Origin: an uncultured Dokdonia sp.
GTDB taxonomy: Bacteria; Bacteroidota; Bacteroidia; Flavobacteriales; Flavobacteriaceae
NCBI RefSeq assembly: GCF_947496725.1
Contig: NZ_CANMDS010000002.1
Span: 62,001 to 126,000, forward strand
Direction of reading: 5' to 3'
Length of the DNA stretch: 64,000 nt
Shown: positions 1-64,000 of the stretch, in pieces
Layout: every line of letters begins with the position of its first letter
How positions within the stretch are numbered: position 1 is the stretch's first letter
Notes under the pieces: model-generated
What the model was told of the DNA's origin: nothing
Databases searched by the model: none
Seen by the model: the letters and a program-made list of their open reading frames with translations, nothing else
Translations under genes and position numbers: made by a program

Positions 1-1440
1 AAAAGCTAGCTGATATCTACTCTCATTGAGTTGTCTATCTTTTTCTAAGCTTATGATTCGGTTTTGTTGTTCTGTTATATCTTTTGCAAATCTTGTAGCC
101 TGCGAAATCTCTTGTTCCTTACGATTGTAACTAAGATCTACCACCTCCTTATAAGCCTCGTAAGCTTCTTTAAACTTATCTATGTCACCTTTATCTCTAT
201 ATACCTCAGAGAGCCTTCTACGTGCATTAGTTTCTACCGTGAGGTCTTCTTTGCGCTTTGCTTCTTCAATACTTTTATTAAGAAATGTTATAGACTCGTC
301 GTATTTATTTTGAGCAGCCAGTGCAAATCCTATCTTATAATTTTGCTTTTGAGTGGTAATCACATCATCATTAGAAATAGAGTCTGGTGCAACCACACTC
401 AAGTCTTCTATAGCAGATTTACGTAACTCGATCTCTGCGTCATAAGACTTGTTTCTACTATAATAATCTGCAATGTTTGTTTTTGCTCTTACAGAAGATT
501 CTGTTTTCTCAAGACTAGATAACTGCGCCGCTTTATTATAGTTTGATGCTGCTTCTTGTTGCGCTCCTTGCTGGTCATAAGCATCACCTATTTTTGTACG
601 TACGCGTGCAGCTTCTGAGACTTTATTAAGCTCTGAAACCGTACGCTCTACAGCCTCATAATTTGTAATAGAAGTCACATAGTCACCAGTAGCAACATAG
701 GCGTCTCCCAGACCTTCTTTTACTGTAACAAGCTGTTGGGGTGTAAGCTTTTTGCTTTCTAACCTTTTGTAGAGACGTATACTCTCTTGATAACTCTTGT
801 TATTATAATATGCCTTTGCAAGAGCAATCTCTACCGCAGTGCTGGGGGTATTCTTTATACTAAGCTTATAGTTTGTAATGGCAAGATCATACTGTTTCCA
901 GAAACTATAAATATCACCTAGTAACTTAAAACTCTCTGCTCGCTCTTGTGATGACAAGCCCTCTATGGCAAGTGCTTTTGCAACTTGATCTACGCCAGCA
1001 GCGGCATCTCTTCTATATACAGATTGTGCCTCGCTGAGATATGTTTTATAGCTTACTAACTCCTCTTCTACATCTTGCATTTGCTCAAGCGCTATTGCTT
1101 CTTCAAGCGGCCTTACCTCTACCCTAATGCGCTGCTTGTCTTTTACTGTATAATAAACGGTTTCAAAATCTTCACTTTTAACCACAAGCTCATCACCTAC
1201 TTTTGCCTCTATACGAAACTCACCATCGCGGCCAGTCTTTGTGTAAGCACCTCCAGTAACCTCTACATTTACCTTATTTACAGGCTTCATAGTTTCGGTA
1301 TCTAGCACACTACCTCTTAAAATGAAGATCTCGTTTGTGCTACGACTTACAGCTCTATTTTTTTGCTGTGCTTGCATTGCTGGTGACAGCAAGGCAATAC
1401 AGAGTATGCATAATATGTAAATTCTAGTTCTCATTGACAT
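1..1440 (-). CDS. TPR-containing sensor protein, N-terminal part (probable histidine kinase, runs off the window)
   Basis: An open frame runs from an ATG at 1438-1440 to the window edge, so the 3' part is missing. The product opens with a signal peptide (about residues 1-25), then a carboxypeptidase-regulatory-like beta domain (about 35-100) and a long series of TPR-type helices. The visible end, FAKDITEQQNRIISLEKDR, is the coiled stretch that in Bacteroidota usually precedes a membrane helix and a kinase or LytTR/HTH output domain. That output domain is outside the window, so 'kinase' is inferred from architecture. A second ATG two codons in is an equally possible start. The gene is divergent from the vWA gene. 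The similarly built protein at 16504-18414 supports the reading. Confidence 0.7.
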   Translation of the reverse strand, partial: MSMRTRIYILCILCIALLSPAMQAQQKNRAVSRSTNEIFILRGSVLDTETMKPVNKVNVEVTGGAYTKTGRDGEFRIEAKVGDELVVKSEDFETVYYTVKDKQRIRVEVRPLEEAIALEQMQDVEEELVSYKTYLSEAQSVYRRDAAAGVDQVAKALAIEGLSSQERAESFKLLGDIYSFWKQYDLAITNYKLSIKNTPSTAVEIALAKAYYNNKSYQESIRLYKRLESKKLTPQQLVTVKEGLGDAYVATGDYVTSITNYEAVERTVSELNKVSEAARVRTKIGDAYDQQGAQQEAASNYNKAAQLSSLEKTESSVRAKTNIADYYSRNKSYDAEIELRKSAIEDLSVVAPDSISNDDVITTQKQNYKIGFALAAQNKYDESITFLNKSIEEAKRKEDLTVETNARRRLSEVYRDKGDIDKFKEAYEAYKEVVDLSYNRKEQEISQATRFAKDITEQQNRIISLEKDRQLNESRYQLAF

Positions 1441-1607
1441 CAAACATACACTATAAATCTAGCATCCTAAAATCACAAGGCCTCGCAACTTGCTTATAAA
1501 TGGCATTTTACACTCATATTTTACCACTTTACTCAAATCACTGGTGCGTTCCCTCACCCGTAGTGCTAGTTTACTCAATAGCGATAATTTCTAGACAAAG
1601 TCCTTGC

Positions 1608-1615
1608 TACTTTTG
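1608..1615 (+). promoter_or_regulatory. Bacteroidota -7 promoter element
   Basis: TACTTTTG matches the flavobacterial TAnnTTTG -7 consensus and lies about 70 bases before the vWA gene. No clear TTG -33 element is visible at the usual distance. The rest of 1441-1687 shows nothing I can name. Confidence 0.45.
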
Positions 1616-1687
1616 ACTTGTAACTAATTCAAAAAGAGACATTAGACATAACTCTCAACATTTTTATTCATCTCAAAAAACAAACTT

Positions 1688-2860
1688 ATGAAAACGCTAT
1701 TGCTACTTGCTGCTACCCTGGGAACACTCACAAACAGTATCGCAGGAGAACTTAAAGTGGAGAATTACGCTTTCGCGAAAGCGGAAACCTCATCACTACA
1801 CATCTCTACACCAAAACCTGACGCAAATACCATAAAAGTCGCTTTGCTGCTGGACACCTCAAATAGTATGGATGGTCTTATAGACCAGGCAAGGGCTCAA
1901 CTCTGGGAACTTGTAAACGAGCTCGCACTTGCAAAATGCGGCAATGACTCACAACCAGATCTTAAAATTGCCCTTTATGAATACGGTAATGATCGCCTTA
2001 ATGCAAGAGAGGGATACATTAGGATGGTGAGCGCCTTTAGCACAGATCTAGATGAGATTTCTAAAAATCTTTTCTCACTCACAACAAATGGTGGTAACGA
2101 GTATTGTGGTAATGTGATACAAACCTCGCTCAATCAACTAGACTGGGGTAAAAATGCAAACGACCTTAATTTAATATTTATAGCCGGAAATGAACCCTTT
2201 GACCAAGGGCCTATTACTTATGAAAGTGCTGCCAGCAATGCTTGCGGTAAGGATGTAACCATAAACACTATCTTTTGTGGTGACTATAACCAAGGTGTTA
2301 AAACACATTGGAAGGATGGTGCTGCACTTACAAAAGGTGACTACATCGCAATAAATAGCGACCGTACAACGGTACATATACCTTCTCCTTATGATGATGA
2401 GATTTTACATAAAAATGCTGCACTTAACAAAACCTATGTAGGGTATGGAAATCTTGCCTCGAGTAAGATGGCACTACAAAGCAGTCAAGATACTAATGCA
2501 GAGGCATATGGTAGTGCAAATGCCGTAAAAAGAGCCGTAAGTAAGAGCTCAAGATTATATAAAAATAGTAGCTGGGATCTTGTAGATGCGCTAGACGATA
2601 ATGAAGAAATTGTAGAAGAGCTTGAAGTATCAGAACTCCCCAAGGAATTAAAAGGAAAGGACGAAAAGGAAATAAAAGCATACATCGCTCAAAAAAAGAA
2701 AGAACGTAAAAAAATACAAGAGGAGATTGCCACTCTTAATAAGAAGCGTCAATCATATGTAGCCGCAAAGACAGATAAGAAAGATAACGAGCTGCGCAAC
2801 GCGCTTATTGAAGCAATAAAAAAACAGGGTAAAGTAAAAGATTACCACTGGGAAGAATAA
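1688..2860 (+). CDS. Secreted von Willebrand factor A domain protein
   Basis: The 390-residue protein begins with a signal peptide (about 1-19, ending SIAG). A vWA fold follows, with the MIDAS-type motif DTSNSM near residue 56. The C-terminal quarter is highly charged and predicted helical (EKEIKAYIAQKKKERKKIQEE), probably a coiled coil. vWA domains bind protein partners through a metal ion; the partner is not visible here. The palindrome repeat at 1768-1783 is translated in frame as AFAKA at residues 28-32, just after the signal peptide. A strong terminator follows, and an OmpA lipoprotein gene lies next on the same strand. The specific function is unknown. Confidence 0.75.
   Translation: MKTLLLLAATLGTLTNSIAGELKVENYAFAKAETSSLHISTPKPDANTIKVALLLDTSNSMDGLIDQARAQLWELVNELALAKCGNDSQPDLKIALYEYGNDRLNAREGYIRMVSAFSTDLDEISKNLFSLTTNGGNEYCGNVIQTSLNQLDWGKNANDLNLIFIAGNEPFDQGPITYESAASNACGKDVTINTIFCGDYNQGVKTHWKDGAALTKGDYIAINSDRTTVHIPSPYDDEILHKNAALNKTYVGYGNLASSKMALQSSQDTNAEAYGSANAVKRAVSKSSRLYKNSSWDLVDALDDNEEIVEELEVSELPKELKGKDEKEIKAYIAQKKKERKKIQEEIATLNKKRQSYVAAKTDKKDNELRNALIEAIKKQGKVKDYHWEE
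1768..1783. repeat. Palindrome CGCTTTCGCGAAAGCG, exact, coding copy
   Basis: Perfect 16-base palindrome read in frame as AFAKA (residues 28-32) just after the signal peptide of the vWA protein. Confidence 0.95.
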
Positions 2861-2880
2861 GTTTGATACATCTATATTAT

Positions 2881-2916
2881 AATTGCCTCTAGCGACAACT
2901 AGAGGCAATTTTTGTT
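2881..2916 (+). terminator. Intrinsic terminator after the vWA gene
   Basis: A 12-base-pair perfect stem (2881-2892 with 2899-2910) and six-base loop are followed by a T-rich run. Confidence 0.85.
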
Positions 2917-2990
2917 TTTATGATTCTCTTAACGTCTATACAAATCACTCTCGCCGTAAAAGATAGAAGTAAACACTAAACTAAAGATTT

Positions 2991-3872
2991 ATGAGTATTT
3001 CAAGAATATCAAAAAACACCTTACTTATTGCACTTACTGCAGGAATGATAACCTCTTGCGTTTCAAAGAAAAAATATACCCAACTACAATCTGAGTATGA
3101 CACTACAAAGGTTACACTTACTAAAACTAAAGTAGAGAAAGAGGAGATAGAGGCAAAGTATGCCGCTATAGAGCAACGTGTAGATGATTATAATAATAAA
3201 ATCAACGCTCTTAAAGACACCAACACAGATTTACAGGCCTCAAATGATTCAAAATTTGAGATTACTACAAATGGTACGGTAATGTCTGAAAACACAAAAA
3301 AGAAACTTAGAGCTGCACTTGCAAATGTAGACCCAAGTGAGCTTGCACAAGCACAAACACTTGAAGACTCTATGAATCTTGCCGTATCGCACAAGCTCAA
3401 ACGCAACCTAGACCGCGATATGTATGGAAACAACGCTAGCCAAGACATTAATATAGACATAGATGATACGGTTGTACAAATCTCTATCTCAGATAAGATG
3501 TTATTTCGCTCAGGAAGCTATAGAGTAAGCAAAGAGGCAGATGATCTTTTAAAACGTATTGCAGCAGTAGTAAATTCTGAACCTGCAGTAGAGGTTATGG
3601 TAGAAGGACACACAGATAGCCGCACTGTTAAGAAGGGTTCTTACCTTAAAGATAACTGGGACTTAAGTGTACAGAGAGCGACTGCCATCGTACGTGAGTT
3701 GCAAAACAATCACAACGTAGATCCTGCAAAGCTTATAGCGTCTGGAAGAAGTAGCTATGTACCACTTGTAGAAAATAACAGCAAAGAGAATATGTCTAGA
3801 AATAGAAGAACACGTATTCTTATTTTACCCAACTTAGATAAGTTTTTAGCACTTATGGCTTCAAATGAGTAA
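2991..3872 (+). CDS. OmpA-family lipoprotein
   Basis: The 293-residue product has a lipoprotein signal ending in the lipobox ITSC (Cys about 23), a coiled coil (about 25-80) and a C-terminal OmpA-like peptidoglycan-binding domain (about 165-280). That domain contains VEGHTDSR and SVQRATAIVRELQ, followed by SRNRRTRI, the typical anchor motifs. It is expected in the outer membrane, facing the periplasm and tethering it to peptidoglycan. It stands alone between two terminators. The exact partner is unknown. Confidence 0.85.
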   Translation: MSISRISKNTLLIALTAGMITSCVSKKKYTQLQSEYDTTKVTLTKTKVEKEEIEAKYAAIEQRVDDYNNKINALKDTNTDLQASNDSKFEITTNGTVMSENTKKKLRAALANVDPSELAQAQTLEDSMNLAVSHKLKRNLDRDMYGNNASQDINIDIDDTVVQISISDKMLFRSGSYRVSKEADDLLKRIAAVVNSEPAVEVMVEGHTDSRTVKKGSYLKDNWDLSVQRATAIVRELQNNHNVDPAKLIASGRSSYVPLVENNSKENMSRNRRTRILILPNLDKFLALMASNE

Positions 3873-3897
3873 GTCTAGATAAAGTCTTAAAAACAAG

Positions 3898-3930
3898 AAT
3901 GCCTCATCAAATTGATGAGGCATTTTTTTG
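3898..3930. terminator. Bidirectional terminator between convergent genes
   Basis: Nearly continuous 13-base inverted repeat (3898-3910 with 3912-3924) followed by a T run on the + side. It lies between the OmpA lipoprotein and the convergent PorP/SprF gene. Confidence 0.85.
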
Positions 3931-3936
3931 TGATTA

Positions 3937-3952
3937 CGCTTTCGCGAAAGCG
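3937..3952. repeat. Palindrome CGCTTTCGCGAAAGCG, exact, intergenic copy
   Basis: Perfect copy with nine bases separating it from the stop codon of the PorP/SprF gene at 3962, and between that stop and the shared terminator. No T run follows, so it is not itself a terminator. Confidence 0.95.
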
Positions 3953-3961
3953 AGATAATAG

Positions 3962-4963
3962 TTAGTTTATCGCAGGGCAATTACAGTCATAAGGATCTTT
4001 ATTTACTCCTAAATTAAGACCTAATGTAATCTGGTGGAAACCACCATTAGTAAGTACTACAGAGTTGCTCTGGTATGAGTATGTGTAACCAAAAATAAAG
4101 CGATCATACATTCCTCCTATAAAAGGTGTAACGTATTGTAATTTTTGCACATCTACAGTTTCACCATTTGTTGTAAACTCTGCTCCGTCAAAACTTCTTC
4201 TATAAGATAAACCTCCCCAAAGGCGTCCCCAGTCAAGTTTATAATATGCTTTTGCATTTACATCTAGTGTAGCTTCACCCGTTTGCTCTGTTGCTTGAAA
4301 CATTACAGATGGCTCAAAACTCCAGTCTGTATAATTAGGTGTTACCGCATATGCCATTGAGACTATATAGCGACGCTGGTTGTTAGGCTCAAAATTTTCA
4401 CTAAAAATATCACGTTTTGCAGGTATTGCATTCTTAACTGTAAAATGTGCAGAGAAGTCTAAGAAGTTATAAGACATTCCAAAATCTACATTTAAGTAAG
4501 AATCACTTTGCTCTATTCCTGAAATTACTGGGTCAAAATCTGTAAGGTCAAAATTAGTCTCATCTAGTTTACCCTGTATAATACCAGCACTTATACCAAA
4601 AGAAAGCTGGTTAAGATCTGCAAAGCTACGACCTAGCATTAAGTGATAAGCAAATGTGGCATAAGCACCTTGCTGAGAAAAGTATCCATTTCTATCATTA
4701 AAAAGAATACCTCCTACACCTATTTTCTCACCTACTCGACCATTCATACTAACCGTTTGTAATGCTGGCGCATCATCTACTCCTGCCCACTGGCCACGAG
4801 CAGTTCCTCTTAACTTTGTGGTTTGAGAGGCTCCTGCCATAGATGGGTGTAGTAAATACAGGTTATCTTGTAAGTAATCAAGGTATACAGGTATTCCCTC
4901 TTGTGCAATAGCATATTGCGCAAAAAACAAGGCTATTAGAAAGTAGGATTTCTTCAAACTCAT
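3962..4963 (-). CDS. PorP/SprF-family type IX secretion outer-membrane protein
   Basis: The 333-residue protein has a signal peptide (about 1-20, ending AIAQ). It opens with the PorP/SprF hallmarks: YLDYLQDNLYLLHPSMAG, then the RGQWAG region, then beta-barrel segments. Members of this family sit in the outer membrane and help type IX secretion deliver or anchor particular surface proteins. Unlike the second copy at 36832-37746, this one is not beside a large secreted protein, so its client is not obvious. It ends in CNCPAIN, an unusual Cys-containing tail. Confidence 0.85.
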   Translation of the reverse strand: MSLKKSYFLIALFFAQYAIAQEGIPVYLDYLQDNLYLLHPSMAGASQTTKLRGTARGQWAGVDDAPALQTVSMNGRVGEKIGVGGILFNDRNGYFSQQGAYATFAYHLMLGRSFADLNQLSFGISAGIIQGKLDETNFDLTDFDPVISGIEQSDSYLNVDFGMSYNFLDFSAHFTVKNAIPAKRDIFSENFEPNNQRRYIVSMAYAVTPNYTDWSFEPSVMFQATEQTGEATLDVNAKAYYKLDWGRLWGGLSYRRSFDGAEFTTNGETVDVQKLQYVTPFIGGMYDRFIFGYTYSYQSNSVVLTNGGFHQITLGLNLGVNKDPYDCNCPAIN

Positions 4964-5272
4964 AGGTTTTTCGTTTTCTATACAACAGTAAATCGCCTTG
5001 GATATTGCCCCTTGCGACTGCAGTCTATTATTTTTTAAGTAAGGCCTACAAAAGATTTTACTTCCGTAGCTCTCAAATATATGACTTTTTACAATACATA
5101 TCCTTAAATATGAAGTGAACTCATATCGGGAGATACTATTACAGCAGCATATTTACCAAAATATAACACTAGTAGTATTAAATTTAATAACATCGTCCCT
5201 AGTACTCATTCATATACTATTCTATAACATTTTAAAGCTCATCTTCCCTACCTTTGCAAAAAAAAATCACCT
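4964..5272. other. Intergenic region between divergent genes
   Basis: AT-rich spacer between the PorP/SprF gene and the Nfu gene. Apart from the -7 element at 5249-5256 I see no supported gene or hairpin. A 60-codon open frame at 5115-5297 overlaps the Nfu start and lacks coding character. Confidence 0.6.
5249..5256 (+). promoter_or_regulatory. -7 promoter element of the Nfu gene
   Basis: TACCTTTG fits TAnnTTTG and ends only 16 bases before the ATG at 5273, implying a leader of about 10 bases. This decides the start at 5273. Confidence 0.6.
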
Positions 5273-6175
5273 ATGGCAACATATAATATATCTGTAGAAG
5301 GAACATCAAATCCTGCAATCAAAAAATTTCAAGCAGATCAATTTCTTGTTAATCACAATAGCTACGAATTTAAAAATATAGATGAGGCTGCAAACTCTCC
5401 ACTTGCACAGCAACTGTTTTACTTACCATTTGTAAAAACAGTTTACATCGCACAAAACTTTGTCGCGATAGAAAAATATAATATCGTAGAGTGGATAGAT
5501 GTGCAGCAAGAAGTTGCAAACCAAGTAGAAGATTATCTTAATGATAACGGACTTGTAATTATAGAAGATGTTGCTGCCAAAAAAATACCAGTAACAGTAT
5601 ATGCAGAGTCTACGCCTAACCCGTCTACTATTAAGTTTGTAGCAAATAAAAAGCTGGTAACAACCTCTTTTGAGTTTAAAAGTATTGATGATACTGCAAA
5701 TGCTCCTATGGCAAAGGCTTTATTTCATCTTCCTTATGTAAAGGAAGTTTTCTTTGATGAAAACTACATATCTGTTCAAAAGTATGATGTTGCAGAGTGG
5801 GATGAAGTTGTAACTGAAACTAGAGAGTTTATACGTGACTACATTCAAGATGGAAAAGAAATTGTAACAGCGGCTCAACTTAAAACGCCACAGCAAGCAG
5901 AAGCGATTGCCGAAGAAAAGTTTGAGAGCCTCGATGATATATCAAAGGAAATAGTAAACATAATTGAAGAGTATGTAAAACCAGCAGTTGCAAGTGACGG
6001 TGGAAATATCATGTTCAAGGGATATGATCCAAAAACACAAAATGTTTCTGTAATTCTTCAAGGAGCTTGTAGTGGTTGTCCTTCTAGTACGTTTACACTT
6101 AAAAACGGAATAGAAAATATGCTTAAGCAAATGCTACCAGGTAAGATTAATATGGTAGAAGCTATTAACGGCTAG
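5273..6175 (+). CDS. Nfu/NifU-type iron-sulfur carrier with duplicated N-terminal domain
   Basis: The 300-residue cytoplasmic protein carries two tandem Nfu N-terminal domains (about 3-95 and 104-200) and one C-terminal NifU domain (about 222-298). The NifU domain has the cluster-binding pair in CSGCPS. The second N-domain keeps the canonical STPNPSTIKF; the first has the degenerate TSNPAIKKF. The family carries a 4Fe-4S cluster to apo-enzymes during iron-sulfur assembly. The usual bacterial or mitochondrial Nfu has a single N-domain. A strong terminator follows directly. Confidence 0.9.
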   Translation: MATYNISVEGTSNPAIKKFQADQFLVNHNSYEFKNIDEAANSPLAQQLFYLPFVKTVYIAQNFVAIEKYNIVEWIDVQQEVANQVEDYLNDNGLVIIEDVAAKKIPVTVYAESTPNPSTIKFVANKKLVTTSFEFKSIDDTANAPMAKALFHLPYVKEVFFDENYISVQKYDVAEWDEVVTETREFIRDYIQDGKEIVTAAQLKTPQQAEAIAEEKFESLDDISKEIVNIIEEYVKPAVASDGGNIMFKGYDPKTQNVSVILQGACSGCPSSTFTLKNGIENMLKQMLPGKINMVEAING

Positions 6176-6196
6176 ATTTATAATCTCACAAAATTA

Positions 6197-6236
6197 AAAA
6201 AGCCTCATTACACAAAAATGTAATGAGGCTTTTTCT
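6197..6236. terminator. Bidirectional terminator between nfu and glutaryl-CoA dehydrogenase
   Basis: A 16-base-pair stem (6197-6212 with 6219-6234) with a six-base loop and A/T runs on both sides, between convergent genes. Confidence 0.9.
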
Positions 6237-6252
6237 GTTAGAGTAACGCTTA

Positions 6253-7431
6253 CTATTTAAAAGCATTCTCTCCTGTAATATCAAGACCTGTTATAAGCAA
6301 GTGTATGTCGTGGGTGCCTTCATAAGTGATTACACTCTCTAGGTTCATCATATGGCGCATAATACTATACTCTCCTGTAATACCCATACCACCTAGCATC
6401 TGGCGTGCCTCACGAGCAATTTTTATAGCCATCTCAACATTATTACGCTTTGCCATAGATATTTGTGCAGACGTAGCTCTATCTTCATTTTTGAGCTGTC
6501 CTAATCTAAAAGCTAGTAATTGTGCTTTTGTAATCTCTGTAATCATTTCTGCCAGCTTCTTCTGCTGCAATTGGAATGCGGCAATAGGCTTCCCAAACTG
6601 GATACGCTCTTTTGCATAACGCAATGCAGTATCATAACAGTCCATTGCGGCTCCTATCGCTCCCCAAGCAATACCAAAACGTGCCGAATCAAGACAACCT
6701 AATGGCGCTCCTAATCCAGATTTATTTGGTAATAAATTTTCTTTAGGCACTTTTACATCTTGAAAGATAAGCTCACCGGTAGCACTTGCTCTAAGTGACC
6801 ATTTATTGTGAGTCTCTGGAGTAGAAAATCCTTCCATTCCTCTTTCTACTATAAGACCGTGTATACGTCCTTCTTCATTTTTTGCCCACACTACAGCCAC
6901 ATCACAAAATGGGCTATTTGAGATCCAAAGTTTTGCCCCGTTTAAAAGATAATGGTCCCCCATATCTTTAAAGTTTGTAACCATCCCACTAGGATTAGAC
7001 CCGTGATCTGGTTCTGTAAGTCCAAAAGATCCCATAAACTCACCAGAGGCTAGTTTTGGTAAAAACTTGTTACGTTGCTCTTCAGAGCCATATTTCCATA
7101 TAGGATACATCACTAGTGAAGATTGTACAGAGGCAGTAGATCGCACGCCAGAGTCACCACGCTCTATCTCTTGCATTATAAGTCCGTAAGAAATTTGATC
7201 TAAGCCAGCTCCGCCATATTGCTCAGGAATATATGGTCCAAAAGCACCTATTTCTGCTAGGCCTGGAATGATAGATTTTGGAAACTTTGCATCTTGCGCT
7301 GCTTGTTCTATTATAGGTGATACGTCACGCTTTACCCAAGCGCGGGCAGCATCACGTATTAATTTATGTTCTTCGGTAAGAAGGTCGTCTAGATTATAAT
7401 AATCTGGAGCCTCAAAAAGATCTGGTTTCAT
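6253..7431 (-). CDS. gcdH: Glutaryl-CoA dehydrogenase (acyl-CoA dehydrogenase family)
   Basis: The 392-residue enzyme has full acyl-CoA dehydrogenase architecture: N-terminal helices, a middle beta domain with GSFGLTEPDHGSNPSGM, and a C-terminal helical bundle with RMAR-type FAD contacts. The catalytic Glu lies in VITYEGTHDIH near the C terminus, in the form typical of glutaryl-CoA dehydrogenases, which oxidise and decarboxylate glutaryl-CoA to crotonyl-CoA using FAD. It would serve Lys and Trp breakdown, in keeping with the tryptophan dioxygenase at 52459-53397. It appears monocistronic. Confidence 0.9.
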   Translation of the reverse strand: MKPDLFEAPDYYNLDDLLTEEHKLIRDAARAWVKRDVSPIIEQAAQDAKFPKSIIPGLAEIGAFGPYIPEQYGGAGLDQISYGLIMQEIERGDSGVRSTASVQSSLVMYPIWKYGSEEQRNKFLPKLASGEFMGSFGLTEPDHGSNPSGMVTNFKDMGDHYLLNGAKLWISNSPFCDVAVVWAKNEEGRIHGLIVERGMEGFSTPETHNKWSLRASATGELIFQDVKVPKENLLPNKSGLGAPLGCLDSARFGIAWGAIGAAMDCYDTALRYAKERIQFGKPIAAFQLQQKKLAEMITEITKAQLLAFRLGQLKNEDRATSAQISMAKRNNVEMAIKIAREARQMLGGMGITGEYSIMRHMMNLESVITYEGTHDIHLLITGLDITGENAFK

Positions 7432-7489
7432 AGCTTAGTTTTTTGCATCGTAAAAGTAGCGAAAACGTTTTCAATGCCCAAAACCCAGC

Positions 7490-8308
7490 TTACATTTTGA
7501 TATAGAAGTCTTTAACTAGTGATACATATGCATCCGTATAGTCGTGACGTGACTTTTCGATAATAAGCGTTGTTATCTCTGCGGGACTTTGCGGGGTTAC
7601 GCTTTCGCGAAAGCGGTCTTCTCCATCTACCACTTGTTCATCTTGAAAAGCAACTGAGAAAGACATAAGACTACGCTTTACTGGTGCGTCTGGGGTTCCT
7701 TTTACTCTGGTAATTCTTGTAGGCACAAGTTGTGCTCTAGAACATAGCAAAATAAAATCATCTTCACGCTCATAAGGGATTATCACGTTAAATGTACCTT
7801 CTGGCGAAAGCAGCTTTGCCACCGCTCCCACGAGTAATTCAAAAGGCATCGCAGACTCAAACCTTGCTTGCTCTCTTGCATCTTGGGCTGCACCATCATT
7901 TTGCGACTTTTCTTTTAATGCGTCTTGTGAGGCTTGTGTGAGATCTTCTGTATAAAATGGCGGGTTACAAACTATAAGGTCATACTCATCATCTACCTCT
8001 GCCGCAAACTCGTATAAATGTGCGTGGTAACAGAACAGACGATCGCCCCAGTCACTGTTTTCAAAATTTTCGGTAGCCTGCTCATAGGCATTATCATCTA
8101 GCTCAACGGCATCTATGGTTTGTGCATCGCAGCGCTGTGCAAGCATAAGTGCAATCACACCTGTGCCTGTCCCTATATCAAGTATGCTATCTGGGTAAGC
8201 CTCTGTAGACGTCCAAGCTCCTAGCAAGACACCATCTGTGCCTATTTTCATCGCACAGCGATCTTGAGCGATGGTAAACTGTTTGAATTTAAAGGGTTTT
8301 GATGACAT
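7490..8308 (-). CDS. trmN6: tRNA1(Val) A37 N6-methyltransferase
   Basis: The 272-residue SAM-dependent methyltransferase has motif I LDIGTGTGVIALMLA (about 43-57) and the N6-adenine catalytic motif NPPFY (about 115). It opens with the YfiC-like FKFKQFTIAQDRCAMKIGTDG. It methylates A37 of tRNA1(Val). Its ATG overlaps the rimM stop by one base (TAATG), which indicates translational coupling. The palindrome at 7600-7615 is read in frame as RFRES (about residues 232-236), in the less conserved C-terminal part. Confidence 0.88.
   Translation of the reverse strand: MSSKPFKFKQFTIAQDRCAMKIGTDGVLLGAWTSTEAYPDSILDIGTGTGVIALMLAQRCDAQTIDAVELDDNAYEQATENFENSDWGDRLFCYHAHLYEFAAEVDDEYDLIVCNPPFYTEDLTQASQDALKEKSQNDGAAQDAREQARFESAMPFELLVGAVAKLLSPEGTFNVIIPYEREDDFILLCSRAQLVPTRITRVKGTPDAPVKRSLMSFSVAFQDEQVVDGEDRFRESVTPQSPAEITTLIIEKSRHDYTDAYVSLVKDFYIKM
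7600..7615. repeat. Palindrome CGCTTTCGCGAAAGCG, exact, coding copy
   Basis: In-frame copy within trmN6, read in the RFRES frame. Confidence 0.95.
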
Positions 8309-8832
8309 TATATGTATAAATCTATCAAGCCTTCAGGTAGTTCAAAATGCATTTGTTTATTCTCGCGGTCTACCTTTTTGATAAAGTCATCTACCATAGG
8401 GATGAGTACTTGGGAGCCATCACGGTCTATCTCAAAAATAGCCTGAGTGTTACTGTCATTTACATAAGTGATGACACCTATCTCACCAAAAGCTTTGTCT
8501 ACCGCAGTAAAGCCTACTACCTCGTGGAAGTAAAATTGATCTCCCTTTAACTCTGGCAATAGGTCTAGTGGAAGGTATAAACCAGCTCCTATCATATCAT
8601 CTGCATCTTCTTCTGTATCTATATCTTCAAATTTTACACGGAGCAGTGTAGACTTGTGTAATTGTGAAGACTCGATAAAATAAGGCACAAGACTAGGCCC
8701 GAAATCGATAAAGACAGAGTCCATATCTACATACTGTTCTGGCTCGTCTGTATCTAGTTTTGCGAGTAGTTCTCCTTTAAAACTGTACTTACGTACTATT
8801 TTACCTAGGTAAAAACATTCTTCCTTTTTCAT
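8308..8832 (-). CDS. rimM: Ribosome maturation factor RimM
   Basis: The 174-residue protein has an N-terminal RimM beta-barrel (YLGKIVRKYSFKGELLAK) and a C-terminal PRC barrel (KGDQFYFHEVVGFTA...PMVDDFIKKVD). It assists 30S head assembly by binding S19 and 16S rRNA precursors. The gene lies downstream of rpsP, the classical order, and is coupled to trmN6 by a TAATG overlap. A hairpin between rpsP and rimM probably lowers its expression relative to the ribosomal protein. Confidence 0.95.
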   Translation of the reverse strand: MKKEECFYLGKIVRKYSFKGELLAKLDTDEPEQYVDMDSVFIDFGPSLVPYFIESSQLHKSTLLRVKFEDIDTEEDADDMIGAGLYLPLDLLPELKGDQFYFHEVVGFTAVDKAFGEIGVITYVNDSNTQAIFEIDRDGSQVLIPMVDDFIKKVDRENKQMHFELPEGLIDLYI

Positions 8833-8858
8833 AGGTTGTAAAAATACAATGATATCTT

Positions 8859-8899
8859 ATAAAATAAGAAAACGTCCTAATAATTACATTAGGACGTTT
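8859..8899 (-). terminator. Terminator or attenuator between rpsP and rimM
   Basis: A 12-base-pair perfect stem (8870-8881 with 8888-8899) is followed on the - strand by a T-rich stretch. It lies inside the apparent rpsP-rimM-trmN6 operon, so partial termination is likely. Confidence 0.75.
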
Positions 8900-8937
8900 C
8901 TGTTACATTTATAAAGCCCGTGGGCTTATAATGCTGT

Positions 8938-9456
8938 TTACTCTTCAGAGTCTGAAGCTGCTGCTTCACCCTCTGCACCAGGAGCATCCTCAGCATCTGC
9001 AACCACTTCTGGTTGTGCTGCTGCGATACGAGCCTCGTTTACAGCTTTCTCAGCTGCAAGAGCGTCTGCTTTTGCTTTTTCTTCTGCTTTAGAAAGGTCA
9101 CCTTTCTTAGCTGCTACTTTAGAAGCTTTTTCTTCTAACCAAGCGTTGAATTTTTCTTCTGCTTGCTCTTCAGTAAGCGCTCCTTTACGTACACCACCTG
9201 CAAGGTGATTTTTGAGCATTGCTCCTTTGTACGATAAAAGACGTTTTGCCGTCTCAGTAGGCTGCGCTCCGTTTTGTAACCAAGTTACAGCTCCATCTAC
9301 ATCTAGATCAATCTGTGCTGGGTTACTGTTAGGATTGTAAGTACCTATTTTTTCTAAGTATTTACCATCTCTCTTTGCGCGTGCATCTGCTGCTACGATC
9401 CAGTAAAAAGGTTTTCCTTTTTTACCGTGTCTTTGTAATCTAATTTTAACTGACAT
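8938..9456 (-). CDS. rpsP: 30S ribosomal protein S16 with long acidic/Ala-rich tail
   Basis: The first 80 or so residues are canonical bS16 (MSVKIRLQRHGKKGKPFYWIV). The protein is 172 residues against about 80-90 in E. coli. The remaining half is an Ala/Glu/Lys-rich tail ending GEAAASDSEE, an extension common in Bacteroidota S16. It is the first gene of rpsP-rimM-trmN6. A TAnnTTTG promoter and a GC-rich leader hairpin precede it. Confidence 0.95.
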   Translation of the reverse strand: MSVKIRLQRHGKKGKPFYWIVAADARAKRDGKYLEKIGTYNPNSNPAQIDLDVDGAVTWLQNGAQPTETAKRLLSYKGAMLKNHLAGGVRKGALTEEQAEEKFNAWLEEKASKVAAKKGDLSKAEEKAKADALAAEKAVNEARIAAAQPEVVADAEDAPGAEGEAAASDSEE

Positions 9457-9469
9457 AAAAGTTAATTTG

Positions 9470-9486
9470 TGGGGTACCCGACCCCT
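9470..9486 (-). promoter_or_regulatory. GC-rich leader hairpin of rpsP
   Basis: The rpsP leader holds a short GC-rich inverted repeat (GGGG...CCCC around a GGGTACCC core) in otherwise AT-rich sequence, close to the start codon. It could be an operator for translational control; this is inference. Confidence 0.35.
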
Positions 9487-9503
9487 GTTTTTATTTAAGT
9501 CTG

Positions 9504-9511
9504 CAAATATA
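9504..9511 (-). promoter_or_regulatory. -7 promoter element of rpsP
   Basis: TATATTTG on the - strand fits TAnnTTTG, about 48 bases before the rpsP ATG. Confidence 0.5.
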
Positions 9512-9556
9512 CTACAATTTTTGATCCATTCGACACGTTATGTCTTTAATATAGAG

Positions 9557-9564
9557 TACTTTTG
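9557..9564 (+). promoter_or_regulatory. -7 promoter element of the lipoprotein gene
   Basis: TACTTTTG fits TAnnTTTG and ends 23 bases before the ATG at 9588. Confidence 0.5.
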
Positions 9565-9587
9565 CAAAATATTTAAGACACCCCTCA

Positions 9588-10400
9588 ATGAAAGTATTAT
9601 TCCTTACATTAATAAGTGTAATGCTCTTTACTTCTTGTAGTACAATAGAAGACAATAGTCCGGCTTTACAAGGAATTAAAGACAGCTTACTCTTTAGAGC
9701 AAATGACTCGAGAGCCATTTTTAATACAGACGGAAGCCTTGTTGTCACTGGAGAGCGCGGCCTTGAAGCCGTTAATCTTCTTGTTAACAACCAGAGCCAG
9801 AGCCCCGTTACCCTAGGCGGATCAAACAACACAAATATAGCTGTATACACGGATGAGAATGGTGTAGAATACAGCACACTTAACCCTCTTTCTCGAGGAA
9901 ATTTTGTTTATTCTCTTAACGGTGATACTAGTCTTTCTGGCGAGTTTAGCTTTACTGCATATACAGAATCACTTCAAGACTCCGTTTTCTTTTACAGAGG
10001 TATTGCATATCAAGTTCCTATATTAAGTCCTTTAATGGAGGAACCAGAAATTATTATACTTTCTGACAGCTTTACAGCAAAGGTCAACACAATTACTTTT
10101 GTTCCTACTATAATAAATAGTTCTGTATCTGGTAATCTTATAACCGTAGTAGGACAGACCTCTACCACCTCTCTTGCTTTAAACTTTCCGCTCAATACAA
10201 TGCCAGGTAACTACTTATTAGGTACAAATCCAGATCTTTCGGCTGGTTATACGGTTCCCAATGGAGTGTCTAATGCTACATCTGGAGAACTTACCATCAT
10301 TACAAATGATGCGGCAAATGAGCTTATTGTAGGTACCTTTTCTTTTCAAACAGATGATGGGTTTGACGTAACAGAAGGTGCATTTACTATAAATTATTAG
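9588..10400 (+). CDS. Uncharacterised lipoprotein
   Basis: A 270-residue protein with a lipoprotein signal (lipobox FTSC, Cys about 17). The rest is beta-rich with no catalytic motif that I recognise. Two stretches resemble each other loosely: NTNIAVYTDENGVEYST...GEFSFTAY and a C-terminal SGELTIITNDAANELIVGTFSFQ. The latter recalls small flavobacterial lipoproteins of the DUF6252 kind, so a duplicated domain of that kind is possible but unproven. Expected anchored in a membrane, facing the periplasm or outside. Monocistronic, with its own promoter and terminator. Confidence 0.65.
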   Translation: MKVLFLTLISVMLFTSCSTIEDNSPALQGIKDSLLFRANDSRAIFNTDGSLVVTGERGLEAVNLLVNNQSQSPVTLGGSNNTNIAVYTDENGVEYSTLNPLSRGNFVYSLNGDTSLSGEFSFTAYTESLQDSVFFYRGIAYQVPILSPLMEEPEIIILSDSFTAKVNTITFVPTIINSSVSGNLITVVGQTSTTSLALNFPLNTMPGNYLLGTNPDLSAGYTVPNGVSNATSGELTIITNDAANELIVGTFSFQTDDGFDVTEGAFTINY

Positions 10401-10409
10401 GTATTATTA

Positions 10410-10425
10410 CGCTTTCGCGAAAGCG
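10410..10425. repeat. Palindrome CGCTTTCGCGAAAGCG, exact, intergenic copy
   Basis: It begins nine bases after the lipoprotein stop codon and precedes the terminator. Here the symmetry extends three more bases on each side (TTA...TAA), giving a 22-base perfect palindrome at 10407-10428. Confidence 0.95.
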
Positions 10426-10441
10426 TAACCACCCACAATAC

Positions 10442-10470
10442 AAGCACTCCACAAGGGGTGCTTTTTCTTT
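10442..10470 (+). terminator. Intrinsic terminator after the lipoprotein gene
   Basis: A nine-base-pair stem with one G.U pair (10442-10450 with 10455-10463) is followed by CTTTTTCTTTT. Confidence 0.8.
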
Positions 10471-10580
10471 TATGTTAAGTAATTTAAGACACTTAACACA
10501 GATTTACGTTAATAAGCGCCAAAACTAGCGCTATGAGGTTAAAGGTGGTTAAACCCTTAACCCAGAGCCCTGTATCCCTG

Positions 10581-10588
10581 TACCTTTA
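10581..10588 (+). promoter_or_regulatory. Probable -7 element of the DUF2383 gene
   Basis: TACCTTTA, one base from TAnnTTTG, lies 28 bases before the ATG at 10617 but downstream of the earlier ATG at 10533. It therefore supports the later start. Confidence 0.4.
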
Positions 10589-10616
10589 CATCATTACTAA
10601 CAACAAAAAATATATT

Positions 10617-11063
10617 ATGAGCTATACAGAAGAAGTAGGAAATAAGTTAAATAATTTATTAACCAAGTCATATGATGCAGAAGCTGGCTACAAGAAAGCG
10701 GCAGAAAAAGTAAGCAACACAGGACTAAAAAACTTTTTTAACAACCGTGCTCAAGATCGATATAACTTTGGACACGAGATTAAAGAAGAAGTACGCAGTT
10801 TTGGACAAGAAGTAGATAAAGGAACAAGCTTCACTGCAGACGCGCACAGAGCGTGGATGGATATTAAAGCAGCCTTCACTACAGATAATGATGAGGCAGT
10901 ACTAGAAGAAGCAATAAGAGGAGAAAAAGCCTCTGTAGAAACATATAATGAAGTGCTAGCAGAGACTACATTACCAAGTTCTACAAGAACAATTTTAGAA
11001 CAACAACGCAACAGCATACAGAATGCTCTTAATGAGGTAAAAACTCTAGAGGAGTGGGCATAA
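10617..11063 (+). CDS. PA2169-family four-helix-bundle protein (DUF2383)
   Basis: The frame could begin at 10533, but the first 28 codons have no family similarity and a promoter-like element lies inside them. I therefore choose the ATG at 10617 (MSYTEEVGNKLNNLLTKSYD, 148 residues). The sequence matches DUF2383/PA2169 proteins, which are ferritin-like four-helix bundles: YDAEAGYKKAAEKVSN, LKNFFNNRAQDR, then HRAWMDIKAAFT and VLEEAIRGEKASVETYNEVL. The family is common in bacteria and linked to stress, but its biochemical role is unknown. Monocistronic, with a strong terminator. Confidence 0.85.
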   Translation: MSYTEEVGNKLNNLLTKSYDAEAGYKKAAEKVSNTGLKNFFNNRAQDRYNFGHEIKEEVRSFGQEVDKGTSFTADAHRAWMDIKAAFTTDNDEAVLEEAIRGEKASVETYNEVLAETTLPSSTRTILEQQRNSIQNALNEVKTLEEWA

Positions 11064-11101
11064 TAAGCACACTATAAAAAATTGAATTTGAAAAAGAAGG
11101 G

Positions 11102-11131
11102 AAATCCCAGCCACTAGGCTGGGATTTTTTT
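11102..11131 (+). terminator. Intrinsic terminator after the DUF2383 gene
   Basis: A perfect 11-base-pair stem (11102-11112 with 11117-11127) with loop ACTA and a T run. Confidence 0.9.
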
Positions 11132-11263
11132 GCTTCAATTTCTGATGGTCAATGTCTTATCTCAACTTAAAAAATTGTGCATAAATCATCAAAATTTGAC
11201 ATCAATTAAGCACACATTAAAGAGTAAAATTCTGTACATTTCTTATCCACATTTTTTACGCCT

Positions 11264-14200
11264 ATGTACCTCATTTTTGACACCGAAACTACGGGACTTC
11301 CAAAAAACTGGAACGCTCCTATTACAGACTCAGACAACTGGCCACGCTGTATACAGATAGCCTGGCAGCTGCACGATGAGATGGGACAAGTTATAGAGCA
11401 TCAAGATTATCTAGTAAAGCCAGAAGGCTTTGACATTCCCTATGATGCAGAGCGTATACACGGGATATCAACAGCCCTGGCAGAAAAAGACGGAGTCGCA
11501 CTCTCTGAGGTTCTTGAGAAGTTTAATATTGCATTATCTCAGGCAAAATATGTGGTGGGTCAAAACGTAGGTTTTGACACAAATATTATGGGTGCAGAGT
11601 TTCACAGACTCAACATTGGCAACGACCTGCAAGAGCTGCCCGTACTAGATACGTGTACAGAAAAAACGGCAACCCTTTGCCAGTTACCTGGAGGACGAGG
11701 TGGAAAATTTAAACTACCTACACTTACAGAGTTGCACAAACATCTTTTTGGTGAAGGTTTTGGAGAAGCTCACAATGCTACGGCAGATGTTGAGGCGACT
11801 ACGCGTTGCTTTTTAGAACTTATACGCCAGCGTGTATACACAAAAGAGGAGCTAGATGTACAGCCAGACTATTTTGATAGGTTCTCTCAAGCAAACCCGC
11901 AACCCATTGAGTTTATAGGACTCAAACACATCAATCTCAAAAAAGCCTCTGAGCGTATTGCTAAAAAACTAGCTGCACAAAATGAAGCCCCAGAAATATC
12001 ACAAACAGAACTAGAAGATAATGCTGCAAAGCTATCTGAGGTAAAGTTTGCTCATCTACATAATCACTCACAGTTTTCTATACTGCAGTCTACTGCTAGT
12101 GTACAAGACATTGTAAAGGCTGCTGCAGCTCAAAAAATGCCTGCAGTCGCTATGACAGATATGGGTAATATGATGGGAGCTTTTCACTTTACAAAAGCGG
12201 TAAAGTCACATAACGCAGGCGTAAAAAAAGCAAATGCCGCAGCCGTAGAGGCGGGAGAAGAACCGGAGAGAGTACCTCTTAAAGCCATTATTGGTTGTGA
12301 GTTTAACGTATGTGTAGACCACAAAAACAAAAGCCAGAAAGATAATGGGTACCAAATAGTGATCCTCGCCAAAAATAAAAATGGATATCAAAACCTCTGT
12401 AAAATGGCGTCTATTGCCTACACAGATGGTTTTTATTATGTACCTCGTATAGATCGTAATGTGATAATGCAATATCACGATGATCTTATTGTACTCACAG
12501 GTAACCTATATGGAGAGGTGCCTAGCAAAATACTTAACGTAGGCGAAAAACAAGCCGAGGAAGCGCTCGTTTGGTGGAAAGAACAGTTTGGTAATGATCT
12601 TTATGTTGAGTTAATGCGTCACGGGCAAGAAGATGAGGATAGAGTGATGCCTGTTTTACTCTCGCTTTCGCGAAAGCATAACATAAAAACTGTCGCATCA
12701 AACAATACTTTTTACATCGAAAAATCTGATGCAGATGCACACGACGTATTACTTTGTGTAAAAGATGGAGAAAAAGTGGCAACGCCAAAGGGTCGTGGTC
12801 GTGGCTATCGTTATGGCCTTCCTAATGATGAGTACTACTTTAAAAGTGGAGAGGAAATGAAAACCCTCTTTGCAGATGTGCCAGAAGCTATTTTAAATGT
12901 ACAAGAGGTTGTTGATAAAATTGAACCTTATGAACTTGCGAGAGACGTACTGCTTCCAGCTTTTGACATACCTCAAGAATTTGTATCTCCAGAAGATGCC
13001 ATAGATGGTGGAAAACGTGGTGAAAATGCTTTTTTAAGACATCTGGTTTATGAAGGTGCAAAAAAGCGTTATGGTGAAGAACTCTCAGAAGAAGTTACAG
13101 AACGTTTAGATTTTGAGCTTGACGTTATAGAAAAAACAGGATACCCGGGTTACTTCTTGATTGTAGAAGATTTTATACGCGAGGCTCGTAATATGGATGT
13201 ATCTGTAGGACCTGGTCGTGGATCTGCCGCGGGATCTGTTGCAGCATACTGTTTATGGATTACAAACATAGACCCGATGAAGTACGACCTACTTTTTGAG
13301 CGTTTCTTAAATCCGGATCGTGTGAGTATGCCCGATATTGATATTGATTTTGATGATGAAGGACGTGGACGTGTAATGCAATATGTAATAGATAAGTATG
13401 GAGCAAATCAAGTTGCACAAATTATTACATACGGTACAATGGCCGCAAAGTCTTCTATACGAGATACCTCTAGAGCACTAGATCTATCACTAGGAGATGC
13501 AGACCGTATTGCAAAGCTCATACCTACTATGAGTAAGCTGCGTAAGATATTTGGAAAAACAGATGCAGAGCTACGCAGCGCCTTTAGATCTGATGATCTT
13601 CCAAAAGTGCAGGAGCTTATTAATATAGAAACACAAGACAACCTGGAAGGGCAAATGCTCAGACAAGCACGCCAACTAGAGGGTTCTGTACGTAACACGG
13701 GGATACACGCCTGTGGAGTGATTATCACACCAGATGATATCACAAATTTTGTACCTGTTGCACTAGCAAAAGACTCAGATCTCTATGTAACACAGTTTGA
13801 CAACTCTGTAGTAGAAGAAGCTGGATTACTTAAGATGGATTTCTTGGGTCTGAAGACCCTTACTCTTATAAAGGACACTGTTAAGCTAGTAAAGTATCGC
13901 CACAATGTAGATCTGGATCCAGAGAACTTCCCTCTAGATGATGAAAAGACATATGAACTCTTCCAGCGTGGTGACACGATAGGGATTTTTCAATATGAAT
14001 CACCTGGTATGCAAAAGCATATGCAATCTCTTAAACCTACCGTTTTTGAAGATCTTATTGCAATGAATGCGCTGTATCGCCCGGGGCCAATGGAGTACAT
14101 CCCCTCTTTTGTAAGAAGGAAGCACGGAGAAGAAGATATTGAGTATGACTTACCAGCAATGGAAGAGTACTTAAAAGAAACCTATGGTATTACTGTATAC

Positions 14201-15655
14201 CAAGAGCAAGTAATGCTTCTATCTCAAAAACTTGCCGACTTTACAAAAGGTGAGGCAGATGTACTGCGTAAGGCGATGGGTAAAAAGCAAATTGCCGTTC
14301 TTGACAAAATGAAGCCTAAGTTTATAGAACAGGCATCTGCAAAAGGACACGATCCAGAAAAGCTGGAAAAAATATGGAAAGACTGGGAAGCATTTGCTGC
14401 ATATGCCTTTAATAAATCTCACTCTACCTGCTACGCTTGGATTGCCTATCAAACAGCATATTTAAAGGCACACTACCCTGCAGAGTATCTTGCCGCTGTA
14501 CTTTCTAACAATATGAATGACATAAAGCAAGTAACATTCTTTATGGAAGAAGCAAAACGTATGGGACTAGAAGTACTAGGCCCAGATGTAAATGAATCTT
14601 TTAGAAAATTTACAGTAAATGATAATGGCGCTGTACGTTTTGGTATGGGTGCTGTAAAAGGTGTAGGTACGGGAGCAGTTGCCACTATTGTAGAAAATAG
14701 AAAAGAAGGAAAATATAAATCTGTTTTTGACTTTGCTCGTCGTGTAGATTTACGTGCTGCAAATAAGAAAGCTTTTGAAAGTCTTGCTCTAGCCGGCGGC
14801 TTTGATGAACTAGATGGCGACACGCACAGAGCACAATTCTTTAATGATAATGGTGATGGGATTACCTTTTTAGAAAAAGCAGTAAAGTATGGTGCACGCT
14901 ATCAAGAAAATGAAAATAGCTCTCAAGTAAGCCTTTTTGGAGAAGCAAGTGAGGTGCAAATACCAGAACCAGAAGTTCCGCCGTGTGAAGAATGGGGCAC
15001 AATGGAGAAGCTCAAACGTGAGAAAGAAGTTGTAGGTGTATACATCTCTGGTCACCCACTAGATGATTTTAAAACCGAGATGGAGACCTTTTGCAACGCT
15101 ACCGTTGCTCATTTTAACCAGATGGAGGCTTTTGTAAATAGAGAACTCACCTTTGGTGGAGTAATTACAGATGTACAACATCGTGTATCAAAAAATGGCA
15201 AAGGTTGGGCAGCTTTTACGGTAGAGGACTTTACAGACACCTTTGAGTTTAGAATGTTTGGGGAAGAGTATCTCAAGATGAGACACTTTTTAATACCTAA
15301 TAGTTTTATACACGCTAAGGTCTTTATAAAAGATGGTTTTACTAATAGAGAGACTGGAAGAAAGAGTGATCCTCGCACCCAGTTTAATAGCATACAGCAA
15401 CTGCAAGATGTTATGGAAAATAATGCTAAAAAGCTCACCATAAACATCGACATAAATGAGATAGCCGAAGCTAGAGTAGCAGAGATTAAGGAAATTTTAG
15501 ATCAACACATAGGTAGTGCAAAACTGCACTTTCAAGTGTTTGAACCTCAGGAAAAAATCTATGTAAAAATGCCTAGCAAAAAGACTAAAATAAGAATATG
15601 CCAGGAGCTACTAGACTCTCTAGATGAAAATAAAGTACATTATAAGTTAAACTAG
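11264..15655 (+). CDS. dnaE: DNA polymerase III subunit alpha with fused N-terminal DnaQ-type exonuclease
   Basis: The 1463-residue protein starts with a DEDDh exonuclease (about 1-190: FDTETTGLPK, NVGFDTNIMGAEFHRL, then AHNATADVEATTR). Next come a PHP domain (about 260-500, starting FAHLHNHSQFS) and the C-family polymerase core. The catalytic acids are in MPDIDIDFDDEGRGR (Asp about 691 and 693), preceded by VGPGRGSAAGS. A helix-hairpin-helix region and an OB fold (about 1290-1375) follow. E. coli alpha is about 1160 residues and lacks the exonuclease. Several PHP metal ligands look replaced (TDM for TDH, SNNTF for TNDVH-like), so proofreading probably rests on the fused domain. The palindrome at 12663-12678 is read as LSRK. 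Confidence 0.95.
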   Translation: MYLIFDTETTGLPKNWNAPITDSDNWPRCIQIAWQLHDEMGQVIEHQDYLVKPEGFDIPYDAERIHGISTALAEKDGVALSEVLEKFNIALSQAKYVVGQNVGFDTNIMGAEFHRLNIGNDLQELPVLDTCTEKTATLCQLPGGRGGKFKLPTLTELHKHLFGEGFGEAHNATADVEATTRCFLELIRQRVYTKEELDVQPDYFDRFSQANPQPIEFIGLKHINLKKASERIAKKLAAQNEAPEISQTELEDNAAKLSEVKFAHLHNHSQFSILQSTASVQDIVKAAAAQKMPAVAMTDMGNMMGAFHFTKAVKSHNAGVKKANAAAVEAGEEPERVPLKAIIGCEFNVCVDHKNKSQKDNGYQIVILAKNKNGYQNLCKMASIAYTDGFYYVPRIDRNVIMQYHDDLIVLTGNLYGEVPSKILNVGEKQAEEALVWWKEQFGNDLYVELMRHGQEDEDRVMPVLLSLSRKHNIKTVASNNTFYIEKSDADAHDVLLCVKDGEKVATPKGRGRGYRYGLPNDEYYFKSGEEMKTLFADVPEAILNVQEVVDKIEPYELARDVLLPAFDIPQEFVSPEDAIDGGKRGENAFLRHLVYEGAKKRYGEELSEEVTERLDFELDVIEKTGYPGYFLIVEDFIREARNMDVSVGPGRGSAAGSVAAYCLWITNIDPMKYDLLFERFLNPDRVSMPDIDIDFDDEGRGRVMQYVIDKYGANQVAQIITYGTMAAKSSIRDTSRALDLSLGDADRIAKLIPTMSKLRKIFGKTDAELRSAFRSDDLPKVQELINIETQDNLEGQMLRQARQLEGSVRNTGIHACGVIITPDDITNFVPVALAKDSDLYVTQFDNSVVEEAGLLKMDFLGLKTLTLIKDTVKLVKYRHNVDLDPENFPLDDEKTYELFQRGDTIGIFQYESPGMQKHMQSLKPTVFEDLIAMNALYRPGPMEYIPSFVRRKHGEEDIEYDLPAMEEYLKETYGITVYQEQVMLLSQKLADFTKGEADVLRKAMGKKQIAVLDKMKPKFIEQASAKGHDPEKLEKIWKDWEAFAAYAFNKSHSTCYAWIAYQTAYLKAHYPAEYLAAVLSNNMNDIKQVTFFMEEAKRMGLEVLGPDVNESFRKFTVNDNGAVRFGMGAVKGVGTGAVATIVENRKEGKYKSVFDFARRVDLRAANKKAFESLALAGGFDELDGDTHRAQFFNDNGDGITFLEKAVKYGARYQENENSSQVSLFGEASEVQIPEPEVPPCEEWGTMEKLKREKEVVGVYISGHPLDDFKTEMETFCNATVAHFNQMEAFVNRELTFGGVITDVQHRVSKNGKGWAAFTVEDFTDTFEFRMFGEEYLKMRHFLIPNSFIHAKVFIKDGFTNRETGRKSDPRTQFNSIQQLQDVMENNAKKLTINIDINEIAEARVAEIKEILDQHIGSAKLHFQVFEPQEKIYVKMPSKKTKIRICQELLDSLDENKVHYKLN
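12663..12678. repeat. Palindrome variant (last base A), coding copy
   Basis: The inner 14 bases are intact. Translated in the LSRK frame at residues 468-471 of DnaE, within the PHP region. Confidence 0.9.
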
Positions 15656-16054
15656 TTATGCCACATTACGAGGTGTCACTAGCTCTCTACGAATAAGTAT
15701 AGTCACTTCTTCTTTATAACTCTCTGTTTGTAACGTATAGGTAAATGCCTGTGGGTTCTCATCATTTCTCACACCTTGCATACTCGCTTGGTGCAAAAGA
15801 TAAGTGGCATAATTTGGATAACCTAGATACTTACAGAGCATCTCAATCATCTTTGCATTTGGCGATAGCTCTTCATTATCTCCATCTTCTATGTAATTAT
15901 TGTAATAATTAAGAAGTGTTCTTCTTGAGATTTGATAATTACACTCACACCAGAGACTAATTGCTAGGTGGTCTGCCCATTGTGTTTTTGTGTTTCCGGG
16001 GGTTTCTGTTTGCGCTTTCGCGAAAGCGGACAAAACAATTTTTCTAAACATCAT
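15656..16054 (-). CDS. Small protein of unknown function, possibly HTH-like
   Basis: A 132-residue cytoplasmic protein. The middle (TQWADHLAISLWCECNYQISRRTLLNYYNNYIED, about 24-57) and the following PNAKMIEMLCKYLGYPNYATYLL resemble the N-terminal part of some Bacteroidota proteins in which a helical, HTH-like unit ends in YLGYxNYxxY. No enzyme motif is present. The palindrome copy encodes AFAKA at residues 10-14. Its stop codon abuts the dnaE stop with no base between, and no terminator separates the two convergent genes. Function unknown. Confidence 0.6.
   Translation of the reverse strand: MMFRKIVLSAFAKAQTETPGNTKTQWADHLAISLWCECNYQISRRTLLNYYNNYIEDGDNEELSPNAKMIEMLCKYLGYPNYATYLLHQASMQGVRNDENPQAFTYTLQTESYKEEVTILIRRELVTPRNVA
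16013..16028. repeat. Palindrome CGCTTTCGCGAAAGCG, exact, coding copy
   Basis: AFAKA frame, residues 10-14 of the 132-residue unknown protein. Confidence 0.95.
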
Positions 16055-16157
16055 AATGGTAATTTTTATTTCTAAATCATTCCTATATATTTTTCTATTA
16101 GGGATTGGAAAGGATTTTCCATCGGTTTTCCATCTAGCACTCTTGATAAGCTAGATA

Positions 16158-16171
16158 TTTACGTATGTAAA
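16158..16171. promoter_or_regulatory. Inverted repeat upstream of the two-component operon
   Basis: TTTAC-GTAT-GTAAA, a five-base inverted repeat. A related TTACGTAA palindrome lies at 16266-16273. Both contain CGTA steps like those in the 16214-16232 element and may bind a regulator; inference only. Confidence 0.3.
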
Positions 16172-16213
16172 AGATAATCAGCACACAAAGAACGATAAAT
16201 AGCATTAGGTTTC

Positions 16214-16232
16214 ATAAAGGAAATCCGTAAAA
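16214..16232 (+). repeat. 19-base direct repeat, copy 1, upstream of the two-component operon
   Basis: ATAAAGGAAATCCGTAAAA, identical to 19127-19145. It lies 13 bases before a promoter-like TTTCTTTG (16242-16249), in the position expected for an activator site. Confidence 0.75.
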
Positions 16233-16241
16233 GGCTACATA

Positions 16242-16249
16242 TTTCTTTG
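16242..16249 (+). promoter_or_regulatory. Degenerate -7 element of the small lipoprotein/two-component operon
   Basis: TTTCTTTG differs from TAnnTTTG in one base. A weak core promoter next to a repeated upstream element is what an activator-dependent promoter would look like. Confidence 0.35.
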
Positions 16250-16299
16250 TTAAATAAGATTTTTCTTACGTAAAATAATAACCCTGAAACATTAAAATT

Positions 16300-16458
16300 A
16301 TGAAAACAACAATTTACATCTTAGCATTTTTATTTATGGGAGTAACCTTTACTGCTTGCACTCCAGATACCGTGACCGAAGAAAGTGATCGCATAGAAAG
16401 TACTTGGGGAGAGGATGATAACAATGGAGAAGAAAAGGAAGATGAAGAGGGTAATTAG
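16300..16458 (+). CDS. Small acidic lipoprotein (52 residues)
   Basis: ATG at 16300-16302 and TAG at 16456-16458. The product has a lipoprotein signal with hydrophobic core IYILAFLFMGVTF and lipobox FTAC (Cys 20). A very acidic tail of 32 residues follows (VTEESDRIESTWGEDDNNGEEKEDEEGN in part). Sequence after the Cys is low complexity and I recognise no family. It lies 45 bases before the histidine kinase gene with no terminator between them, so it is probably co-transcribed and may feed a signal to the kinase; that role is a guess. Confidence 0.7.
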   Translation: MKTTIYILAFLFMGVTFTACTPDTVTEESDRIESTWGEDDNNGEEKEDEEGN

Positions 16459-16503
16459 ACCTTTTGCATCTTAATATTTTTCACTAATTCGTATATTAGA
16501 GGG

Positions 16504-18414
16504 ATGAAACAGTTTGTTCTGTCATCCCTTTTTTTACTGTATAGTTTTACGGTTTACAGCACCCTCCCACCTCAGAAATATAAGGCTGAGGATAGTTTAC
16601 TGTACTACAAAAAGTTAAGCCGTAAAAAAAAAGAATCTTACAAAGATAGACTGGCAGCAAATGATAAAGCAATTTACTGGTCAAGACAAGTGTCTGACTC
16701 TGTATACCTTGAACAACTAATCTATAGGTGTGATTTGTATTATTATGATAAGCAATACGATCAAGCAATTGCCCAGACTAAAACAGTATTAGACGAAGCA
16801 ACTAAACTAAAAAACAAGCGATTTATCGCTCAATCTTATGATAATCAAGGAGATATTTATAAGAAAAAGCAGAACACCTCTGAGGCTTTTACAAACTATG
16901 TACACGCCATAGAACTCTTTACTGAGTTAAAGGATAGTATACAGATAATAAAAATTTCAAAAAAAGCGAGCTACATACAAACCAGTCTTGGCGATATAGA
17001 TGGGGCAGAATATACTATTGTAAATGCTCTTGACTATAGTAACACATTAAAGGACCCCTCAGAAATCTCTTGGTTCTATGATATTTTGGGTAGGGTTTAT
17101 AGGGAGCGTGGCTTATGGAAAGAGGCTATACGGTACCATCGCAAAGCATTACAACTAGCTAACGCTTCAAGTAGTAAAGCCTCACTCATTAATAATTATG
17201 CTATCACGCTACTTAAATCTGGTGATAATAATGGCGCCATACAACAACTAGAGGTAGGTCTTGCCTATAAAGATAGCCTGTCACTTAAAACATTATATAG
17301 ACTCAAAGATAATTATGGCTTTGCAAAATCACGTGCTGGACACAAAGACGCCATACCCTTACTAGAAGAAGCTTTAGACTTGAGAAGTGATATAAATGAC
17401 ATACCTGGAGAATATGCGAGTCATATACACCTTGCAGAGGCTTATATGGCATTAGAAAACACTAAAAAGACTGCATATCACGCACAACAAGCTTATAACA
17501 TATCTTCTAAAGCTAAGAATACTGAGGCTGTTATAAAAGCGCTCGATTATTTGATCCCAGTAACTAAAGAGTCTAATGTCCTTTTTGAAGAATACACCTC
17601 CTTGTCAGACTCTCTAACTAAAGCTCAAAACAAAGCTAAGTTTGACTTTGCAAAGCTGCGCTATGATGTAGAAAAGGCAGAAGAACGAGAAAATATCGCC
17701 TTACAAAAAATTACAGCCTCACAGCTTCGGGAAGACATAGCAATTAGAAAAAGAAACTGGGCTCTAGCAGGTATAGGAGCTCTTTTAATCATAGGTGTTG
17801 TTTTTATATTGTACCAGCGTGAGAAATCAAAAAAACAGCGTTTACTAGATCGCTATGAAACAGAAAAACGCCTTGCCAAAAAACTACACGACGAGCTGGC
17901 AAACGAGATTTACTTAGTTATGAATGAGGTTGAAAATGAAGTACATTCTCCAGCTGTAGCAGATAGACTTGAGGACATTTATAAGTTAAGTAGAGACCTC
18001 TCTAGAGAGACAAAACCTATACAAACAGATGAGAACTTCCCGACAGAACTTGCAATGAACTTACAAACCTATACCTCATCAGAACGCAAACTTATATTAA
18101 GAGGTCTGGAATCTATAAACTGGAGTGTTATTAATCCCGAAGTAAAAATTGAGATTTACCGAGTACTACAAGAGTTAATGACTAATATGAGAAAGCACAG
18201 TAAGGCTTCTCTTGTAGCGCTAGTTTTTAAGAGTGTAGATAAACTTTTAGAAATTAACTACAGTGACAATGGTAAAGGAGTATCACTATCAAGAGATAGT
18301 CGCGGTAGCGGTTTATTAAATACGCAAACCCGTCTCAAGTCTCTAGGAGGAGAAATAAAATTTGACTCTGCGGTAGATGAAGGTTTTAGAGCAGAATTAT
18401 CAATCCCTATTTAA
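16504..18414 (+). CDS. TPR-containing membrane histidine kinase
   Basis: The 636-residue protein has a signal peptide (about 1-19), a periplasmic TPR array (about 60-385), one membrane helix (ALAGIGALLIIGVVFILYQ, about 419-437) and a cytoplasmic coiled coil. The kinase follows: phospho-acceptor His in RLAKKLHDELANEI (about 465), N box in EIYRVLQELMTNMRKHSKAS and G box in SRGSGLLNTQTRLKSLGG. This is the NarX/LiaS-like (HisKA_3) type found with LuxR-family regulators. The response regulator follows 11 bases later. The ligand is unknown; the TPR array suggests a protein or peptide partner. Confidence 0.9.
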   Translation: MKQFVLSSLFLLYSFTVYSTLPPQKYKAEDSLLYYKKLSRKKKESYKDRLAANDKAIYWSRQVSDSVYLEQLIYRCDLYYYDKQYDQAIAQTKTVLDEATKLKNKRFIAQSYDNQGDIYKKKQNTSEAFTNYVHAIELFTELKDSIQIIKISKKASYIQTSLGDIDGAEYTIVNALDYSNTLKDPSEISWFYDILGRVYRERGLWKEAIRYHRKALQLANASSSKASLINNYAITLLKSGDNNGAIQQLEVGLAYKDSLSLKTLYRLKDNYGFAKSRAGHKDAIPLLEEALDLRSDINDIPGEYASHIHLAEAYMALENTKKTAYHAQQAYNISSKAKNTEAVIKALDYLIPVTKESNVLFEEYTSLSDSLTKAQNKAKFDFAKLRYDVEKAEERENIALQKITASQLREDIAIRKRNWALAGIGALLIIGVVFILYQREKSKKQRLLDRYETEKRLAKKLHDELANEIYLVMNEVENEVHSPAVADRLEDIYKLSRDLSRETKPIQTDENFPTELAMNLQTYTSSERKLILRGLESINWSVINPEVKIEIYRVLQELMTNMRKHSKASLVALVFKSVDKLLEINYSDNGKGVSLSRDSRGSGLLNTQTRLKSLGGEIKFDSAVDEGFRAELSIPI

Positions 18415-18425
18415 TTTACAGTACA

Positions 18426-19091
18426 ATGTTTAAAAAAATTCTAGCGGCCGAGGATATAGACAACATAAAACTAGGTGTCTCTTCTATTCTTAAACAGCTC
18501 AAAATACCAGAAGTCGTACACGTGGAGTACTGTGATGAAGCTTTTTTAGAGTTTAAAATGGCCATACAAGACAACGCTCCCTTTGACCTTTTAATTACAG
18601 ACCTCTCCTTTAAAGAATCTCATCGCAAAGAACGTCTTACCTCTGGAGAACACCTTTTTAAAGCATTAAAAGAGGTAGACCCGTCTATTAAGGTAATCGT
18701 CTACTCTATGGAGGATCATCCACAACGTTTTGACAGCCTCTGGAAGTCTGGCTTGCTAGATGGTTATGTTTGTAAAGATAGACGAGGACTAGAAAATCTT
18801 AAAGAAGCCATAGAGCAGGTCGCAAAAGGTGAGAAATACATCTCTCAACACCTTGCAGATAATGTGAAACAAAAAAACCTGGTAGAACTCAATAACTACG
18901 ATATTGAGCTATTAAGTCTTCTCGCAGATGGGGCTACACAAGACGAAATACAACATCACTTTAAGTCTAAAAATATGAAACCTTACAGCCGCAGTAGTAT
19001 CGAGAAGCGACTGCGTGAGTTGCGCACTGAGTTTGGTGCAAAAACTACCATACACCTCATACGTTTGCTAGCAGACTTGCGCCTGATTTAA
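18426..19091 (+). CDS. NarL/FixJ-type response regulator
   Basis: The 221-residue protein has a receiver domain (about 1-125). The acidic pocket is AAEDID, the phospho-acceptor Asp is in LLITDLSF (about 59) and the Lys is in GYVCKDRRG. A C-terminal LuxR-like HTH (about 152-215) has NYDIELLSLLADGATQDEIQHH, followed by SRSSIEKRLRELRTEFGAKTTIHLI. The HTH is divergent from textbook GerE domains. Cognate partner of the adjacent kinase. Likely targets are promoters carrying the 19-base element present upstream of this operon and just downstream of this gene. Confidence 0.88.
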   Translation: MFKKILAAEDIDNIKLGVSSILKQLKIPEVVHVEYCDEAFLEFKMAIQDNAPFDLLITDLSFKESHRKERLTSGEHLFKALKEVDPSIKVIVYSMEDHPQRFDSLWKSGLLDGYVCKDRRGLENLKEAIEQVAKGEKYISQHLADNVKQKNLVELNNYDIELLSLLADGATQDEIQHHFKSKNMKPYSRSSIEKRLRELRTEFGAKTTIHLIRLLADLRLI

Positions 19092-19126
19092 AAAAAGTTT
19101 GAAAAAAATCATAAAAAAACGCTCAA

Positions 19127-19145
19127 ATAAAGGAAATCCGTAAAA
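19127..19145 (+). repeat. 19-base direct repeat, copy 2, upstream of the candidate small RNA
   Basis: Identical to 16214-16232. Its end merges into a 12-base palindrome GTAAAATTTTAC (19140-19151). It lies upstream of the TATCTTTG element at 19165-19172, exactly ten bases further away than copy 1 is from its own -7-like element, about one helical turn. Confidence 0.75.
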
Positions 19146-19164
19146 TTTTACCTTAATACCATCT

Positions 19165-19172
19165 TATCTTTG
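19165..19172 (+). promoter_or_regulatory. -7 promoter element with no annotated gene downstream
   Basis: TATCTTTG fits TAnnTTTG. The next protein gene on this strand is more than 4 kb away, but an intrinsic terminator lies about 100 bases downstream. Confidence 0.5.
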
Positions 19173-19178
19173 GTACTC

Positions 19179-19278
19179 CCCCATAGCTTTTTTCATAAGA
19201 GGGTTATTATTCAAGATTTTGATGATATTTGAAAACAAGCTATTTAAAACTCTCATTTCTCATAATGAGAGTTTTTAT
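19179..19278 (+). ncRNA. Candidate small RNA 1, about 100 nt
   Basis: Bounded by the promoter at 19165-19172 and the terminator stem at 19246-19275. Near its 5' end it carries an unpaired-looking CCCCCA segment. It lies directly after a response regulator gene and is preceded by the element shared with that operon. Both ends are predicted, not measured. A 39-codon frame (19222-19341) also runs through this region and both hairpins, but it does not look like a protein. Confidence 0.45.
19246..19278 (+). terminator. Intrinsic terminator of candidate small RNA 1
   Basis: A perfect 12-base-pair stem (19246-19257 with 19264-19275), loop TCTCAT, ending in a T run. Confidence 0.8.
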
Positions 19279-19289
19279 CTTTATGATTA

Positions 19290-19356
19290 CGCAAACCTAA
19301 GCTTTCCCCCAACTGAAAAGCACTCATTAAATTTTTTTTAATGAGTGTTTTTTTTT
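19290..19356 (+). ncRNA. Candidate small RNA 2, about 65 nt
   Basis: A promoter-like TATCTTTA (19276-19283, one base from consensus) precedes a short segment with another CCCCCA, framed by CTTTC...GAAAAG that can pair imperfectly, and then a strong terminator. It could instead be a backup terminator for RNA 1. Confidence 0.3.
19321..19356 (+). terminator. Second intrinsic terminator
   Basis: A perfect 11-base-pair stem (19321-19331 with 19337-19347) followed by nine T residues. Confidence 0.85.
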
Positions 19357-19417
19357 GCACAACTATGGAACTCATCTAAAAAGACTTACATACTTTGATT
19401 ATTAATACTATGGAGAC

Positions 19418-19433
19418 CGCTTTCGCGAAAGCG
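19418..19433. repeat. Palindrome CGCTTTCGCGAAAGCG, exact, intergenic copy
   Basis: Lies beyond the sucB terminator, 60 bases from the sucB stop, the most distant intergenic copy. Confidence 0.95.
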
Positions 19434-19469
19434 TAAAAAAGAAAAGCCAACTTATTACAAGTTGGCTTT
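19431..19469 (-). terminator. Terminator of the sucA-sucB operon
   Basis: A perfect 11-base-pair stem (19443-19453 with 19459-19469). On the - strand it is followed by a T-rich run. Confidence 0.85.
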
Positions 19470-19493
19470 CATATATTATTATATCCTAATGAT

Positions 19494-20744
19494 TTACATC
19501 TCTAGGGCTTTCTTGATATCTCCATCCATTAGAATGTTAATAGGATCTTCTAGTGCTTCTTTTACTGCCACTAAGAATCCTACAGACTCTTTACCATCGA
19601 TAATTCTGTGATCATAAGATAATGCTACAAACATTATAGGTGCGATTACAATCTCACCATCTTTTACGATAGGGCGCTCTACGATATTGTGCATTCCTAA
19701 GATACCAGATTGAGGTGGGTTTATGATAGGTGTAGATAACATAGATCCAAATACACCTCCATTTGAGATTGTAAAGGTTCCTCCTGTCATCTCATCTACA
19801 GTAATTTTACCATCTCTAGCTCTTATTGCAAGACGTTTTACCTCGCTCTCAACCCCTCTAAAAGAAAGGTTTTCTGCATTTCTAATAACTGGCACCATAA
19901 GTCCTTTAGGACCTGATACAGCAATTGAGATATCTTTATAATCAAAAGTAAGCATCTCCTTACCATCTATCATACTGTTTACAGCAGGATACATCTCAAG
20001 AGCTCTTACTACTGCTAGTGTAAAGAAAGACATAAAACCTAGACCTACACCGTGCTTTGCCTTAAAGTCCTCTTTGTATTGCTTACGCAAGTCAAATATA
20101 GGCTGCATATTTACCTCGTTAAAGGTAGTAAGCATTGCTGTTGTGTTTTTTGCTTCTACTAGACGCTCTGCAACTTTACGACGTAACATAGATAACTTAG
20201 TACGTGAGTCACCTCTAGAACCTGGTCCTGGAGTTCCCATAGAAGGTGTTGCTTTTACAGCATCTTCTTTAGTCACGCGACCAGCTCTACCTGTACCCGT
20301 AACTTGGCTAGCAGTCATTCCTTTTTCATCAAGAATTTTTCTTGCTGCTGGGCTTGGAGTTCCAGATGCGTATGTTTTTTCAGTTTCGGCTGGAGCTTTT
20401 TCTCCCGTGTTAGGAGTTGCTGCCTGCTCTTTTTTAAGGTTTTCTTCTACTTTACCGTCTCCACCACCTTCATCTCCACCTTCATAGGTGTCTGTAGCTG
20501 GCGCCTCTGCAGCAGTATCAATAAGGCACACAACTGCACCTACCTCAACAGCATCACCTTCTTCTGCTTTAAGTGTAATGACTCCACTCATCTCTGCTGG
20601 AAGCTCGAGCGTTGCTTTATCACTGTCTACCTCGGCAATGGCCTGGTCTTTTTCTACATAATCGCCGTCTTCAACGAGCCATTGTGCGATTTCAACTTCT
20701 GTGATGGATTCTCCCGGTGAAGGGACTTTCATTTCTAAAACCAT
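19494..20744 (-). CDS. sucB: Dihydrolipoyllysine-residue succinyltransferase, E2 of 2-oxoglutarate dehydrogenase
   Basis: An N-terminal lipoyl domain has the lipoylated Lys in EVDSDKATLELP. Next come an acidic linker and a peripheral subunit-binding domain (SPAARKILDEKGMTASQVTG). The catalytic acyltransferase domain ends with the active-site SYDHRIIDGKESV. It transfers the succinyl group from E1 to CoA in the TCA cycle. The frame could start at 20774, but the ten extra residues (MSNTGVTRNI) are atypical. MVLEMKVPSPGES from 20744, or MKVPSPGES four codons later, fits the family. It follows sucA closely in one operon; E3 is not in the window. Confidence 0.93.
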   Translation of the reverse strand: MVLEMKVPSPGESITEVEIAQWLVEDGDYVEKDQAIAEVDSDKATLELPAEMSGVITLKAEEGDAVEVGAVVCLIDTAAEAPATDTYEGGDEGGGDGKVEENLKKEQAATPNTGEKAPAETEKTYASGTPSPAARKILDEKGMTASQVTGTGRAGRVTKEDAVKATPSMGTPGPGSRGDSRTKLSMLRRKVAERLVEAKNTTAMLTTFNEVNMQPIFDLRKQYKEDFKAKHGVGLGFMSFFTLAVVRALEMYPAVNSMIDGKEMLTFDYKDISIAVSGPKGLMVPVIRNAENLSFRGVESEVKRLAIRARDGKITVDEMTGGTFTISNGGVFGSMLSTPIINPPQSGILGMHNIVERPIVKDGEIVIAPIMFVALSYDHRIIDGKESVGFLVAVKEALEDPINILMDGDIKKALEM

Positions 20745-20813
20745 AATGTTTCTGGTTACGCCAGTGTTACTCAACTTACTTAGATGAAGGACGCTGGCGG
20801 CTATTAATTGTTA

Positions 20814-23561
20814 CTATTTTACAGGCGCTTCAAAAACGCTATCTATTACTTTTTTGTGTCTTGCTTTTGATCTTGTACTACTTCCCGCAGCTGGAGATGC
20901 ATACACACGTCGCGATGCTACTCTAAGTTTTACTTGATCAAAATTCATAAGCATATAACCCCAAGCTCCCATATTTCTAGGCTCTTCTTGTGCCCAGACA
21001 TAATCTGTTACATTAGGATAACTTGCAATAATATCTTCTAACTGCTTTTGTGGCAGCGGGAATAATTGCTCTATACGTACAAGGGCTACATCATCACGGC
21101 CATTTTCCTTACGGCGCTCTAAAAGGTCATAATAAAATTTACCTGTACAGAATACAAGTGATGTAACTTTCTTCTTATCTACCTCAGTGTCATCAAGAAC
21201 TTCTTGAAAAGAACCTGTGGTAAGCTCCTCTTTAGTACTCACTACAAGAGGGTGCCTTAATAATGATTTAGGTGTAAAAACTACAAGCGGCTTTCTAAAA
21301 TTCCACTTCATCTGGCGACGTAGTAGGTGAAAGAAGTTTGCTGGCGTCGTTACATCTGCCATTATGAGGTTATCTGTAGCACAAAGCTGTAGGTAACGTT
21401 CCATACGTGCACTAGAGTGCTCAGAACCTTGACCTTCATACCCGTGAGGTAATAACATTACGAGTCCGTTTTGTGTTTTCCACTTAGATTCTGCAGCGCT
21501 TATGTATTGATCTAACATTATCTGTGCACCATTTGAAAAATCTCCAAATTGAGCCTCCCAGATAGTAAGTGTCTTAGGAGCAGCCATCGCATACCCGTAG
21601 TCAAAACCTACGACTCCATACTCAGAAAGTAGTGAGTTATAGATATCCATCTTACCAGCTACATCTAGACGATTGTGTAGATTAATCTCTTCTACATCAT
21701 CTTCTGTTTTGATAATGGCGTGACGGTGAGAGAATGTTCCTCTCTCTACATCTTGTCCAGATATACGTACATTAAATCCTTCTTCCATAAGAGAACCGTA
21801 AGCAAGAAGCTCACCCATTCCCCAGTCTAATTGATTCTTTTCTGTATACTGCTTATTTCTATCGGCAACAATACGCTGTATCTTGCGTATGAACTTTTTA
21901 TCTTCTGGTAACTTAGTAATACCATCTGCTATAACATCTAGCTTACTTATATCATAGGTAGTATCTACAGGAGTAAGAATATCTTCTCTACTTCCTATCT
22001 CATACCCTTCCCAGTCATCTGCAAGAATCTCAGTAATTACCGTTTTATCTCTCTTACGAGATTCTTCAAGATCTTCTTCAAGATCATCTTTATATTCTTT
22101 TTCGAGCTGCTTTACGTATCCCTTTTCTATAATTCCTTCCTTAAGAAGTCTTTCTGCATAGATATCACGTGGGTTTGCGTGTTTTGAGATTGCTTTATAT
22201 AATAAAGGCTGTGTAAATCTAGGCTCATCACCTTCATTATGTCCATACTTTCTATAACCTAGTATGTCTATAAATACATCACGGCCAAATTGCATTCTAA
22301 AATCAAGTGCAAAGGCAAAAGCGTGACATACAGACTCTACATCATCTGCATTTACGTGTAGCACTGGAGACAAGGTAACCTTACCTATATCTGTACTATA
22401 GGTTGATGATCTCGCATCGAGATAGTTTGTAGTAAAACCTACTTGGTTATTTGCTACGATATGTATCGTACCACCCGTGCGATATCCTTCTAACTGTGCC
22501 ATTTGCACAATTTCATATACAATACCTTGACCAGCTACGGCAGCATCTCCGTGTATAGCAATAGGAAGGATTTTCTTCTCATCTCCTCCTAACTGATTAT
22601 CAATTTTTGCACGAGACATCCCCTCTATCACTGCCCCTACAGTCTCGAGGTGCGATGGGTTAGGTGCTAGGTCCATACGTATTTTGTGTCCCTTATCGCT
22701 TTCGCGAAAGCTAGTCCACCCCATATGGTATTTTACATCTCCATCAAAAAGCTCATCCTCGTCATACTCTTTCCCATCAAACTCAGAAAAAATTGCCTCT
22801 GGTGATTTTCCGAAGATATTTGCTAGTACATTAAGACGACCACGGTGTGCCATCCCTACTACAAATTGTTCAACACCTTTATCAGACCCTCTCTCGATAA
22901 GCGTATCAAGACCCGGAATCATAGCGTCAAGTCCTTCTACAGAAAAACGTTTTTGCCCTACATACTTAGAGTGCAAGAAACCTTCAAAAGAAGCTGTTTG
23001 ATTTAATTTTTTGAGAATATGCCTTTTTTCCTCTTTTGAGAAAGAAGGATGGTTATCATTTTTATTGAGCCAGTTCTGTATCCAAGCAATCTCTTCTGGA
23101 TTACGAATGTACATATACTCAATACCTATGTGGTCACAATATATGGCCTCAAGGTGATTTACAATCTCTTGTAACGTCTTCTTACCAATACCTAAAATTG
23201 AACCAGCTTCAAACTCTGTACTAAGATCAGACTTAGAGAGCCCAAAGTTTTCAATCTCTAGTGTAGGTGCATATTTACGACGTGCGCGTACAGGGTTAGT
23301 CTTTGTAAAGAGGTGACCTCTGTTACGGTATCCGTCTATTAATTTTACTATTTGAAATTCTTTTTGAATTCCTTCAGGAATAACCACAGTCTCTCCCCCT
23401 ACATCACCAGTAACCTCTTCTGCACTTTCAAGTCCAAAATCAAAACCTTGAAAAAAAGCGCGCCAGCTAGCTTCTACACTATCTGGGTTAAGTAAATATT
23501 GATCGTAAAGCTCAGCAAAGTAAGCGGTATGTGCGGCATTCAGAAATGAAAATCTATCCAT
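20814..23561 (-). CDS. sucA: 2-oxoglutarate dehydrogenase E1 component
   Basis: Thiamine-diphosphate-dependent E1o of about 915 residues. It starts MDRFSFLNAAHTAYFAELYDQY, the usual helical E2-docking segment, and contains GMAHRGRLNVLANIF, LAPNPSHLE and IHGDAAVAGQG. The C-terminal part has LLPHGYEGQGSEHSSARMERYLQL, matching transketolase-like E1 cores. It decarboxylates 2-oxoglutarate and succinylates E2. A longer frame opens at 23630, but a consensus promoter element lies inside those 23 codons, so I prefer 23561. The palindrome at 22697-22712 reads FRES within the loop GWTSFRESDKGHKIR. First gene of sucA-sucB. Confidence 0.95.
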   Translation of the reverse strand: MDRFSFLNAAHTAYFAELYDQYLLNPDSVEASWRAFFQGFDFGLESAEEVTGDVGGETVVIPEGIQKEFQIVKLIDGYRNRGHLFTKTNPVRARRKYAPTLEIENFGLSKSDLSTEFEAGSILGIGKKTLQEIVNHLEAIYCDHIGIEYMYIRNPEEIAWIQNWLNKNDNHPSFSKEEKRHILKKLNQTASFEGFLHSKYVGQKRFSVEGLDAMIPGLDTLIERGSDKGVEQFVVGMAHRGRLNVLANIFGKSPEAIFSEFDGKEYDEDELFDGDVKYHMGWTSFRESDKGHKIRMDLAPNPSHLETVGAVIEGMSRAKIDNQLGGDEKKILPIAIHGDAAVAGQGIVYEIVQMAQLEGYRTGGTIHIVANNQVGFTTNYLDARSSTYSTDIGKVTLSPVLHVNADDVESVCHAFAFALDFRMQFGRDVFIDILGYRKYGHNEGDEPRFTQPLLYKAISKHANPRDIYAERLLKEGIIEKGYVKQLEKEYKDDLEEDLEESRKRDKTVITEILADDWEGYEIGSREDILTPVDTTYDISKLDVIADGITKLPEDKKFIRKIQRIVADRNKQYTEKNQLDWGMGELLAYGSLMEEGFNVRISGQDVERGTFSHRHAIIKTEDDVEEINLHNRLDVAGKMDIYNSLLSEYGVVGFDYGYAMAAPKTLTIWEAQFGDFSNGAQIMLDQYISAAESKWKTQNGLVMLLPHGYEGQGSEHSSARMERYLQLCATDNLIMADVTTPANFFHLLRRQMKWNFRKPLVVFTPKSLLRHPLVVSTKEELTTGSFQEVLDDTEVDKKKVTSLVFCTGKFYYDLLERRKENGRDDVALVRIEQLFPLPQKQLEDIIASYPNVTDYVWAQEEPRNMGAWGYMLMNFDQVKLRVASRRVYASPAAGSSTRSKARHKKVIDSVFEAPVK
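22697..22712. repeat. Palindrome variant (last base T), coding copy
   Basis: Inner 14 bases intact. Read as SFRES in sucA, shortly before the conserved LAPNPSHLE motif. Confidence 0.9.
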
Positions 23562-23599
23562 TTGATATTTAAGTTCTGCGTCTTGCGACTTTAGAAAAG

Positions 23600-23607
23600 C
23601 AAAAATA
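23600..23607 (-). promoter_or_regulatory. -7 promoter element of sucA
   Basis: TATTTTTG on the - strand fits TAnnTTTG, about 39 bases before the ATG at 23561 and inside the longer open frame. It supports the shorter sucA start. Confidence 0.5.
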
Positions 23608-23672
23608 CGATAATTAACATTTTTGGACATATAATACCTATATTTATAACAGAGAATTAAGACACTACAGCT

Positions 23673-24212
23673 ATGAAATGCAATTTTTTAGGGATTATAC
23701 TACTTACAGGCCTCTTTTTCACAATGACAACAACAACTCAAGCGCAAGAGATTGCTACAAAACCTAAAAGTGAGTTTTGGAGCAAGGTGCGTTTTGGTGG
23801 TGGATTAGGCTTAAATTTTGGCCGAAACAATACTAACATCACGGTTGCACCAAGTGCTTTGTATCAACCTAATCAATATGTCGCATTTGGTCCAGGGCTT
23901 AATTACACTTATCAAAAATTTGGAGATTTTAAAACAACTCTTGTAGGGGCAAGTGCTATTGTCATTTCAAATCCGCTTGATTTCTTACAGCTCTCTGGAG
24001 AGTTTGAGCAACTTCGCGTTTTTCAATCGGTTTCTGGACTACCAGACATTCCAAACTCTTGGAATACTGCACTCTTTCTGGGCGCGGGATACCGTCTCAA
24101 CGTAGGAGGAAATAGCCTAGGCGCAATCGGGATACGTTACAATGTACTCTTTGACGATAATGATTCTGTTTATGCAGATGCGTGGCAGCCTTTTGTGAGG
24201 GTTTATTTTTAA
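23673..24212 (+). CDS. Small outer-membrane beta-barrel protein
   Basis: The 179-residue protein has a signal peptide (about 1-24, ending TQAQ). It then has alternating amphipathic beta strands rich in Gly and aromatics (VRFGGGLGLNFG, VAFGPGLNYTYQKFG, LFLGAGYRLNVGG) and ends with Phe (FVRVYF), as outer-membrane barrels do. It is probably an eight-stranded barrel with no catalytic motif. Divergent from sucA, with a different lipoprotein gene 60 bases downstream that has its own promoter. Specific role unknown. Confidence 0.7.
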   Translation: MKCNFLGIILLTGLFFTMTTTTQAQEIATKPKSEFWSKVRFGGGLGLNFGRNNTNITVAPSALYQPNQYVAFGPGLNYTYQKFGDFKTTLVGASAIVISNPLDFLQLSGEFEQLRVFQSVSGLPDIPNSWNTALFLGAGYRLNVGGNSLGAIGIRYNVLFDDNDSVYADAWQPFVRVYF

Positions 24213-24240
24213 AGAAACATTTATAACAAGTGGTTTTTGT

Positions 24241-24248
24241 TAAGTTTG
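24241..24248 (+). promoter_or_regulatory. -7 promoter element of the lipoprotein gene at 24273
   Basis: TAAGTTTG fits TAnnTTTG, 24 bases before the ATG. Confidence 0.5.
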
Positions 24249-24272
24249 CTAGACATCTAATCAAGCTCTACA

Positions 24273-25124
24273 ATGACACAAAAACTTCGCTATCTACTTA
24301 TATTAGTAGCATTATGCACTCTTAATTCTTGTGGTTTCTCATCAGAAACAAAAAGTCCAATTATAGAACTAAGTGACGCAAATGAACCTTTTGTGGGAAA
24401 AATTGTTCTTGAAAATATTGAGGGTAATACTAAAACCGAAGTTACTTTTCATATAGATGTAAATAGTATACGTAGAGAGCAAACTCATCAAGGAGGTGAA
24501 GGCCTTCTAGGCGATAAAGCTGGTATAATTGTAAACTATGACAAGGACCAAGTTATCTTATACAACACATCTGGAGGAGCAAAATGGACAGAATATACCA
24601 TAGAAGAGTATAAAAACACACTCGCCAAAGACACCTTTCCATACGCATCTATTGTAACGCCGTGTGATTACACTTATAGTTTCTTAAACGATTATACTGC
24701 TATAGTGGCAAAAGAAAATGCTCTAGAGATTGAATCTCTCCAACTCGATTATAAACTCTATAGCAATCTTAGCTTACGTCAAGAAAATTTTGACACCGAT
24801 GAGATTAAAGTAAAGCGAGAAATGATAGCACTCGTCTTTCCAAATATGCCAAAAGATGTACATTTTCCATTACTTTTTAAAATCTCAAAAAACACAGGAG
24901 ATAACAACTTAAAAAACGAAACTAATCTATCAGAAAAGGGATGGAAAGACAAGATAACTCAAGTGCTTAATGAACTAAACACCACAGAAAACAAAGTAAA
25001 AAGTATCCAACGTGGTGAGGTACACCCTTCCTTATTTGAGTTTAAAGAGGAAGATTTTATCAAAACGCGTCCAGAGTACTTTTTCAACTCCTACAATAAT
25101 GGAAGCTCTTGGGGTGATGATTAA
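24273..25124 (+). CDS. Uncharacterised lipoprotein
   Basis: The 283-residue protein has a lipoprotein signal (lipobox LNSC, Cys about 20). Its first half (KIVLENIEGNTKTEVTFHIDVNSIRREQ, then DKAGIIVNYDKDQVILYN) recalls the beta-rich outer-membrane-attached DUF4412-type fold. The second half is charged and helical. I cannot assign a function. It converges on the YciI gene with only six bases between the stop codons and no terminator in the gap. Confidence 0.65.
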   Translation: MTQKLRYLLILVALCTLNSCGFSSETKSPIIELSDANEPFVGKIVLENIEGNTKTEVTFHIDVNSIRREQTHQGGEGLLGDKAGIIVNYDKDQVILYNTSGGAKWTEYTIEEYKNTLAKDTFPYASIVTPCDYTYSFLNDYTAIVAKENALEIESLQLDYKLYSNLSLRQENFDTDEIKVKREMIALVFPNMPKDVHFPLLFKISKNTGDNNLKNETNLSEKGWKDKITQVLNELNTTENKVKSIQRGEVHPSLFEFKEEDFIKTRPEYFFNSYNNGSSWGDD

Positions 25125-25130
25125 TAAAGA

Positions 25131-25421
25131 TTACACCTCCAGCATACTTCCTAAAACCACATTCCACTCTTTGATTTCCCAAGAAGAAACAATACCGTTT
25201 TTCACATAAGGGTCTTGTGCCGCAAATGTCTCAACTTGCGATTTGTCTTTTACTTGAAAGATTAACACACCTGTTTCACCAGGATCTTCTGTAGCACCAC
25301 CTAGTAGAAGACTGCCCGCAGCTACAGCTGCTTTTGCAACCTCAAAATGATCTTTGCGGTAGGGCGTTCTTTTCTCTAAATAATTTTCTATAAAAGTATA
25401 TGTAAGGATATAATATTTCAT
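25131..25421 (-). CDS. YciI-family protein
   Basis: The 96-residue protein matches the YciI/YCII ferredoxin-like fold: YYILTYTF at the start, HFEVAKAAVAAGSLLLGG in the middle, and QDPYVKNGIVSSWEIKEW at the end. The conserved Asp (QDPY) is the proposed active-site residue in the family. Enzymatic role is mostly unknown. The gene starts one base after mutB ends, so it is the last gene of the hflX/mut cluster. Confidence 0.85.
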   Translation of the reverse strand: MKYYILTYTFIENYLEKRTPYRKDHFEVAKAAVAAGSLLLGGATEDPGETGVLIFQVKDKSQVETFAAQDPYVKNGIVSSWEIKEWNVVLGSMLEV

Positions 25422-27545
25422 CTAGTCCATCATAATCTCTAGAAGACCTATCGCCGCCTCACTTATTTTTGTTCCAGGCCCAAAAACTGCTGCGGCTCCA
25501 GCCTCAAATAAAAATTCATAATCTTGCTGTGGAATCACTCCTCCTACAATCACCATAATATCTGGTCTTCCTAACGACTTTAGTTCTTCAATTACTTGAG
25601 GAACTAATGTTTTGTGACCAGCAGCAAGTGATGAGACTCCTAGTATGTGCACATCATTTTCTACTGCTTGTTTTGCTGCCTCTTTAGGTGTTTGAAATAG
25701 CGGCCCTATGTCCACATCAAAACCTATATCTGCGTAGCCAGTTGCTACTACTTTGGCGCCACGGTCGTGACCGTCTTGCCCCATTTTGGCAATCATAATT
25801 CTAGGACGACGCCCGTCTTGCGTTGCAAATTGGTTTGCGAGTTGTTGCGCTTTCGCGAAAGCGGAATCTTCTTTCATCTCTTTGCTATATACACCACTAA
25901 AGGATTGTATCTGCGCTTTGTGACGCCCATAAACCTCCTCTAGTGCATCTGAAATTTCTCCTAGGGTTGCTCTTTCTCTAGCTGCTGTAACCGCAAGTGA
26001 TAATAAATTACCATTGCCCTCTCTAGCTGCGTTTGTAAGCGCCTCTAAAGCTTGAGAAACTTTAGCCGAGTCTCTGTCATTTTTGATTTGATCCAGACGC
26101 TTAAGCTGGCCATCACGCACCTTTGTATTATCTACATCAAGTATATCTAGGTGCTCATCTTCTGTAGGTCTGTATTTATTAACTCCTACTATAATATCTT
26201 GACCACTATCTATGCGGGCTTGCTTTCTAGCAGCTGCCTCTTCAATACGCAATTTAGGAATACCAGCTTCTATAGCTTTAGTCATTCCGCCTAGCTCCTC
26301 TACTTCTTGAATGAGCTCCCAGGCTTTATGAGCAATATCATTTGTGAGAGACTCTACATAATAACTACCCGCCCACGGGTCTACGGTTTTTGTAATATGT
26401 GTTTCTTGCTGTAAGAAAATTTGTGTGTTACGAGCAATACGAGCAGAAAAATCTGTAGGCAAGGCAATGGCCTCATCTAGTGCGTTTGTGTGCAAACTCT
26501 GCGTCCCTCCAAAAGCCGCTGCTGCAGCCTCAATAGTTGTGCGAGCAACGTTATTAAATGGATCTTGCTCTGTAAGACTCCAGCCACTAGTCTGACAGTG
26601 CGTTCTCAAGGCAAGAGACTTAGGGTTTTTAGGGTTAAATTGTTTTACAATTTTTGCCCAAAGCATACGTGCCGCACGCATTTTGGCAACTTCCATAAAA
26701 TGATTCATCCCTATTGCCCAAAAGAAAGATAATCTTGGCGCAAAGCTGTCTATATCCATCCCGGCAGCAAGCCCAGTTTTTATATACTCCAACCCATCTG
26801 CTAGGGTGTATGCGAGTTCTATATCACAAGTTGCTCCGGCTTCTTGCATATGATATCCAGAGATTGAGATACTGTTAAATTTAGGCATCTCCTTTGCTGT
26901 ATATTCAAAGATATCTGAGATAATTCTCATAGATGGTGTAGGAGGATATATGTACGTGTTACGCACCATAAATTCCTTAAGAATATCATTTTGGATTGTA
27001 CCCGAAAGTAGTGCCGTATCTACTCCTTGCTCTTGTGCTGCGACTATATAAAATGCCATAATAGGCAATACAGCACCATTCATAGTCATAGAGACAGACA
27101 TCTTATCTAGCGGTATCTGGTCAAAAAGGATTTTCATATCCTCTACCGAGTCTATCGCCACACCTGCCTTACCTACATCTCCTACTACGCGCTCGTGATC
27201 ACTATCATAACCACGGTGTGTTGCGAGATCAAAAGCTACCGAGAGTCCCTTTTGGCCTGCAGCAAGGTTTCTACGATAGAATGCATTACTATCCTCTGCA
27301 GTTGAGAAACCTGCATACTGGCGTATCGTCCAAGGTCTTCTTACGTACATTGTGCTGTAAGGCCCGCGTAAGTTAGGCGCCATACCGGCCACAAAATCTA
27401 AGTGCTCTAGATCTCTAACGTCTTCTGGAGTATAGGTCGATTTTACATCTATCTTTTCGGCAGTGGTTTTTAAAACCACATCTTGTTGAGAACTACTTCT
27501 TACTTGAGCCCCAAGGGTGATATGTTGTACGTCTCTTCTACTCAT
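25422..27545 (-). CDS. mutB: Methylmalonyl-CoA mutase large subunit
   Basis: The 707-residue enzyme has an N-terminal TIM barrel (about 50-555, with [22 protein letters not shown] and [14 protein letters not shown]) and a C-terminal cobalamin-binding domain. The axial His is in [10 protein letters not shown] (His about 593). It interconverts methylmalonyl-CoA and succinyl-CoA, linking propionyl-CoA to the TCA cycle. The palindrome at 25848-25863 encodes AFAKA at about 561-566, exactly in the linker between the two domains. It overlaps the upstream lipoprotein gene by eight bases. Confidence 0.96.
25848..25863. repeat. Palindrome CGCTTTCGCGAAAGCG, exact, coding copy
   Basis: AFAKA frame, in the interdomain linker of methylmalonyl-CoA mutase. 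Confidence 0.95.
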
Positions 27546-28131
27546 TACTTTCTTGCGCTACTTGCGCTACTGGCGCAAGATGTTGATAAAATGCATCTAG
27601 TGCCACATAGAGCGAAGTGACTCTTTGATCTTTTGCTTGTCTCCCAAAATTACGCATACGTGAGTTAAACAATTTTGGGTTCATAGTATTAGTCTCTACA
27701 AGGGCATTTATAGTGGTAGACAGATCTTTATCTTCCATATTATTTATAACACACTGCACTGCAGGATGCTTATAGTTAAGATTACTAGTGCCTCCATCTT
27801 CAAGCAAAATATTGCGAGCCAGTAATTCTTTATAAATAGTAATCGAGTGACTTGTTGCAACTCTGTCAAACTCTGCTGTACCCGTAAAACCTACATACAA
27901 GTAGCGACCGTAAGCGCTATTTAAAATTTTTGCCTCTGGATCATATGCCTCTGTAATATCTTGTTCAAATTGATATAACGCCTCGTTAAGCAACGCGCTA
28001 TCTTCATCACCACAGGTAGTTATACTTTCTTTTTCTGAATGTTGTAGTGCAAATTCTTTCTTGTTGTCACAAGACATTAAGCTTACAGACAAAAGGAGAA
28101 TCACTACTACTAGTTGATTTATTTTTATCAT
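27538..28131 (-). CDS. Lipoprotein of unknown function between the two mutase genes
   Basis: The 197-residue protein has a lipoprotein signal (lipobox LMSC, Cys about 21). The mature part is mostly helical and contains two further Cys (TTCGDED and VQCVINN) that could form a disulfide. No family recognised. Its start lies two bases after the mutA stop and its end overlaps the mutB start, so it is tightly embedded between genes for two subunits of one cytoplasmic enzyme. The reason for that arrangement is unclear. Confidence 0.7.
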
Positions 28132-28133
28132 AT

Positions 28134-29489
28134 CTACTCAGTTTTAAGACGCTCTTTTTCGACAGTTTCTGCGAGACGTCTCATTATTATAGGTTCGATT
28201 ATTGTTTTACGTGGGTTTATTTTTACAAAAGGATATAACTCAAGATTATCCTTCATCTTATCATCTTGATTAGGATGCTTGTTAGTTCCTAATAAAGTAA
28301 TGACTCCCTCATCAAAAAGCTGCTGCTCTCTAGTTGCGCTTTCTTTAATCTTACGCTGTACGGTTCCGTCTTTGAGTTGTTTTAACAAACCGCCATTGCG
28401 CTCTATATCTTTAAATAGCGTAAGTGCTTTTTCCGCTAGCTGATGAGTAAGCTCCTCAACATAGTAAGATCCATCTGCAGCATTTTGCACAGCGTCAAAA
28501 TAGCTTTCTTCTTTAAGCACTATTAACTGATTACGAGATATGCGCTGTCCAAAATCATTTGTTTTATGATACAACGCATCGTAAGGCATATTTACCACCC
28601 AGTCTGCTCCTCCTAAAACTGCGCTCATACACTCTGTAGTGGTACGCAACATATTAGTATTATAGTCGTAAATAGTTTTATTTCTACGGCTGGGGTGCGC
28701 TACGATTTTAATTGCTGTGTCTTGATAAGAAAAAGCACTTAAAACAGTTTGTGCTAATTCTCTTAATGCTCTAAGCTTTGCAATTTCAAAAAAGTAATTT
28801 GTACCTACACTTACCTCTACAACTACTTCCTCCAGTTTAAGATTTTCTTGCTCGCAAAAGTTTAAATACTCAGCCAGTTGTGCCATACCGTATGCCAGTT
28901 GCTGGATCATAGTTGCCCCAGCATTCTGATAAAGTGTAGTGTCTATTGTAAATGGTGACGTTGCTTCTTGTATAACTTCTTTAAAGTCTTGATGATCCTT
29001 ATTGAGGTTTGTAAACCAGTTACCATCTAAAGCAAGATGGTTAATGATATCTAGCTTAACTACGAGCTCATACTTATCACTATATCGATATAGCTCCTTG
29101 TAAAATTGTGCGTCTAAAAATGACAGATCAAAATACAAAGGCACCGAGGCATCACTAAGGGTTGTAAATAATGCAGCTATATCAAAAGGTTTATTGGCTT
29201 GAAAATAAACAGCTTCTACACCATTTGTTATAGCACTATTTGCCGTCTCTGCAGACTGTACTGCTTGATTTATAAAAATTTTCTCTCCTATAAACCACTG
29301 CTTAGGTAATGGTATTGCCGGTGTTTTTTTTACCTCATCTTTATGGTAAAAAGGACGTACGTGTATACCCTCTAAACTCTGCCAGACAAGCGTCTTATTA
29401 TAATCTGCACCCTTAAGATCAAACTGTATTTTCTGTTTGTATGCTTTTGCAGATACTGGATCAAATTCTGAAAATAAACTAGTCTTCAT
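28134..29489 (-). CDS. mutA: Methylmalonyl-CoA mutase small subunit, short form
   Basis: The 451-residue protein matches the non-catalytic mutase subunit barrel: FDLKGADYNKTLVWQSLEGIHVRPFYH at the start, then EVSVGTNYFFEIAKLRALREL and GADWVVNMPYDALYH. It ends after about one TIM barrel and lacks the degenerate cobalamin-like domain of the longer (about 640 residue) Propionibacterium subunit. It pairs with mutB. Its start overlaps the ftsB end by 11 bases. Confidence 0.88.
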   Translation of the reverse strand: MKTSLFSEFDPVSAKAYKQKIQFDLKGADYNKTLVWQSLEGIHVRPFYHKDEVKKTPAIPLPKQWFIGEKIFINQAVQSAETANSAITNGVEAVYFQANKPFDIAALFTTLSDASVPLYFDLSFLDAQFYKELYRYSDKYELVVKLDIINHLALDGNWFTNLNKDHQDFKEVIQEATSPFTIDTTLYQNAGATMIQQLAYGMAQLAEYLNFCEQENLKLEEVVVEVSVGTNYFFEIAKLRALRELAQTVLSAFSYQDTAIKIVAHPSRRNKTIYDYNTNMLRTTTECMSAVLGGADWVVNMPYDALYHKTNDFGQRISRNQLIVLKEESYFDAVQNAADGSYYVEELTHQLAEKALTLFKDIERNGGLLKQLKDGTVQRKIKESATREQQLFDEGVITLLGTNKHPNQDDKMKDNLELYPFVKINPRKTIIEPIIMRRLAETVEKERLKTE

Positions 29490-29811
29490 TTTCCTGTTTT
29501 AAACTATCTTGATATTCAATAATGTAAATCTCCTCGTTATCCTTTTTCATAAGATATTCTTCACGAGCAAACCGCTCTAAACCTGCGCTATCTTTGAGCT
29601 GTAGTATTTGAGCATTATCCTTTGAAATTTCGTTTTTAAAATAATCACGGTTACCCTTTAACTTATCTCGCTCTTGGTTAAGCTCTCTATGTAATAGGTA
29701 TGAACTCCCGTCAAAAAACAGCATCCAGATTAAGAAAATGATGGTAATGAGTAAATATTTATTACTCAATACTCTAAACCATTTTTTTTGCCTCAGCTCT
29801 TTGACACCCAT
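29479..29811 (-). CDS. ftsB: Septum formation initiator protein FtsB/DivIC
   Basis: The 110-residue bitopic membrane protein has a short cytoplasmic N terminus, one membrane helix (YLLITIIFLIWMLFFDG, about 19-35) and a periplasmic coiled coil (about 40-75). It ends in the typical LERFAREEYLMKKDNEEIYIIEY motif. FtsB/DivIC joins the divisome with FtsL and FtsQ. The gene sits between udk and mutA and overlaps mutA. Confidence 0.88.
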   Translation of the reverse strand: MGVKELRQKKWFRVLSNKYLLITIIFLIWMLFFDGSSYLLHRELNQERDKLKGNRDYFKNEISKDNAQILQLKDSAGLERFAREEYLMKKDNEEIYIIEYQDSLKQENED

Positions 29812-29832
29812 TGTAGTAAATATAGTAAAACC

Positions 29833-30441
29833 TTAATTTAAACGTTCGTTTATAATGCTTCGTACAATATCTACAGCAACAGTATTATACCTATTGTTTG
29901 GTATAATAATATCTGCAAATTCTTTAGTAGGCTCAATAAACTGCTGGTGCATAGGCTTAAGCGTGGTTTGATACCTATTAAGCACTTCATCTAAGTCTCT
30001 ACCGCGCTCTGCAATATCTCTCTTGAGACGACGTATTAATCGCTCATCACTATCTGCGTGTACAAAAACCTTGATATCAAATAGATTTCTAATAGCAGGA
30101 TCTGTAAGTATAAGGATACCCTCCACCACCATTACATTAGTAGGCGTGGTAAGCACCGTTTCTTCTGTACGGTTATGTGCAACAAATGAATATACTGGTT
30201 GTAATATGTTCCTTCCTTCTTTAAGTTCTTTGAGATGTTGACACAGCAATGGAAAATCTATCGCATTAGGGTGATCAAAGTTTACTTTCTTTCTTTCCTC
30301 CATAGAGAGGCTAGAAAGATCTTTATAATATGAGTCTTGGGAGATAACCGTTACCTGTCCTTCTGGAAGGTCTGAAACTATCTGATCTACTACGGTAGTT
30401 TTTCCACTACCGGTACCTCCACCTATACCTATTATGAGCAT
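29833..30441 (-). CDS. udk: Uridine kinase
   Basis: The 202-residue enzyme has a Walker A motif GIGGGTGSGKTTVVDQI (about 5-21). It also has SQDSYYKDLSSLS, FDHPNAIDFPLL, then VVEGILIL and RLIRRLKRDIAERGRDL, all typical of uridine/cytidine kinase. It phosphorylates uridine and cytidine in pyrimidine salvage. It follows hflX and precedes ftsB by 21 bases in the same orientation. Confidence 0.95.
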   Translation of the reverse strand: MLIIGIGGGTGSGKTTVVDQIVSDLPEGQVTVISQDSYYKDLSSLSMEERKKVNFDHPNAIDFPLLCQHLKELKEGRNILQPVYSFVAHNRTEETVLTTPTNVMVVEGILILTDPAIRNLFDIKVFVHADSDERLIRRLKRDIAERGRDLDEVLNRYQTTLKPMHQQFIEPTKEFADIIIPNNRYNTVAVDIVRSIINERLN

Positions 30442-30466
30442 AATTGTAATTGTGTTGTTTTAAGTA

Positions 30467-30482
30467 CGCTTTTGCGAAAGCG
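30467..30482. repeat. Palindrome variant (one internal change), intergenic copy
   Basis: CGCTTTTGCGAAAGCG, nine bases from the hflX stop codon, between hflX and udk. Confidence 0.8.
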
Positions 30483-30491
30483 TTATTCTTT

Positions 30492-31718
30492 TTATTCCTC
30501 TTCTTGTCCGTATTGATCTATATACTCTGGGTATAAAAACTCATTGTATGGAAAACGTGTTACGTGTATCTCTCTCACGCGCTCGTATACCTTCTTTCTA
30601 AAGGAATCAAAGTTGTTTTTATTAAGCGCCGAAATGAATATCGCATCACCATTAGTGCGTGACATCCAGGTCTCCTTCCACTCATCTAGTGAGTAGTGAG
30701 CACCGGTGCGCTCTACCATAAGATCATCATCATCATAAGCCTCTGCCTTATATGCGTCAATTTTATTAAAGACCATAAGCGTGGGTTTATCCATACTTTT
30801 TATCTCATCAAGAATCTTATTTACGGCATTAATATGATCTTCAAACTGTGGGTGTGAGATATCTACCACGTGCAATAATAAGTCTGCCTCGCGCACCTCA
30901 TCTAGCGTACTCTTAAAAGAGTCTACTAGTTGTGTAGGTAACTTTCTTATAAACCCAACGGTATCTGATAGTAAGAATGGTAAATTACCTATTACCACCT
31001 TACGCACAGTAGTATCTAGAGTTGCAAAGAGTTTATTTTCGGCAAACACCTTACTCTTGCTTATCACATTCATAAGAGTACTTTTACCCACATTTGTATA
31101 TCCTACAAGGGCTACTCTCACCAGTGCACCACGGTTACCACGTTGTGTAGACATTTGCTTGTCTATGGTTTTCATTTTCTTTTTGAGCAGGGTGATGCGG
31201 TCACGTACGATACGTCTATCTGTCTCAATTTCTGTCTCTCCAGGACCACGCATACCTATACCTCCACGCTGGCGCTCAAGGTGTGTCCATAAACCTACTA
31301 GACGTGGTAAGAGATACTCATACTGGGCAAGTTCTACCTGCGTACGTGCATAACTAGTTTGTGCTCGTTGTGCAAAAATATCTAGTATGAGATATGTACG
31401 ATCTACAATCTTACACTTAAGTAGTGCCTCAATGTTGCGCTGCTGTCCCGGTGTAAGCTCGTCGTCAAAAATGACCGTACCTACATCGTGCTGCTCTACA
31501 TAAGCAGCTACGTCTTCCATCTTACCTGTCCCAATAAAAGTTTTAGGGTTAGGACGTTCCAATTTTTGACTAAAACGCTTGAGAACCTCTGCTCCTGCCG
31601 TGTAGGCCAGAAACTCGAGCTCATCAAGGTATTCTGTCATTTTTTCGTGCGTTTGTTTTTGGGTTACAAGCCCTACAAGAATGCACTTTTCATATTCTAT
31701 TTTTTCAACTTCCAGCAT
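30492..31718 (-). CDS. hflX: GTPase HflX
   Basis: The 408-residue protein has the HflX N-terminal domain (LVGLVTQKQTHEKMTEYLDEL, AGAEVLKRFSQKL, GTGKMEDV). A helical linker with GGIGMRGPGETEIETDRR follows. The G domain has GYTNVGKSTLMN (G1), DTVGFIRKLPT (G3) and NKID (G4). HflX splits stalled or hibernating ribosomes. A -7 promoter element ends only five bases before the ATG, suggesting a leaderless mRNA. The N-terminal sequence fits the family from the first codon, so a later start is unlikely. Confidence 0.95.
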   Translation of the reverse strand: MLEVEKIEYEKCILVGLVTQKQTHEKMTEYLDELEFLAYTAGAEVLKRFSQKLERPNPKTFIGTGKMEDVAAYVEQHDVGTVIFDDELTPGQQRNIEALLKCKIVDRTYLILDIFAQRAQTSYARTQVELAQYEYLLPRLVGLWTHLERQRGGIGMRGPGETEIETDRRIVRDRITLLKKKMKTIDKQMSTQRGNRGALVRVALVGYTNVGKSTLMNVISKSKVFAENKLFATLDTTVRKVVIGNLPFLLSDTVGFIRKLPTQLVDSFKSTLDEVREADLLLHVVDISHPQFEDHINAVNKILDEIKSMDKPTLMVFNKIDAYKAEAYDDDDLMVERTGAHYSLDEWKETWMSRTNGDAIFISALNKNNFDSFRKKVYERVREIHVTRFPYNEFLYPEYIDQYGQEEE

Positions 31719-31723
31719 ATTTA

Positions 31724-31731
31724 CAAAGGTA
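31724..31731 (-). promoter_or_regulatory. -7 promoter element of hflX
   Basis: TACCTTTG on the - strand, ending five bases before the hflX ATG. Confidence 0.5.
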
Positions 31732-31787
31732 GCAAATGGATTGCAGTCTTTTTGACTAAATTGTGGGTCTCATAGATACTGTTTAAT

Positions 31788-32774
31788 ATGGAGGATACAT
31801 CCGCTTTCGCGAAAGCGCCAACCAAAAAAATAAAATGTGCCATAGGTTTTTACAATCTTGAAAACCTTTTTGACACAAAAAATGACCCCGCAATACTAGA
31901 TGATGACTTTACACCAGGTGGTTTTAAAGAATGGAACAATTATAAGTTTGATAAAAAAATTAAAAAACTTTCTAAAGTAATCTCAAAAATAGGAAAGGGT
32001 GATACCGGCACCTCACCGAGTTTACTAGGGGTAGCAGAAGTGGAAAACAAAGCGGTATTACAATCACTTATTAAAACAGATCGTCTTGAAGATGAAGGGT
32101 ATGATATCATACATTATGACTCTCCAGACGAGCGTGGTATAGATGTAGGGCTACTATATAAAAAGAAAGACTTTGCGGTACATAAAAGCGAGGCGATTAC
32201 ATTATACCTAGAGACAGAAGAGGGAGATCGCGACTTTACCAGAGACATTTTATATGTGCAAGGCAACTTGCTAGGTACAGAGGTGCACATACTGGTAAAT
32301 CACTGGCCATCTAGACGTAAAGGAGCAAATGAAACCTCACAAAAACGTATTACTGCCGCAAAGAAAAATCGCAAAATCATAGATAATCTTGTCGCTCAAA
32401 AACCAGATGCAAGAATAATCGTTATGGGTGACTTTAACGATGGCCCACATAGCGAAAGCATAAAAGTACACCTAGCCAAAACTGATTTTTATAATCCGAT
32501 GCTTTATCTAGGCACGAGATATGAAGGGAGCCTTAATTATAACTATGAGTGGTTCATATTTGATCAGATTCTCTTTTCAAATAATTTTGTAAGAATCTAT
32601 GATAACGAGCTCTTGTATGAAAGGTCAGACATCTATAATGACTTCTATCTTACTGAATATGATGGAAAGTATAAGGGCAACCCCTTTAGAACTTACGCTG
32701 GAAAAAAATACCTAGGCGGGTATAGTGATCACTTCCCAGTCTATACAATATTAACTGCAACTGTTAAAGTATAG
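31788..32774 (+). CDS. Endonuclease/exonuclease/phosphatase family protein, cytoplasmic
   Basis: The 328-residue protein matches the EEP fold: FYNLENLFDT, LLGVAEVENKAVL (catalytic Glu), HYDSPDERGIDVGLLY, VNHWPSRR, VMGDFNDGP and SDHFPVY (catalytic Asp-His). Family members cut nucleic acids or phosphodiesters using Mg2+. It is clearly paralogous to the secreted protein at 44344-45396 but has no signal peptide, so it should act in the cytoplasm. The palindrome encodes AFAKA at residues 6-10, close to the position of the copy in the paralogue. An imperfect hairpin (32806-32827) follows the gene. Confidence 0.85.
   Translation: MEDTSAFAKAPTKKIKCAIGFYNLENLFDTKNDPAILDDDFTPGGFKEWNNYKFDKKIKKLSKVISKIGKGDTGTSPSLLGVAEVENKAVLQSLIKTDRLEDEGYDIIHYDSPDERGIDVGLLYKKKDFAVHKSEAITLYLETEEGDRDFTRDILYVQGNLLGTEVHILVNHWPSRRKGANETSQKRITAAKKNRKIIDNLVAQKPDARIIVMGDFNDGPHSESIKVHLAKTDFYNPMLYLGTRYEGSLNYNYEWFIFDQILFSNNFVRIYDNELLYERSDIYNDFYLTEYDGKYKGNPFRTYAGKKYLGGYSDHFPVYTILTATVKV
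31802..31817. repeat. Palindrome CGCTTTCGCGAAAGCG, exact, coding copy
   Basis: AFAKA frame, residues 6-10 of the cytoplasmic EEP-family protein. Confidence 0.95.
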
Positions 32775-33008
32775 ATTTTACTGAGTAAGAAAGTAGTCAC
32801 TCATCGGATATATGAAGTATTATATCCAATATTTTTGTTAATCTTTTGAAGATTATATTGTTTGTTGCACTTTAGCGGTGTATATAATTTAGCTTTTTGA
32901 AGTTTTTATTACATAATACACAAGGATTTTTACCTTGTCTTATGCTATTACCAATTTCAAGTAGCTTATCTCTATGCACTGCTATAATCTCACGACAAAC
33001 CCAATCAA

Positions 33009-36000
33009 ATGAAGAGACTTTTACTTTCCCTACTTTGGCTTATCCCTTCGGCACTGTTTGCACAAATTACCATAGACGAAACACTTACAACACAACAACT
33101 CGTAGAAGACATCCTCATAAACGCATCTTGTGCTGGAACTGAGAATTTCATACAGAGCACGGGTACAGACTTTGCTTCTGTTAATGGTGTTGGTTCTTTT
33201 GAAGCAAATGGTACTAACTTCCCTTTTGAAGCTGGGATTGTGCTAAGTTCTGGAAGCGTATCTACAGCACCAGGACCTAACCTCACTACACAAAGCAACG
33301 GAGGAACAGCGTGGCCAGGAGACGCAGACTTAGAAAACTTTACTGGTGCAACGGCAACAAATAATGCTTCATTCATACAATTTGACTTCACACCTTTTAC
33401 TGAGCAATTGAGTTTTGATTTTCTGATGGCTTCAGAAGAATATAATCAAAATTTTGAGTGCACATTTACAGATGCATTTGCATTTATCTTAACTGATAAT
33501 GATACTGGCACCTCTGTAAATCTAGCAGTGCTTCCAGGTACAAACACTCCTATAGAGGTTACAAACATACGACCTGAAGTCCCTAATAGTTGTGCAGCTA
33601 TAAATGAAGAATTTTTTGGACAGTACAACTTCCTTCCTTTTAATGATGAAAACACAGCTGCAACAAATTTTAATGGTCAAACTGTCGAGCTTACAGCATC
33701 TACCACAGTAGTACCAGGAAACTCATACACCATAAAACTCGTTGTAGCAGATCAAACAGATAGTCTCTTTGATATTGCGGTATTTATTGAGGCTGGTAGT
33801 TTTAACGTTACAAATACAGATCTAGGTGAAGATTTACTTGTTGAAAACGGTCTTGCCTCTTGTGAAGGAGATCCAGTTACTCTAGATGCAACAGATCCAG
33901 ATGCAGAAACTTATACTTGGTTGCTTAATGACGTAGTTATAGCTGGCGAAACATCATCAACACTAGTTGTTACTGAGCCTGGAGAATATAGCGTAGTAGT
34001 AACTCTTACAGATTTACCAGATTGTGAAGTAAGAGACGATATAACAGTAGAGTTTATTTCTGAACCTGCAGTAAACATAGAAGACTTTACATCGTGTGCT
34101 GGAGAAACCGAAACTCTAGATACAGGCTTACCTGCTGGCACGACCACATTTGTTTGGAGTCTAGATGGAACTGTCATAACAGGTGAAACTGGACCGTCAA
34201 TAAGCGCGACAGAATCAGGAACATACACAGTACAAGCTATTTTTGATGCTGGATGTACCTATACAGATGATGCTATTGCTACTTTTAATGTCGCTCCTAT
34301 TGTAGACCTTGGGGAAGACATAAATAGTTGCCTTGAAGATGCTGTCACTCTTGATGGGTCCCCAACTAACGTAGATCCATCTACCTCTACTTATGAATGG
34401 TTTTTAAATGGAACTCTTATAGCGGGAGAGACCTCTGCTACTTTAGAAGCTACAGCTCCAGGAGCATATGAGGTTTTTGTCACTTTTGAAGGATGTATTG
34501 GGACCGATACATTAACAATTAATCAAGCAAACGAGGATGGCTCTAGTTGTAATGTAAATGATTTGTGCCCAGATGCCTTACCACTGGTATGTGGTGACAT
34601 TGTAACAGGAACAACTGTAGGATCTACCTCAACTGATGAGCCTGGAACTTGTGGAACAGGTCCTGGAGCTCCAGGAAACTATTATACATTTACTGGAACA
34701 GGAGAGCTTATACAACTAGCAATGTGTAACTCTACATATGACACAAAACTTCAAGTATTTACAGGCACTTGTGACGCCTTAACTTGTGTAGGTGGAAATG
34801 ACGATTCTTGCGGACTACAATCTGAAGTGGACTTTCTATCTGAAGAAGGTGTTGAATATACAATTTATGTATTTGGCTTTGGAACAAGTGTAGGTGATTA
34901 TGAACTAACCGTTACTTGCATTGAAGCACCACAAGGATGCCTAGATGCCGAAGAGGTTGTTTGTGGGGACGTAATTTCTGGCACAATAGTAGGCGCGCCA
35001 GCAACAGATGTTCCATTAGAAAATTGCGGCAACATAACAACTGGTGATTCTCCTGGGGTATGGTTTACATTTACAGGCACTGGTGAAAGCACAGAATTCA
35101 GCCTTCTAAATTCAAGCTTTGACACTGGTATTCAGATATATTCTGGAACCTGTGAAGAGCTTATTTGTGAAGAAGGTAATGATGACTTCGGTACAGTAGA
35201 GCAATCAAAAGTAGATTTCATAACTACAACAGGAACTGAATATCTTATTTACATTTATGGAGAAGATGGTGCTACAGGTGATTTTGAATTATCAATACAA
35301 TGTAACCCACCAGCCTCTTGTGAAGACATAGAACCATTATGTAGTCAAGAAGGTCTCATATTTGAAAACACCTCTGACGGCTCATCTGCTCAAGATGGGA
35401 TTGATTATGAGTGTTTATTTTCTCAACCTAACCCAAATTGGTTTTACCTTGAAATAGGTCAAGAAGGAGATATCGATTTAGAAATTGTTCAAAACACCGC
35501 TTTTGACGCAGATGGGAATCCAGTAGGAAATGAACTAGATGTAGATTTTATTGCCTGGGGACCATTTGATAGTCCAGATAATGCTTGTGACAACTTAAAC
35601 CCAAGTACAAGTGTAGATTGTAGTTTCTCAGCCGCGGCAATTGAAACATTTACAATTCCTAATGCACAAGTCGGGGAGGTTTATATACTTCTCATTACAA
35701 ATTTTAATGGGTCAAGCGGATTTATAAGTGTAGGTCAAACTGGCGGTGATGGAAATACCAACTGTGGTATTGTATGTCCAGATTTTGACATAGACCTAGG
35801 AGGTGATCAGTCTGTGTGTGATGAAACCTCTATAGAGCTTACTGCCGTTCTCTCTGGAAGCAACACTACAAATCCTACTTATGAATGGAGTACTGGTGAG
35901 ACAACATCATCAATCACTGTTACTGAAACAGGAGTATATGAAGTAATTGTAACCGTAGACGGATGTTCTGAAAGTCAGATTGTAAATATTGACTTTGGGG

Positions 36001-36779
36001 CGACACCCACTATAGAACTAGGGAGCGATTTTGACACTTGTTTTGAAAATGCTATTTTCTTAGACGCAAGCCCATCAAATATAGATCCTACACAAGTTAC
36101 TTATCAGTGGTTTCAAGACGGAGTAGAACTACCAGATACAACAGCCTCTATAGAAATTGTTGAGCTAGGCAACTATGAGGTAGTTGTAACTGATAATGGC
36201 TGTACTGCTACAGACAGTATTCTTATCACAGGCAGTACACTAGACGTTAGTCTCATAGATAATTTTCAAACTTGCCCTAATGAATTACAAACACTAGCAG
36301 CAGCTACAGACGAAACAGGAGTCACCTTCCAGTGGTTTGTAAATGGCACAGCAATAAATGGAGCTACAAACGCAACTTATGATGTCATACTAGCACCTAG
36401 CACTGTAGGAACTCAAACTTTTACAGTAGAAATCACCAGAGGAGTTTGTTCTGGGACGGCTGCCGTAGATGTGACACTTTATGAAGTAGGAAATTGTGTT
36501 ATTTCAGAAGGGCTTTCTCCTTCTGGGTCACCAGGATTTAATGACACACTAGATTTACGTTTCCTCTCTGACAGGTCTGGCATAACAAATCTCCAGATCT
36601 ACAACCGCTTAGGTACACTAGTCTTCGAACAAGATTCATACACAAATGAATGGAGAGGACAAACTGATGCAGGTGATGATTTACCTACAGGAACTTACTT
36701 TTATGTAATCTCACTTGATCAAGAAGATCCTACTTATGGCACTCAAGCCACTGGATGGATTTACTTAAACCAAGACTAA
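33009..36779 (+). CDS. Type IX secreted choice-of-anchor L adhesin with type B sorting domain
   Basis: The 1256-residue surface protein has a signal peptide (about 1-19) and a choice-of-anchor L domain (about 28-265, with ASEEYNQNFECTFTDAFAF). Several Ig/PKD-like repeats with W-LN-A-GET patterns follow, then two tandem copies of a Cys-rich domain (about 515-640 and 642-760, each CGDIV-GT...YTFTGTGE). More Ig-like repeats come next. The C terminus (about 1165-1256, IYNRLGTLVFEQ through WIYLNQD) is a gliding-motility/type B T9SS sorting domain. The following PorP/SprF gene is the usual partner for such cargo. Ligand unknown. Confidence 0.9.
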   Translation: MKRLLLSLLWLIPSALFAQITIDETLTTQQLVEDILINASCAGTENFIQSTGTDFASVNGVGSFEANGTNFPFEAGIVLSSGSVSTAPGPNLTTQSNGGTAWPGDADLENFTGATATNNASFIQFDFTPFTEQLSFDFLMASEEYNQNFECTFTDAFAFILTDNDTGTSVNLAVLPGTNTPIEVTNIRPEVPNSCAAINEEFFGQYNFLPFNDENTAATNFNGQTVELTASTTVVPGNSYTIKLVVADQTDSLFDIAVFIEAGSFNVTNTDLGEDLLVENGLASCEGDPVTLDATDPDAETYTWLLNDVVIAGETSSTLVVTEPGEYSVVVTLTDLPDCEVRDDITVEFISEPAVNIEDFTSCAGETETLDTGLPAGTTTFVWSLDGTVITGETGPSISATESGTYTVQAIFDAGCTYTDDAIATFNVAPIVDLGEDINSCLEDAVTLDGSPTNVDPSTSTYEWFLNGTLIAGETSATLEATAPGAYEVFVTFEGCIGTDTLTINQANEDGSSCNVNDLCPDALPLVCGDIVTGTTVGSTSTDEPGTCGTGPGAPGNYYTFTGTGELIQLAMCNSTYDTKLQVFTGTCDALTCVGGNDDSCGLQSEVDFLSEEGVEYTIYVFGFGTSVGDYELTVTCIEAPQGCLDAEEVVCGDVISGTIVGAPATDVPLENCGNITTGDSPGVWFTFTGTGESTEFSLLNSSFDTGIQIYSGTCEELICEEGNDDFGTVEQSKVDFITTTGTEYLIYIYGEDGATGDFELSIQCNPPASCEDIEPLCSQEGLIFENTSDGSSAQDGIDYECLFSQPNPNWFYLEIGQEGDIDLEIVQNTAFDADGNPVGNELDVDFIAWGPFDSPDNACDNLNPSTSVDCSFSAAAIETFTIPNAQVGEVYILLITNFNGSSGFISVGQTGGDGNTNCGIVCPDFDIDLGGDQSVCDETSIELTAVLSGSNTTNPTYEWSTGETTSSITVTETGVYEVIVTVDGCSESQIVNIDFGATPTIELGSDFDTCFENAIFLDASPSNIDPTQVTYQWFQDGVELPDTTASIEIVELGNYEVVVTDNGCTATDSILITGSTLDVSLIDNFQTCPNELQTLAAATDETGVTFQWFVNGTAINGATNATYDVILAPSTVGTQTFTVEITRGVCSGTAAVDVTLYEVGNCVISEGLSPSGSPGFNDTLDLRFLSDRSGITNLQIYNRLGTLVFEQDSYTNEWRGQTDAGDDLPTGTYFYVISLDQEDPTYGTQATGWIYLNQD

Positions 36780-36831
36780 CTAAAGAATCTAATTGTACGT
36801 ACGATATAGTTGAATTAACAACGAGACAACA

Positions 36832-37746
36832 ATGAAAAAACTACTATTATTAACGCTAATTTTAAGTCTATTTTACATAGATGAGTCTGTTGCTCAACAA
36901 GACCCACAGTATACCCAGTATATGTATAATATGAATGTGGTTAACCCAGCATATGCCGGATTAAAAGAAGGTCTTGCTATAAATTTATTATACAGAAATC
37001 AATGGTCAAGCTTAGACGGGTCACCAGAGACTTTCACCCTAGCAGCTCACTCTCCTATATCAGAAAAAGTAGGTTTAGGAGTCTCTCTTATAAGAGATGA
37101 GTTAGGCCCTGTGAAAGAAACCAACGCTTATGCAGACTTCTCTTATACTATAGATGTAAGCAGTACTTTTAAACTTGCGCTAGGTATTAAAGCGGGGGCT
37201 ACTTTTCACGAGGTTGGCCTTGTAGATCTTGAACTCCAAGATCCCGGAGATGCGTTTTTCTCACAAAACATAAATCAGACGTATCCCAACGTAGGGACTG
37301 GTGCTTTCTTATATAGTGATAAATTTTACGTAGGCCTATCTGTTCCTAATTTACTCAACTCTGTTCATCTAGATACTAATGAGCTAAAAATAGGCTCTGA
37401 GACTAATCATTATTTTGTAACCTCTGGATATGTTTTTCAAGTTTCAGATAATGTAAAACTCAAACCATCTGTAATGGTAAAATCTGCATTTGACGCACCA
37501 GTTTCTTTTGATGCAAATGTAAATGCCCTCTTTCTAGAAAAATTTGAACTAGGTGTCTCTTACCGTTATGATGATTCTTTTAGTGGCATAGTAGGCTTTC
37601 AGGCAACTCCAGAATTTAGAATAGGCTATGCTTATGATGCAGTTACTTCTGAGATAAACAACATAGCCCCATCCTCACACGAGATCATTATAACCTACAA
37701 CATACTACGTAATAAAAAAGCATTACGTTCACCTAGATACTTCTAA
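36832..37746 (+). CDS. PorP/SprF-family type IX secretion protein
   Basis: The 304-residue outer-membrane protein has a signal peptide (about 1-21) and the diagnostic QDPQYTQYMYNMNVVNPAYAG, then LYRNQWSSLDGSPETF and about twelve beta strands. Members next to type B cargo genes, such as SprF beside SprB, are needed to export or attach that cargo. It lies 52 bases after the adhesin and 21 bases before an OmpA gene, so the three form one operon. Confidence 0.93.
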   Translation: MKKLLLLTLILSLFYIDESVAQQDPQYTQYMYNMNVVNPAYAGLKEGLAINLLYRNQWSSLDGSPETFTLAAHSPISEKVGLGVSLIRDELGPVKETNAYADFSYTIDVSSTFKLALGIKAGATFHEVGLVDLELQDPGDAFFSQNINQTYPNVGTGAFLYSDKFYVGLSVPNLLNSVHLDTNELKIGSETNHYFVTSGYVFQVSDNVKLKPSVMVKSAFDAPVSFDANVNALFLEKFELGVSYRYDDSFSGIVGFQATPEFRIGYAYDAVTSEINNIAPSSHEIIITYNILRNKKALRSPRYF

Positions 37747-37767
37747 ACCTAACCATAGCACATTAAT

Positions 37768-39666
37768 ATGAAGAAGTTTTACCTATATATATTGCTCCTT
37801 ATTTTTACAGCTACAGGAGCCGTAGCACAAAACAAAGACACAAAGAAAGCAGATGGTCTGTTTGAGAGACTTGCTTATACCGAAGCTATAACTGAATACA
37901 CCAAGCTTATAGAAAAGGGAAAAGCAAACAAGTATGTATATGCTCAGCTTGCTGAGAGTTATGCTATACTAGGCGACTCAAAAAAAGCAGTTTCTTTTTA
38001 CAAAAGAGCTACTAAAGGAAAAAACGCAAAGCTCACACCAGATCTTATGTATAATTATGCACAAGCTCTTAAGGCCAATGGTGATGCTGCTGAGTATAAA
38101 AACTGGATGCAAAAATTTACCCAAGCACAGCCCAATGATTCTAGATCTGCTAGTTTTTTAAAGAATTCTAATTATCTAAGCCAGCTTTTAAGTAAAGAGC
38201 CTAGTTATACGGTAAAAAATGCAGGAGCTCTAAATACAACATATGCAGATTATGGAAGCGCGATAAATAGCAATACACTTTACTTTGCTAGTGCTAGAAA
38301 TACAAACCGCAAAAAACACAGTCTAAATAACGAACCCTTTTTAGATATCTATACAGCGACACTAGATGGATCAAAATTAGGAACAGCCTCTCTACTTGCA
38401 GGTGACGTAAATACAAAATATCACGAGGGTAAAGTAGCAATCTCTCCAGATGGAAAACGTATGTACTTTGACCGCAATGACTATTATAAAGGAAATCTAG
38501 ATAAGGATGAGACTGGAGTTAACCAGATTAACCTCTATACTGCAGAAAAGGTAGGAGGAAAATGGGTTAATATACAATCTGCCCCATTTAATAGTGATGA
38601 GTTCTCAACCGGTCATCCGGCAATTAGTCCGGATGGTAACACACTATATTTTTCAAGTGATAGACCTGGCGGAAAAGGAGGGTCAGATTTATATATGGTT
38701 ACTGTAAATAAAGATGGAACATTTGGCACACCTACCGCGCTTAAAAACCAAATCAACACAGAGGGTACAGAAGTATTTCCTTTTATAGCTCAAGATGGCA
38801 CACTATATTTCTCAAGTGATGGTCATATAGGTATGGGTGGCCTTGACGTATTTATGTCAGAAAGTAAGGGTGCAAACACGTATGCTATTCCTCAAAATGC
38901 AGGTCCAGGGATAAATAGCCCAGCAGACGACTTTTCAATATATATAAACCAAGATACAGATACAGGTTTTATCTCTTCAAACCGTGCCGGTGGTAAAGGA
39001 GGAGATGATATTTATATATTAGGACAACTACCTCCTTGTGATGTAGATGTTGCTCTTACGGTAGTAAATCCAGCTGGAGAGGGTATAGATAAAGCTCTTG
39101 TGGTTGTAAATAACAATACAGATAACACAAGTGAATCTGACACTGCTACAACAACGGGTAAATACCTTTACCAGTCTAAATGTAATCGCACATACACAAT
39201 AACTGCGAGTGCAGATGGCTATAAAGAAGCAATTCAAAACATTACGGTAGGTAAATCTGGTGTTAACCAGACTATAACGCTAGAACCTATTATAGATCAA
39301 GTAGTCGTAACAGAAACGGAGGTTGTTTTAAATCCTATTTATTTTGATTTTGACAAGTCTAACATACGTCCATCTGCGGCAGCAGAGCTAGATAGACTTG
39401 TGAACGTTATGATGCAATATCCTACAATGGTAATAAGTGCAGAGTCACACACAGATATACGTGGGTCTGAATCTTATAACAAGAACTTATCTCAACGTCG
39501 TGCAGACTCAATGCGAGATTATGTAGTAAGCAAAGGTATAAATGCTAGCCGCATCTCAAGTATAGGAAAAGGAGAGTCTGAGCCTGCTATAGCTTGCGGT
39601 TCAAACTGTACAGAAGATGAACATCAACTTAACAGACGCTCTGTCTTTAAGATAGTCACTAGATAA
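37768..39666 (+). CDS. OmpA/PD40-repeat outer-membrane protein of the PorP operon
   Basis: The 632-residue protein has a signal peptide (about 1-20) and TPR helices (about 30-135). Next are PD40/WD40-like propeller motifs (AISPDGKRMYFDRND, AISPDGNTLYFSSDRPGG, FSSDGHIGMGGLD, SSNRAGGKGGDDIY), a carboxypeptidase-regulatory-like domain (about 425-505) and an OmpA peptidoglycan-binding domain (about 520-632, with YFDFDKSNIRPSA and SHTDIRGSESYN). This is the PorE-like architecture that ties type IX components to peptidoglycan. Third gene of the adhesin-PorP-OmpA operon. Confidence 0.92.
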   Translation: MKKFYLYILLLIFTATGAVAQNKDTKKADGLFERLAYTEAITEYTKLIEKGKANKYVYAQLAESYAILGDSKKAVSFYKRATKGKNAKLTPDLMYNYAQALKANGDAAEYKNWMQKFTQAQPNDSRSASFLKNSNYLSQLLSKEPSYTVKNAGALNTTYADYGSAINSNTLYFASARNTNRKKHSLNNEPFLDIYTATLDGSKLGTASLLAGDVNTKYHEGKVAISPDGKRMYFDRNDYYKGNLDKDETGVNQINLYTAEKVGGKWVNIQSAPFNSDEFSTGHPAISPDGNTLYFSSDRPGGKGGSDLYMVTVNKDGTFGTPTALKNQINTEGTEVFPFIAQDGTLYFSSDGHIGMGGLDVFMSESKGANTYAIPQNAGPGINSPADDFSIYINQDTDTGFISSNRAGGKGGDDIYILGQLPPCDVDVALTVVNPAGEGIDKALVVVNNNTDNTSESDTATTTGKYLYQSKCNRTYTITASADGYKEAIQNITVGKSGVNQTITLEPIIDQVVVTETEVVLNPIYFDFDKSNIRPSAAAELDRLVNVMMQYPTMVISAESHTDIRGSESYNKNLSQRRADSMRDYVVSKGINASRISSIGKGESEPAIACGSNCTEDEHQLNRRSVFKIVTR

Positions 39667-39702
39667 ACTGGATAATTATTAACTAACCAACCATCCAGGA
39701 AG

Positions 39703-39731
39703 CCGCAATGCGTAAGTGTTGCGGTTTTTTT
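39703..39731 (+). terminator. Terminator of the adhesin-PorP-OmpA operon
   Basis: CCGCAA (39703-39708) pairs with TTGCGG (39719-39724) around a ten-base loop, followed by a run of T. Confidence 0.75.
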
Positions 39732-39910
39732 ATACCGTAATATCAAACTAATGTAAAGCGCTAGTTGTAACCTTATATTACAATGTAGCCTATGCTCTTC
39801 TAAGAAACCGTGCGGTTATATACTGCCTAATTTTCGGCCTCTTGTGGTGACAACTATCGATAAGCACATTTATTTTAGCAGTCTAGTTAAGTTGCCTTGA
39901 TGCTTTAATA

Positions 39911-39948
39911 AAAAAAACCCACTGCTAGTAGTACTAACAGTGGGTTTT
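39911..39948 (-). terminator. Terminator of the TonB receptor/DUF5689 operon
   Basis: An 11-base-pair stem (39914-39924 with 39938-39948) with a shorter inner stem; A run on the + strand, hence T run on the - strand. Confidence 0.8.
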
Positions 39949-39963
39949 TAAAATGTATTATTC

Positions 39964-39979
39964 CGCTTTCGCGAAAGCG
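39964..39979. repeat. Palindrome CGCTTTCGCGAAAGCG, exact, intergenic copy
   Basis: Between the DUF5689 stop codon (18 intervening bases) and its terminator. Confidence 0.95.
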
Positions 39980-39997
39980 TATATATAACTACGTTAC

Positions 39998-41404
39998 TTA
40001 GTTTGCATTGATCTGTATCTCGTCAAGCTCAAAAGTACCATCAAAATCTGCATCACCAGACCCGCTGTATCTAAAAGCAACATAACCGTTAGACTCAATA
40101 CAAGAAAGATCTACAATACCTGAGTCTATCCAGTCTCCAAAGAAATCTCCATCATCTACAATCACTCCTGCAGGTAAAACATCCCAAGTAGCTGTTGCAA
40201 TAGTAGCCTCAGTACCGTCCCAATCACTAGAAAAAAGAAGGTCAAGCGTACTACCGTCTGAAAAACTGTTTGAAGTCATAAACTGAAGTGTCTCACCAGT
40301 ATTAGCTTGAAGATCTAGCATAGGTGTGATTAACCAAGCGATAGTGGCATCATCTCCAGACTGGAAAGACCCTACTCTTGCAGAAATACCTAAAGAGGCG
40401 TTTTGACCTCCACTAGAGTATGCCTCCCACGTTTCTGATCCTTCTTGCTGGTAGTTAGTCCATCCATTTCCAGATATTGGGCTATTTGTAGCTTGTGTCT
40501 CAAAGAAATCTTCAAAAAGAATTGTACTTCCTGCCGCATCTGCCACACCACAATCTATCTCTACCGGATCACAGCGCTCTGCTTGATCAAAAACTACGTC
40601 ATTTCTGTCGTTTATAGCAAGATTAAAGTCTTCTCCAAAGAAATTACGAGTAAGCACTCCAGAAATACTTCCGCGTCCCGTAGGAAGCGCTATAGACTTA
40701 AAATTTGCAAAGGTACTTGTGCTTAAAATAAGTGTTTGCTCTGTCGCACAACTAAAGATAGTGCGCTCTCCATCAAACTCGTCTAGTGGCTCACCTGCAT
40801 AAGTAAGACTTTCATCAATTACTTCTTCTTTTGCAAATTGAACATCTGTAAGTTTTATAAATATGTTTTCTAAATCTTCACTTAGGCTTGAGATGGTTGT
40901 CTCTACAGGAACAATAGTCTCTACCGTTGCAGATCGCTGTATGTAATCAAATTGTAGAGGAGCTGGTATCTTCTCAAGGTTGTTTGTAACTCCTAGTGTT
41001 AACACACCGTTACTTTCACCAAGGTGAAGACCTCCTAATTTTACAAATATCTTACGCCCTATCTCATAATACGTAAATAAAGGGCTCTCGTCTATTAAGA
41101 TTCGTACTCCTGCCGTAGGTGCTGTAGCGTTGTCTTGTATAATGATTTCTTCAAACCAGTTACCAGACTCATCACTGCTTATCACAAACCCCTCTACATA
41201 CTGTGTAGACTCAGTAAGATCTACCGTTTCTCCTTCTTGAAGAAATAAGTTTCTAAGTGCAGAAACAGAGATTACTTCACCATCAAGAACAGGATCTGTT
41301 GCGGTAAGATCTGGCGTGGCAAAATCATCATCTTGCACACAACTAGTAATAGTAAGCAACGCAATAATGGCTGCAAATACGTGGGTTAATTTTATTGTTT
41401 TCAT
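39998..41404 (-). CDS. DUF5689 lipoprotein with choice-of-anchor J domain
   Basis: The 468-residue protein has a lipoprotein signal (lipobox TITSC, Cys about 22). A DUF5689 domain follows (about 40-265, with YVEGFVISSDESGNWFEEIIIQD and KIFVKLGGLHLGE), OB-fold-like as in nucleic-acid-linked surface proteins. A C-terminal beta-sandwich (about 295-468, ILFEDFF...SGNGWTNY...WLITPMLD) matches choice-of-anchor J. Likely an outer-membrane-anchored surface protein that hands a ligand to the TonB receptor encoded just upstream (26-base gap). Ligand unknown; the divergent nuclease suggests nucleic acid. Confidence 0.85.
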   Translation of the reverse strand: MKTIKLTHVFAAIIALLTITSCVQDDDFATPDLTATDPVLDGEVISVSALRNLFLQEGETVDLTESTQYVEGFVISSDESGNWFEEIIIQDNATAPTAGVRILIDESPLFTYYEIGRKIFVKLGGLHLGESNGVLTLGVTNNLEKIPAPLQFDYIQRSATVETIVPVETTISSLSEDLENIFIKLTDVQFAKEEVIDESLTYAGEPLDEFDGERTIFSCATEQTLILSTSTFANFKSIALPTGRGSISGVLTRNFFGEDFNLAINDRNDVVFDQAERCDPVEIDCGVADAAGSTILFEDFFETQATNSPISGNGWTNYQQEGSETWEAYSSGGQNASLGISARVGSFQSGDDATIAWLITPMLDLQANTGETLQFMTSNSFSDGSTLDLLFSSDWDGTEATIATATWDVLPAGVIVDDGDFFGDWIDSGIVDLSCIESNGYVAFRYSGSGDADFDGTFELDEIQINAN

Positions 41405-41430
41405 ATTAAATATCTTTCTTAATTGTTTTA

Positions 41431-44208
41431 TTAAAAGCGCACGTATGCGTTTACATAGTATGTTGTTCCTCTACCGAAGAAGAGACGATCACCAAAAACT
41501 GGGGTGTCTCTTTGTGCTTCTTCTAGGCTTGATCTATAATTTGCTCGTCTACTATCTTCAAAACCTCCAGTAATGTAGGTCTCATCTAGTACATTATTTA
41601 CAGTTGCAAAGAAGCCTACAAAGTAGTCTCCTACCCTCCAAGATTTACCTCCTATAATATTTACCAAAAAGTAGTCATCTATTTCTGTCTGTCTTAGTAA
41701 ATCTCTCGCTACATCTGTATCATAATCATTAAATGGCTGCCCATCTATGTCTTGATTAAAGTTTGCCGTTCTAGCTAGATTACTAAAGTCTATGTATGAA
41801 TTTGAGAAGTAGTTTACTGTAAGTCCAAAGTTCCAGAATTCTGGGTCTCTATACTCAAAACCTAGTTGGTAGGCTCTTTCTGGTCCTCCTGCAACGTGCA
41901 AATCTTTAATAGCAGTTGTCCCATCACCAAAGGTTTGAGGCCCCTCAAAATCATCTGATGTATAATATATATTAGGATTATTTGCATACGTGTATTGCCC
42001 TACAGATGCTGCAGCCTTAAGTTTAAGAGTAGGTAATACCTGCGCTTCTATACCTAGCTCTGCTCCTATATTTCTACGTTCTACATTTGTAAGAACCTCT
42101 TGAACAAAAGAAGCTTCTGTACCAGCTATACTATTTTGTGTAAAGAAGAAACCTATGTCTGTTCCTTTTTGAAAACCAGTATAAAACCCAGTAAGACGTC
42201 CCTTTACTATAGGTGATCTAAAAATATAACTTGCATCTACACTCTGTATTTGCTCTGACTCTAAGCCTATCACTACGTCATTGTTTTGACGCGCATTACT
42301 AAAGCTATTTCGTATACCTGGAGCCACAGAATAATATCCTGCATTTACATCTATAAGGTGACGCCCAGATAATTTATAGGTTGCACCCGCTTTAATTCCT
42401 CCGTTTGTAAACGAAAGTTTTTCACTAGGTCCAAAAGAGCGACTACCTGTAAAATTTCCGTTCTCATAGAGTCCAGTGCGCTGGTATGATGTATTACTTG
42501 CTGTACCAGACACATAAAAATCTACTTTATTATAAGTAAACTGTGCCTGCGCAAAGCCAGAAACTACGGTCGCATCCATATCATAATTATACTTATAGCG
42601 ATCACCCTCTACTACTACTCTATTAGGGTTACGCACATCACTCTGTGCAAGATCTCCATCTTGACCGTCTTGACTCTCACTTACAGAAAAGTTATCTATA
42701 TCTAGAAAACCATCTCCACCTAGTAGGTCGCTTACTTGTGCATAATTTTCGCTCTTTAATCCTCTATAGCTCACATTACCATCTATAGTGATAGCGTCTG
42801 TTACTTGAGAGTTAATAATCACATTTGCACTAAGCTGGCTATCATCTATCACATCATCCTGAAGTATGATATTAGAATTGCCTCCATTAGCATTTGCTTG
42901 ATATAAAGAATTCCAATCAAATTGACCATCATTTATAAAGTCCTGCTCTAGTAGGTATGCATTCTGAAAATCATATGCCGTAGGATTAGGATCTTGTAAA
43001 GCATAACTAGGCAAAAGTTGATAATAGTTTGGCGCTGGATTTCTCAAGCTACCATTATCTACTCTACCACTTTTTATAGAACCAAACTGGTAGCCCAGGT
43101 TTGAGTTGATTGTTGTTTTATCGCTTAATGTCCAGTAGTGATTAAGCATAAAAACAGGCTCTTCTATCTCTCGCTCTCTTGTATTACGCTTCTCACCATC
43201 TTGATAACCCCAAAAAGGATTATACGTTCTTCCTTTTAGGTCAAACTGCTCTTCTGTAATAGCTGTCGCTCTACCACGTCTGTTAGGCGTATAGAATCCC
43301 GTAAAGTTTAAACTATGAGCATCATTTATTTTTTTCTCGACAGAGAGATACATAGAGTTTGCATCATATAATGTTCCATCTTGAAAACCTTCTTCTCCAA
43401 AGCGTCTTGCTAGTAACACACTATATGCCCATCCGTTTGAATTAAGACCAGAATTATAGCTTGCCATCACTCTACCTTGATATGAGGCATTTGCCGCAGC
43501 ATATGATATTCTACCTCCCTCTCGTTCTTGTGAAGCTCGCATTACGATATTTGTCACCCCTGCGAGACCTCCAAAGCTATATTCACTAGGAGTAAGCCCT
43601 TGAGAAAATTCGCGATTACGCTGTGCGTCATTTAGTCCTCCCCAGTTACCCCATTGTGGTCTACCGTTAAACTGTTTATTCATCTCAATCCCGTTAATGA
43701 GCACTTTGCCATTTGCATTATCGAGACCTCTAGGTCTAAAAAAAGTTGCACTCCAGTCAAAAGCGGCTGCGCTTAAAAAAGCATCGCGACCGGCAGATAG
43801 AAGTCCTGACACATTAAAGTTACCTAGATCATCATCACCACTGTTAAGATCATTATCAGAAAGTGAGATTAACCCTATTTGCTGCTGCTCTGCAGAGATG
43901 TCTACATCTAGTGTAATCACATCAAGATTGAGCGTTTGCCCAGTCGTAAGAATAATAGGAAGCCTCTTGGTGATAAAACCATTTTTTAAAACCAAAAGAA
44001 TCTGATCTCCTTCCTGGGTTAAGTTTTTAAGTACAAATACTCCCATAGCATTTGTCATTGTTTCTGCAGCGCTCTTTTCGAGACGTAAAGTAACGTCTGG
44101 AAGCGGCTCAGAGGTGATGGCATCCATCACCGTTCCTTTTATTTGTGTTTGCGACCACGCTGTGGCTGCTAGAAACACACATAAAAGTGATAAAGTAAAT
44201 TGCTTCAT
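41431..44208 (-). CDS. TonB-dependent receptor with carboxypeptidase-like N-domain
   Basis: The 925-residue protein has a signal peptide (about 1-19), a carboxypeptidase-regulatory-like domain (about 20-100) and a plug domain (about 130-225, with VLINGIEMN and GGLAGVTNIVMRAS). A beta barrel ends in the aromatic terminus NAYVRF. It imports a ligand across the outer membrane using TonB energy. It is co-transcribed with the DUF5689 lipoprotein. Its promoter is back to back with that of a secreted nuclease, so all three are probably controlled together. Confidence 0.92.
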   Translation of the reverse strand: MKQFTLSLLCVFLAATAWSQTQIKGTVMDAITSEPLPDVTLRLEKSAAETMTNAMGVFVLKNLTQEGDQILLVLKNGFITKRLPIILTTGQTLNLDVITLDVDISAEQQQIGLISLSDNDLNSGDDDLGNFNVSGLLSAGRDAFLSAAAFDWSATFFRPRGLDNANGKVLINGIEMNKQFNGRPQWGNWGGLNDAQRNREFSQGLTPSEYSFGGLAGVTNIVMRASQEREGGRISYAAANASYQGRVMASYNSGLNSNGWAYSVLLARRFGEEGFQDGTLYDANSMYLSVEKKINDAHSLNFTGFYTPNRRGRATAITEEQFDLKGRTYNPFWGYQDGEKRNTREREIEEPVFMLNHYWTLSDKTTINSNLGYQFGSIKSGRVDNGSLRNPAPNYYQLLPSYALQDPNPTAYDFQNAYLLEQDFINDGQFDWNSLYQANANGGNSNIILQDDVIDDSQLSANVIINSQVTDAITIDGNVSYRGLKSENYAQVSDLLGGDGFLDIDNFSVSESQDGQDGDLAQSDVRNPNRVVVEGDRYKYNYDMDATVVSGFAQAQFTYNKVDFYVSGTASNTSYQRTGLYENGNFTGSRSFGPSEKLSFTNGGIKAGATYKLSGRHLIDVNAGYYSVAPGIRNSFSNARQNNDVVIGLESEQIQSVDASYIFRSPIVKGRLTGFYTGFQKGTDIGFFFTQNSIAGTEASFVQEVLTNVERRNIGAELGIEAQVLPTLKLKAAASVGQYTYANNPNIYYTSDDFEGPQTFGDGTTAIKDLHVAGGPERAYQLGFEYRDPEFWNFGLTVNYFSNSYIDFSNLARTANFNQDIDGQPFNDYDTDVARDLLRQTEIDDYFLVNIIGGKSWRVGDYFVGFFATVNNVLDETYITGGFEDSRRANYRSSLEEAQRDTPVFGDRLFFGRGTTYYVNAYVRF

Positions 44209-44258
44209 AAATGATTAATATTTGGTTGTTTTATTAAGAAACCGTTACGATTCTCGGC

Positions 44259-44266
44259 CAAAAGTA
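44259..44266 (-). promoter_or_regulatory. -7 promoter element of the TonB receptor operon
   Basis: TACTTTTG on the - strand fits TAnnTTTG, 51 bases before the ATG. Confidence 0.5.
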
Positions 44267-44286
44267 GGCAAAATAGAACGTTTCAG

Positions 44287-44294
44287 TACCTTTG
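44287..44294 (+). promoter_or_regulatory. -7 promoter element of the secreted nuclease gene
   Basis: TACCTTTG fits TAnnTTTG, 50 bases before the ATG. Only 20 bases separate it from the opposing element, so the two promoters share upstream DNA. Confidence 0.5.
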
Positions 44295-44343
44295 GCACGC
44301 TCTCTGCAAAAGAGTTTACAAAAAGATAACACACATCTATTTT

Positions 44344-45396
44344 ATGAAACTAAAAGTACTCGCCTTATCTGGTTTACTGACTGTTACCGCTTTCGCGAAA
44401 GCGCAACAAGACAAAACCTATCGTGCACATACCATTGCCTTTTACAATGTAGAAAACCTCTTTGATACAGAAAATGACCCCATCACTTATGATGATGATC
44501 GCACACCAGATGGAAAGGATCACTGGACCGAAGAAATCTATCAAGATAAAGTAAGCAAGATGGCGCGCGTCATTTCAGAAATAGGAGCAGATGTAACAAA
44601 TAATGCTCCCGCACTCATAGGCCTTGCAGAAATTGAAAATAGAAAAACAGTAGAAGCACTAGCAAATGATCCAAAACTACTTGCTAAGGATTACGGCATT
44701 GCTCATTTTGACTCTCCAGATAGACGAGGGATTGATGTAGCACTTATGTATCAAAAAGCGCTTTTTAAACCGACTAACATTAGCAAGCACGAGCTCCTTA
44801 TATATGATAATGTTGACACAAGTAAAAGAGTGTACACGCGTGACCAGCTCTTGGTTTCTGGCCTGCTGGATGGTGATATGATACACGTGATTGTAAATCA
44901 CTGGCCATCTCGCTCTGGTGGAGAAGCACGAAGTCGTAAAAAACGTATCGCCGCTGCCGAACTTAATATGAAGATAATTGACAGTTTGCAGAGCAATGAC
45001 CCCTATGCAAAGATCATTACAATGGGAGATCTCAACGACGACCCTACAAGCCCTAGCGTTAAGAAAACAATAAAAGCGTCTGGAAAGAAAGAAAAAGTCA
45101 AAGATGATATGCTTTACAACCCTATGGAGCCTATGTTTAAAAAAGGGATTGGTACACTCGCCTATCGTGATGGTTGGAATCTTTTTGACCAGATTATTAT
45201 AAGCGCACCTTTGCTTGACAAGGATTTTAGCACATACCGCTATTATAAAGCAGGTATTTATAATAAGAACTACTTAAGCAACCCTAAAGGGCGTTATAAA
45301 GGATACCCTTACAGAAGCTTTGCAAATGGAGGGTACACAGGAGGGTACAGTGACCATTTCCCCGTGTATGTATACCTTATTAAAGAAGATCAATAA
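44344..45396 (+). CDS. Secreted endonuclease/exonuclease/phosphatase family protein
   Basis: The 350-residue EEP-fold enzyme has FYNVENLFDTENDP, LIGLAEIENRKTVE (catalytic Glu), HFDSPDRRGIDVALMY, VNHWPSRSGGE, TMGDLNDDP and GYSDHFPVY (catalytic Asp-His). An N-terminal signal peptide (about 1-20) marks it as exported. Its AxA cleavage site is supplied by the palindrome (AFAKA, residues 16-20). It probably cuts extracellular nucleic acid or phosphodiesters. Divergent from the TonB/DUF5689 pair, which may take up the products. Paralogue at 31788-32774. Confidence 0.88.
   Translation: MKLKVLALSGLLTVTAFAKAQQDKTYRAHTIAFYNVENLFDTENDPITYDDDRTPDGKDHWTEEIYQDKVSKMARVISEIGADVTNNAPALIGLAEIENRKTVEALANDPKLLAKDYGIAHFDSPDRRGIDVALMYQKALFKPTNISKHELLIYDNVDTSKRVYTRDQLLVSGLLDGDMIHVIVNHWPSRSGGEARSRKKRIAAAELNMKIIDSLQSNDPYAKIITMGDLNDDPTSPSVKKTIKASGKKEKVKDDMLYNPMEPMFKKGIGTLAYRDGWNLFDQIIISAPLLDKDFSTYRYYKAGIYNKNYLSNPKGRYKGYPYRSFANGGYTGGYSDHFPVYVYLIKEDQ
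44388..44403. repeat. Palindrome CGCTTTCGCGAAAGCG, exact, coding copy
   Basis: AFAKA frame, residues 16-20, at the signal-peptide cleavage site of the secreted nuclease. Confidence 0.95.
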
Positions 45397-45420
45397 AACA
45401 ACTTATAATAGTTAATAAAA

Positions 45421-45462
45421 ATGTCCGCAATCTATTTATTTTAGATTGCGGACATTTTTTTG
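45421..45462 (+). terminator. Terminator of the secreted nuclease gene
   Basis: A perfect 14-base-pair stem (45421-45434 with 45442-45455), seven-base loop, then T run. Confidence 0.92.
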
Positions 45463-45471
45463 TTTTAATCA

Positions 45472-45487
45472 CGCTTTCGCGAAAGCG
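45472..45487. repeat. Palindrome CGCTTTCGCGAAAGCG, exact, intergenic copy
   Basis: Between the nuclease terminator and the stop codon of the convergent membrane protein gene (38 intervening bases). Symmetry extends one base on each side. Confidence 0.95.
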
Positions 45488-45525
45488 TAAAACTATCCAT
45501 AAAAGGTATAGTCTAAAGGGTTATA

Positions 45526-45960
45526 TTAAAACCACTGCGACCAAGGAATAATAGCAAGTACTGCAATTAAAGCAAGGGTATAAAATATTGCTATCTTCTT
45601 GAACTTAGGCGTAGAAAGGCGCTGTTTTTTATGTTTTGAATACCCCACAGTAACAAGTACTACAGCAATAATCATAAGGAAAGGGTGCTCTACCGCAAGT
45701 TGTCTAGCCTGGCTAGATAAACCTCCCATTCCGTTTGCCTTTATCGCTTGTAAGCCATTAGGAGACACAAACCACAACACAAGCCCTATGAGTAACTGTA
45801 TGTGCATAGTTATAAGTGTAAACAGTGCTAGACTCATATCCTTACCTCCATATTCCTTTTTACTAAAGAATTTAGAAAGGGCATTTACTGTTGCAATAAC
45901 AAGAACGATAAGAACTAAATACGCCCAATAAGAGTGGACAAACTGAACAACTGAGTACAT
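45526..45960 (-). CDS. Four-helix membrane protein of unknown function, cytochrome b-like
   Basis: The 144-residue inner-membrane protein has four predicted helices (about 10-27, 45-65, 89-105, 122-140). His residues lie at or in the helices: VHSYWAYL near residue 9, TMHIQLLIGLVLWF and VEHPFLMIIAVVLV. Paired helix-borne His is typical of heme-binding cytochrome b-like proteins, but the spacing is not proof and I do not recognise a named family. Monocistronic, with a consensus promoter. Confidence 0.65.
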   Translation of the reverse strand: MYSVVQFVHSYWAYLVLIVLVIATVNALSKFFSKKEYGGKDMSLALFTLITMHIQLLIGLVLWFVSPNGLQAIKANGMGGLSSQARQLAVEHPFLMIIAVVLVTVGYSKHKKQRLSTPKFKKIAIFYTLALIAVLAIIPWSQWF

Positions 45961-45988
45961 ATGATGTATATTTATTATGGTTGAGTGT

Positions 45989-45996
45989 CAAAGATA
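45989..45996 (-). promoter_or_regulatory. -7 promoter element of the four-helix membrane protein gene
   Basis: TATCTTTG on the - strand fits TAnnTTTG, 28 bases before the ATG. Confidence 0.5.
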
Positions 45997-46008
45997 ATTC
46001 ATAAATAT

Positions 46009-46042
46009 AAAAGCCGCTACTGTTTCCAGTAGCGGCTTTTTA
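46009..46042 (-). terminator. Terminator of the Oar-like receptor gene
   Basis: A perfect 14-base-pair stem (46009-46022 with 46027-46040) with a TTTC/GAAA loop and T/A runs on each side. Confidence 0.9.
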
Positions 46043-46073
46043 AATTGCCTAAGCAAACAATTTATAATAGCTC

Positions 46074-49000
46074 TTAGTTAAAGATATAACGAAGACCTAC
46101 TTGCATTTGCCATCTTGAAGACTGTAATCCAGAATCATCAATTTGATCTACGTTTTTACCTATTACGTTTCCTGCATCATCAAACTCAAGTAAGCTCTCT
46201 ACAAAGCTAAATACTGGTTGATCATCAGATGTTGAAACTGTCTGTAATGGTGATACGTTAGATCCTACAAATTTACGTACTCCCCAATCTTTGTTGATAA
46301 GGTTTGTAAAGTTGAAGATATCTAAAGAGATCTGGAATGTATTTTTCTTATCTCCAGTTTTTACATATATATCTTGTAAGAACTTAAGGTCAACGATGTG
46401 GTTCCAAGGTCCTCTTGAACCATTACGCTCAGCATACTGTCCTCTACGAGTACTTAAGTAATCGTCAGACTCGATAAACTGGTCAAGTAACATCCATTGT
46501 CTAGCTTGCTCTGTTGCATCACCAGAAAAAGTAATTTCTGACTGGTTTGCTGGAACATAAATAAGAGCGTTATCTCGTGAATCATCATTTAATAAATCAC
46601 GTCCTTCTCTGTATGTAAAGCTATATGGTGACGACTGTGCTCCTTCATAGAAAAGACCTATTGTAGTTTTTCCTCCAAAGTCTCCACCGTACTCAATCTC
46701 GTAAGATGCATTTGCAGAGATACGACTACCTAAAGAGAAGTCAGAACGAGATAATGGAATATCTGAGTTCTTACCATTTACAGTTTGAATTCCTCTCCAC
46801 TGTGAACTGTTTTGAGAAGATGTACCATCAAAGATTTTTTCAGACTCTCCGTAAGAGTAAGATACTTGTCCTTGGAAACCGTTCTGGATAGGCTTTCTAA
46901 GTGTAAACGTTGCGTTATAAGAAGACCCTTCGTTTGTGTTAGAAGCAAGGATGATTCTACCATAAGTATCATCTATCTCGTCACTACGGTTGTAGAATGG
47001 ACGGTTATCTGCTCCATCGTAGTTCCCTACTGGCCCACCTAAGTTAAGGTTCTCATAGTAAACATCTGTAAGTACATCATTATATAAGAAATCTGCAGAT
47101 GCGATTAATCCCCATATAGGTAATTTTTGATCGATAGCGATGTTGTATTTACCTACTTGTGGAAGTTTGAAGTTCTTAGCAAAAAGGTCGATGTTTCCAC
47201 CTACTCCTCCAGAACCTGCAGCAACAACTTGTGTTTGCTGGTTTACATCTGCTTGGAAAGGCTCTCCGAAGATAAAGCTAAATCCACCAGTTACACCATT
47301 ATTGTTATAAGTACCACCTGGCCATACTAAAGGAAGTCTTGAAGTAAATACTCCTAATCCTCCACGTACTTGTGTTGTATTATTTCCAAAAACATCCCAG
47401 TTAAATCCTAAACGTGGTGCGATGTGAGCAGAAGCATCAACTCCTTGACCTACACGTGCTCCTTGTAAATCTTTACCTGCAGCAGTAAGTAGAGACACTG
47501 TTCTTGTATTAAAGTCATCATTTACAGTACCATCTTCCCAGTAAGGAATATCAACACGGATACCTCCTGTTACTTTAAAGTTTTCTGTTACTTGTACTTC
47601 ATCTTGTACGTAGAAACCTAATTGAGAAGTTCCAAAATCTGCAGATCCAGCAGACTCATCACCTACAGCACCGTTACCTACTAAAGAATAACCGTGTTGA
47701 AAAACGTCTGCATCTTGACCAGTTAAGAACTGGTTAAGTCCAGAAGAAACTAAGTTTCCAGCATCATCAAATTGATCTTCGAAAGTATAATCTCCGTAGT
47801 TAAAAGCAAAGAATAAGTTCTTAGCAGAAGCAATCTCAAGGTTTGCACCAAGCGTTACAGCGTGACGACCAGAGAAAATCTGGAAGTTGTTGTTTATTGT
47901 AAAGATATCCTGCTCAAGTAAATTTGCAGTAGAGAAAGGCTCAGACCCAAAAGAGATCGTACCTCCTCCATCTTGAATATCTACAGTAGGGAATGGATTA
48001 CCAGAAGGATCTCTATCATCCTTTACAGATGTATATCCTATCTTAAGGTTGTTTGCATATTTAGAACCAAACGTAGAGTTTAATTCAAATGCAGTAGAGT
48101 ATGTCTTAGTTTCAAAAAACTCAGATCCGTTTATGAACCCTATGTTTCTTAATCCAGAGTTACGAGCTTCTAGGTTAGTCGCCTCAACGATACCTTGACG
48201 TATAGATACTTTGTGGTTTTCGTTAATGTTCCAGTCTAAACGTAAGTTTATCTTGTCACTTTCTAGAGTTCTAGTGTTGTTATCAAAAATACCAGGATTA
48301 TAACCGTACTCAGACTGTAAGAAGCTAGCAAGGTTTGCGATATCTGCTTCAGAAGATCTTCCTTGGTAGTTTGAGAATGTAAATGGTTGAGGAGTCTCAT
48401 CATCTTGACGCTCATAGTTTGCAAAGAAGAATAATTTATCTTCGATAATTGGACCTCCTATACGGATACCGTAAGTCTTAGCAGAAAATTCTGCAAGCTT
48501 CTCACGCTCGTCACCTTCATTTGTTAAATCTACAGGAGTTTTGCCTGCAAGACTTTCGTTTCTTAAGAAACCGTATACACTACCTTCCCAGTTGTTAGAT
48601 CCAGAACGCGTTACTGCGTTTACAGATCCTCCAGAGAATCCTGACTGACGTACATCAAAAGGAGCAAGGTTAATTTGGAAAGATTCGATAGCATCTACAG
48701 AGAACGGGTTTACACCTGTCTGACCTCCGTTAGTACCTGAACCTGCAAGACCAAAAACATCGTTATTTACAGCACCATCAATATAGATAGCGTTGTAACG
48801 GTTATTTTGACCACCTAGAGAGATAGAAAAACCATCGTTCCCCTCAGTAATCTGAGCTTGTGGAGTAACACGTGCAAAATCTGCAATACCTCTAGATACA
48901 GAGGGAATTGTAGCGATGTCACGCTCTGTAATTGTAGTTTCTGTACCAGTTTTGTTTGTGTTAAACACACTGTTATTAGATCCAGTAATTACAATCTCGT

Positions 49001-49349
49001 CAAGTGCATTTGCATTTTCTTGCATTGTTACACTTACTCTCTTAGTCTCTCCGAGACCTAAGTTAAAACCGTTAAGTGCATAATCTTCAAAACCTACATA
49101 AGTAATTGTAAGGTTGTAAGGACCACCTGATTTAAGGTTTGGTAAACGGTAAAAACCGTCAAAATCTGTTACTGCTCCATAAACAGAACCTGTAGGTACG
49201 TGTGTAGCTACAATGTTTGCCCCAGGTAATGGTCCTTCTGTGTTGTCTAGCACACGTCCAGCAATGGAACTTGTTGTTACCCCTTGCGCAAGTGACGAAG
49301 CTGTCACAAGAAACAAAGCGATCAATGATAAAAATGTAATTTTCTTCAT
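46074..49349 (-). CDS. Oar-like TonB-dependent outer-membrane receptor
   Basis: The 1091-residue protein has a signal peptide (about 1-21). A carboxypeptidase-regulatory-like domain follows (about 27-110, SIAGRVLDNTEGPLPGANIV). The plug has TonB-box-like ALDEIVITGS and IYIDGAVNNDVFG, and a long beta barrel ends in VGLRYIFN. This is the Oar/large TonB receptor type abundant in flavobacteria, sometimes linked to protease or adhesion functions. Codon use looks like that of a highly expressed gene, with many repeated preferred codons. Monocistronic; it has the best promoter in the window. Confidence 0.9.
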   Translation of the reverse strand: MKKITFLSLIALFLVTASSLAQGVTTSSIAGRVLDNTEGPLPGANIVATHVPTGSVYGAVTDFDGFYRLPNLKSGGPYNLTITYVGFEDYALNGFNLGLGETKRVSVTMQENANALDEIVITGSNNSVFNTNKTGTETTITERDIATIPSVSRGIADFARVTPQAQITEGNDGFSISLGGQNNRYNAIYIDGAVNNDVFGLAGSGTNGGQTGVNPFSVDAIESFQINLAPFDVRQSGFSGGSVNAVTRSGSNNWEGSVYGFLRNESLAGKTPVDLTNEGDEREKLAEFSAKTYGIRIGGPIIEDKLFFFANYERQDDETPQPFTFSNYQGRSSEADIANLASFLQSEYGYNPGIFDNNTRTLESDKINLRLDWNINENHKVSIRQGIVEATNLEARNSGLRNIGFINGSEFFETKTYSTAFELNSTFGSKYANNLKIGYTSVKDDRDPSGNPFPTVDIQDGGGTISFGSEPFSTANLLEQDIFTINNNFQIFSGRHAVTLGANLEIASAKNLFFAFNYGDYTFEDQFDDAGNLVSSGLNQFLTGQDADVFQHGYSLVGNGAVGDESAGSADFGTSQLGFYVQDEVQVTENFKVTGGIRVDIPYWEDGTVNDDFNTRTVSLLTAAGKDLQGARVGQGVDASAHIAPRLGFNWDVFGNNTTQVRGGLGVFTSRLPLVWPGGTYNNNGVTGGFSFIFGEPFQADVNQQTQVVAAGSGGVGGNIDLFAKNFKLPQVGKYNIAIDQKLPIWGLIASADFLYNDVLTDVYYENLNLGGPVGNYDGADNRPFYNRSDEIDDTYGRIILASNTNEGSSYNATFTLRKPIQNGFQGQVSYSYGESEKIFDGTSSQNSSQWRGIQTVNGKNSDIPLSRSDFSLGSRISANASYEIEYGGDFGGKTTIGLFYEGAQSSPYSFTYREGRDLLNDDSRDNALIYVPANQSEITFSGDATEQARQWMLLDQFIESDDYLSTRRGQYAERNGSRGPWNHIVDLKFLQDIYVKTGDKKNTFQISLDIFNFTNLINKDWGVRKFVGSNVSPLQTVSTSDDQPVFSFVESLLEFDDAGNVIGKNVDQIDDSGLQSSRWQMQVGLRYIFN

Positions 49350-49374
49350 GATATTTATTAAATAATTAGCAGTG

Positions 49375-49403
49375 CAAAATTACTTTAATTTCCTAAGCAC
49401 CAA
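49375..49403 (-). promoter_or_regulatory. Complete -33/-7 promoter of the Oar-like receptor
   Basis: On the - strand TTG (49401-49403) is followed by 18 bases and then TAATTTTG (49375-49382). Both Bacteroidota promoter elements are present at normal spacing. Confidence 0.65.
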
Positions 49404-49458
49404 TATTAACTTAAGGTTAACTTATTTTCTTAAAGATTTGAAAAATTTGATAGAACTT

Positions 49459-49492
49459 AAAACGCCCTGAGATCAAGCTCTCAGGGCGTTTT
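49459..49492 (-). terminator. Terminator of the kynA-M23-pgi cluster
   Basis: A perfect 14-base-pair GC-rich stem (49459-49472 with 49479-49492) with a six-base loop. Confidence 0.88.
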
Positions 49493-49521
49493 AGCGCTTC
49501 ATATATTTTATAAGAAAATTA

Positions 49522-51132
49522 CTACAATTTATAACGCTCTAGTAATGTTCTAGTTGAGCTATCGTGAGACGTCATCTCATCGCTATCTATATCAGATAAA
49601 ACTTGTTTGGCAAGTTGTTTTCCTAACTCTACACCCCACTGATCAAAGGAGTAGATGTTCCATATTATGCCTTGTACAAAAATCTTATGTTCATACATTG
49701 CTACTAACGCTCCTAGACTCTCTGGTGTTAATGCCTCACCAAGTATAGTTGTAGTAGGTTTATTTCCTTCAAAAACTTTAAAAGGGGCTAGCTCTTCTAT
49801 TGCTTCAGGACTTAAACCTCCATCTTGCAATTCAGTAATTACTTGATCTTTTGTTTTACCATTCATTAAAGCTTCTGTTTGTGCAAAAAAGTTTGCCATA
49901 AGCTTGTCGTGATGACTCTTCTCCCCGTGCAATGATTTTTTAAAACCTATAAAATCTGCCGGTATTAATTTTGTCCCTTGATGAATAAGCTGAAAGAACG
50001 CGTGCTGGCTATTTGTACCCGGCTCTCCCCATATAATATTACCTGTTTCATAAGAAACACGCTCTCCATTGCGGTCTACACTCTTACCATTACTCTCCAT
50101 AATAGCTTGCTGTAAATATGCGGGAAGTCTATGTAAGTATTGAGAATAAGGTATTACAGCCTCTGTCTCTACTTTAAAGAAGTTATTATACCACACACTA
50201 AGCAGTGCTGTTATTACAGGTAAATTCTTATCAAAAGATGTGTTTTTAAAATGCTCGTCCATTTTAAACGCGCCGTGTAGTAAGCCTTTAAAATTATCAT
50301 ACCCTACAGCAAGTGCAATAGAAAGACCTACAGAGCTCCATAGCGAAAATCTACCTCCTACCCAGTTCCACATAGGGAATACGTTATCTGAGGAGATTCC
50401 AAAGTTTGCAATAGCTTCTGCATTTGTAGAGATTGCAACAAAATGATTTTTTACAGCATCTTCTCCTACTTTATCTACAAACCACTTACGCACGGTTGTA
50501 GCATTGCTAAGTGTCTCTTGTGTAGTAAATGTTTTTGAAACTATGACAAACAATGTGGTCTCTGGATCAAGATCTTTAATGGTTTCCATCACGTGGTCAC
50601 CATCTACATTTGATATAAAGTGTGTGTTGAGACGTGTCTTATAATATTGTAAAGCCTCTACTACCATTACTGGACCTAGATCAGAACCTCCTATACCTAT
50701 ATTTACAACATCTGTAATTTCCTTTCCTGTAGCTCCTTTATGTGCCCCAGAAATCACCTTTTCGGTAAAGGTCTGTATTGATTTTTTTACGGCATCTACT
50801 TCCGCTTTCGCGAAAGCGTTATCACTCTCATCACGAAGTGCGGTGTGCATTACAGCACGCCCTTCGGTGGCGTTAATTTTTTTACCACCAAAAAAACTAT
50901 CTATAGCCTCTTGTAAGCCTACCTCTTGAGCCAGCTTGAGTAGAAGAGTCATTGTCTCTTCTGTAATTCTGTTTTTACTATAATCTACATAAAATGTATC
51001 CCAAAGAATTGAAAAATCTTCTGCACGCTTATCATTTTTAAAAAGATCTGTAAGATGTGTGTCTTTTATCTCTTCATAATGCGCTTGCAAGTCTTTCCAA
51101 GCTGCGGTAGTAGTTGGGTTTATATTTTTCAT
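49522..51132 (-). CDS. pgi: Glucose-6-phosphate isomerase
   Basis: The 536-residue enzyme has [34 protein letters not shown], the signature region [14 protein letters not shown] and [24 protein letters not shown]. It ends with the catalytic Lys in [13 protein letters not shown]. It interconverts glucose 6-phosphate and fructose 6-phosphate. The palindrome at 50803-50818 encodes AFAKA at about 106-110 in a surface segment before [11 protein letters not shown]. It lies 18 bases after the M23 peptidase gene in the same direction. Confidence 0.97.
50803..50818. repeat. Palindrome CGCTTTCGCGAAAGCG, exact, coding copy
   Basis: AFAKA frame, about residues 106-110 of Pgi. Confidence 0.95.
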
Positions 51133-51150
51133 TTTGTTATATCTAGGTGA

Positions 51151-52443
51151 TTATTGTAAAGCCTCTGTAGCTTCTTGCTCTTCTGTAATATCATCTTCAG
51201 CTTCTGTCATAAAAGGAAGATTGTCTAGCTGTAATTGTAATGGTCTCTTTATACTGTCAAAAACTGGTAGCAACTCCTCTGCCATAGGCTCTGAGGCTGG
51301 AAGGTCTTCTGAGAAGGGATCTACTTGTTTACCATTTTTCCAGAATCTATAACATACGTGAGGCCCTCCTGAGTTACCAGTCATCCCTATAGTACCTATT
51401 ACATCGCCCTGTCTTACACTCTGGCCTACTTTTGCTAGGCGTTTTTTCATATGCAAGTACTGCGTGTCATACGTACCATTGTGACGTATTTTTACATAGT
51501 TACCATTACCGCCACGTCTTTCTGACTTGGTCACCACACCATCTGCCGTAGCTAGAATAGGGGTGCCTATGGGAGCGGCAAAGTCTGTTCCTTTGTGAGG
51601 TCTTACTCTGTAACCGTAATATTTTATCCTTCTCTTTAAGTTGTATCTAGATGACAATCTCCCATACTTGAGCGGACTTTTAAGAAAGGCTCTTCTTAAG
51701 TTTTCGGCATTTTGATCAAAATAGTCGTAACCTCCAGGTAGTGAGTCGTTTTCAAATCTATAAGCATAAATCTCTCTTCCTCTATGTTCAAACACGCAAG
51801 CCTTTATATTTCCGACTCCCGCAGCTACAGTATCATTTACAAATCGCTCATCATAAATCACTTTAAAACGGTCACCTACGTCTAGTTTATTAAAGTCTAT
51901 AGTCCAGGCATAAATATCTGCCATTTTAATACTTACTAAAACACTAGCTCCTAGATCGTCAAAAGTAGATGAGAGGTTGCTACTTATTACTCCAGAAACT
52001 TCGCGCTCTACGATAGTAACCGGGTGCTTTTTTGCAGCAGCAGTAACATCATCTTCAAAATCTACAACCACATAATCCTCTTTATTTTGCTCATAAATAA
52101 AGACCTGAGCTGCCTCAAGAGTGTCTTTAGATTTAAGTAGCATATACGGCTTTCCTACACGTATACGACGTGTGTCAAACACATTTTTTACACTATCAGA
52201 TATTTCTTGAATCGTGGCATAATCTACATTTGAGTCAAAGAGTATTTTACCAAAACTGTCACCAGACTGCACAGTATCCCTCTCTACCACATAATCATCA
52301 AGTACGTAACCGTACTCTTTGATCACTTCTGGTTCGGTTTCTAGAGTTTGATCTATAGGTGTTGAAGTAGCATCTTGCTTCTCTCCACAAGAGAATAGGG
52401 CAAGGCTTAAAAATAGTGTAATGTAGAGGCGATAATAATTCAC
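51151..52443 (-). CDS. M23-family peptidase-like lipoprotein
   Basis: The 430-residue protein has a lipoprotein signal (lipobox LFSC, Cys about 19) and a LysM/OapA-like region (about 50-110, VQSGDSFGKILFDSNV). The LytM/M23 domain (about 255-395) has GYRVRPHKGTDFAAPIGTP and GNSGGPHVCYRFWKNGKQVDP. The first zinc motif HxxxD is intact. The second, normally HxH, reads HVC, so one zinc ligand is a Cys or the domain has become regulatory. It should act on cell-wall peptides or as an activator of an amidase. It lies between kynA and pgi with short gaps. Confidence 0.87.
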   Translation of the reverse strand: MNYYRLYITLFLSLALFSCGEKQDATSTPIDQTLETEPEVIKEYGYVLDDYVVERDTVQSGDSFGKILFDSNVDYATIQEISDSVKNVFDTRRIRVGKPYMLLKSKDTLEAAQVFIYEQNKEDYVVVDFEDDVTAAAKKHPVTIVEREVSGVISSNLSSTFDDLGASVLVSIKMADIYAWTIDFNKLDVGDRFKVIYDERFVNDTVAAGVGNIKACVFEHRGREIYAYRFENDSLPGGYDYFDQNAENLRRAFLKSPLKYGRLSSRYNLKRRIKYYGYRVRPHKGTDFAAPIGTPILATADGVVTKSERRGGNGNYVKIRHNGTYDTQYLHMKKRLAKVGQSVRQGDVIGTIGMTGNSGGPHVCYRFWKNGKQVDPFSEDLPASEPMAEELLPVFDSIKRPLQLQLDNLPFMTEAEDDITEEQEATEALQ

Positions 52444-52458
52444 TAAAAGTATGTTGTT

Positions 52459-53397
52459 TTAAACGTCCTTTCCCCAGTTTGCAAGCTCTTCTTCACTCCA
52501 GACATCTGGAAAGAAAATGCGACGCTGGTACTTAGGGTGCATATATTTGGTCCATTCACTGCCGCCTGTTGCTTCTACAACTTTTTTACCATTATTGAGG
52601 TAATGATTTGCTGCGTGATAGTGTGACATCACCCAGGTTACATTTACTGTATAATCATAATGGCGCATTGCATCCAGCAGCTTCTTATCTTCACGAGCTT
52701 CCTTAGGCAAGCTTTTAAAGCGAGCGTACAAATTTATGGTATTATATTCTTTTGTAAAGGCGACAAAGTCGTTTTTATATTTTGCCTCAAAGGCAGAGAG
52801 TAAATATGACTTTTTACCCGTGTTGTAATCTTTTCCGGCTGCTTGCCAGTACAAGTGTTCTAACGCGTGCTCGTAAGGAGTATTGCGATCTATGCTTTCG
52901 CGAAAGCGGGCATCTATAAGGTTTATTAAATCTGTACTTGCAAACTCAATCTTTCTGTACTGCGCGCTTTGAAAACCACTTGCTGGTGTAAGTGTTTTTC
53001 TAAACTTCATATACTGCTCTATTTCCATTCCTTCTTGCATTATGCTAAAAGAACTGGTGAGCATATCAAAATAACGACTTATACGGTCCAAACGAGAGCT
53101 AAAAAAATCTACCGTAAGATCTGGGTGATGAGCAACCTGCTCTATCTCCCATAGTATCATTTTAAATAAAAGCTCGTTAACCTGGTGGTACATCACAAAT
53201 ACATTCTCATCTGGAAAGTTTGTGCGCGGTATCTGTAAACTTAAGAGTGCATCTGTATGGATATAATCCCAGTAAGTAATGGGTTTACTTTGTAACAAGC
53301 CCTCAAGGTGATCGTCTAGATCTTGATCTATTTTTTCATACTTATCATCAAGCTGATTGATGATTTTTTCAATATCTGGCTGTATGGTTTTCTTCAT
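52459..53397 (-). CDS. kynA: Tryptophan 2,3-dioxygenase
   Basis: The 312-residue heme dioxygenase has FVMYHQVNELLFKMILWEIEQ (catalytic His), SGFQSAQYRKIEF, and the heme-ligand His region VTWVMSHYHAANHYL near 255. A C-terminal EATGGSEWTKYMHPKYQRR matches the substrate loop. It opens tryptophan to N-formylkynurenine. The palindrome variant at 52893-52908 encodes RFRES at about 164-168, replacing a variable helix-helix loop. No other kynurenine gene is in the window. Confidence 0.95.
   Translation of the reverse strand: MKKTIQPDIEKIINQLDDKYEKIDQDLDDHLEGLLQSKPITYWDYIHTDALLSLQIPRTNFPDENVFVMYHQVNELLFKMILWEIEQVAHHPDLTVDFFSSRLDRISRYFDMLTSSFSIMQEGMEIEQYMKFRKTLTPASGFQSAQYRKIEFASTDLINLIDARFRESIDRNTPYEHALEHLYWQAAGKDYNTGKKSYLLSAFEAKYKNDFVAFTKEYNTINLYARFKSLPKEAREDKKLLDAMRHYDYTVNVTWVMSHYHAANHYLNNGKKVVEATGGSEWTKYMHPKYQRRIFFPDVWSEEELANWGKDV
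52893..52908. repeat. Palindrome variant (first base T), coding copy
   Basis: Inner 14 bases intact. RFRES frame in kynA. Confidence 0.9.
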
Positions 53398-53498
53398 TTA
53401 TAATTGCGACTATAGAAGCTTAAGTTCTAACTCAAAAAAAGATTAAAAAGTGTGTAGCTATAGTCTCTATCTTATTAAATGGCAATTTACAAAAATCC

Positions 53499-54317
53499 CT
53501 AGTCAAAGACCATCTCAAAAGGATACTTAAGCCCCTTGTAAGCATCAAGATCTGCCTTGAGTGACCCTACAGATAAGCTTGCCTTAATGCGCAAGGGTAT
53601 TTTATTATCATCATCACTTACCCATATGGTAAGACTTTCTTGCTCTTTAAAAACTCTTCCAGACTGTACCAGTGGTCTAAACACGAGTGTTTTTACTTTT
53701 CCAAATTTAGTTCTAATAGTGTCACGCTCTAAAAAACGCATCTTAAAAGGATAGTTTTCTCCATCAAAAAACATCGTGAGATTAATCTCATCCCCCGCCT
53801 TTAACCCTTCTGTCTCTAGATTATTACGCAGGTAATACATTGCAGAGACCATATCTTGTATACCCGGCTCTGTATCTATAGTGGTCTTTTTGTTATGCTT
53901 TAAATCATTTATGTGTGCTTTATTTGCTTGCTGGTCAAACTCTATCACTTTGTTTTTAGTATGACCACCCTCATCTATTTTGCGCAAGAATTTATAAGGC
54001 AAGTCTGTCTTTTTATCTACCCAGCTCTCATAATAATCTTCTACCCCAAAAGCAAGACCTACAATACCCGTAGTCTCTCCATAACCTTTAATATGATGCA
54101 CAGGCTTGCCATTAAACACCTCATCCTTGATGTCTATAGTTGCATACCCACCCGTGAGCAATCCATAATGCACTCTAAATTTAAGCCACTCTCCTGCTTG
54201 ATACGAGTCATTGTGCGCTTTAGTTACAGGAGGTTCTGGCATTTGCACAAAAGCTGTAGTTAAAGCAAAGACCGCCAGCAGAATACCTATTATTATATGT
54301 TTATTTTTTGATTTCAT
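53499..54317 (-). CDS. DUF3108 periplasmic protein
   Basis: The 272-residue protein has a signal peptide (about 1-24) and the DUF3108 pattern: GEWLKFRVHYGLLTGGYATIDI, then VEDYYESWVD, then a C-terminal ESLTIWVSDDDNKIPLRIKASLSVGSLKADL. The family is periplasmic and beta-rich, of unknown function, common in Bacteroidota and Proteobacteria. It stands 101 bases upstream of kynA with no terminator visible. Confidence 0.85.
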   Translation of the reverse strand: MKSKNKHIIIGILLAVFALTTAFVQMPEPPVTKAHNDSYQAGEWLKFRVHYGLLTGGYATIDIKDEVFNGKPVHHIKGYGETTGIVGLAFGVEDYYESWVDKKTDLPYKFLRKIDEGGHTKNKVIEFDQQANKAHINDLKHNKKTTIDTEPGIQDMVSAMYYLRNNLETEGLKAGDEINLTMFFDGENYPFKMRFLERDTIRTKFGKVKTLVFRPLVQSGRVFKEQESLTIWVSDDDNKIPLRIKASLSVGSLKADLDAYKGLKYPFEMVFD

Positions 54318-54380
54318 TTTCTGGGGTTATTTGGTGGTTACACCCTTAGAATACAATTGTTATTCCAAAAATAGGATAAC

Positions 54381-54416
54381 AAAAAAACTTCGCCTTATTT
54401 CTAAGACGAAGTTTTC
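54381..54416 (-). terminator. Terminator downstream of hpd
   Basis: A nine-base-pair stem (54384-54392 with 54407-54415) with an inner CTTA/TAAG stem; A run on the + strand gives a T run on the - strand. Confidence 0.8.
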
Positions 54417-54453
54417 GTTAAAATATTGTGATTCTGAGTAATAAAAGGAATTA

Positions 54454-54469
54454 CGCTTTCGCGAAAGCG
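54454..54469. repeat. Palindrome CGCTTTCGCGAAAGCG, exact, intergenic copy
   Basis: Nine bases from the hpd stop codon. With its flanks (54451-54482) it matches 57041-57072 at 31 of 32 bases. Confidence 0.95.
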
Positions 54470-54478
54470 CACTCAAAA

Positions 54479-55639
54479 CTACAACGTACCACGCTGTGCT
54501 TGCTCCCTCTCTATTGACTCAAAAAGCGCTTTAAAATTACCTGCTCCAAAGCCTTTTGCCCCCATACGCTGTATGATTTCAAAAAATAAGGTAGGTCTAT
54601 CTTGTAGTGGTTTTGTAAATATTTGTAATAAATACCCATCCTCATCTGCATCTACAAGAATTGATAATTCTTGTAAACGCTCGATATCTTCTTTCATCAC
54701 CTTCATATGCTCACCCAGACGCTGTGGGATGTCATCATAATAAGTTTGTGGTGGTGGTGGCAAGAACTCAATACCGCGAGCCTTAAGCTGTGCAACCGTT
54801 TTTATAATATCATCTGTTGCTAGTGCGAGGTGTTGTACCCCAGCACCTTCATAAAAATCTAGATATTCTTCTATCTGTGATTTTTTGGCAGCCTCTGCAG
54901 GTTCGTTTATTGGAAACTTAATGCGACCATTACCGTTACTCATTACCTTACTCATTAAGGCAGAGTACTCGGTGTGGATTTGCTTATCATCAAAAGACAA
55001 GAAGTTTACAAAGCCCATTACATCTTCATAAAATTTTACCCATTTATTCATCTGGTTCCACCCTACGTTACCTACCATATGGTCTACATATTTAAGGCCT
55101 GTAGGTGACGGATTGTAATCTGACTCCCATACGCGGTAGCCTGGTAAAAAGGCACCCTCATAATTTTTGCGCTCTACAAACATATGAACGGTCTCCCCAT
55201 AGGTATAAATACCTGCTCTTACCGTTTCCCCTTGATCATCCTTTTCTACAAAAGGTTCACAATATGACTTTGCTCCACGCTTTGTTGTTTCTTCATAAGC
55301 ACTTCTGGCATCGTCTACCCATAAGGCAACCACCTTTACACCATCTCCGTGTTTTACTATGTGGTCATTTATAGGTGACTTACTGTTAAGTGGCGATGTA
55401 AATACAAGACGTATTTTATCTTGCTTTACTACATAGCTCACCTCATCTCTAGAGCCCGTCTCTAGACCTTTATAAGCATATGATTGAAAACCAAAAGCAG
55501 TTTTATAAAAATGGGCAGCCTGCTTTGCATTGCCCACATAAAACTCTACATAATCTGTTCCCAGTAGCGGAAGAAAATCTTGCGCTCCTTCAAAAATTTT
55601 TTCCAGTCCGTAGTCTACGGATTTTAAGTCTTTTGCCAT
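54479..55639 (-). CDS. hpd: 4-hydroxyphenylpyruvate dioxygenase
   Basis: The 386-residue enzyme has two VOC/glyoxalase-fold domains. The Fe(II) ligands are visible as His in KYVDHMVGNV (about 182), His in GVQHLALATDDI (about 265) and Glu in LFFEIIQRMG (about 350). It converts 4-hydroxyphenylpyruvate to homogentisate in tyrosine breakdown. hmgA, the next enzyme, lies just upstream in the same direction. Confidence 0.96.
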   Translation of the reverse strand: MAKDLKSVDYGLEKIFEGAQDFLPLLGTDYVEFYVGNAKQAAHFYKTAFGFQSYAYKGLETGSRDEVSYVVKQDKIRLVFTSPLNSKSPINDHIVKHGDGVKVVALWVDDARSAYEETTKRGAKSYCEPFVEKDDQGETVRAGIYTYGETVHMFVERKNYEGAFLPGYRVWESDYNPSPTGLKYVDHMVGNVGWNQMNKWVKFYEDVMGFVNFLSFDDKQIHTEYSALMSKVMSNGNGRIKFPINEPAEAAKKSQIEEYLDFYEGAGVQHLALATDDIIKTVAQLKARGIEFLPPPPQTYYDDIPQRLGEHMKVMKEDIERLQELSILVDADEDGYLLQIFTKPLQDRPTLFFEIIQRMGAKGFGAGNFKALFESIEREQAQRGTL

Positions 55640-55712
55640 ATTATATATTTATTTACAAGTCTGTAGCACTAGCTCTTAACTTGTCTTTGTATTATTAATT
55701 TGTTGTTTTTTA

Positions 55713-55728
55713 ATTTTTCGCGAAAGCG
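55713..55728. repeat. Degenerate palindrome copy (right half intact), intergenic
   Basis: ATTTTTCGCGAAAGCG, three changes in the left arm, eight bases from the hmgA stop. The block 55719-55737 (CGCGAAAGCGTAACCACCC) is identical to 10416-10434. Confidence 0.8.
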
Positions 55729-55736
55729 TAACCACC

Positions 55737-56897
55737 CTAGTGATCTAACCACGACTGGTAGTAACTCTCATCTGCAATGCTCATTGCATCTTTACATACT
55801 TTAAGAGGCTTAAAAGTATCTACCATAACGGCAAGCTCTTCTGTACCTTCTTTACCTATACTCTTTTCGGCAGTTCCGGGGTGTGGACCGTGAGGGATAC
55901 CGGCTGGATGCAGTGAGATGTGACCTGCCTCTACATCTGCCCTACTCATAAAATCGCCATCTACATAATACAACACCTCATCACTATCTATATTACTATG
56001 ATTATATGGTGCTGGGATACTTAATGGATGGTAGTCATACTTTCTAGGTACAAAACTGCACACTACGAAGGCATCTGTCTCAAAGGTTTGATGTACTGGT
56101 GGTGGCTGGTGTATGCGCCCCGTTATGGGCTCAAAATCGTGTATAGAAAATGCATATGGATAATTGTAACCGTCGTAACCCACCACGTCAAAGGGGTGAG
56201 AAGCATATACCATCTCAAAGATGTCATCTTGCTTTTTTACTTTAATTACAAAGTCACCTTTCTCATCATTAGTTTCTAGCTCGTAAGGCTGGCGAAGGTC
56301 GCGCTCACAAAAAGGAGAGTGCTCCAGCAGCTGGCCAAACCAGTTGCGATAACGCTTAGGGGTATATATAGGCCTGCGAGATTCTACAATAAATAGCCGA
56401 TTATCTTCTGTATCAAAATCTATTTTATAAATAACACCACGTGGTATTAAAAGATAGTCTCCGTATTTAAAATCAAGATTACCCAAGTGAGTTCTGAGTT
56501 TACCTGTTCCTTTATGAACAAAGATAAGCTCGTCTGCATCTGTGTTTTTATAGAAGTACTCTTGCGTGCGTTCTTGGGGAGCAGCAAGTATAATGGTACA
56601 ATCACTGTTAGTCAGAACGGGTTTTCTACTCTCCAGATAATCTTTTTCTGGTTTGATTTGAAACCCCTTAAAACGGTATGACTGCATATTATTTTCACGA
56701 GCAATTTCTGGTTTTACAGAGTATTGCTTGCGTATCTCCTTAACCTGTGTAGGTCTGTGTACGTGATAACTATTTGTACTCATCCCGTCAAAACCTATCG
56801 TACCAAAGAGTTGCTCTGAGTATAGGGTACCATCTGGTTTACGAAACTGTGTGTGACGTTTATGTGGGATCTCTCCCAGCTTATGATAAAAAGGCAT
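55737..56897 (-). CDS. hmgA: Homogentisate 1,2-dioxygenase
   Basis: The 386-residue cupin enzyme has GFDGMSTNSYHVHRPT near the start and the iron site around HSNIDSDEVLYYVDGDFMSR and GIPHGPHPG near the C terminus. It cleaves the homogentisate ring to maleylacetoacetate. It is followed by hpd (97-base gap), so the two steps of tyrosine breakdown are adjacent. The third enzyme, fumarylacetoacetase, is not in the window. Confidence 0.95.
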   Translation of the reverse strand: MPFYHKLGEIPHKRHTQFRKPDGTLYSEQLFGTIGFDGMSTNSYHVHRPTQVKEIRKQYSVKPEIARENNMQSYRFKGFQIKPEKDYLESRKPVLTNSDCTIILAAPQERTQEYFYKNTDADELIFVHKGTGKLRTHLGNLDFKYGDYLLIPRGVIYKIDFDTEDNRLFIVESRRPIYTPKRYRNWFGQLLEHSPFCERDLRQPYELETNDEKGDFVIKVKKQDDIFEMVYASHPFDVVGYDGYNYPYAFSIHDFEPITGRIHQPPPVHQTFETDAFVVCSFVPRKYDYHPLSIPAPYNHSNIDSDEVLYYVDGDFMSRADVEAGHISLHPAGIPHGPHPGTAEKSIGKEGTEELAVMVDTFKPLKVCKDAMSIADESYYQSWLDH

Positions 56898-57043
56898 TTT
56901 TATAAAATTTAGATTGTCTTAAAGTTACTCAAAATTCAAGTAAGACATCTATTCAGGGTCCCTCTTTATGAGGAAATTAAGAAGTAGTGGTAAGTATATC
57001 CAGCCCTGTGCATTCATATGGTGTAAATATATGGGTTTTTTTA

Positions 57044-57059
57044 CGCTTTCGCGAAAGCG
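57044..57059. repeat. Palindrome CGCTTTCGCGAAAGCG, exact, intergenic copy
   Basis: Twelve bases from the ATP-grasp stop codon. Symmetry extends one base on each side. Flanks nearly identical to the hpd copy. Confidence 0.95.
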
Positions 57060-57071
57060 TACTCAAAACTA

Positions 57072-57977
57072 CTACACAAGCGTCTTCAAAACACCTTGAG
57101 CAAACTGTCTTGCGCTTGCTGGGTCATTACGTATCCATAATTCTGGCTCTACGATTTCTAGCTCGCCTAAAAGAATATCTCCATTTTCACCCCAGAGTAT
57201 ATCTGCTCTTCCATATGCTGGCATTGTGTTGCAAGCTTTAAAACAATCTTCGGCAAAGGTGATTTCTTCTTGTGTAGGTGAGTAGGGATGTACCGTACCT
57301 CCCCAATCATCTTGCACGCGATAGTCACCTTGTTTAGGTTTTTTAAGAATTGCGTGAGTAAACTTCCCATTAAAAACCATAAGTGAGGCCTCGCCACGAG
57401 AGGAAATGGTGGGTACAAATGGCTGGATGAGCATATCTCGCTCTGCTACTAGGTTTTCAAAAACCTCTTCATAGTCTGCTCGCTCAAACTCTAGTACCTT
57501 ATGCGTGTGAAAGGCACCGCCAGCAATAGCAGGTTTTATAACCACATCTTGCCAGTCACGCTCTAAACAAACCTCAGCAATTGATCTATAAGAACCTGTA
57601 TCTACATACTCAGTGGGCACTATAGCAACACCTTTATCTTGTAAATCTTCAAGGTAGTGCTTATCTATATTCCACTGTATGAGGTCATAGGAGTTAACAA
57701 GTTGTGTCTTTGTTTTTACAATCTCTAACCAAGCTGAAAACTCTTCGTAGCGCTCAAAATAATCCCAAATAGTTCTAAAAACCACGGCTCTAGTTTGTGA
57801 CCAGTCATACTCTGTATCATCCCAAGCAACACAATGTACCTTTAGACCTAAATCCTCTAGTGCTTGAGTAATAAGCTTTCTTTCGTCAAGAATATTTTGC
57901 TCATAGGTGGTTATAACTTTTGGGTTAAGGTATTTCTGGCAAGTAAGGATGGTTACATCTATAGTGTGAGCGCTCAT
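57072..57977 (-). CDS. ATP-grasp ligase of RimK/glutathione-synthetase type
   Basis: The 301-residue protein has ATP-grasp features: NKHYLEDL-type pre-motif (NIDKHYLEDLQDKG), the ATP-binding Lys and Gly loop in QDVVIKPAIAGGAFHTHK (about 140-157), LIQPFVPTISSRGEASLMVF, and metal-binding GDILLGELEIVEPELW. Such enzymes join a carboxylate to an amine through an acyl phosphate. The substrate is not evident. It starts 26 bases after the FAD oxidoreductase gene, so it may belong to the hydroxyproline operon. Confidence 0.8.
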   Translation of the reverse strand: MSAHTIDVTILTCQKYLNPKVITTYEQNILDERKLITQALEDLGLKVHCVAWDDTEYDWSQTRAVVFRTIWDYFERYEEFSAWLEIVKTKTQLVNSYDLIQWNIDKHYLEDLQDKGVAIVPTEYVDTGSYRSIAEVCLERDWQDVVIKPAIAGGAFHTHKVLEFERADYEEVFENLVAERDMLIQPFVPTISSRGEASLMVFNGKFTHAILKKPKQGDYRVQDDWGGTVHPYSPTQEEITFAEDCFKACNTMPAYGRADILWGENGDILLGELEIVEPELWIRNDPASARQFAQGVLKTLV

Positions 57978-58003
57978 CTTGATCTATTATTAATATATTA
58001 TTC

Positions 58004-59257
58004 TTAAAACTTTCTGTCTGGATGGAGCATATCTAAGACAACACTAGATGTTTTATTATCTATAATTTCTTGGACTAACTTACCTGTACTAGGTCCTAGT
58101 GTCCAACCCATCATAGCGTGACCAGTTGCGATTGTTAGGTTATCACACTTAGCACTTTTACCTATGTACGGCATCCCATCTGCAGATACAGGTCTAAGAC
58201 CGCACGCAGCGGCTTCCTTTTCTTGCGATGTAATACGCACCTCTGGGAAGTACTTGTTTACTCCCTGGGCTATTGCCTCTACTCGTGTTTTATTAATAGT
58301 GTGATTAATACCAGCAATCTCCATTGTTCCGGCAAATCTAGTAAAACCATTCATAGGTGTGATGGCTACTTTTGCTTCGGCAAGTATGGCTGGATAGGTA
58401 ATTCCCGTGGGAGTTTTAGTCTGTATGCGATACCCTTTTCCGGCTTGTAGTAGGAGGTTAATATTAAGCTTTCGCGAAAGCGTACTCGTCCAGCTACCAG
58501 CAGCTAGCACAAACTCATCTGCCGTGAGTACTTCTTTATCTGTTTGCACGCTGGTTATCTTACTGCCAGCAGTTGTTATATCAAGTACTTTTTCTTCTTG
58601 CCTAATAACGACTCCCTCACCTAATAAATATGATTTTATCTCCTCCATAAACTCACCGGGTGTGCTATGATGGTCACACTCAAAGTAGGAAGCTCCTACG
58701 ATATCTAGCGCAGTTCCTGGCATCATTTTCTGTACCTCCTGAGCCGTTATTGTTTTTGCTTGAAGGCCTTCTTTACTTGCGATTTGCACTAACTCATCTT
58801 CGTGATGCAGGGCTTTTTCTGTATGGCAGAGCATTAACAATCCTTTTTTCTCAATATGAAATGAGAAGCCCTCTTCTTTTTTTATCTGGTGATAGAGATC
58901 TCTGCCCATAACCGCCATTTCTCTCATTACCGGTATGGAGCGATGCACGTGATTTTGATTACAAGACTTATTAAAAGCAAGAGACCATTTTAAGAAGTCT
59001 GCATTAAGTCGTGGCTTTATATACAGCGGACTCTTTTTATTAAACATCCACTTTACTCCTTGCTTCATAACCCCTGGAGCTGCGAGCGGAATTAAGTGAC
59101 TGGGCGACATATAACCGGCGTTTACATAACTGGCTCCATCACTCATTTTAGATTGATCTATAATAGTAACCTGATGTCCAGCCTTGTGTAGAAAATAAGC
59201 ACAGCTCACTCCTACAATGCCCCCTCCTATTATGATAATATGCTTTGCCATAGTCAA
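58004..59257 (-). CDS. FAD-dependent D-amino-acid (probably D-hydroxyproline) dehydrogenase
   Basis: The 417-residue DAO-family protein has a Rossmann motif IIIGGGIVGVSCAYFLHKAG at the N terminus, GASYVNAGYMSP, and a C-terminal FAD motif near NLTIATGHAMMGWTLGPSTG. It resembles DadA and the single-subunit cis-4-hydroxy-D-proline oxidase. It lies 15 bases after a 4-hydroxyproline epimerase, so I infer oxidation of cis-4-hydroxy-D-proline to pyrroline-4-hydroxy-2-carboxylate. The palindrome variant at 58467-58482 encodes LSRK at about 259-263. The start could be M3 (MAKHIIIIGG). Confidence 0.87.
   Translation of the reverse strand: MTMAKHIIIIGGGIVGVSCAYFLHKAGHQVTIIDQSKMSDGASYVNAGYMSPSHLIPLAAPGVMKQGVKWMFNKKSPLYIKPRLNADFLKWSLAFNKSCNQNHVHRSIPVMREMAVMGRDLYHQIKKEEGFSFHIEKKGLLMLCHTEKALHHEDELVQIASKEGLQAKTITAQEVQKMMPGTALDIVGASYFECDHHSTPGEFMEEIKSYLLGEGVVIRQEEKVLDITTAGSKITSVQTDKEVLTADEFVLAAGSWTSTLSRKLNINLLLQAGKGYRIQTKTPTGITYPAILAEAKVAITPMNGFTRFAGTMEIAGINHTINKTRVEAIAQGVNKYFPEVRITSQEKEAAACGLRPVSADGMPYIGKSAKCDNLTIATGHAMMGWTLGPSTGKLVQEIIDNKTSSVVLDMLHPDRKF
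58467..58482. repeat. Palindrome variant (first base A), coding copy
   Basis: Inner 14 bases intact. LSRK frame in the FAD oxidoreductase. Confidence 0.9.
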
Positions 59258-59272
59258 GACCTTTTGTGTTTT

Positions 59273-60280
59273 CTAAATTACCGAAAATCCGAAAGCATAT
59301 GGATCTTCTTCATCTATTGTGATTGTATTATGACCATAAATGCGTGCCCAGCCTTGTATACTAGGGATGACTGCTTTATACTCTCCCACCACTGTCTCTT
59401 GCTCGACACGGCCTATAAAGGTAGAGCCTATAAAACTCTCGTGCGTGTATGCCTGACCGACCTCTAGCTTTCCTTTTGCATACAGTTGTGCAAGCCTCGC
59501 AGAAGTACCAGTACCACACGGACTGCGATCTATAGCTTTATCTCCATAAAAAACAGCATTACGCCCATCTGAAGCGGGGTTAATAGTATCACCCGTCCAT
59601 AACATATGAGTGACATCTCTTATGGTGTCATTTTCTGGATGTATAAATGCACTGGGGTATTTCTTATTAATACGCTCCCGCACCACCTGGCTCATCTGGA
59701 TAATCTGGCTAGCTGTAAAATCTTGTACTCCTGTAAAGTTTTTTTGAGGGTCAACAATGGCATAATAATTACCTCCATAGGCTACATCAAAATGTATTAT
59801 ACCCAGCTCTGGACAATCTATCTCCAGATCTGTAGCAGCGAGATATGATGCTACATTAGTAAGACGTACCCAGTCTACTTTATTTTTAGTTTTTTGATAA
59901 GCAATTTCTACTAGGCCTGCAGGGGCTTCCATTTTTACTACACCTTCTTTTTTAGGTATAATGAGCCCTTCTTCTATGCCAATTGTTATTGTACCTATCG
60001 TACCGTGACCGCACATAGGTAAGCATCCAGATGTCTCAATAAACAAGATAGCAACATCGTTTACAGGGTCGTGAGGAGGGAATAATATACTGCCACTCAT
60101 CATATCGTGCCCTCTAGGTTCAAACATCAAGCCCTTGCGTATCCAGTCATATTCTTTTAAAAAATGCTGGCGTTTCTCGCTCATCGTTTTGCCCGTAAGT
60201 TCTGGACCTCCTTGAGCTACCACTCGTACTGGATTACCACACGTATGTGCATCAATACATTTAAAAATATGTTTCATCAC
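59273..60280 (-). CDS. 4-hydroxyproline 2-epimerase (proline racemase family)
   Basis: The 335-residue protein opens IDAHTCGNPVRVVAQGGPEL, a family hallmark. It has both catalytic Cys: C90 in PMCGHGTIGT and the second in DRSPCGTGTSARLA (about 255). Two Cys indicate an epimerase/racemase rather than the Cys/Thr 3-hydroxyproline dehydratase. It converts trans-4-hydroxy-L-proline to cis-4-hydroxy-D-proline. Neighbours encode the next three enzymes of that pathway, which strongly supports the call. Confidence 0.92.
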   Translation of the reverse strand: MMKHIFKCIDAHTCGNPVRVVAQGGPELTGKTMSEKRQHFLKEYDWIRKGLMFEPRGHDMMSGSILFPPHDPVNDVAILFIETSGCLPMCGHGTIGTITIGIEEGLIIPKKEGVVKMEAPAGLVEIAYQKTKNKVDWVRLTNVASYLAATDLEIDCPELGIIHFDVAYGGNYYAIVDPQKNFTGVQDFTASQIIQMSQVVRERINKKYPSAFIHPENDTIRDVTHMLWTGDTINPASDGRNAVFYGDKAIDRSPCGTGTSARLAQLYAKGKLEVGQAYTHESFIGSTFIGRVEQETVVGEYKAVIPSIQGWARIYGHNTITIDEEDPYAFGFSVI

Positions 60281-60378
60281 TTATGATTCTGCAATGTTTT
60301 GACTAGTGTGAGGTTAGCTATAAATCAATTAAATTACATAGGAATAAAAGGCATAAACGCTAGCTAAACCTTACACTG

Positions 60379-62091
60379 TCAATTACTTTTTTGTATCCAA
60401 TCTTTTACTCTTCGATCTAAAATAGCCAGAGTTACAGTACCCTGTTCTAAAATAATCTCGTGAAAATCTCTTATATCAAAACGACTGCCCAGCTCTTTTT
60501 CTGCAAGTGTTCTTAGTTCTCTTATTTTGAGTTCACCCATTTTATAAGCTAGTGCTTGCCCTGGCCAGGATATATATCTATCTGTTTCTGTTTGAATCTC
60601 GTGTAGTGACAATGCGGTATTTTGTGACATAAAGGCTACTACCTCTTCACGAGTCCAACCTTTTGCGTGTATACCAGTATCTACAACTAACCGGCACGCA
60701 CGCCACATCTCATAGGTAAGTTGACCAAAACGCTCATACGGTGTTGTATACATACCCATCTCTGCTGCCAGATACTCACAGTATAAGCCCCAGCCCTCGC
60801 CATAGGCATTTACATACATATTACGCCTAAACTGAGGAATACTATCACCCAACTCTTGATTAAGCGCCCCCTGTAGGTGATGGCCCGGCACAGCCTCGTG
60901 CACAGTAAGAGATGGCAGTGTGTAAAGGGTCCTACTAGGTAAGTCGTAGGTGTTTACCCAGTAATAACCTGGGCTTGTGCTTCCCTTTGGACTACCTACA
61001 TATCGCCCTCCAGTATACTTAGGTGCAATTGCATCTGGTACTGGTGCGACACCATAGGGCTTGCGTGGTAATGTTTTAAAAAACCGAGGCAGTTGCGCAT
61101 CTGCACGCTTTGCCATATCACGTGCAATCATTAAAAGTTGCTCAGGAGTTTTGGCATAAAACTGCTCATCTTCACGCAGGAATTTTAAAAAATCTGCAAA
61201 GCTTCCTTTAAAAGCTACTTCTTTTATAATCTTTTCCATCTCGCTTTTTATGCGAGCAACCTCTTCAAGTCCTTTGTTATGAACAGCATCTGCCGTGATA
61301 TCTAATGTAGTATAATAACGTATACGGTTTTGATAATAGGCGTCTCCATTAGGGGTTTCAGATACTCCTATGGTAGTGCGTGTGTTAGGAAAATATTCAT
61401 TTTCAAAAAAAGCCTTTACACTTTTAAATGCTGGAACCACACTGTTTTCTATAGCTAGCTTTGCTGCGGTTTCTAAAGAATCCTTCTGCTCTTCTGTTAT
61501 TGACTCTGGAAGATTTAAAAAAGGTGTGTAGTAAAAACTGTCTTTATAATCTGCTACAATTTGTGAGTTATAAGTACTCTCATACCCTTCAAAAATAACT
61601 CGCGGCTGCGACACGCCTTTTTTTATTCCTTCTCTTAGTAATGGTACATATTGATTTACCACCTCTGGCAAAGCATTTAACTTGTCAAGATACTTTACAG
61701 CTTGCTTGTATGAGGTGATAGGCCGCACCATATAGTTCCAACTGCTATGAAAACCTGAGTCAGACAGTAGCGGATTTAAAAAGCGTTCATACTCATAGTA
61801 GTCTACGGTTTCTTGCAGCTTAAATTTTAATAGCTCGAGAGATATCCTTTCCGTTTCTGACAAGGTTTTTGGCGAGATGGTATTAAGTTTTTTGAGTTGC
61901 GCTTTCGCGAAAGCGGACTCCTTCCCAAATCGCTCTTTTGAAAACACCCCCAGTGGATGCACTTCCTTACTACCCTCGTTCCATTTAAAACTTTGTGACG
62001 CCTCAACACATTGCTTGAGCTGCTCTGTAGCAGTTTGTGCAATAGTCGTTATAGTCATAAAAAAGGCTATCACCCACACTAAATATCTCAT
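60379..62091 (-). CDS. DUF885 family secreted metallopeptidase-like protein
   Basis: The 570-residue protein has a signal peptide (about 1-18) and the DUF885 helical fold. The HExxxGHxxQ motif TVHEAVPGHHLQGALNQ (about 392) and the downstream Glu in NAYGEGWGLYCEYLA form a zinc peptidase site. Related proteins cleave peptides in the periplasm. The palindrome encodes AFAKA at residues 60-64. It begins one base after the aldehyde dehydrogenase gene ends. Within a hydroxyproline operon it may release proline/hydroxyproline from peptides; that is inference. Confidence 0.87.
   Translation of the reverse strand: MRYLVWVIAFFMTITTIAQTATEQLKQCVEASQSFKWNEGSKEVHPLGVFSKERFGKESAFAKAQLKKLNTISPKTLSETERISLELLKFKLQETVDYYEYERFLNPLLSDSGFHSSWNYMVRPITSYKQAVKYLDKLNALPEVVNQYVPLLREGIKKGVSQPRVIFEGYESTYNSQIVADYKDSFYYTPFLNLPESITEEQKDSLETAAKLAIENSVVPAFKSVKAFFENEYFPNTRTTIGVSETPNGDAYYQNRIRYYTTLDITADAVHNKGLEEVARIKSEMEKIIKEVAFKGSFADFLKFLREDEQFYAKTPEQLLMIARDMAKRADAQLPRFFKTLPRKPYGVAPVPDAIAPKYTGGRYVGSPKGSTSPGYYWVNTYDLPSRTLYTLPSLTVHEAVPGHHLQGALNQELGDSIPQFRRNMYVNAYGEGWGLYCEYLAAEMGMYTTPYERFGQLTYEMWRACRLVVDTGIHAKGWTREEVVAFMSQNTALSLHEIQTETDRYISWPGQALAYKMGELKIRELRTLAEKELGSRFDIRDFHEIILEQGTVTLAILDRRVKDWIQKSN
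61900..61915. repeat. Palindrome CGCTTTCGCGAAAGCG, exact, coding copy
   Basis: AFAKA frame, residues 60-64 of the DUF885 protein. Confidence 0.95.
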
Positions 62092-62092
62092 A

Positions 62093-63589
62093 CTATTTTA
62101 AATAATCTGGCAATAAAGCCGTTGGAAAATCTTGAAAACTAAATGGTCTCACCCATCTCATAATGCTATGGTTACCCACTGCCGTAAATCTACTATCTGT
62201 ACTTGCAGGATAAGGGCCTCCGTGTGTCATCCCATCTACCACAGCAACACCAGTAGGCACACCGTTATATATAATGCGACCCACTTTATTTTGTAATGCT
62301 AGCGTAATGTCTTGTAGGGCTGTAATCTCATTATTTTCTGCAATAATAGTGGCGGTAAGTTGTCCCTCAAGACTGTTTATTATTTTAAGAAGCTCATTTT
62401 CATCCTCTGCAAGTACAACCATAGAAAATGGTCCAAATACCTCCTTATGTAATGTCTTATTTGCGATGAAAGAAGTTCCCTCTACTACAGCTAGTGCTGC
62501 TGTGGTATGGTTAGGTTTTAATGAAGACCCTACTACTTTAAGAGATACACTCTCTTGTTCTTTTATCTCATTTTTACTTTTCTCGTATCCTTCTTGTATG
62601 CGAGTATGAAGCATACAGCCATCGGGAGCGGCCTCAAGATGTTTTGCTAGAATTTCTATAAAATGTGTTGTCTCCTCGCTCTTTACTGTTATAATAAGTC
62701 CTGGATTTGTACAAAACTGTCCTACGCCTTGCGTGATAGAAGCGGCATAGGTTTCGGCTATTTGAGCTGCTCTTTTTGAGATTGCCTGTTGTGTTATTAC
62801 AACTGGATTAATACTTCCCATCTCTGCAAAAACCGGAATAGGAGTCTCTCTAGCTGCAGCAAGGTTATATAATGCTCTCCCTGCGTGGTGACTGCCTGTA
62901 AAACCTACTGCTGCTATACCCTTATGTTTTACAAGTTGCTCTCCTACCTCTTTACCACTACTATTAAGGTTAGAAAAAACACCTTCTGGCATTCCCGTCT
63001 TTTGTGCTGCTTTTGTAATTGCTGTCGCCACCATCTCACCTGTGCCGGCGTGCATAGGGTGCGATTTTACAATTACTGGGCACCCTGCTGCAAGTGCACT
63101 TGCCGTATCTCCCCCTGCGGTAGAAAATGCCAGTGGAAAATTACTCGCACCAAAAACCACTACTGGCCCCAGCGGTATGTATGTCTTTTTTAAATTACCA
63201 CCTTCATCTTGTAATAACGGTAGCCTCCAAGTGTCATTTTTTACAAGCTCTGCAAACATTCTTAGTTGGCCTAGCGTTCTACCCCTTTCGCCTTGAGCGC
63301 GCCCTTCTGGAAGACCACTTTCTTGTATATATATTGTTATAAGATCTGAGCCTAATGCCTCAATCTCATCTGCAATAGCATTTAAAAAGCTTGCGCGTTT
63401 AACACCAGGAAGTTTACTATATGTACTAAAAGCGTGAGCTGCTAGGCTACAAGCTTCATCTATTTCTAACTGGGTGGCTTCATAAAAAACTGTTGGGTTA
63501 TCGCTATTGGTCACAGGGTTTGCTGTCTTGTATGTTTTTGCCCCCTCTGCAGATTGTTTATACCCTATTTGATTTTTACCTGTGATCAT
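62093..63589 (-). CDS. 2,5-dioxovalerate (alpha-ketoglutaric semialdehyde) dehydrogenase
   Basis: The 498-residue aldehyde dehydrogenase has PLGPVVVFGASNFPLAFSTAGGDTASALAAGCPVIVK in its cofactor domain (FGASNFP replaces the usual FTPWNFP), VGFTGSHHAG, the catalytic Glu in VFAEMGSINPV and the catalytic Cys in GVGQFCTNPGL. FGASNFP and QFCTNPG are typical of alpha-ketoglutaric semialdehyde dehydrogenases. It oxidises the semialdehyde to 2-oxoglutarate, the last step of hydroxyproline breakdown. Its ATG overlaps the DUF1272 stop (TAATG). Confidence 0.9.
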   Translation of the reverse strand: MITGKNQIGYKQSAEGAKTYKTANPVTNSDNPTVFYEATQLEIDEACSLAAHAFSTYSKLPGVKRASFLNAIADEIEALGSDLITIYIQESGLPEGRAQGERGRTLGQLRMFAELVKNDTWRLPLLQDEGGNLKKTYIPLGPVVVFGASNFPLAFSTAGGDTASALAAGCPVIVKSHPMHAGTGEMVATAITKAAQKTGMPEGVFSNLNSSGKEVGEQLVKHKGIAAVGFTGSHHAGRALYNLAAARETPIPVFAEMGSINPVVITQQAISKRAAQIAETYAASITQGVGQFCTNPGLIITVKSEETTHFIEILAKHLEAAPDGCMLHTRIQEGYEKSKNEIKEQESVSLKVVGSSLKPNHTTAALAVVEGTSFIANKTLHKEVFGPFSMVVLAEDENELLKIINSLEGQLTATIIAENNEITALQDITLALQNKVGRIIYNGVPTGVAVVDGMTHGGPYPASTDSRFTAVGNHSIMRWVRPFSFQDFPTALLPDYLK

Positions 63590-63852
63590 TATGCTTTTAT
63601 GGTTTTAAGGTGCGCTACAATAGCTACTGGTTTATGAACCACGGTTGTAGATGCTGGATATTTTATTAATAACTCTTTAGGCCTAACGGGACGTTTTTCA
63701 AATCCTCCTCCACAGTTAGGACATACTTCTTTTAATAGCTCTGTGACACAAGTGACACAAAAAGTACACTCAAAGCTACAAATCATTGCCTCACTAGATT
63801 CTGGTGGTAAGGGCACATTACAATGTTCACAAGAGGGTCTTAGCGCAAGCAT
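63589..63852 (-). CDS. DUF1272 zinc-ribbon-like small protein
   Basis: The 87-residue protein begins LRPSCEHCNVPLPPESSEAMICSFECTFC and continues CVTELLKEVCPNCGGGFEKRPVRP, matching DUF1272. Eight to nine Cys form CxxC-type knuckles likely to bind zinc. Function unknown in the family. It overlaps both neighbours by one base (TAATG at each end), so it is translationally coupled inside the hydroxyproline operon. Confidence 0.88.
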   Translation of the reverse strand: MLALRPSCEHCNVPLPPESSEAMICSFECTFCVTCVTELLKEVCPNCGGGFEKRPVRPKELLIKYPASTTVVHKPVAIVAHLKTIKA

Positions 63853-64000
63853 TAAAGATTTTTATAGTTAGGTAACGTAGGCCTTGTGGCTATTCCTTCT
63901 GTTATGATCTTGAGCACGCGCTCTCTTTCTTCTCTAAAAAGCGGTAACCTAGGTGCTCGCACATTTTCTGTACCTATACCTGTATGTACCTCGGCGAGTT
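63852..64000 (-). CDS. DapA-family lyase, C-terminal end only (probable pyrroline-4-hydroxy-2-carboxylate deaminase)
   Basis: Only the last 48 codons are in the window, ending with TAA at 63852-63854. The visible residues include RAPRLPLFREERERVLKII and GIATRPTLP, the typical C terminus of dihydrodipicolinate-synthase/N-acetylneuraminate-lyase proteins. In hydroxyproline clusters this family supplies the deaminase that makes alpha-ketoglutaric semialdehyde. That assignment rests on context, because the catalytic Lys and Tyr are outside the window. Confidence 0.75.
   Translation of the reverse strand, partial: LAEVHTGIGTENVRAPRLPLFREERERVLKIITEGIATRPTLPNYKNL

Follow-up and report, generated by a model that had tools for sequence, protein, structure and literature searches.

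A 16-base palindrome dispersed over Dokdonia genomes shares features with DNA uptake sequences

The 64-kb window, that is, the whole stretch of Dokdonia DNA analysed here, contains 21 copies of CGCTTTCGCGAAAGCG, a 16-base perfect palindrome. A search allowing up to 3 mismatches recovered all 21 at the coordinates given in a preliminary description of the window, and the 15 exact copies reported there were found again. The degenerate copies were only partly as described. Those at 12663, 22697, 52893 and 58467 carry one mismatch and that at 55713 carries three, as expected, but the copy at 30467, previously grouped with 55713, is less degenerate than stated because it has only one internal mismatch. 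Dinucleotide shuffles of the window give a mean of 0.12 copies and a maximum of 2, which bears out a number far above chance. The division into 12 coding and 9 intergenic copies agrees with the listed open reading frames; our own gene caller places 11 of 20 window sites (up to two mismatches) inside genes. Two gaps in the spacing, 31.8-39.9 kb and 45.5-50.8 kb, are real; they contain open reading frames at 33009-36779 (1256 aa) and 46074-49349 (1091 aa). The copies, which have no strand, and three genes of interest are as follows.

1768..1783, exact copy; coding; retained by all 4 aligned relatives
3937..3952, exact copy; between convergent genes; of 5 aligned relatives, only G001 has it
7600..7615, exact copy; coding; all 6 aligned relatives have the same core
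10410..10425, exact copy; intergenic, 10 bp past a stop codon
12663..12678, copy with 1 mismatch; in dnaE; all 7 aligned relatives, G207 among them, retain the 14 inner bases
16013..16028, exact copy; coding (AFAKA); same five residues without the motif in G004 and G007
19418..19433, exact copy; between convergent genes
22697..22712, copy with 1 mismatch; coding, 2-oxoglutarate dehydrogenase E1
25848..25863, exact copy; coding, methylmalonyl-CoA mutase; all 5 aligned relatives have the same core
30467..30482, copy with 1 internal mismatch; intergenic; G001 and G008 have a perfect copy, G005 has none
31802..31817, exact copy; coding, at the beginning of a gene of the endonuclease/exonuclease/phosphatase family
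39964..39979, exact copy; between convergent genes, adjoining the DUF5689 gene
39998..41404, minus strand, DUF5689 gene (Pfam PF18942, 177 bits); Cys22 is invariant, a lipoprotein-like feature
41431..44208, minus strand, 925-aa protein; its carboxypeptidase-regulatory-like domain is the one also named for RA0C_RS04915
44344..45396, plus strand, endonuclease/exonuclease/phosphatase family protein; adjoins the DUF5689/outer-membrane pair
44388..44403, exact copy; N-terminal signal-peptide-like region (TAFAKAQQ) of the endonuclease-family protein
45472..45487, exact copy; between convergent genes
50803..50818, exact copy; coding; substituted rather than deleted in G004, G005 and G007
52893..52908, copy with 1 mismatch; coding
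54454..54469, exact copy; intergenic
55713..55728, degenerate copy with 3 mismatches; intergenic
57044..57059, exact copy; intergenic
58467..58482, copy with 1 mismatch; coding
61900..61915, exact copy; coding

The 3.29-Mb Dokdonia genome G000 contains 711 copies of CGCTTTCGCGAAAGCG, one per about 4.6 kb on average, and 0 copies of a reversed-pattern control. Such strong genome-wide over-representation is expected of an uptake sequence. A genome-wide count had been proposed as a check in the preliminary description; since 711 copies against 0 are not near expectation, near-expected counts and confinement to a single acquired region both fail as refutations. The palindrome is present in 18 of 18 genomes of the genus Dokdonia, and is plentiful in only three genera among 397 family genomes sampled. 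One of these three is distant from Dokdonia by DnaE, in a single-gene tree that includes 107 of 108 loci and whose branches carry no printed support values. Perfect copies outnumber one-mismatch copies in six of the seven genomes sampled, with ratios of 116:25 in G000 (464 kb of the 3.29 Mb), 79:26 in G001 (440 kb), 50:17 in G005 (265 kb), 47:14 in G007 (270 kb), 14:3 in G027 (100 kb) and 12:7 in G207 (160 kb), the exception being G410 (7:8, 60 kb). The most variable positions of the motif are its ends. In G000, 71 of 127 sites lie in coding sequence, according to gene calls made with our own simple caller rather than a standard program. Some factor selects more than 700 CGCTTTCGCGAAAGCG sites in G000, whatever the protein that reads them. 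We found no mention of the 16-mer in the one paper collection searched.

Alignments of orthologous regions reveal how the sites arise. They originate by substitution, in some cases synonymous, and not by insertion (for instance at 16013 and 50803), as is the case for uptake sequences. Sites also persist in aligned relatives while their flanks diverge. G005 has an identical sequence at 30 of the 40 exact G001 sites that align, against an overall identity of 82%, and 8 more are unaligned; from G005 to G007, 36 of 44 exact sites are identical and 6 more are unaligned. An additional 20 kb of G207 was used solely in these alignments. No compensating gains were seen near lost sites, and compensatory turnover was therefore rejected. 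An uptake sequence should be concentrated in the core genome. Here, site density is lower in accessory than in core DNA in G001 (0.077 versus 0.282 per kb, with 2 sites in 25.9 kb of accessory DNA) and in G007 (0 versus 0.236 per kb, 0 sites in 11.8 kb). In G005 the values are 0.284 versus 0.25 per kb (7 sites in 24.6 kb), and 6 of these 7 accessory sites fall within one unaligned edge.

The sites are evenly spaced. With sites of up to two mismatches and a null matched by class (intergenic, gene start, rest of gene), the coefficient of variation in G000 is 0.515 versus 1.05 +/- 0.09 for the null; the corresponding values are 0.743 versus 1.15 in G001, 0.395 versus 0.96 in G027 and 0.403 versus 0.94 in G410. 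Even spacing is weak in G007 and in a 260-kb part of G001, and was not found in the sampled stretch of G207. On either side of the palindrome, the 5' strand is depleted of C and enriched in T and G over about 25 bp, giving a symmetric footprint of about 60 bp, within which the flanking sequence itself differs from copy to copy. A single strand of the motif is able to fold. An RNA hairpin or terminator was nevertheless rejected, because coding sites oriented by their gene have a symmetric flank bias and the two flanks show no clear covariation (complementarity exceeds expectation at only 3 of the 12 positions listed, not at the other 9).

The motif also accumulates in some phages, as uptake sequences do. 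In a viral set selected by motif presence, where motif-free phages were counted only among the relatives checked, 7 of 30 virus records contain 4 to 7 inner 14-mers, some of these records being near-identical to each other. Phage genes were found in the motif-carrying records, and three related phages share some sites at orthologous positions. The motif-bearing phages are metagenomic; one, L201, encodes an integrase, and there is a Mu-like relative of another family member. Stretches of two named relatives of other hosts contain no motif. About 8 of 41 viral stretches are single matches in G+C-rich contigs that may be due to chance.

Several known systems resemble this one in part. The DUS receptor ComP is a pilin, and to our knowledge the only families with known uptake specificity are Neisseriaceae and Pasteurellaceae, which both use pili. 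Like the USS of Pasteurellaceae, CGCTTTCGCGAAAGCG occurs in hundreds of copies with a surplus of perfect ones, originates by substitution, has biased flanks and clade-specific types and accumulates in phages. USS are described as having a strong consensus, AT-rich flanking motifs and subclade types and as not being insertions (PMC1626085), and as accumulating in Pasteurellaceae prophages (PMC6776037). In contrast, the core sequences that PMC1626085 gives for USS and DUS are asymmetric, whereas CGCTTTCGCGAAAGCG is palindromic. Neisseriaceae DUS share the logic of a self-DNA tag, with different sequences in related genera (the title of PMC3630211 speaks of 'dialects'), but are asymmetric and, according to PMC1626085, devoid of flanking motifs, unlike CGCTTTCGCGAAAGCG. 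Cyanobacterial HIP1 is also a palindrome with very many copies and with alternate palindromes in relatives, as described in PMC4390886. CGCTTTCGCGAAAGCG differs from it (GCGATCGC) in sequence, in length, in its wide flank bias and in having no common C5 methyltransferase. Finally, the window has an adjacent pair of genes with the same domains as RA0C_RS04920/RA0C_RS04915 of the Riemerella transformation system (which also comprises ComEC, DprA, ComF and RecA), a likeness at the level of domains. Riemerella needs this pair for transformation, according to PMC8459023. Riemerella columbina favours its own DNA, and k-mer counts up to 10 in Riemerella yielded A/T-rich words (both from PMC7965970); the literature searched contained no uptake sequence for Riemerella.

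Alternatives to an uptake tag can be weighed against these data. The palindrome could be bound by the dimer of an intracellular protein, for example a chromosome organiser, that would sit at about one site in every 3-5 kb to shape or segregate the nucleoid, an explanation that we regard as rather unlikely. Noc and ParB sites are 14-16-bp palindromes spread over the chromosome, and CGCTTTCGCGAAAGCG resembles them in being a perfect palindrome so distributed; the even spacing, the symmetric footprint of about 60 bp and the retention of sites by some phages fit as well. The phages would then carry sites so that their DNA is handled like that of the host. The copy number, however, is about ten times that of Noc sites, the half-site spacing differs from that of parS, and no extra ParB/Noc paralogue is tied to the motif. 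All 36 genomes examined contain ParB_N, each with a single canonical copy; second copies occur in 5 of the 36 (long in G002, G014, G029 and G034, short and weak in G035) and do not follow the motif, so that a ParB/Noc paralogue was rejected. The organiser suggested in the preliminary description is thus accompanied by no additional gene of this type. The excess of perfect over one-mismatch copies in G000 and a taxonomic distribution that is patchy, odd for a core function, also speak against it. Somewhat less probable still is a Chi-like self marker, with each strand's copy stopping helicase-nuclease degradation and loading RecA, and tagged host or phage DNA surviving breaks. One copy per 4.6 kb or so and the retention of the motif by some phages would suit such a role. 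RecA prefers GT-rich DNA, and the 5' flank, the would-be 3' tail for RecA, is T/G-rich. Known Chi sites are, however, short sequences that have an orientation and are recognised in single-stranded form, whereas CGCTTTCGCGAAAGCG is a 16-bp perfect palindrome without orientation. The RecC family (PF04257) was found in 0 of 46 genomes, so RecBCD Chi was rejected and only AddAB-type enzymes could serve.

A HIP1-like palindrome, made and kept by DNA methylation and mismatch repair, ranks lower, and we consider it improbable. The motif is palindromic, tolerated inside genes and most variable at its ends, as is HIP1 according to PMC4390886. A HIP1-type element is defined by GCGATCGC or an alternate palindrome together with a cognate methyltransferase. 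Here a palindrome is present, but the C5 methyltransferase family PF00145 was not found in 9 of 16 motif-bearing genomes (G000, G002, G004, G007, G008, G016, G017, G258 and G207), in a search that covered C5 enzymes. C5 methylation was rejected on this ground. We also see no reason why methylation would produce a wide flank bias and even spacing. Of the three readings offered without choice in the preliminary description, HIP1 thus loses ground and uptake gains circumstantial support. That the copies are remnants of a mobile element, or a REP/MITE-type repeat copied around the genome, is very hard to credit. The hundreds of identical copies speak for it, but orthologous alignments give substitutions instead of insertions, flanks vary between copies and more than half of the G000 sites are coding; an inserted extragenic repeat was rejected for the coding copies and the substitution origin.

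We therefore return to the uptake reading, which the surplus of perfect copies, the substitution origin, the even spacing and the phage copies support in part and circumstantially. By analogy with DNA uptake sequences, CGCTTTCGCGAAAGCG may be a palindromic tag for self DNA whose reader does not belong to a pilus system, a proposal to which we give an even chance. A surface or periplasmic protein, probably dimeric because the site is a perfect palindrome, would bind it on incoming DNA. C-poor, T/G-rich 5' flanks on both strands would make a stretch of about 60 bp easier to bend or open. DNA carrying a site would be taken up and recombined more often, and point mutations creating a site would spread and persist, about one per fragment, which would result in even spacing and a surplus of perfect copies. 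Resident temperate phages would acquire sites in the same way. In this scheme we infer the uptake, the binding protein, the drive, and the host and lysogeny of the phages.

As to the reader, gene families were tested in 16 of the 22 motif-rich genomes. The pilus/T2SS ATPase PF00437 was above cut-off in 6 of these 16 and was not found in the other 10, including G000 and G001. Known uptake machinery is thus mostly missing and a type IV pilus-type machine was rejected as reader, which points to a non-pilus system. The DUF5689/outer-membrane pair of the window might fill this role, with the DUF5689 protein as a candidate surface DNA receptor and the 925-aa protein as a candidate outer-membrane DNA channel. 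The former matches the NCBIfam model choice_anch_J above cut-off and the M949_1556 lipoprotein model below its cut-off. Its single-sequence structure model has a pLDDT of 32 and was set aside; comparison with solved structures gave one weak match for the family profile (E 0.8) and, for the outer-membrane partner, no match at E up to 1. The trees of both proteins do not follow the motif distribution. The DUF5689 allele of G003 is only 44% identical to that of G000, yet G003 has 630 motif copies, and the outer-membrane proteins of motif-free G025 and G026 are closer to those of Dokdonia (67% over a partial match and 57%) than are those of g11 (53-56%). Its tree thus does not support the DUF5689 protein as a simple specificity gene.

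A second motif, WTTTCCGAAG, reaches up to 703 copies versus 35 in the control in other Flavobacteriaceae genera, and by hand count 21 of 237 genera have 100 copies or more, at three times the control count or above. Even spacing was not found in three small samples, and its distribution does not follow the receptor trees; as another genus's tag it is a lead only. More tentatively, Dokdonia might share with a distantly related genus of its family what would be, as far as we know, the first DNA uptake sequence of Bacteroidota, a palindrome set in a symmetric 60-bp context and read at the cell surface independently of pili, perhaps by the DUF5689/outer-membrane pair, with genera differing in their tags and tag identity being a horizontally exchanged language. 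If true, tag identity would decide which flavobacteria share genes and phages, and a palindromic, pilus-independent tag in Bacteroidota would be a separately evolved genetic language. The tag would also offer a route to the missing DNA receptor of Bacteroidota, and the motif may trace phages and transferred islands, such as a metal-efflux cluster.

The perfect 16-base palindrome CGCTTTCGCGAAAGCG is a real, genome-wide and selected element. A preliminary description had reported 21 copies in the window, 15 of them exact, and had proposed a genome-wide count as a check. When up to three mismatches are allowed, the same 21 coordinates are recovered, including the 15 exact copies (mean in shuffled sequence, 0.12). 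The genome-wide count gave 711 exact copies in the 3.29 Mb (121 contigs) of this Dokdonia genome (G000) and none of the pattern read backwards. In three stretches searched with about 200 scrambled palindromes of equal composition, none matched exactly or with a single mismatch.

Motif density in this genome is highest in intergenic DNA (1.06 per kb), followed by the first 150 bp of genes (0.52) and the remainder of genes (0.154). Coding copies prefer the frame encoding AFAKA (40 of 71 sites). Spacing was compared with random sites taken from matching placement classes. It is much more even than chance, with a coefficient of variation (CV) of 0.515 against 1.05 ± 0.09 in this class-matched null. 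The corresponding values are 0.743 against 1.15 in the relative G001, and 0.395 against 0.96 and 0.403 against 0.94 in two further genomes, G027 and G410. In syntenic stretches, copies are evenly spaced in the relative G005 (CV 0.53) and less so in G007 (CV 0.80, P 0.028). In a 260-kb part of G001, spacing is marginally even (CV 0.82, P 0.055).

Alignment of up to seven relatives indicates that motif differences are substitutions, not insertions. At site 16013, for instance, AFAKA is encoded without the motif in the relatives G004 and G007. At site 7600, all six aligned relatives share the core unchanged and the flanks contain indels. Of the exact G001 sites, 30 of 40 aligned G005 positions are identical, where general identity is 82%, and 8 more sites are unaligned. 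Starting from G005 sites, 36 of 44 aligned G007 positions are identical, with 6 more unaligned. Six of seven samples contain more perfect than one-mismatch copies, the exception being G410 (7 versus 8).

A bias in base composition extends about 25 bp beyond the 16-mer on either side. Of the 15 positions closest to the core in Dokdonia, 14 have 2-12% C (18% at position -1; background 19%), and T and G are raised. The same bias is also found in g11, another motif-rich genus of the Flavobacteriaceae, and is weak in a third, g191. At 121 coding sites read on the gene strand, C is 0.104 versus 0.177 on the 5' side and G is 0.108 versus 0.214 on the 3' side. The motif flanks are thus a symmetric DNA-level context. 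An RNA stem was rejected because of this symmetry and because left/right complementarity is above expectation at just 3 of the 12 printed positions. The flank sequence itself is unconserved, with identities of 0.72-0.88 within 10 bp and of 0.77-1.00 at core positions (six comparisons).

The DNA polymerase III alpha gene of the window (11264-15655) encodes one 1463-residue protein including an N-terminal epsilon-like exonuclease region. In a DnaE search, the best named relative was Dokdonia sp. (98%), and other Flavobacteriaceae reached at most 76%. Across the 80 named DnaE loci, the motif at one mismatch or fewer is confined to that of Dokdonia; one Flavobacterium locus matches with two mismatches. 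All 18 Dokdonia genomes searched contain the motif (138 to 711 copies each). In a family sample of 397 genomes, 48 have at least one copy, and only Dokdonia, g11 (448-579 copies in three genomes) and g191 (153 copies in one genome) are motif-rich, the next highest count being 13. Counts of the inner 12-mer in 395 genomes from the order agree with this distribution (937, 917, 586, then 19). DnaE identity to Dokdonia is 69-70% for g11 and 76% for g191. In the DnaE tree, g191 is the sister of Dokdonia, Leeuwenhoekiella (zero copies in 24 kb) comes next and g11 is distant. At least two separate lineages are therefore rich in the identical 16-bp tag. Either its specificity was transferred between them, or it arose twice, or it was lost many times. 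In the g191 genome G207 (L153-L160), copies are fewer and more degenerate, flank bias is weak and spacing is indistinguishable from random, as if the tag were decaying.

Another word is enriched elsewhere in the family. WTTTCCGAAG, noted in several genomes of other family genera (loci L314-L319), exceeds its reversed control in G093 (703 versus 35), G295 (635 versus 62), G300 (517 versus 45) and G029 (442 versus 41). By hand count, 21 of 237 genera have 100 or more copies of it and at least threefold the control number. In G303, TTAAAA or TTAATA precedes 5 of 12 copies. No even spacing was seen in small samples. This word may be another dialect. Two named genomes carry GATTAAAGATTA 16 (L033) and 14 (L039) times in 24 kb.

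When viral contigs were scanned, the exact motif appeared in 41 stretches from 30 records. Seven of these records contain between 4 and 7 copies of the inner 14-mer over 24-40 kb, and some of the seven are near-identical to one another. Of ten proteins tested, seven matched phage families with a named role or component, namely portal, head protease, sheath, integrase, primase and, in two cases (one weak), tape measure. Flanks of 34 distinct phage sites are C-poor too (0.09-0.16 versus 0.20). Three related phages (portal identity 100/68/65%; main DNA blocks 62-68% identical) have one site common to all. Of the first phage's aligned sites, the second retains 1 of 4 and the third 2 of 4; both aligned sites of the second are retained in the third. 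In a tape-measure family of 16 members, the 6 with identities of 63% or higher all carry a copy at one mismatch or fewer, and the 10 at 54% or lower carry none, even at three mismatches. The motif is absent from 25 kb of Winogradskyella phage Peternella_1 and from 16 kb of Flavobacterium phage 1H. The first motif-phage family is distantly related to Peternella_1, annotated as Mu-like, so resident prophages are plausible. In other genera, small clusters of copies recur at fixed distances of 933, 2446 and 3460 bp. The one inspected is a heavy-metal efflux cluster with several exact copies (L169 4985-15737, genome G095; L170-L172). Copies at the same distances recur in genera otherwise nearly motif-free, and the cluster is taken to be a transferred island.

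In Riemerella, as described in PMC8459023, transformation requires a DUF5689 protein together with the product of the adjacent gene, which has a carboxypeptidase-regulatory-like domain and a predicted outer-membrane location; uptake by R. columbina is described as favouring its own DNA (PMC7965970). The window contains the following genes.

39998-41404, gene with a DUF5689 domain; with its neighbour, an adjacent pair with the domains of the Riemerella transformation pair
41431-44208, gene with a carboxypeptidase-regulatory-like domain, adjoining the DUF5689 gene
44344-45396, endonuclease/exonuclease/phosphatase family gene adjoining the pair, with the motif within its N-terminal region
31788-32774, second endonuclease/exonuclease/phosphatase family gene, carrying a copy of the palindrome close to the start

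The DUF5689 family is present in 44 of 46 genomes. Trees of the DUF5689 protein and of its partner are both out of step with the motif, so we consider the pair, on its domain content, only as a candidate uptake machine and claim no role in specificity. In G003, of the same genus, the DUF5689 allele is 44% identical to that of G000 and the neighbouring gene 71%; the DUF5689 gene seems to have been exchanged among lineages.

Candidate readers were counted with gene-family profiles in sets of genomes that included 16 of the 22 motif-rich ones. ParB was found in 36 of 36 genomes, with second copies in five that are out of step with the motif; a role of the palindrome as an intracellular organiser appears unlikely. 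RecC was found in 0 of 46 genomes, and we regard a Chi-like function as slightly less probable still. A C5 methyltransferase occurs in 7 of the 16 motif-bearing genomes, and a methylation-linked role is the one of these three that we favour least. A pilus/T2SS ATPase exceeds the cut-off in 6 of these 16 genomes and in none of the G000 proteins.

The uptake signal sequences (USS) of Pasteurellaceae are described as having a strong consensus, perfect copies in excess, an origin other than insertion and clade types, with flanking motifs thought to permit kinking or strand separation (PMC1626085). They are also described as denser in the core than in the accessory genome and as accumulating in prophages (PMC6776037). 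The palindrome matches the majority of these features. It differs from USS in being palindromic, in its symmetric flanks, in its lower density and in the missing pilus. For these reasons, we do not class it with USS or with the DNA uptake sequences (DUS) of Neisseriaceae, although by analogy it would work like an uptake sequence. Most likely, at roughly even chances, the palindrome would be a self-DNA tag read by a non-pilus system.
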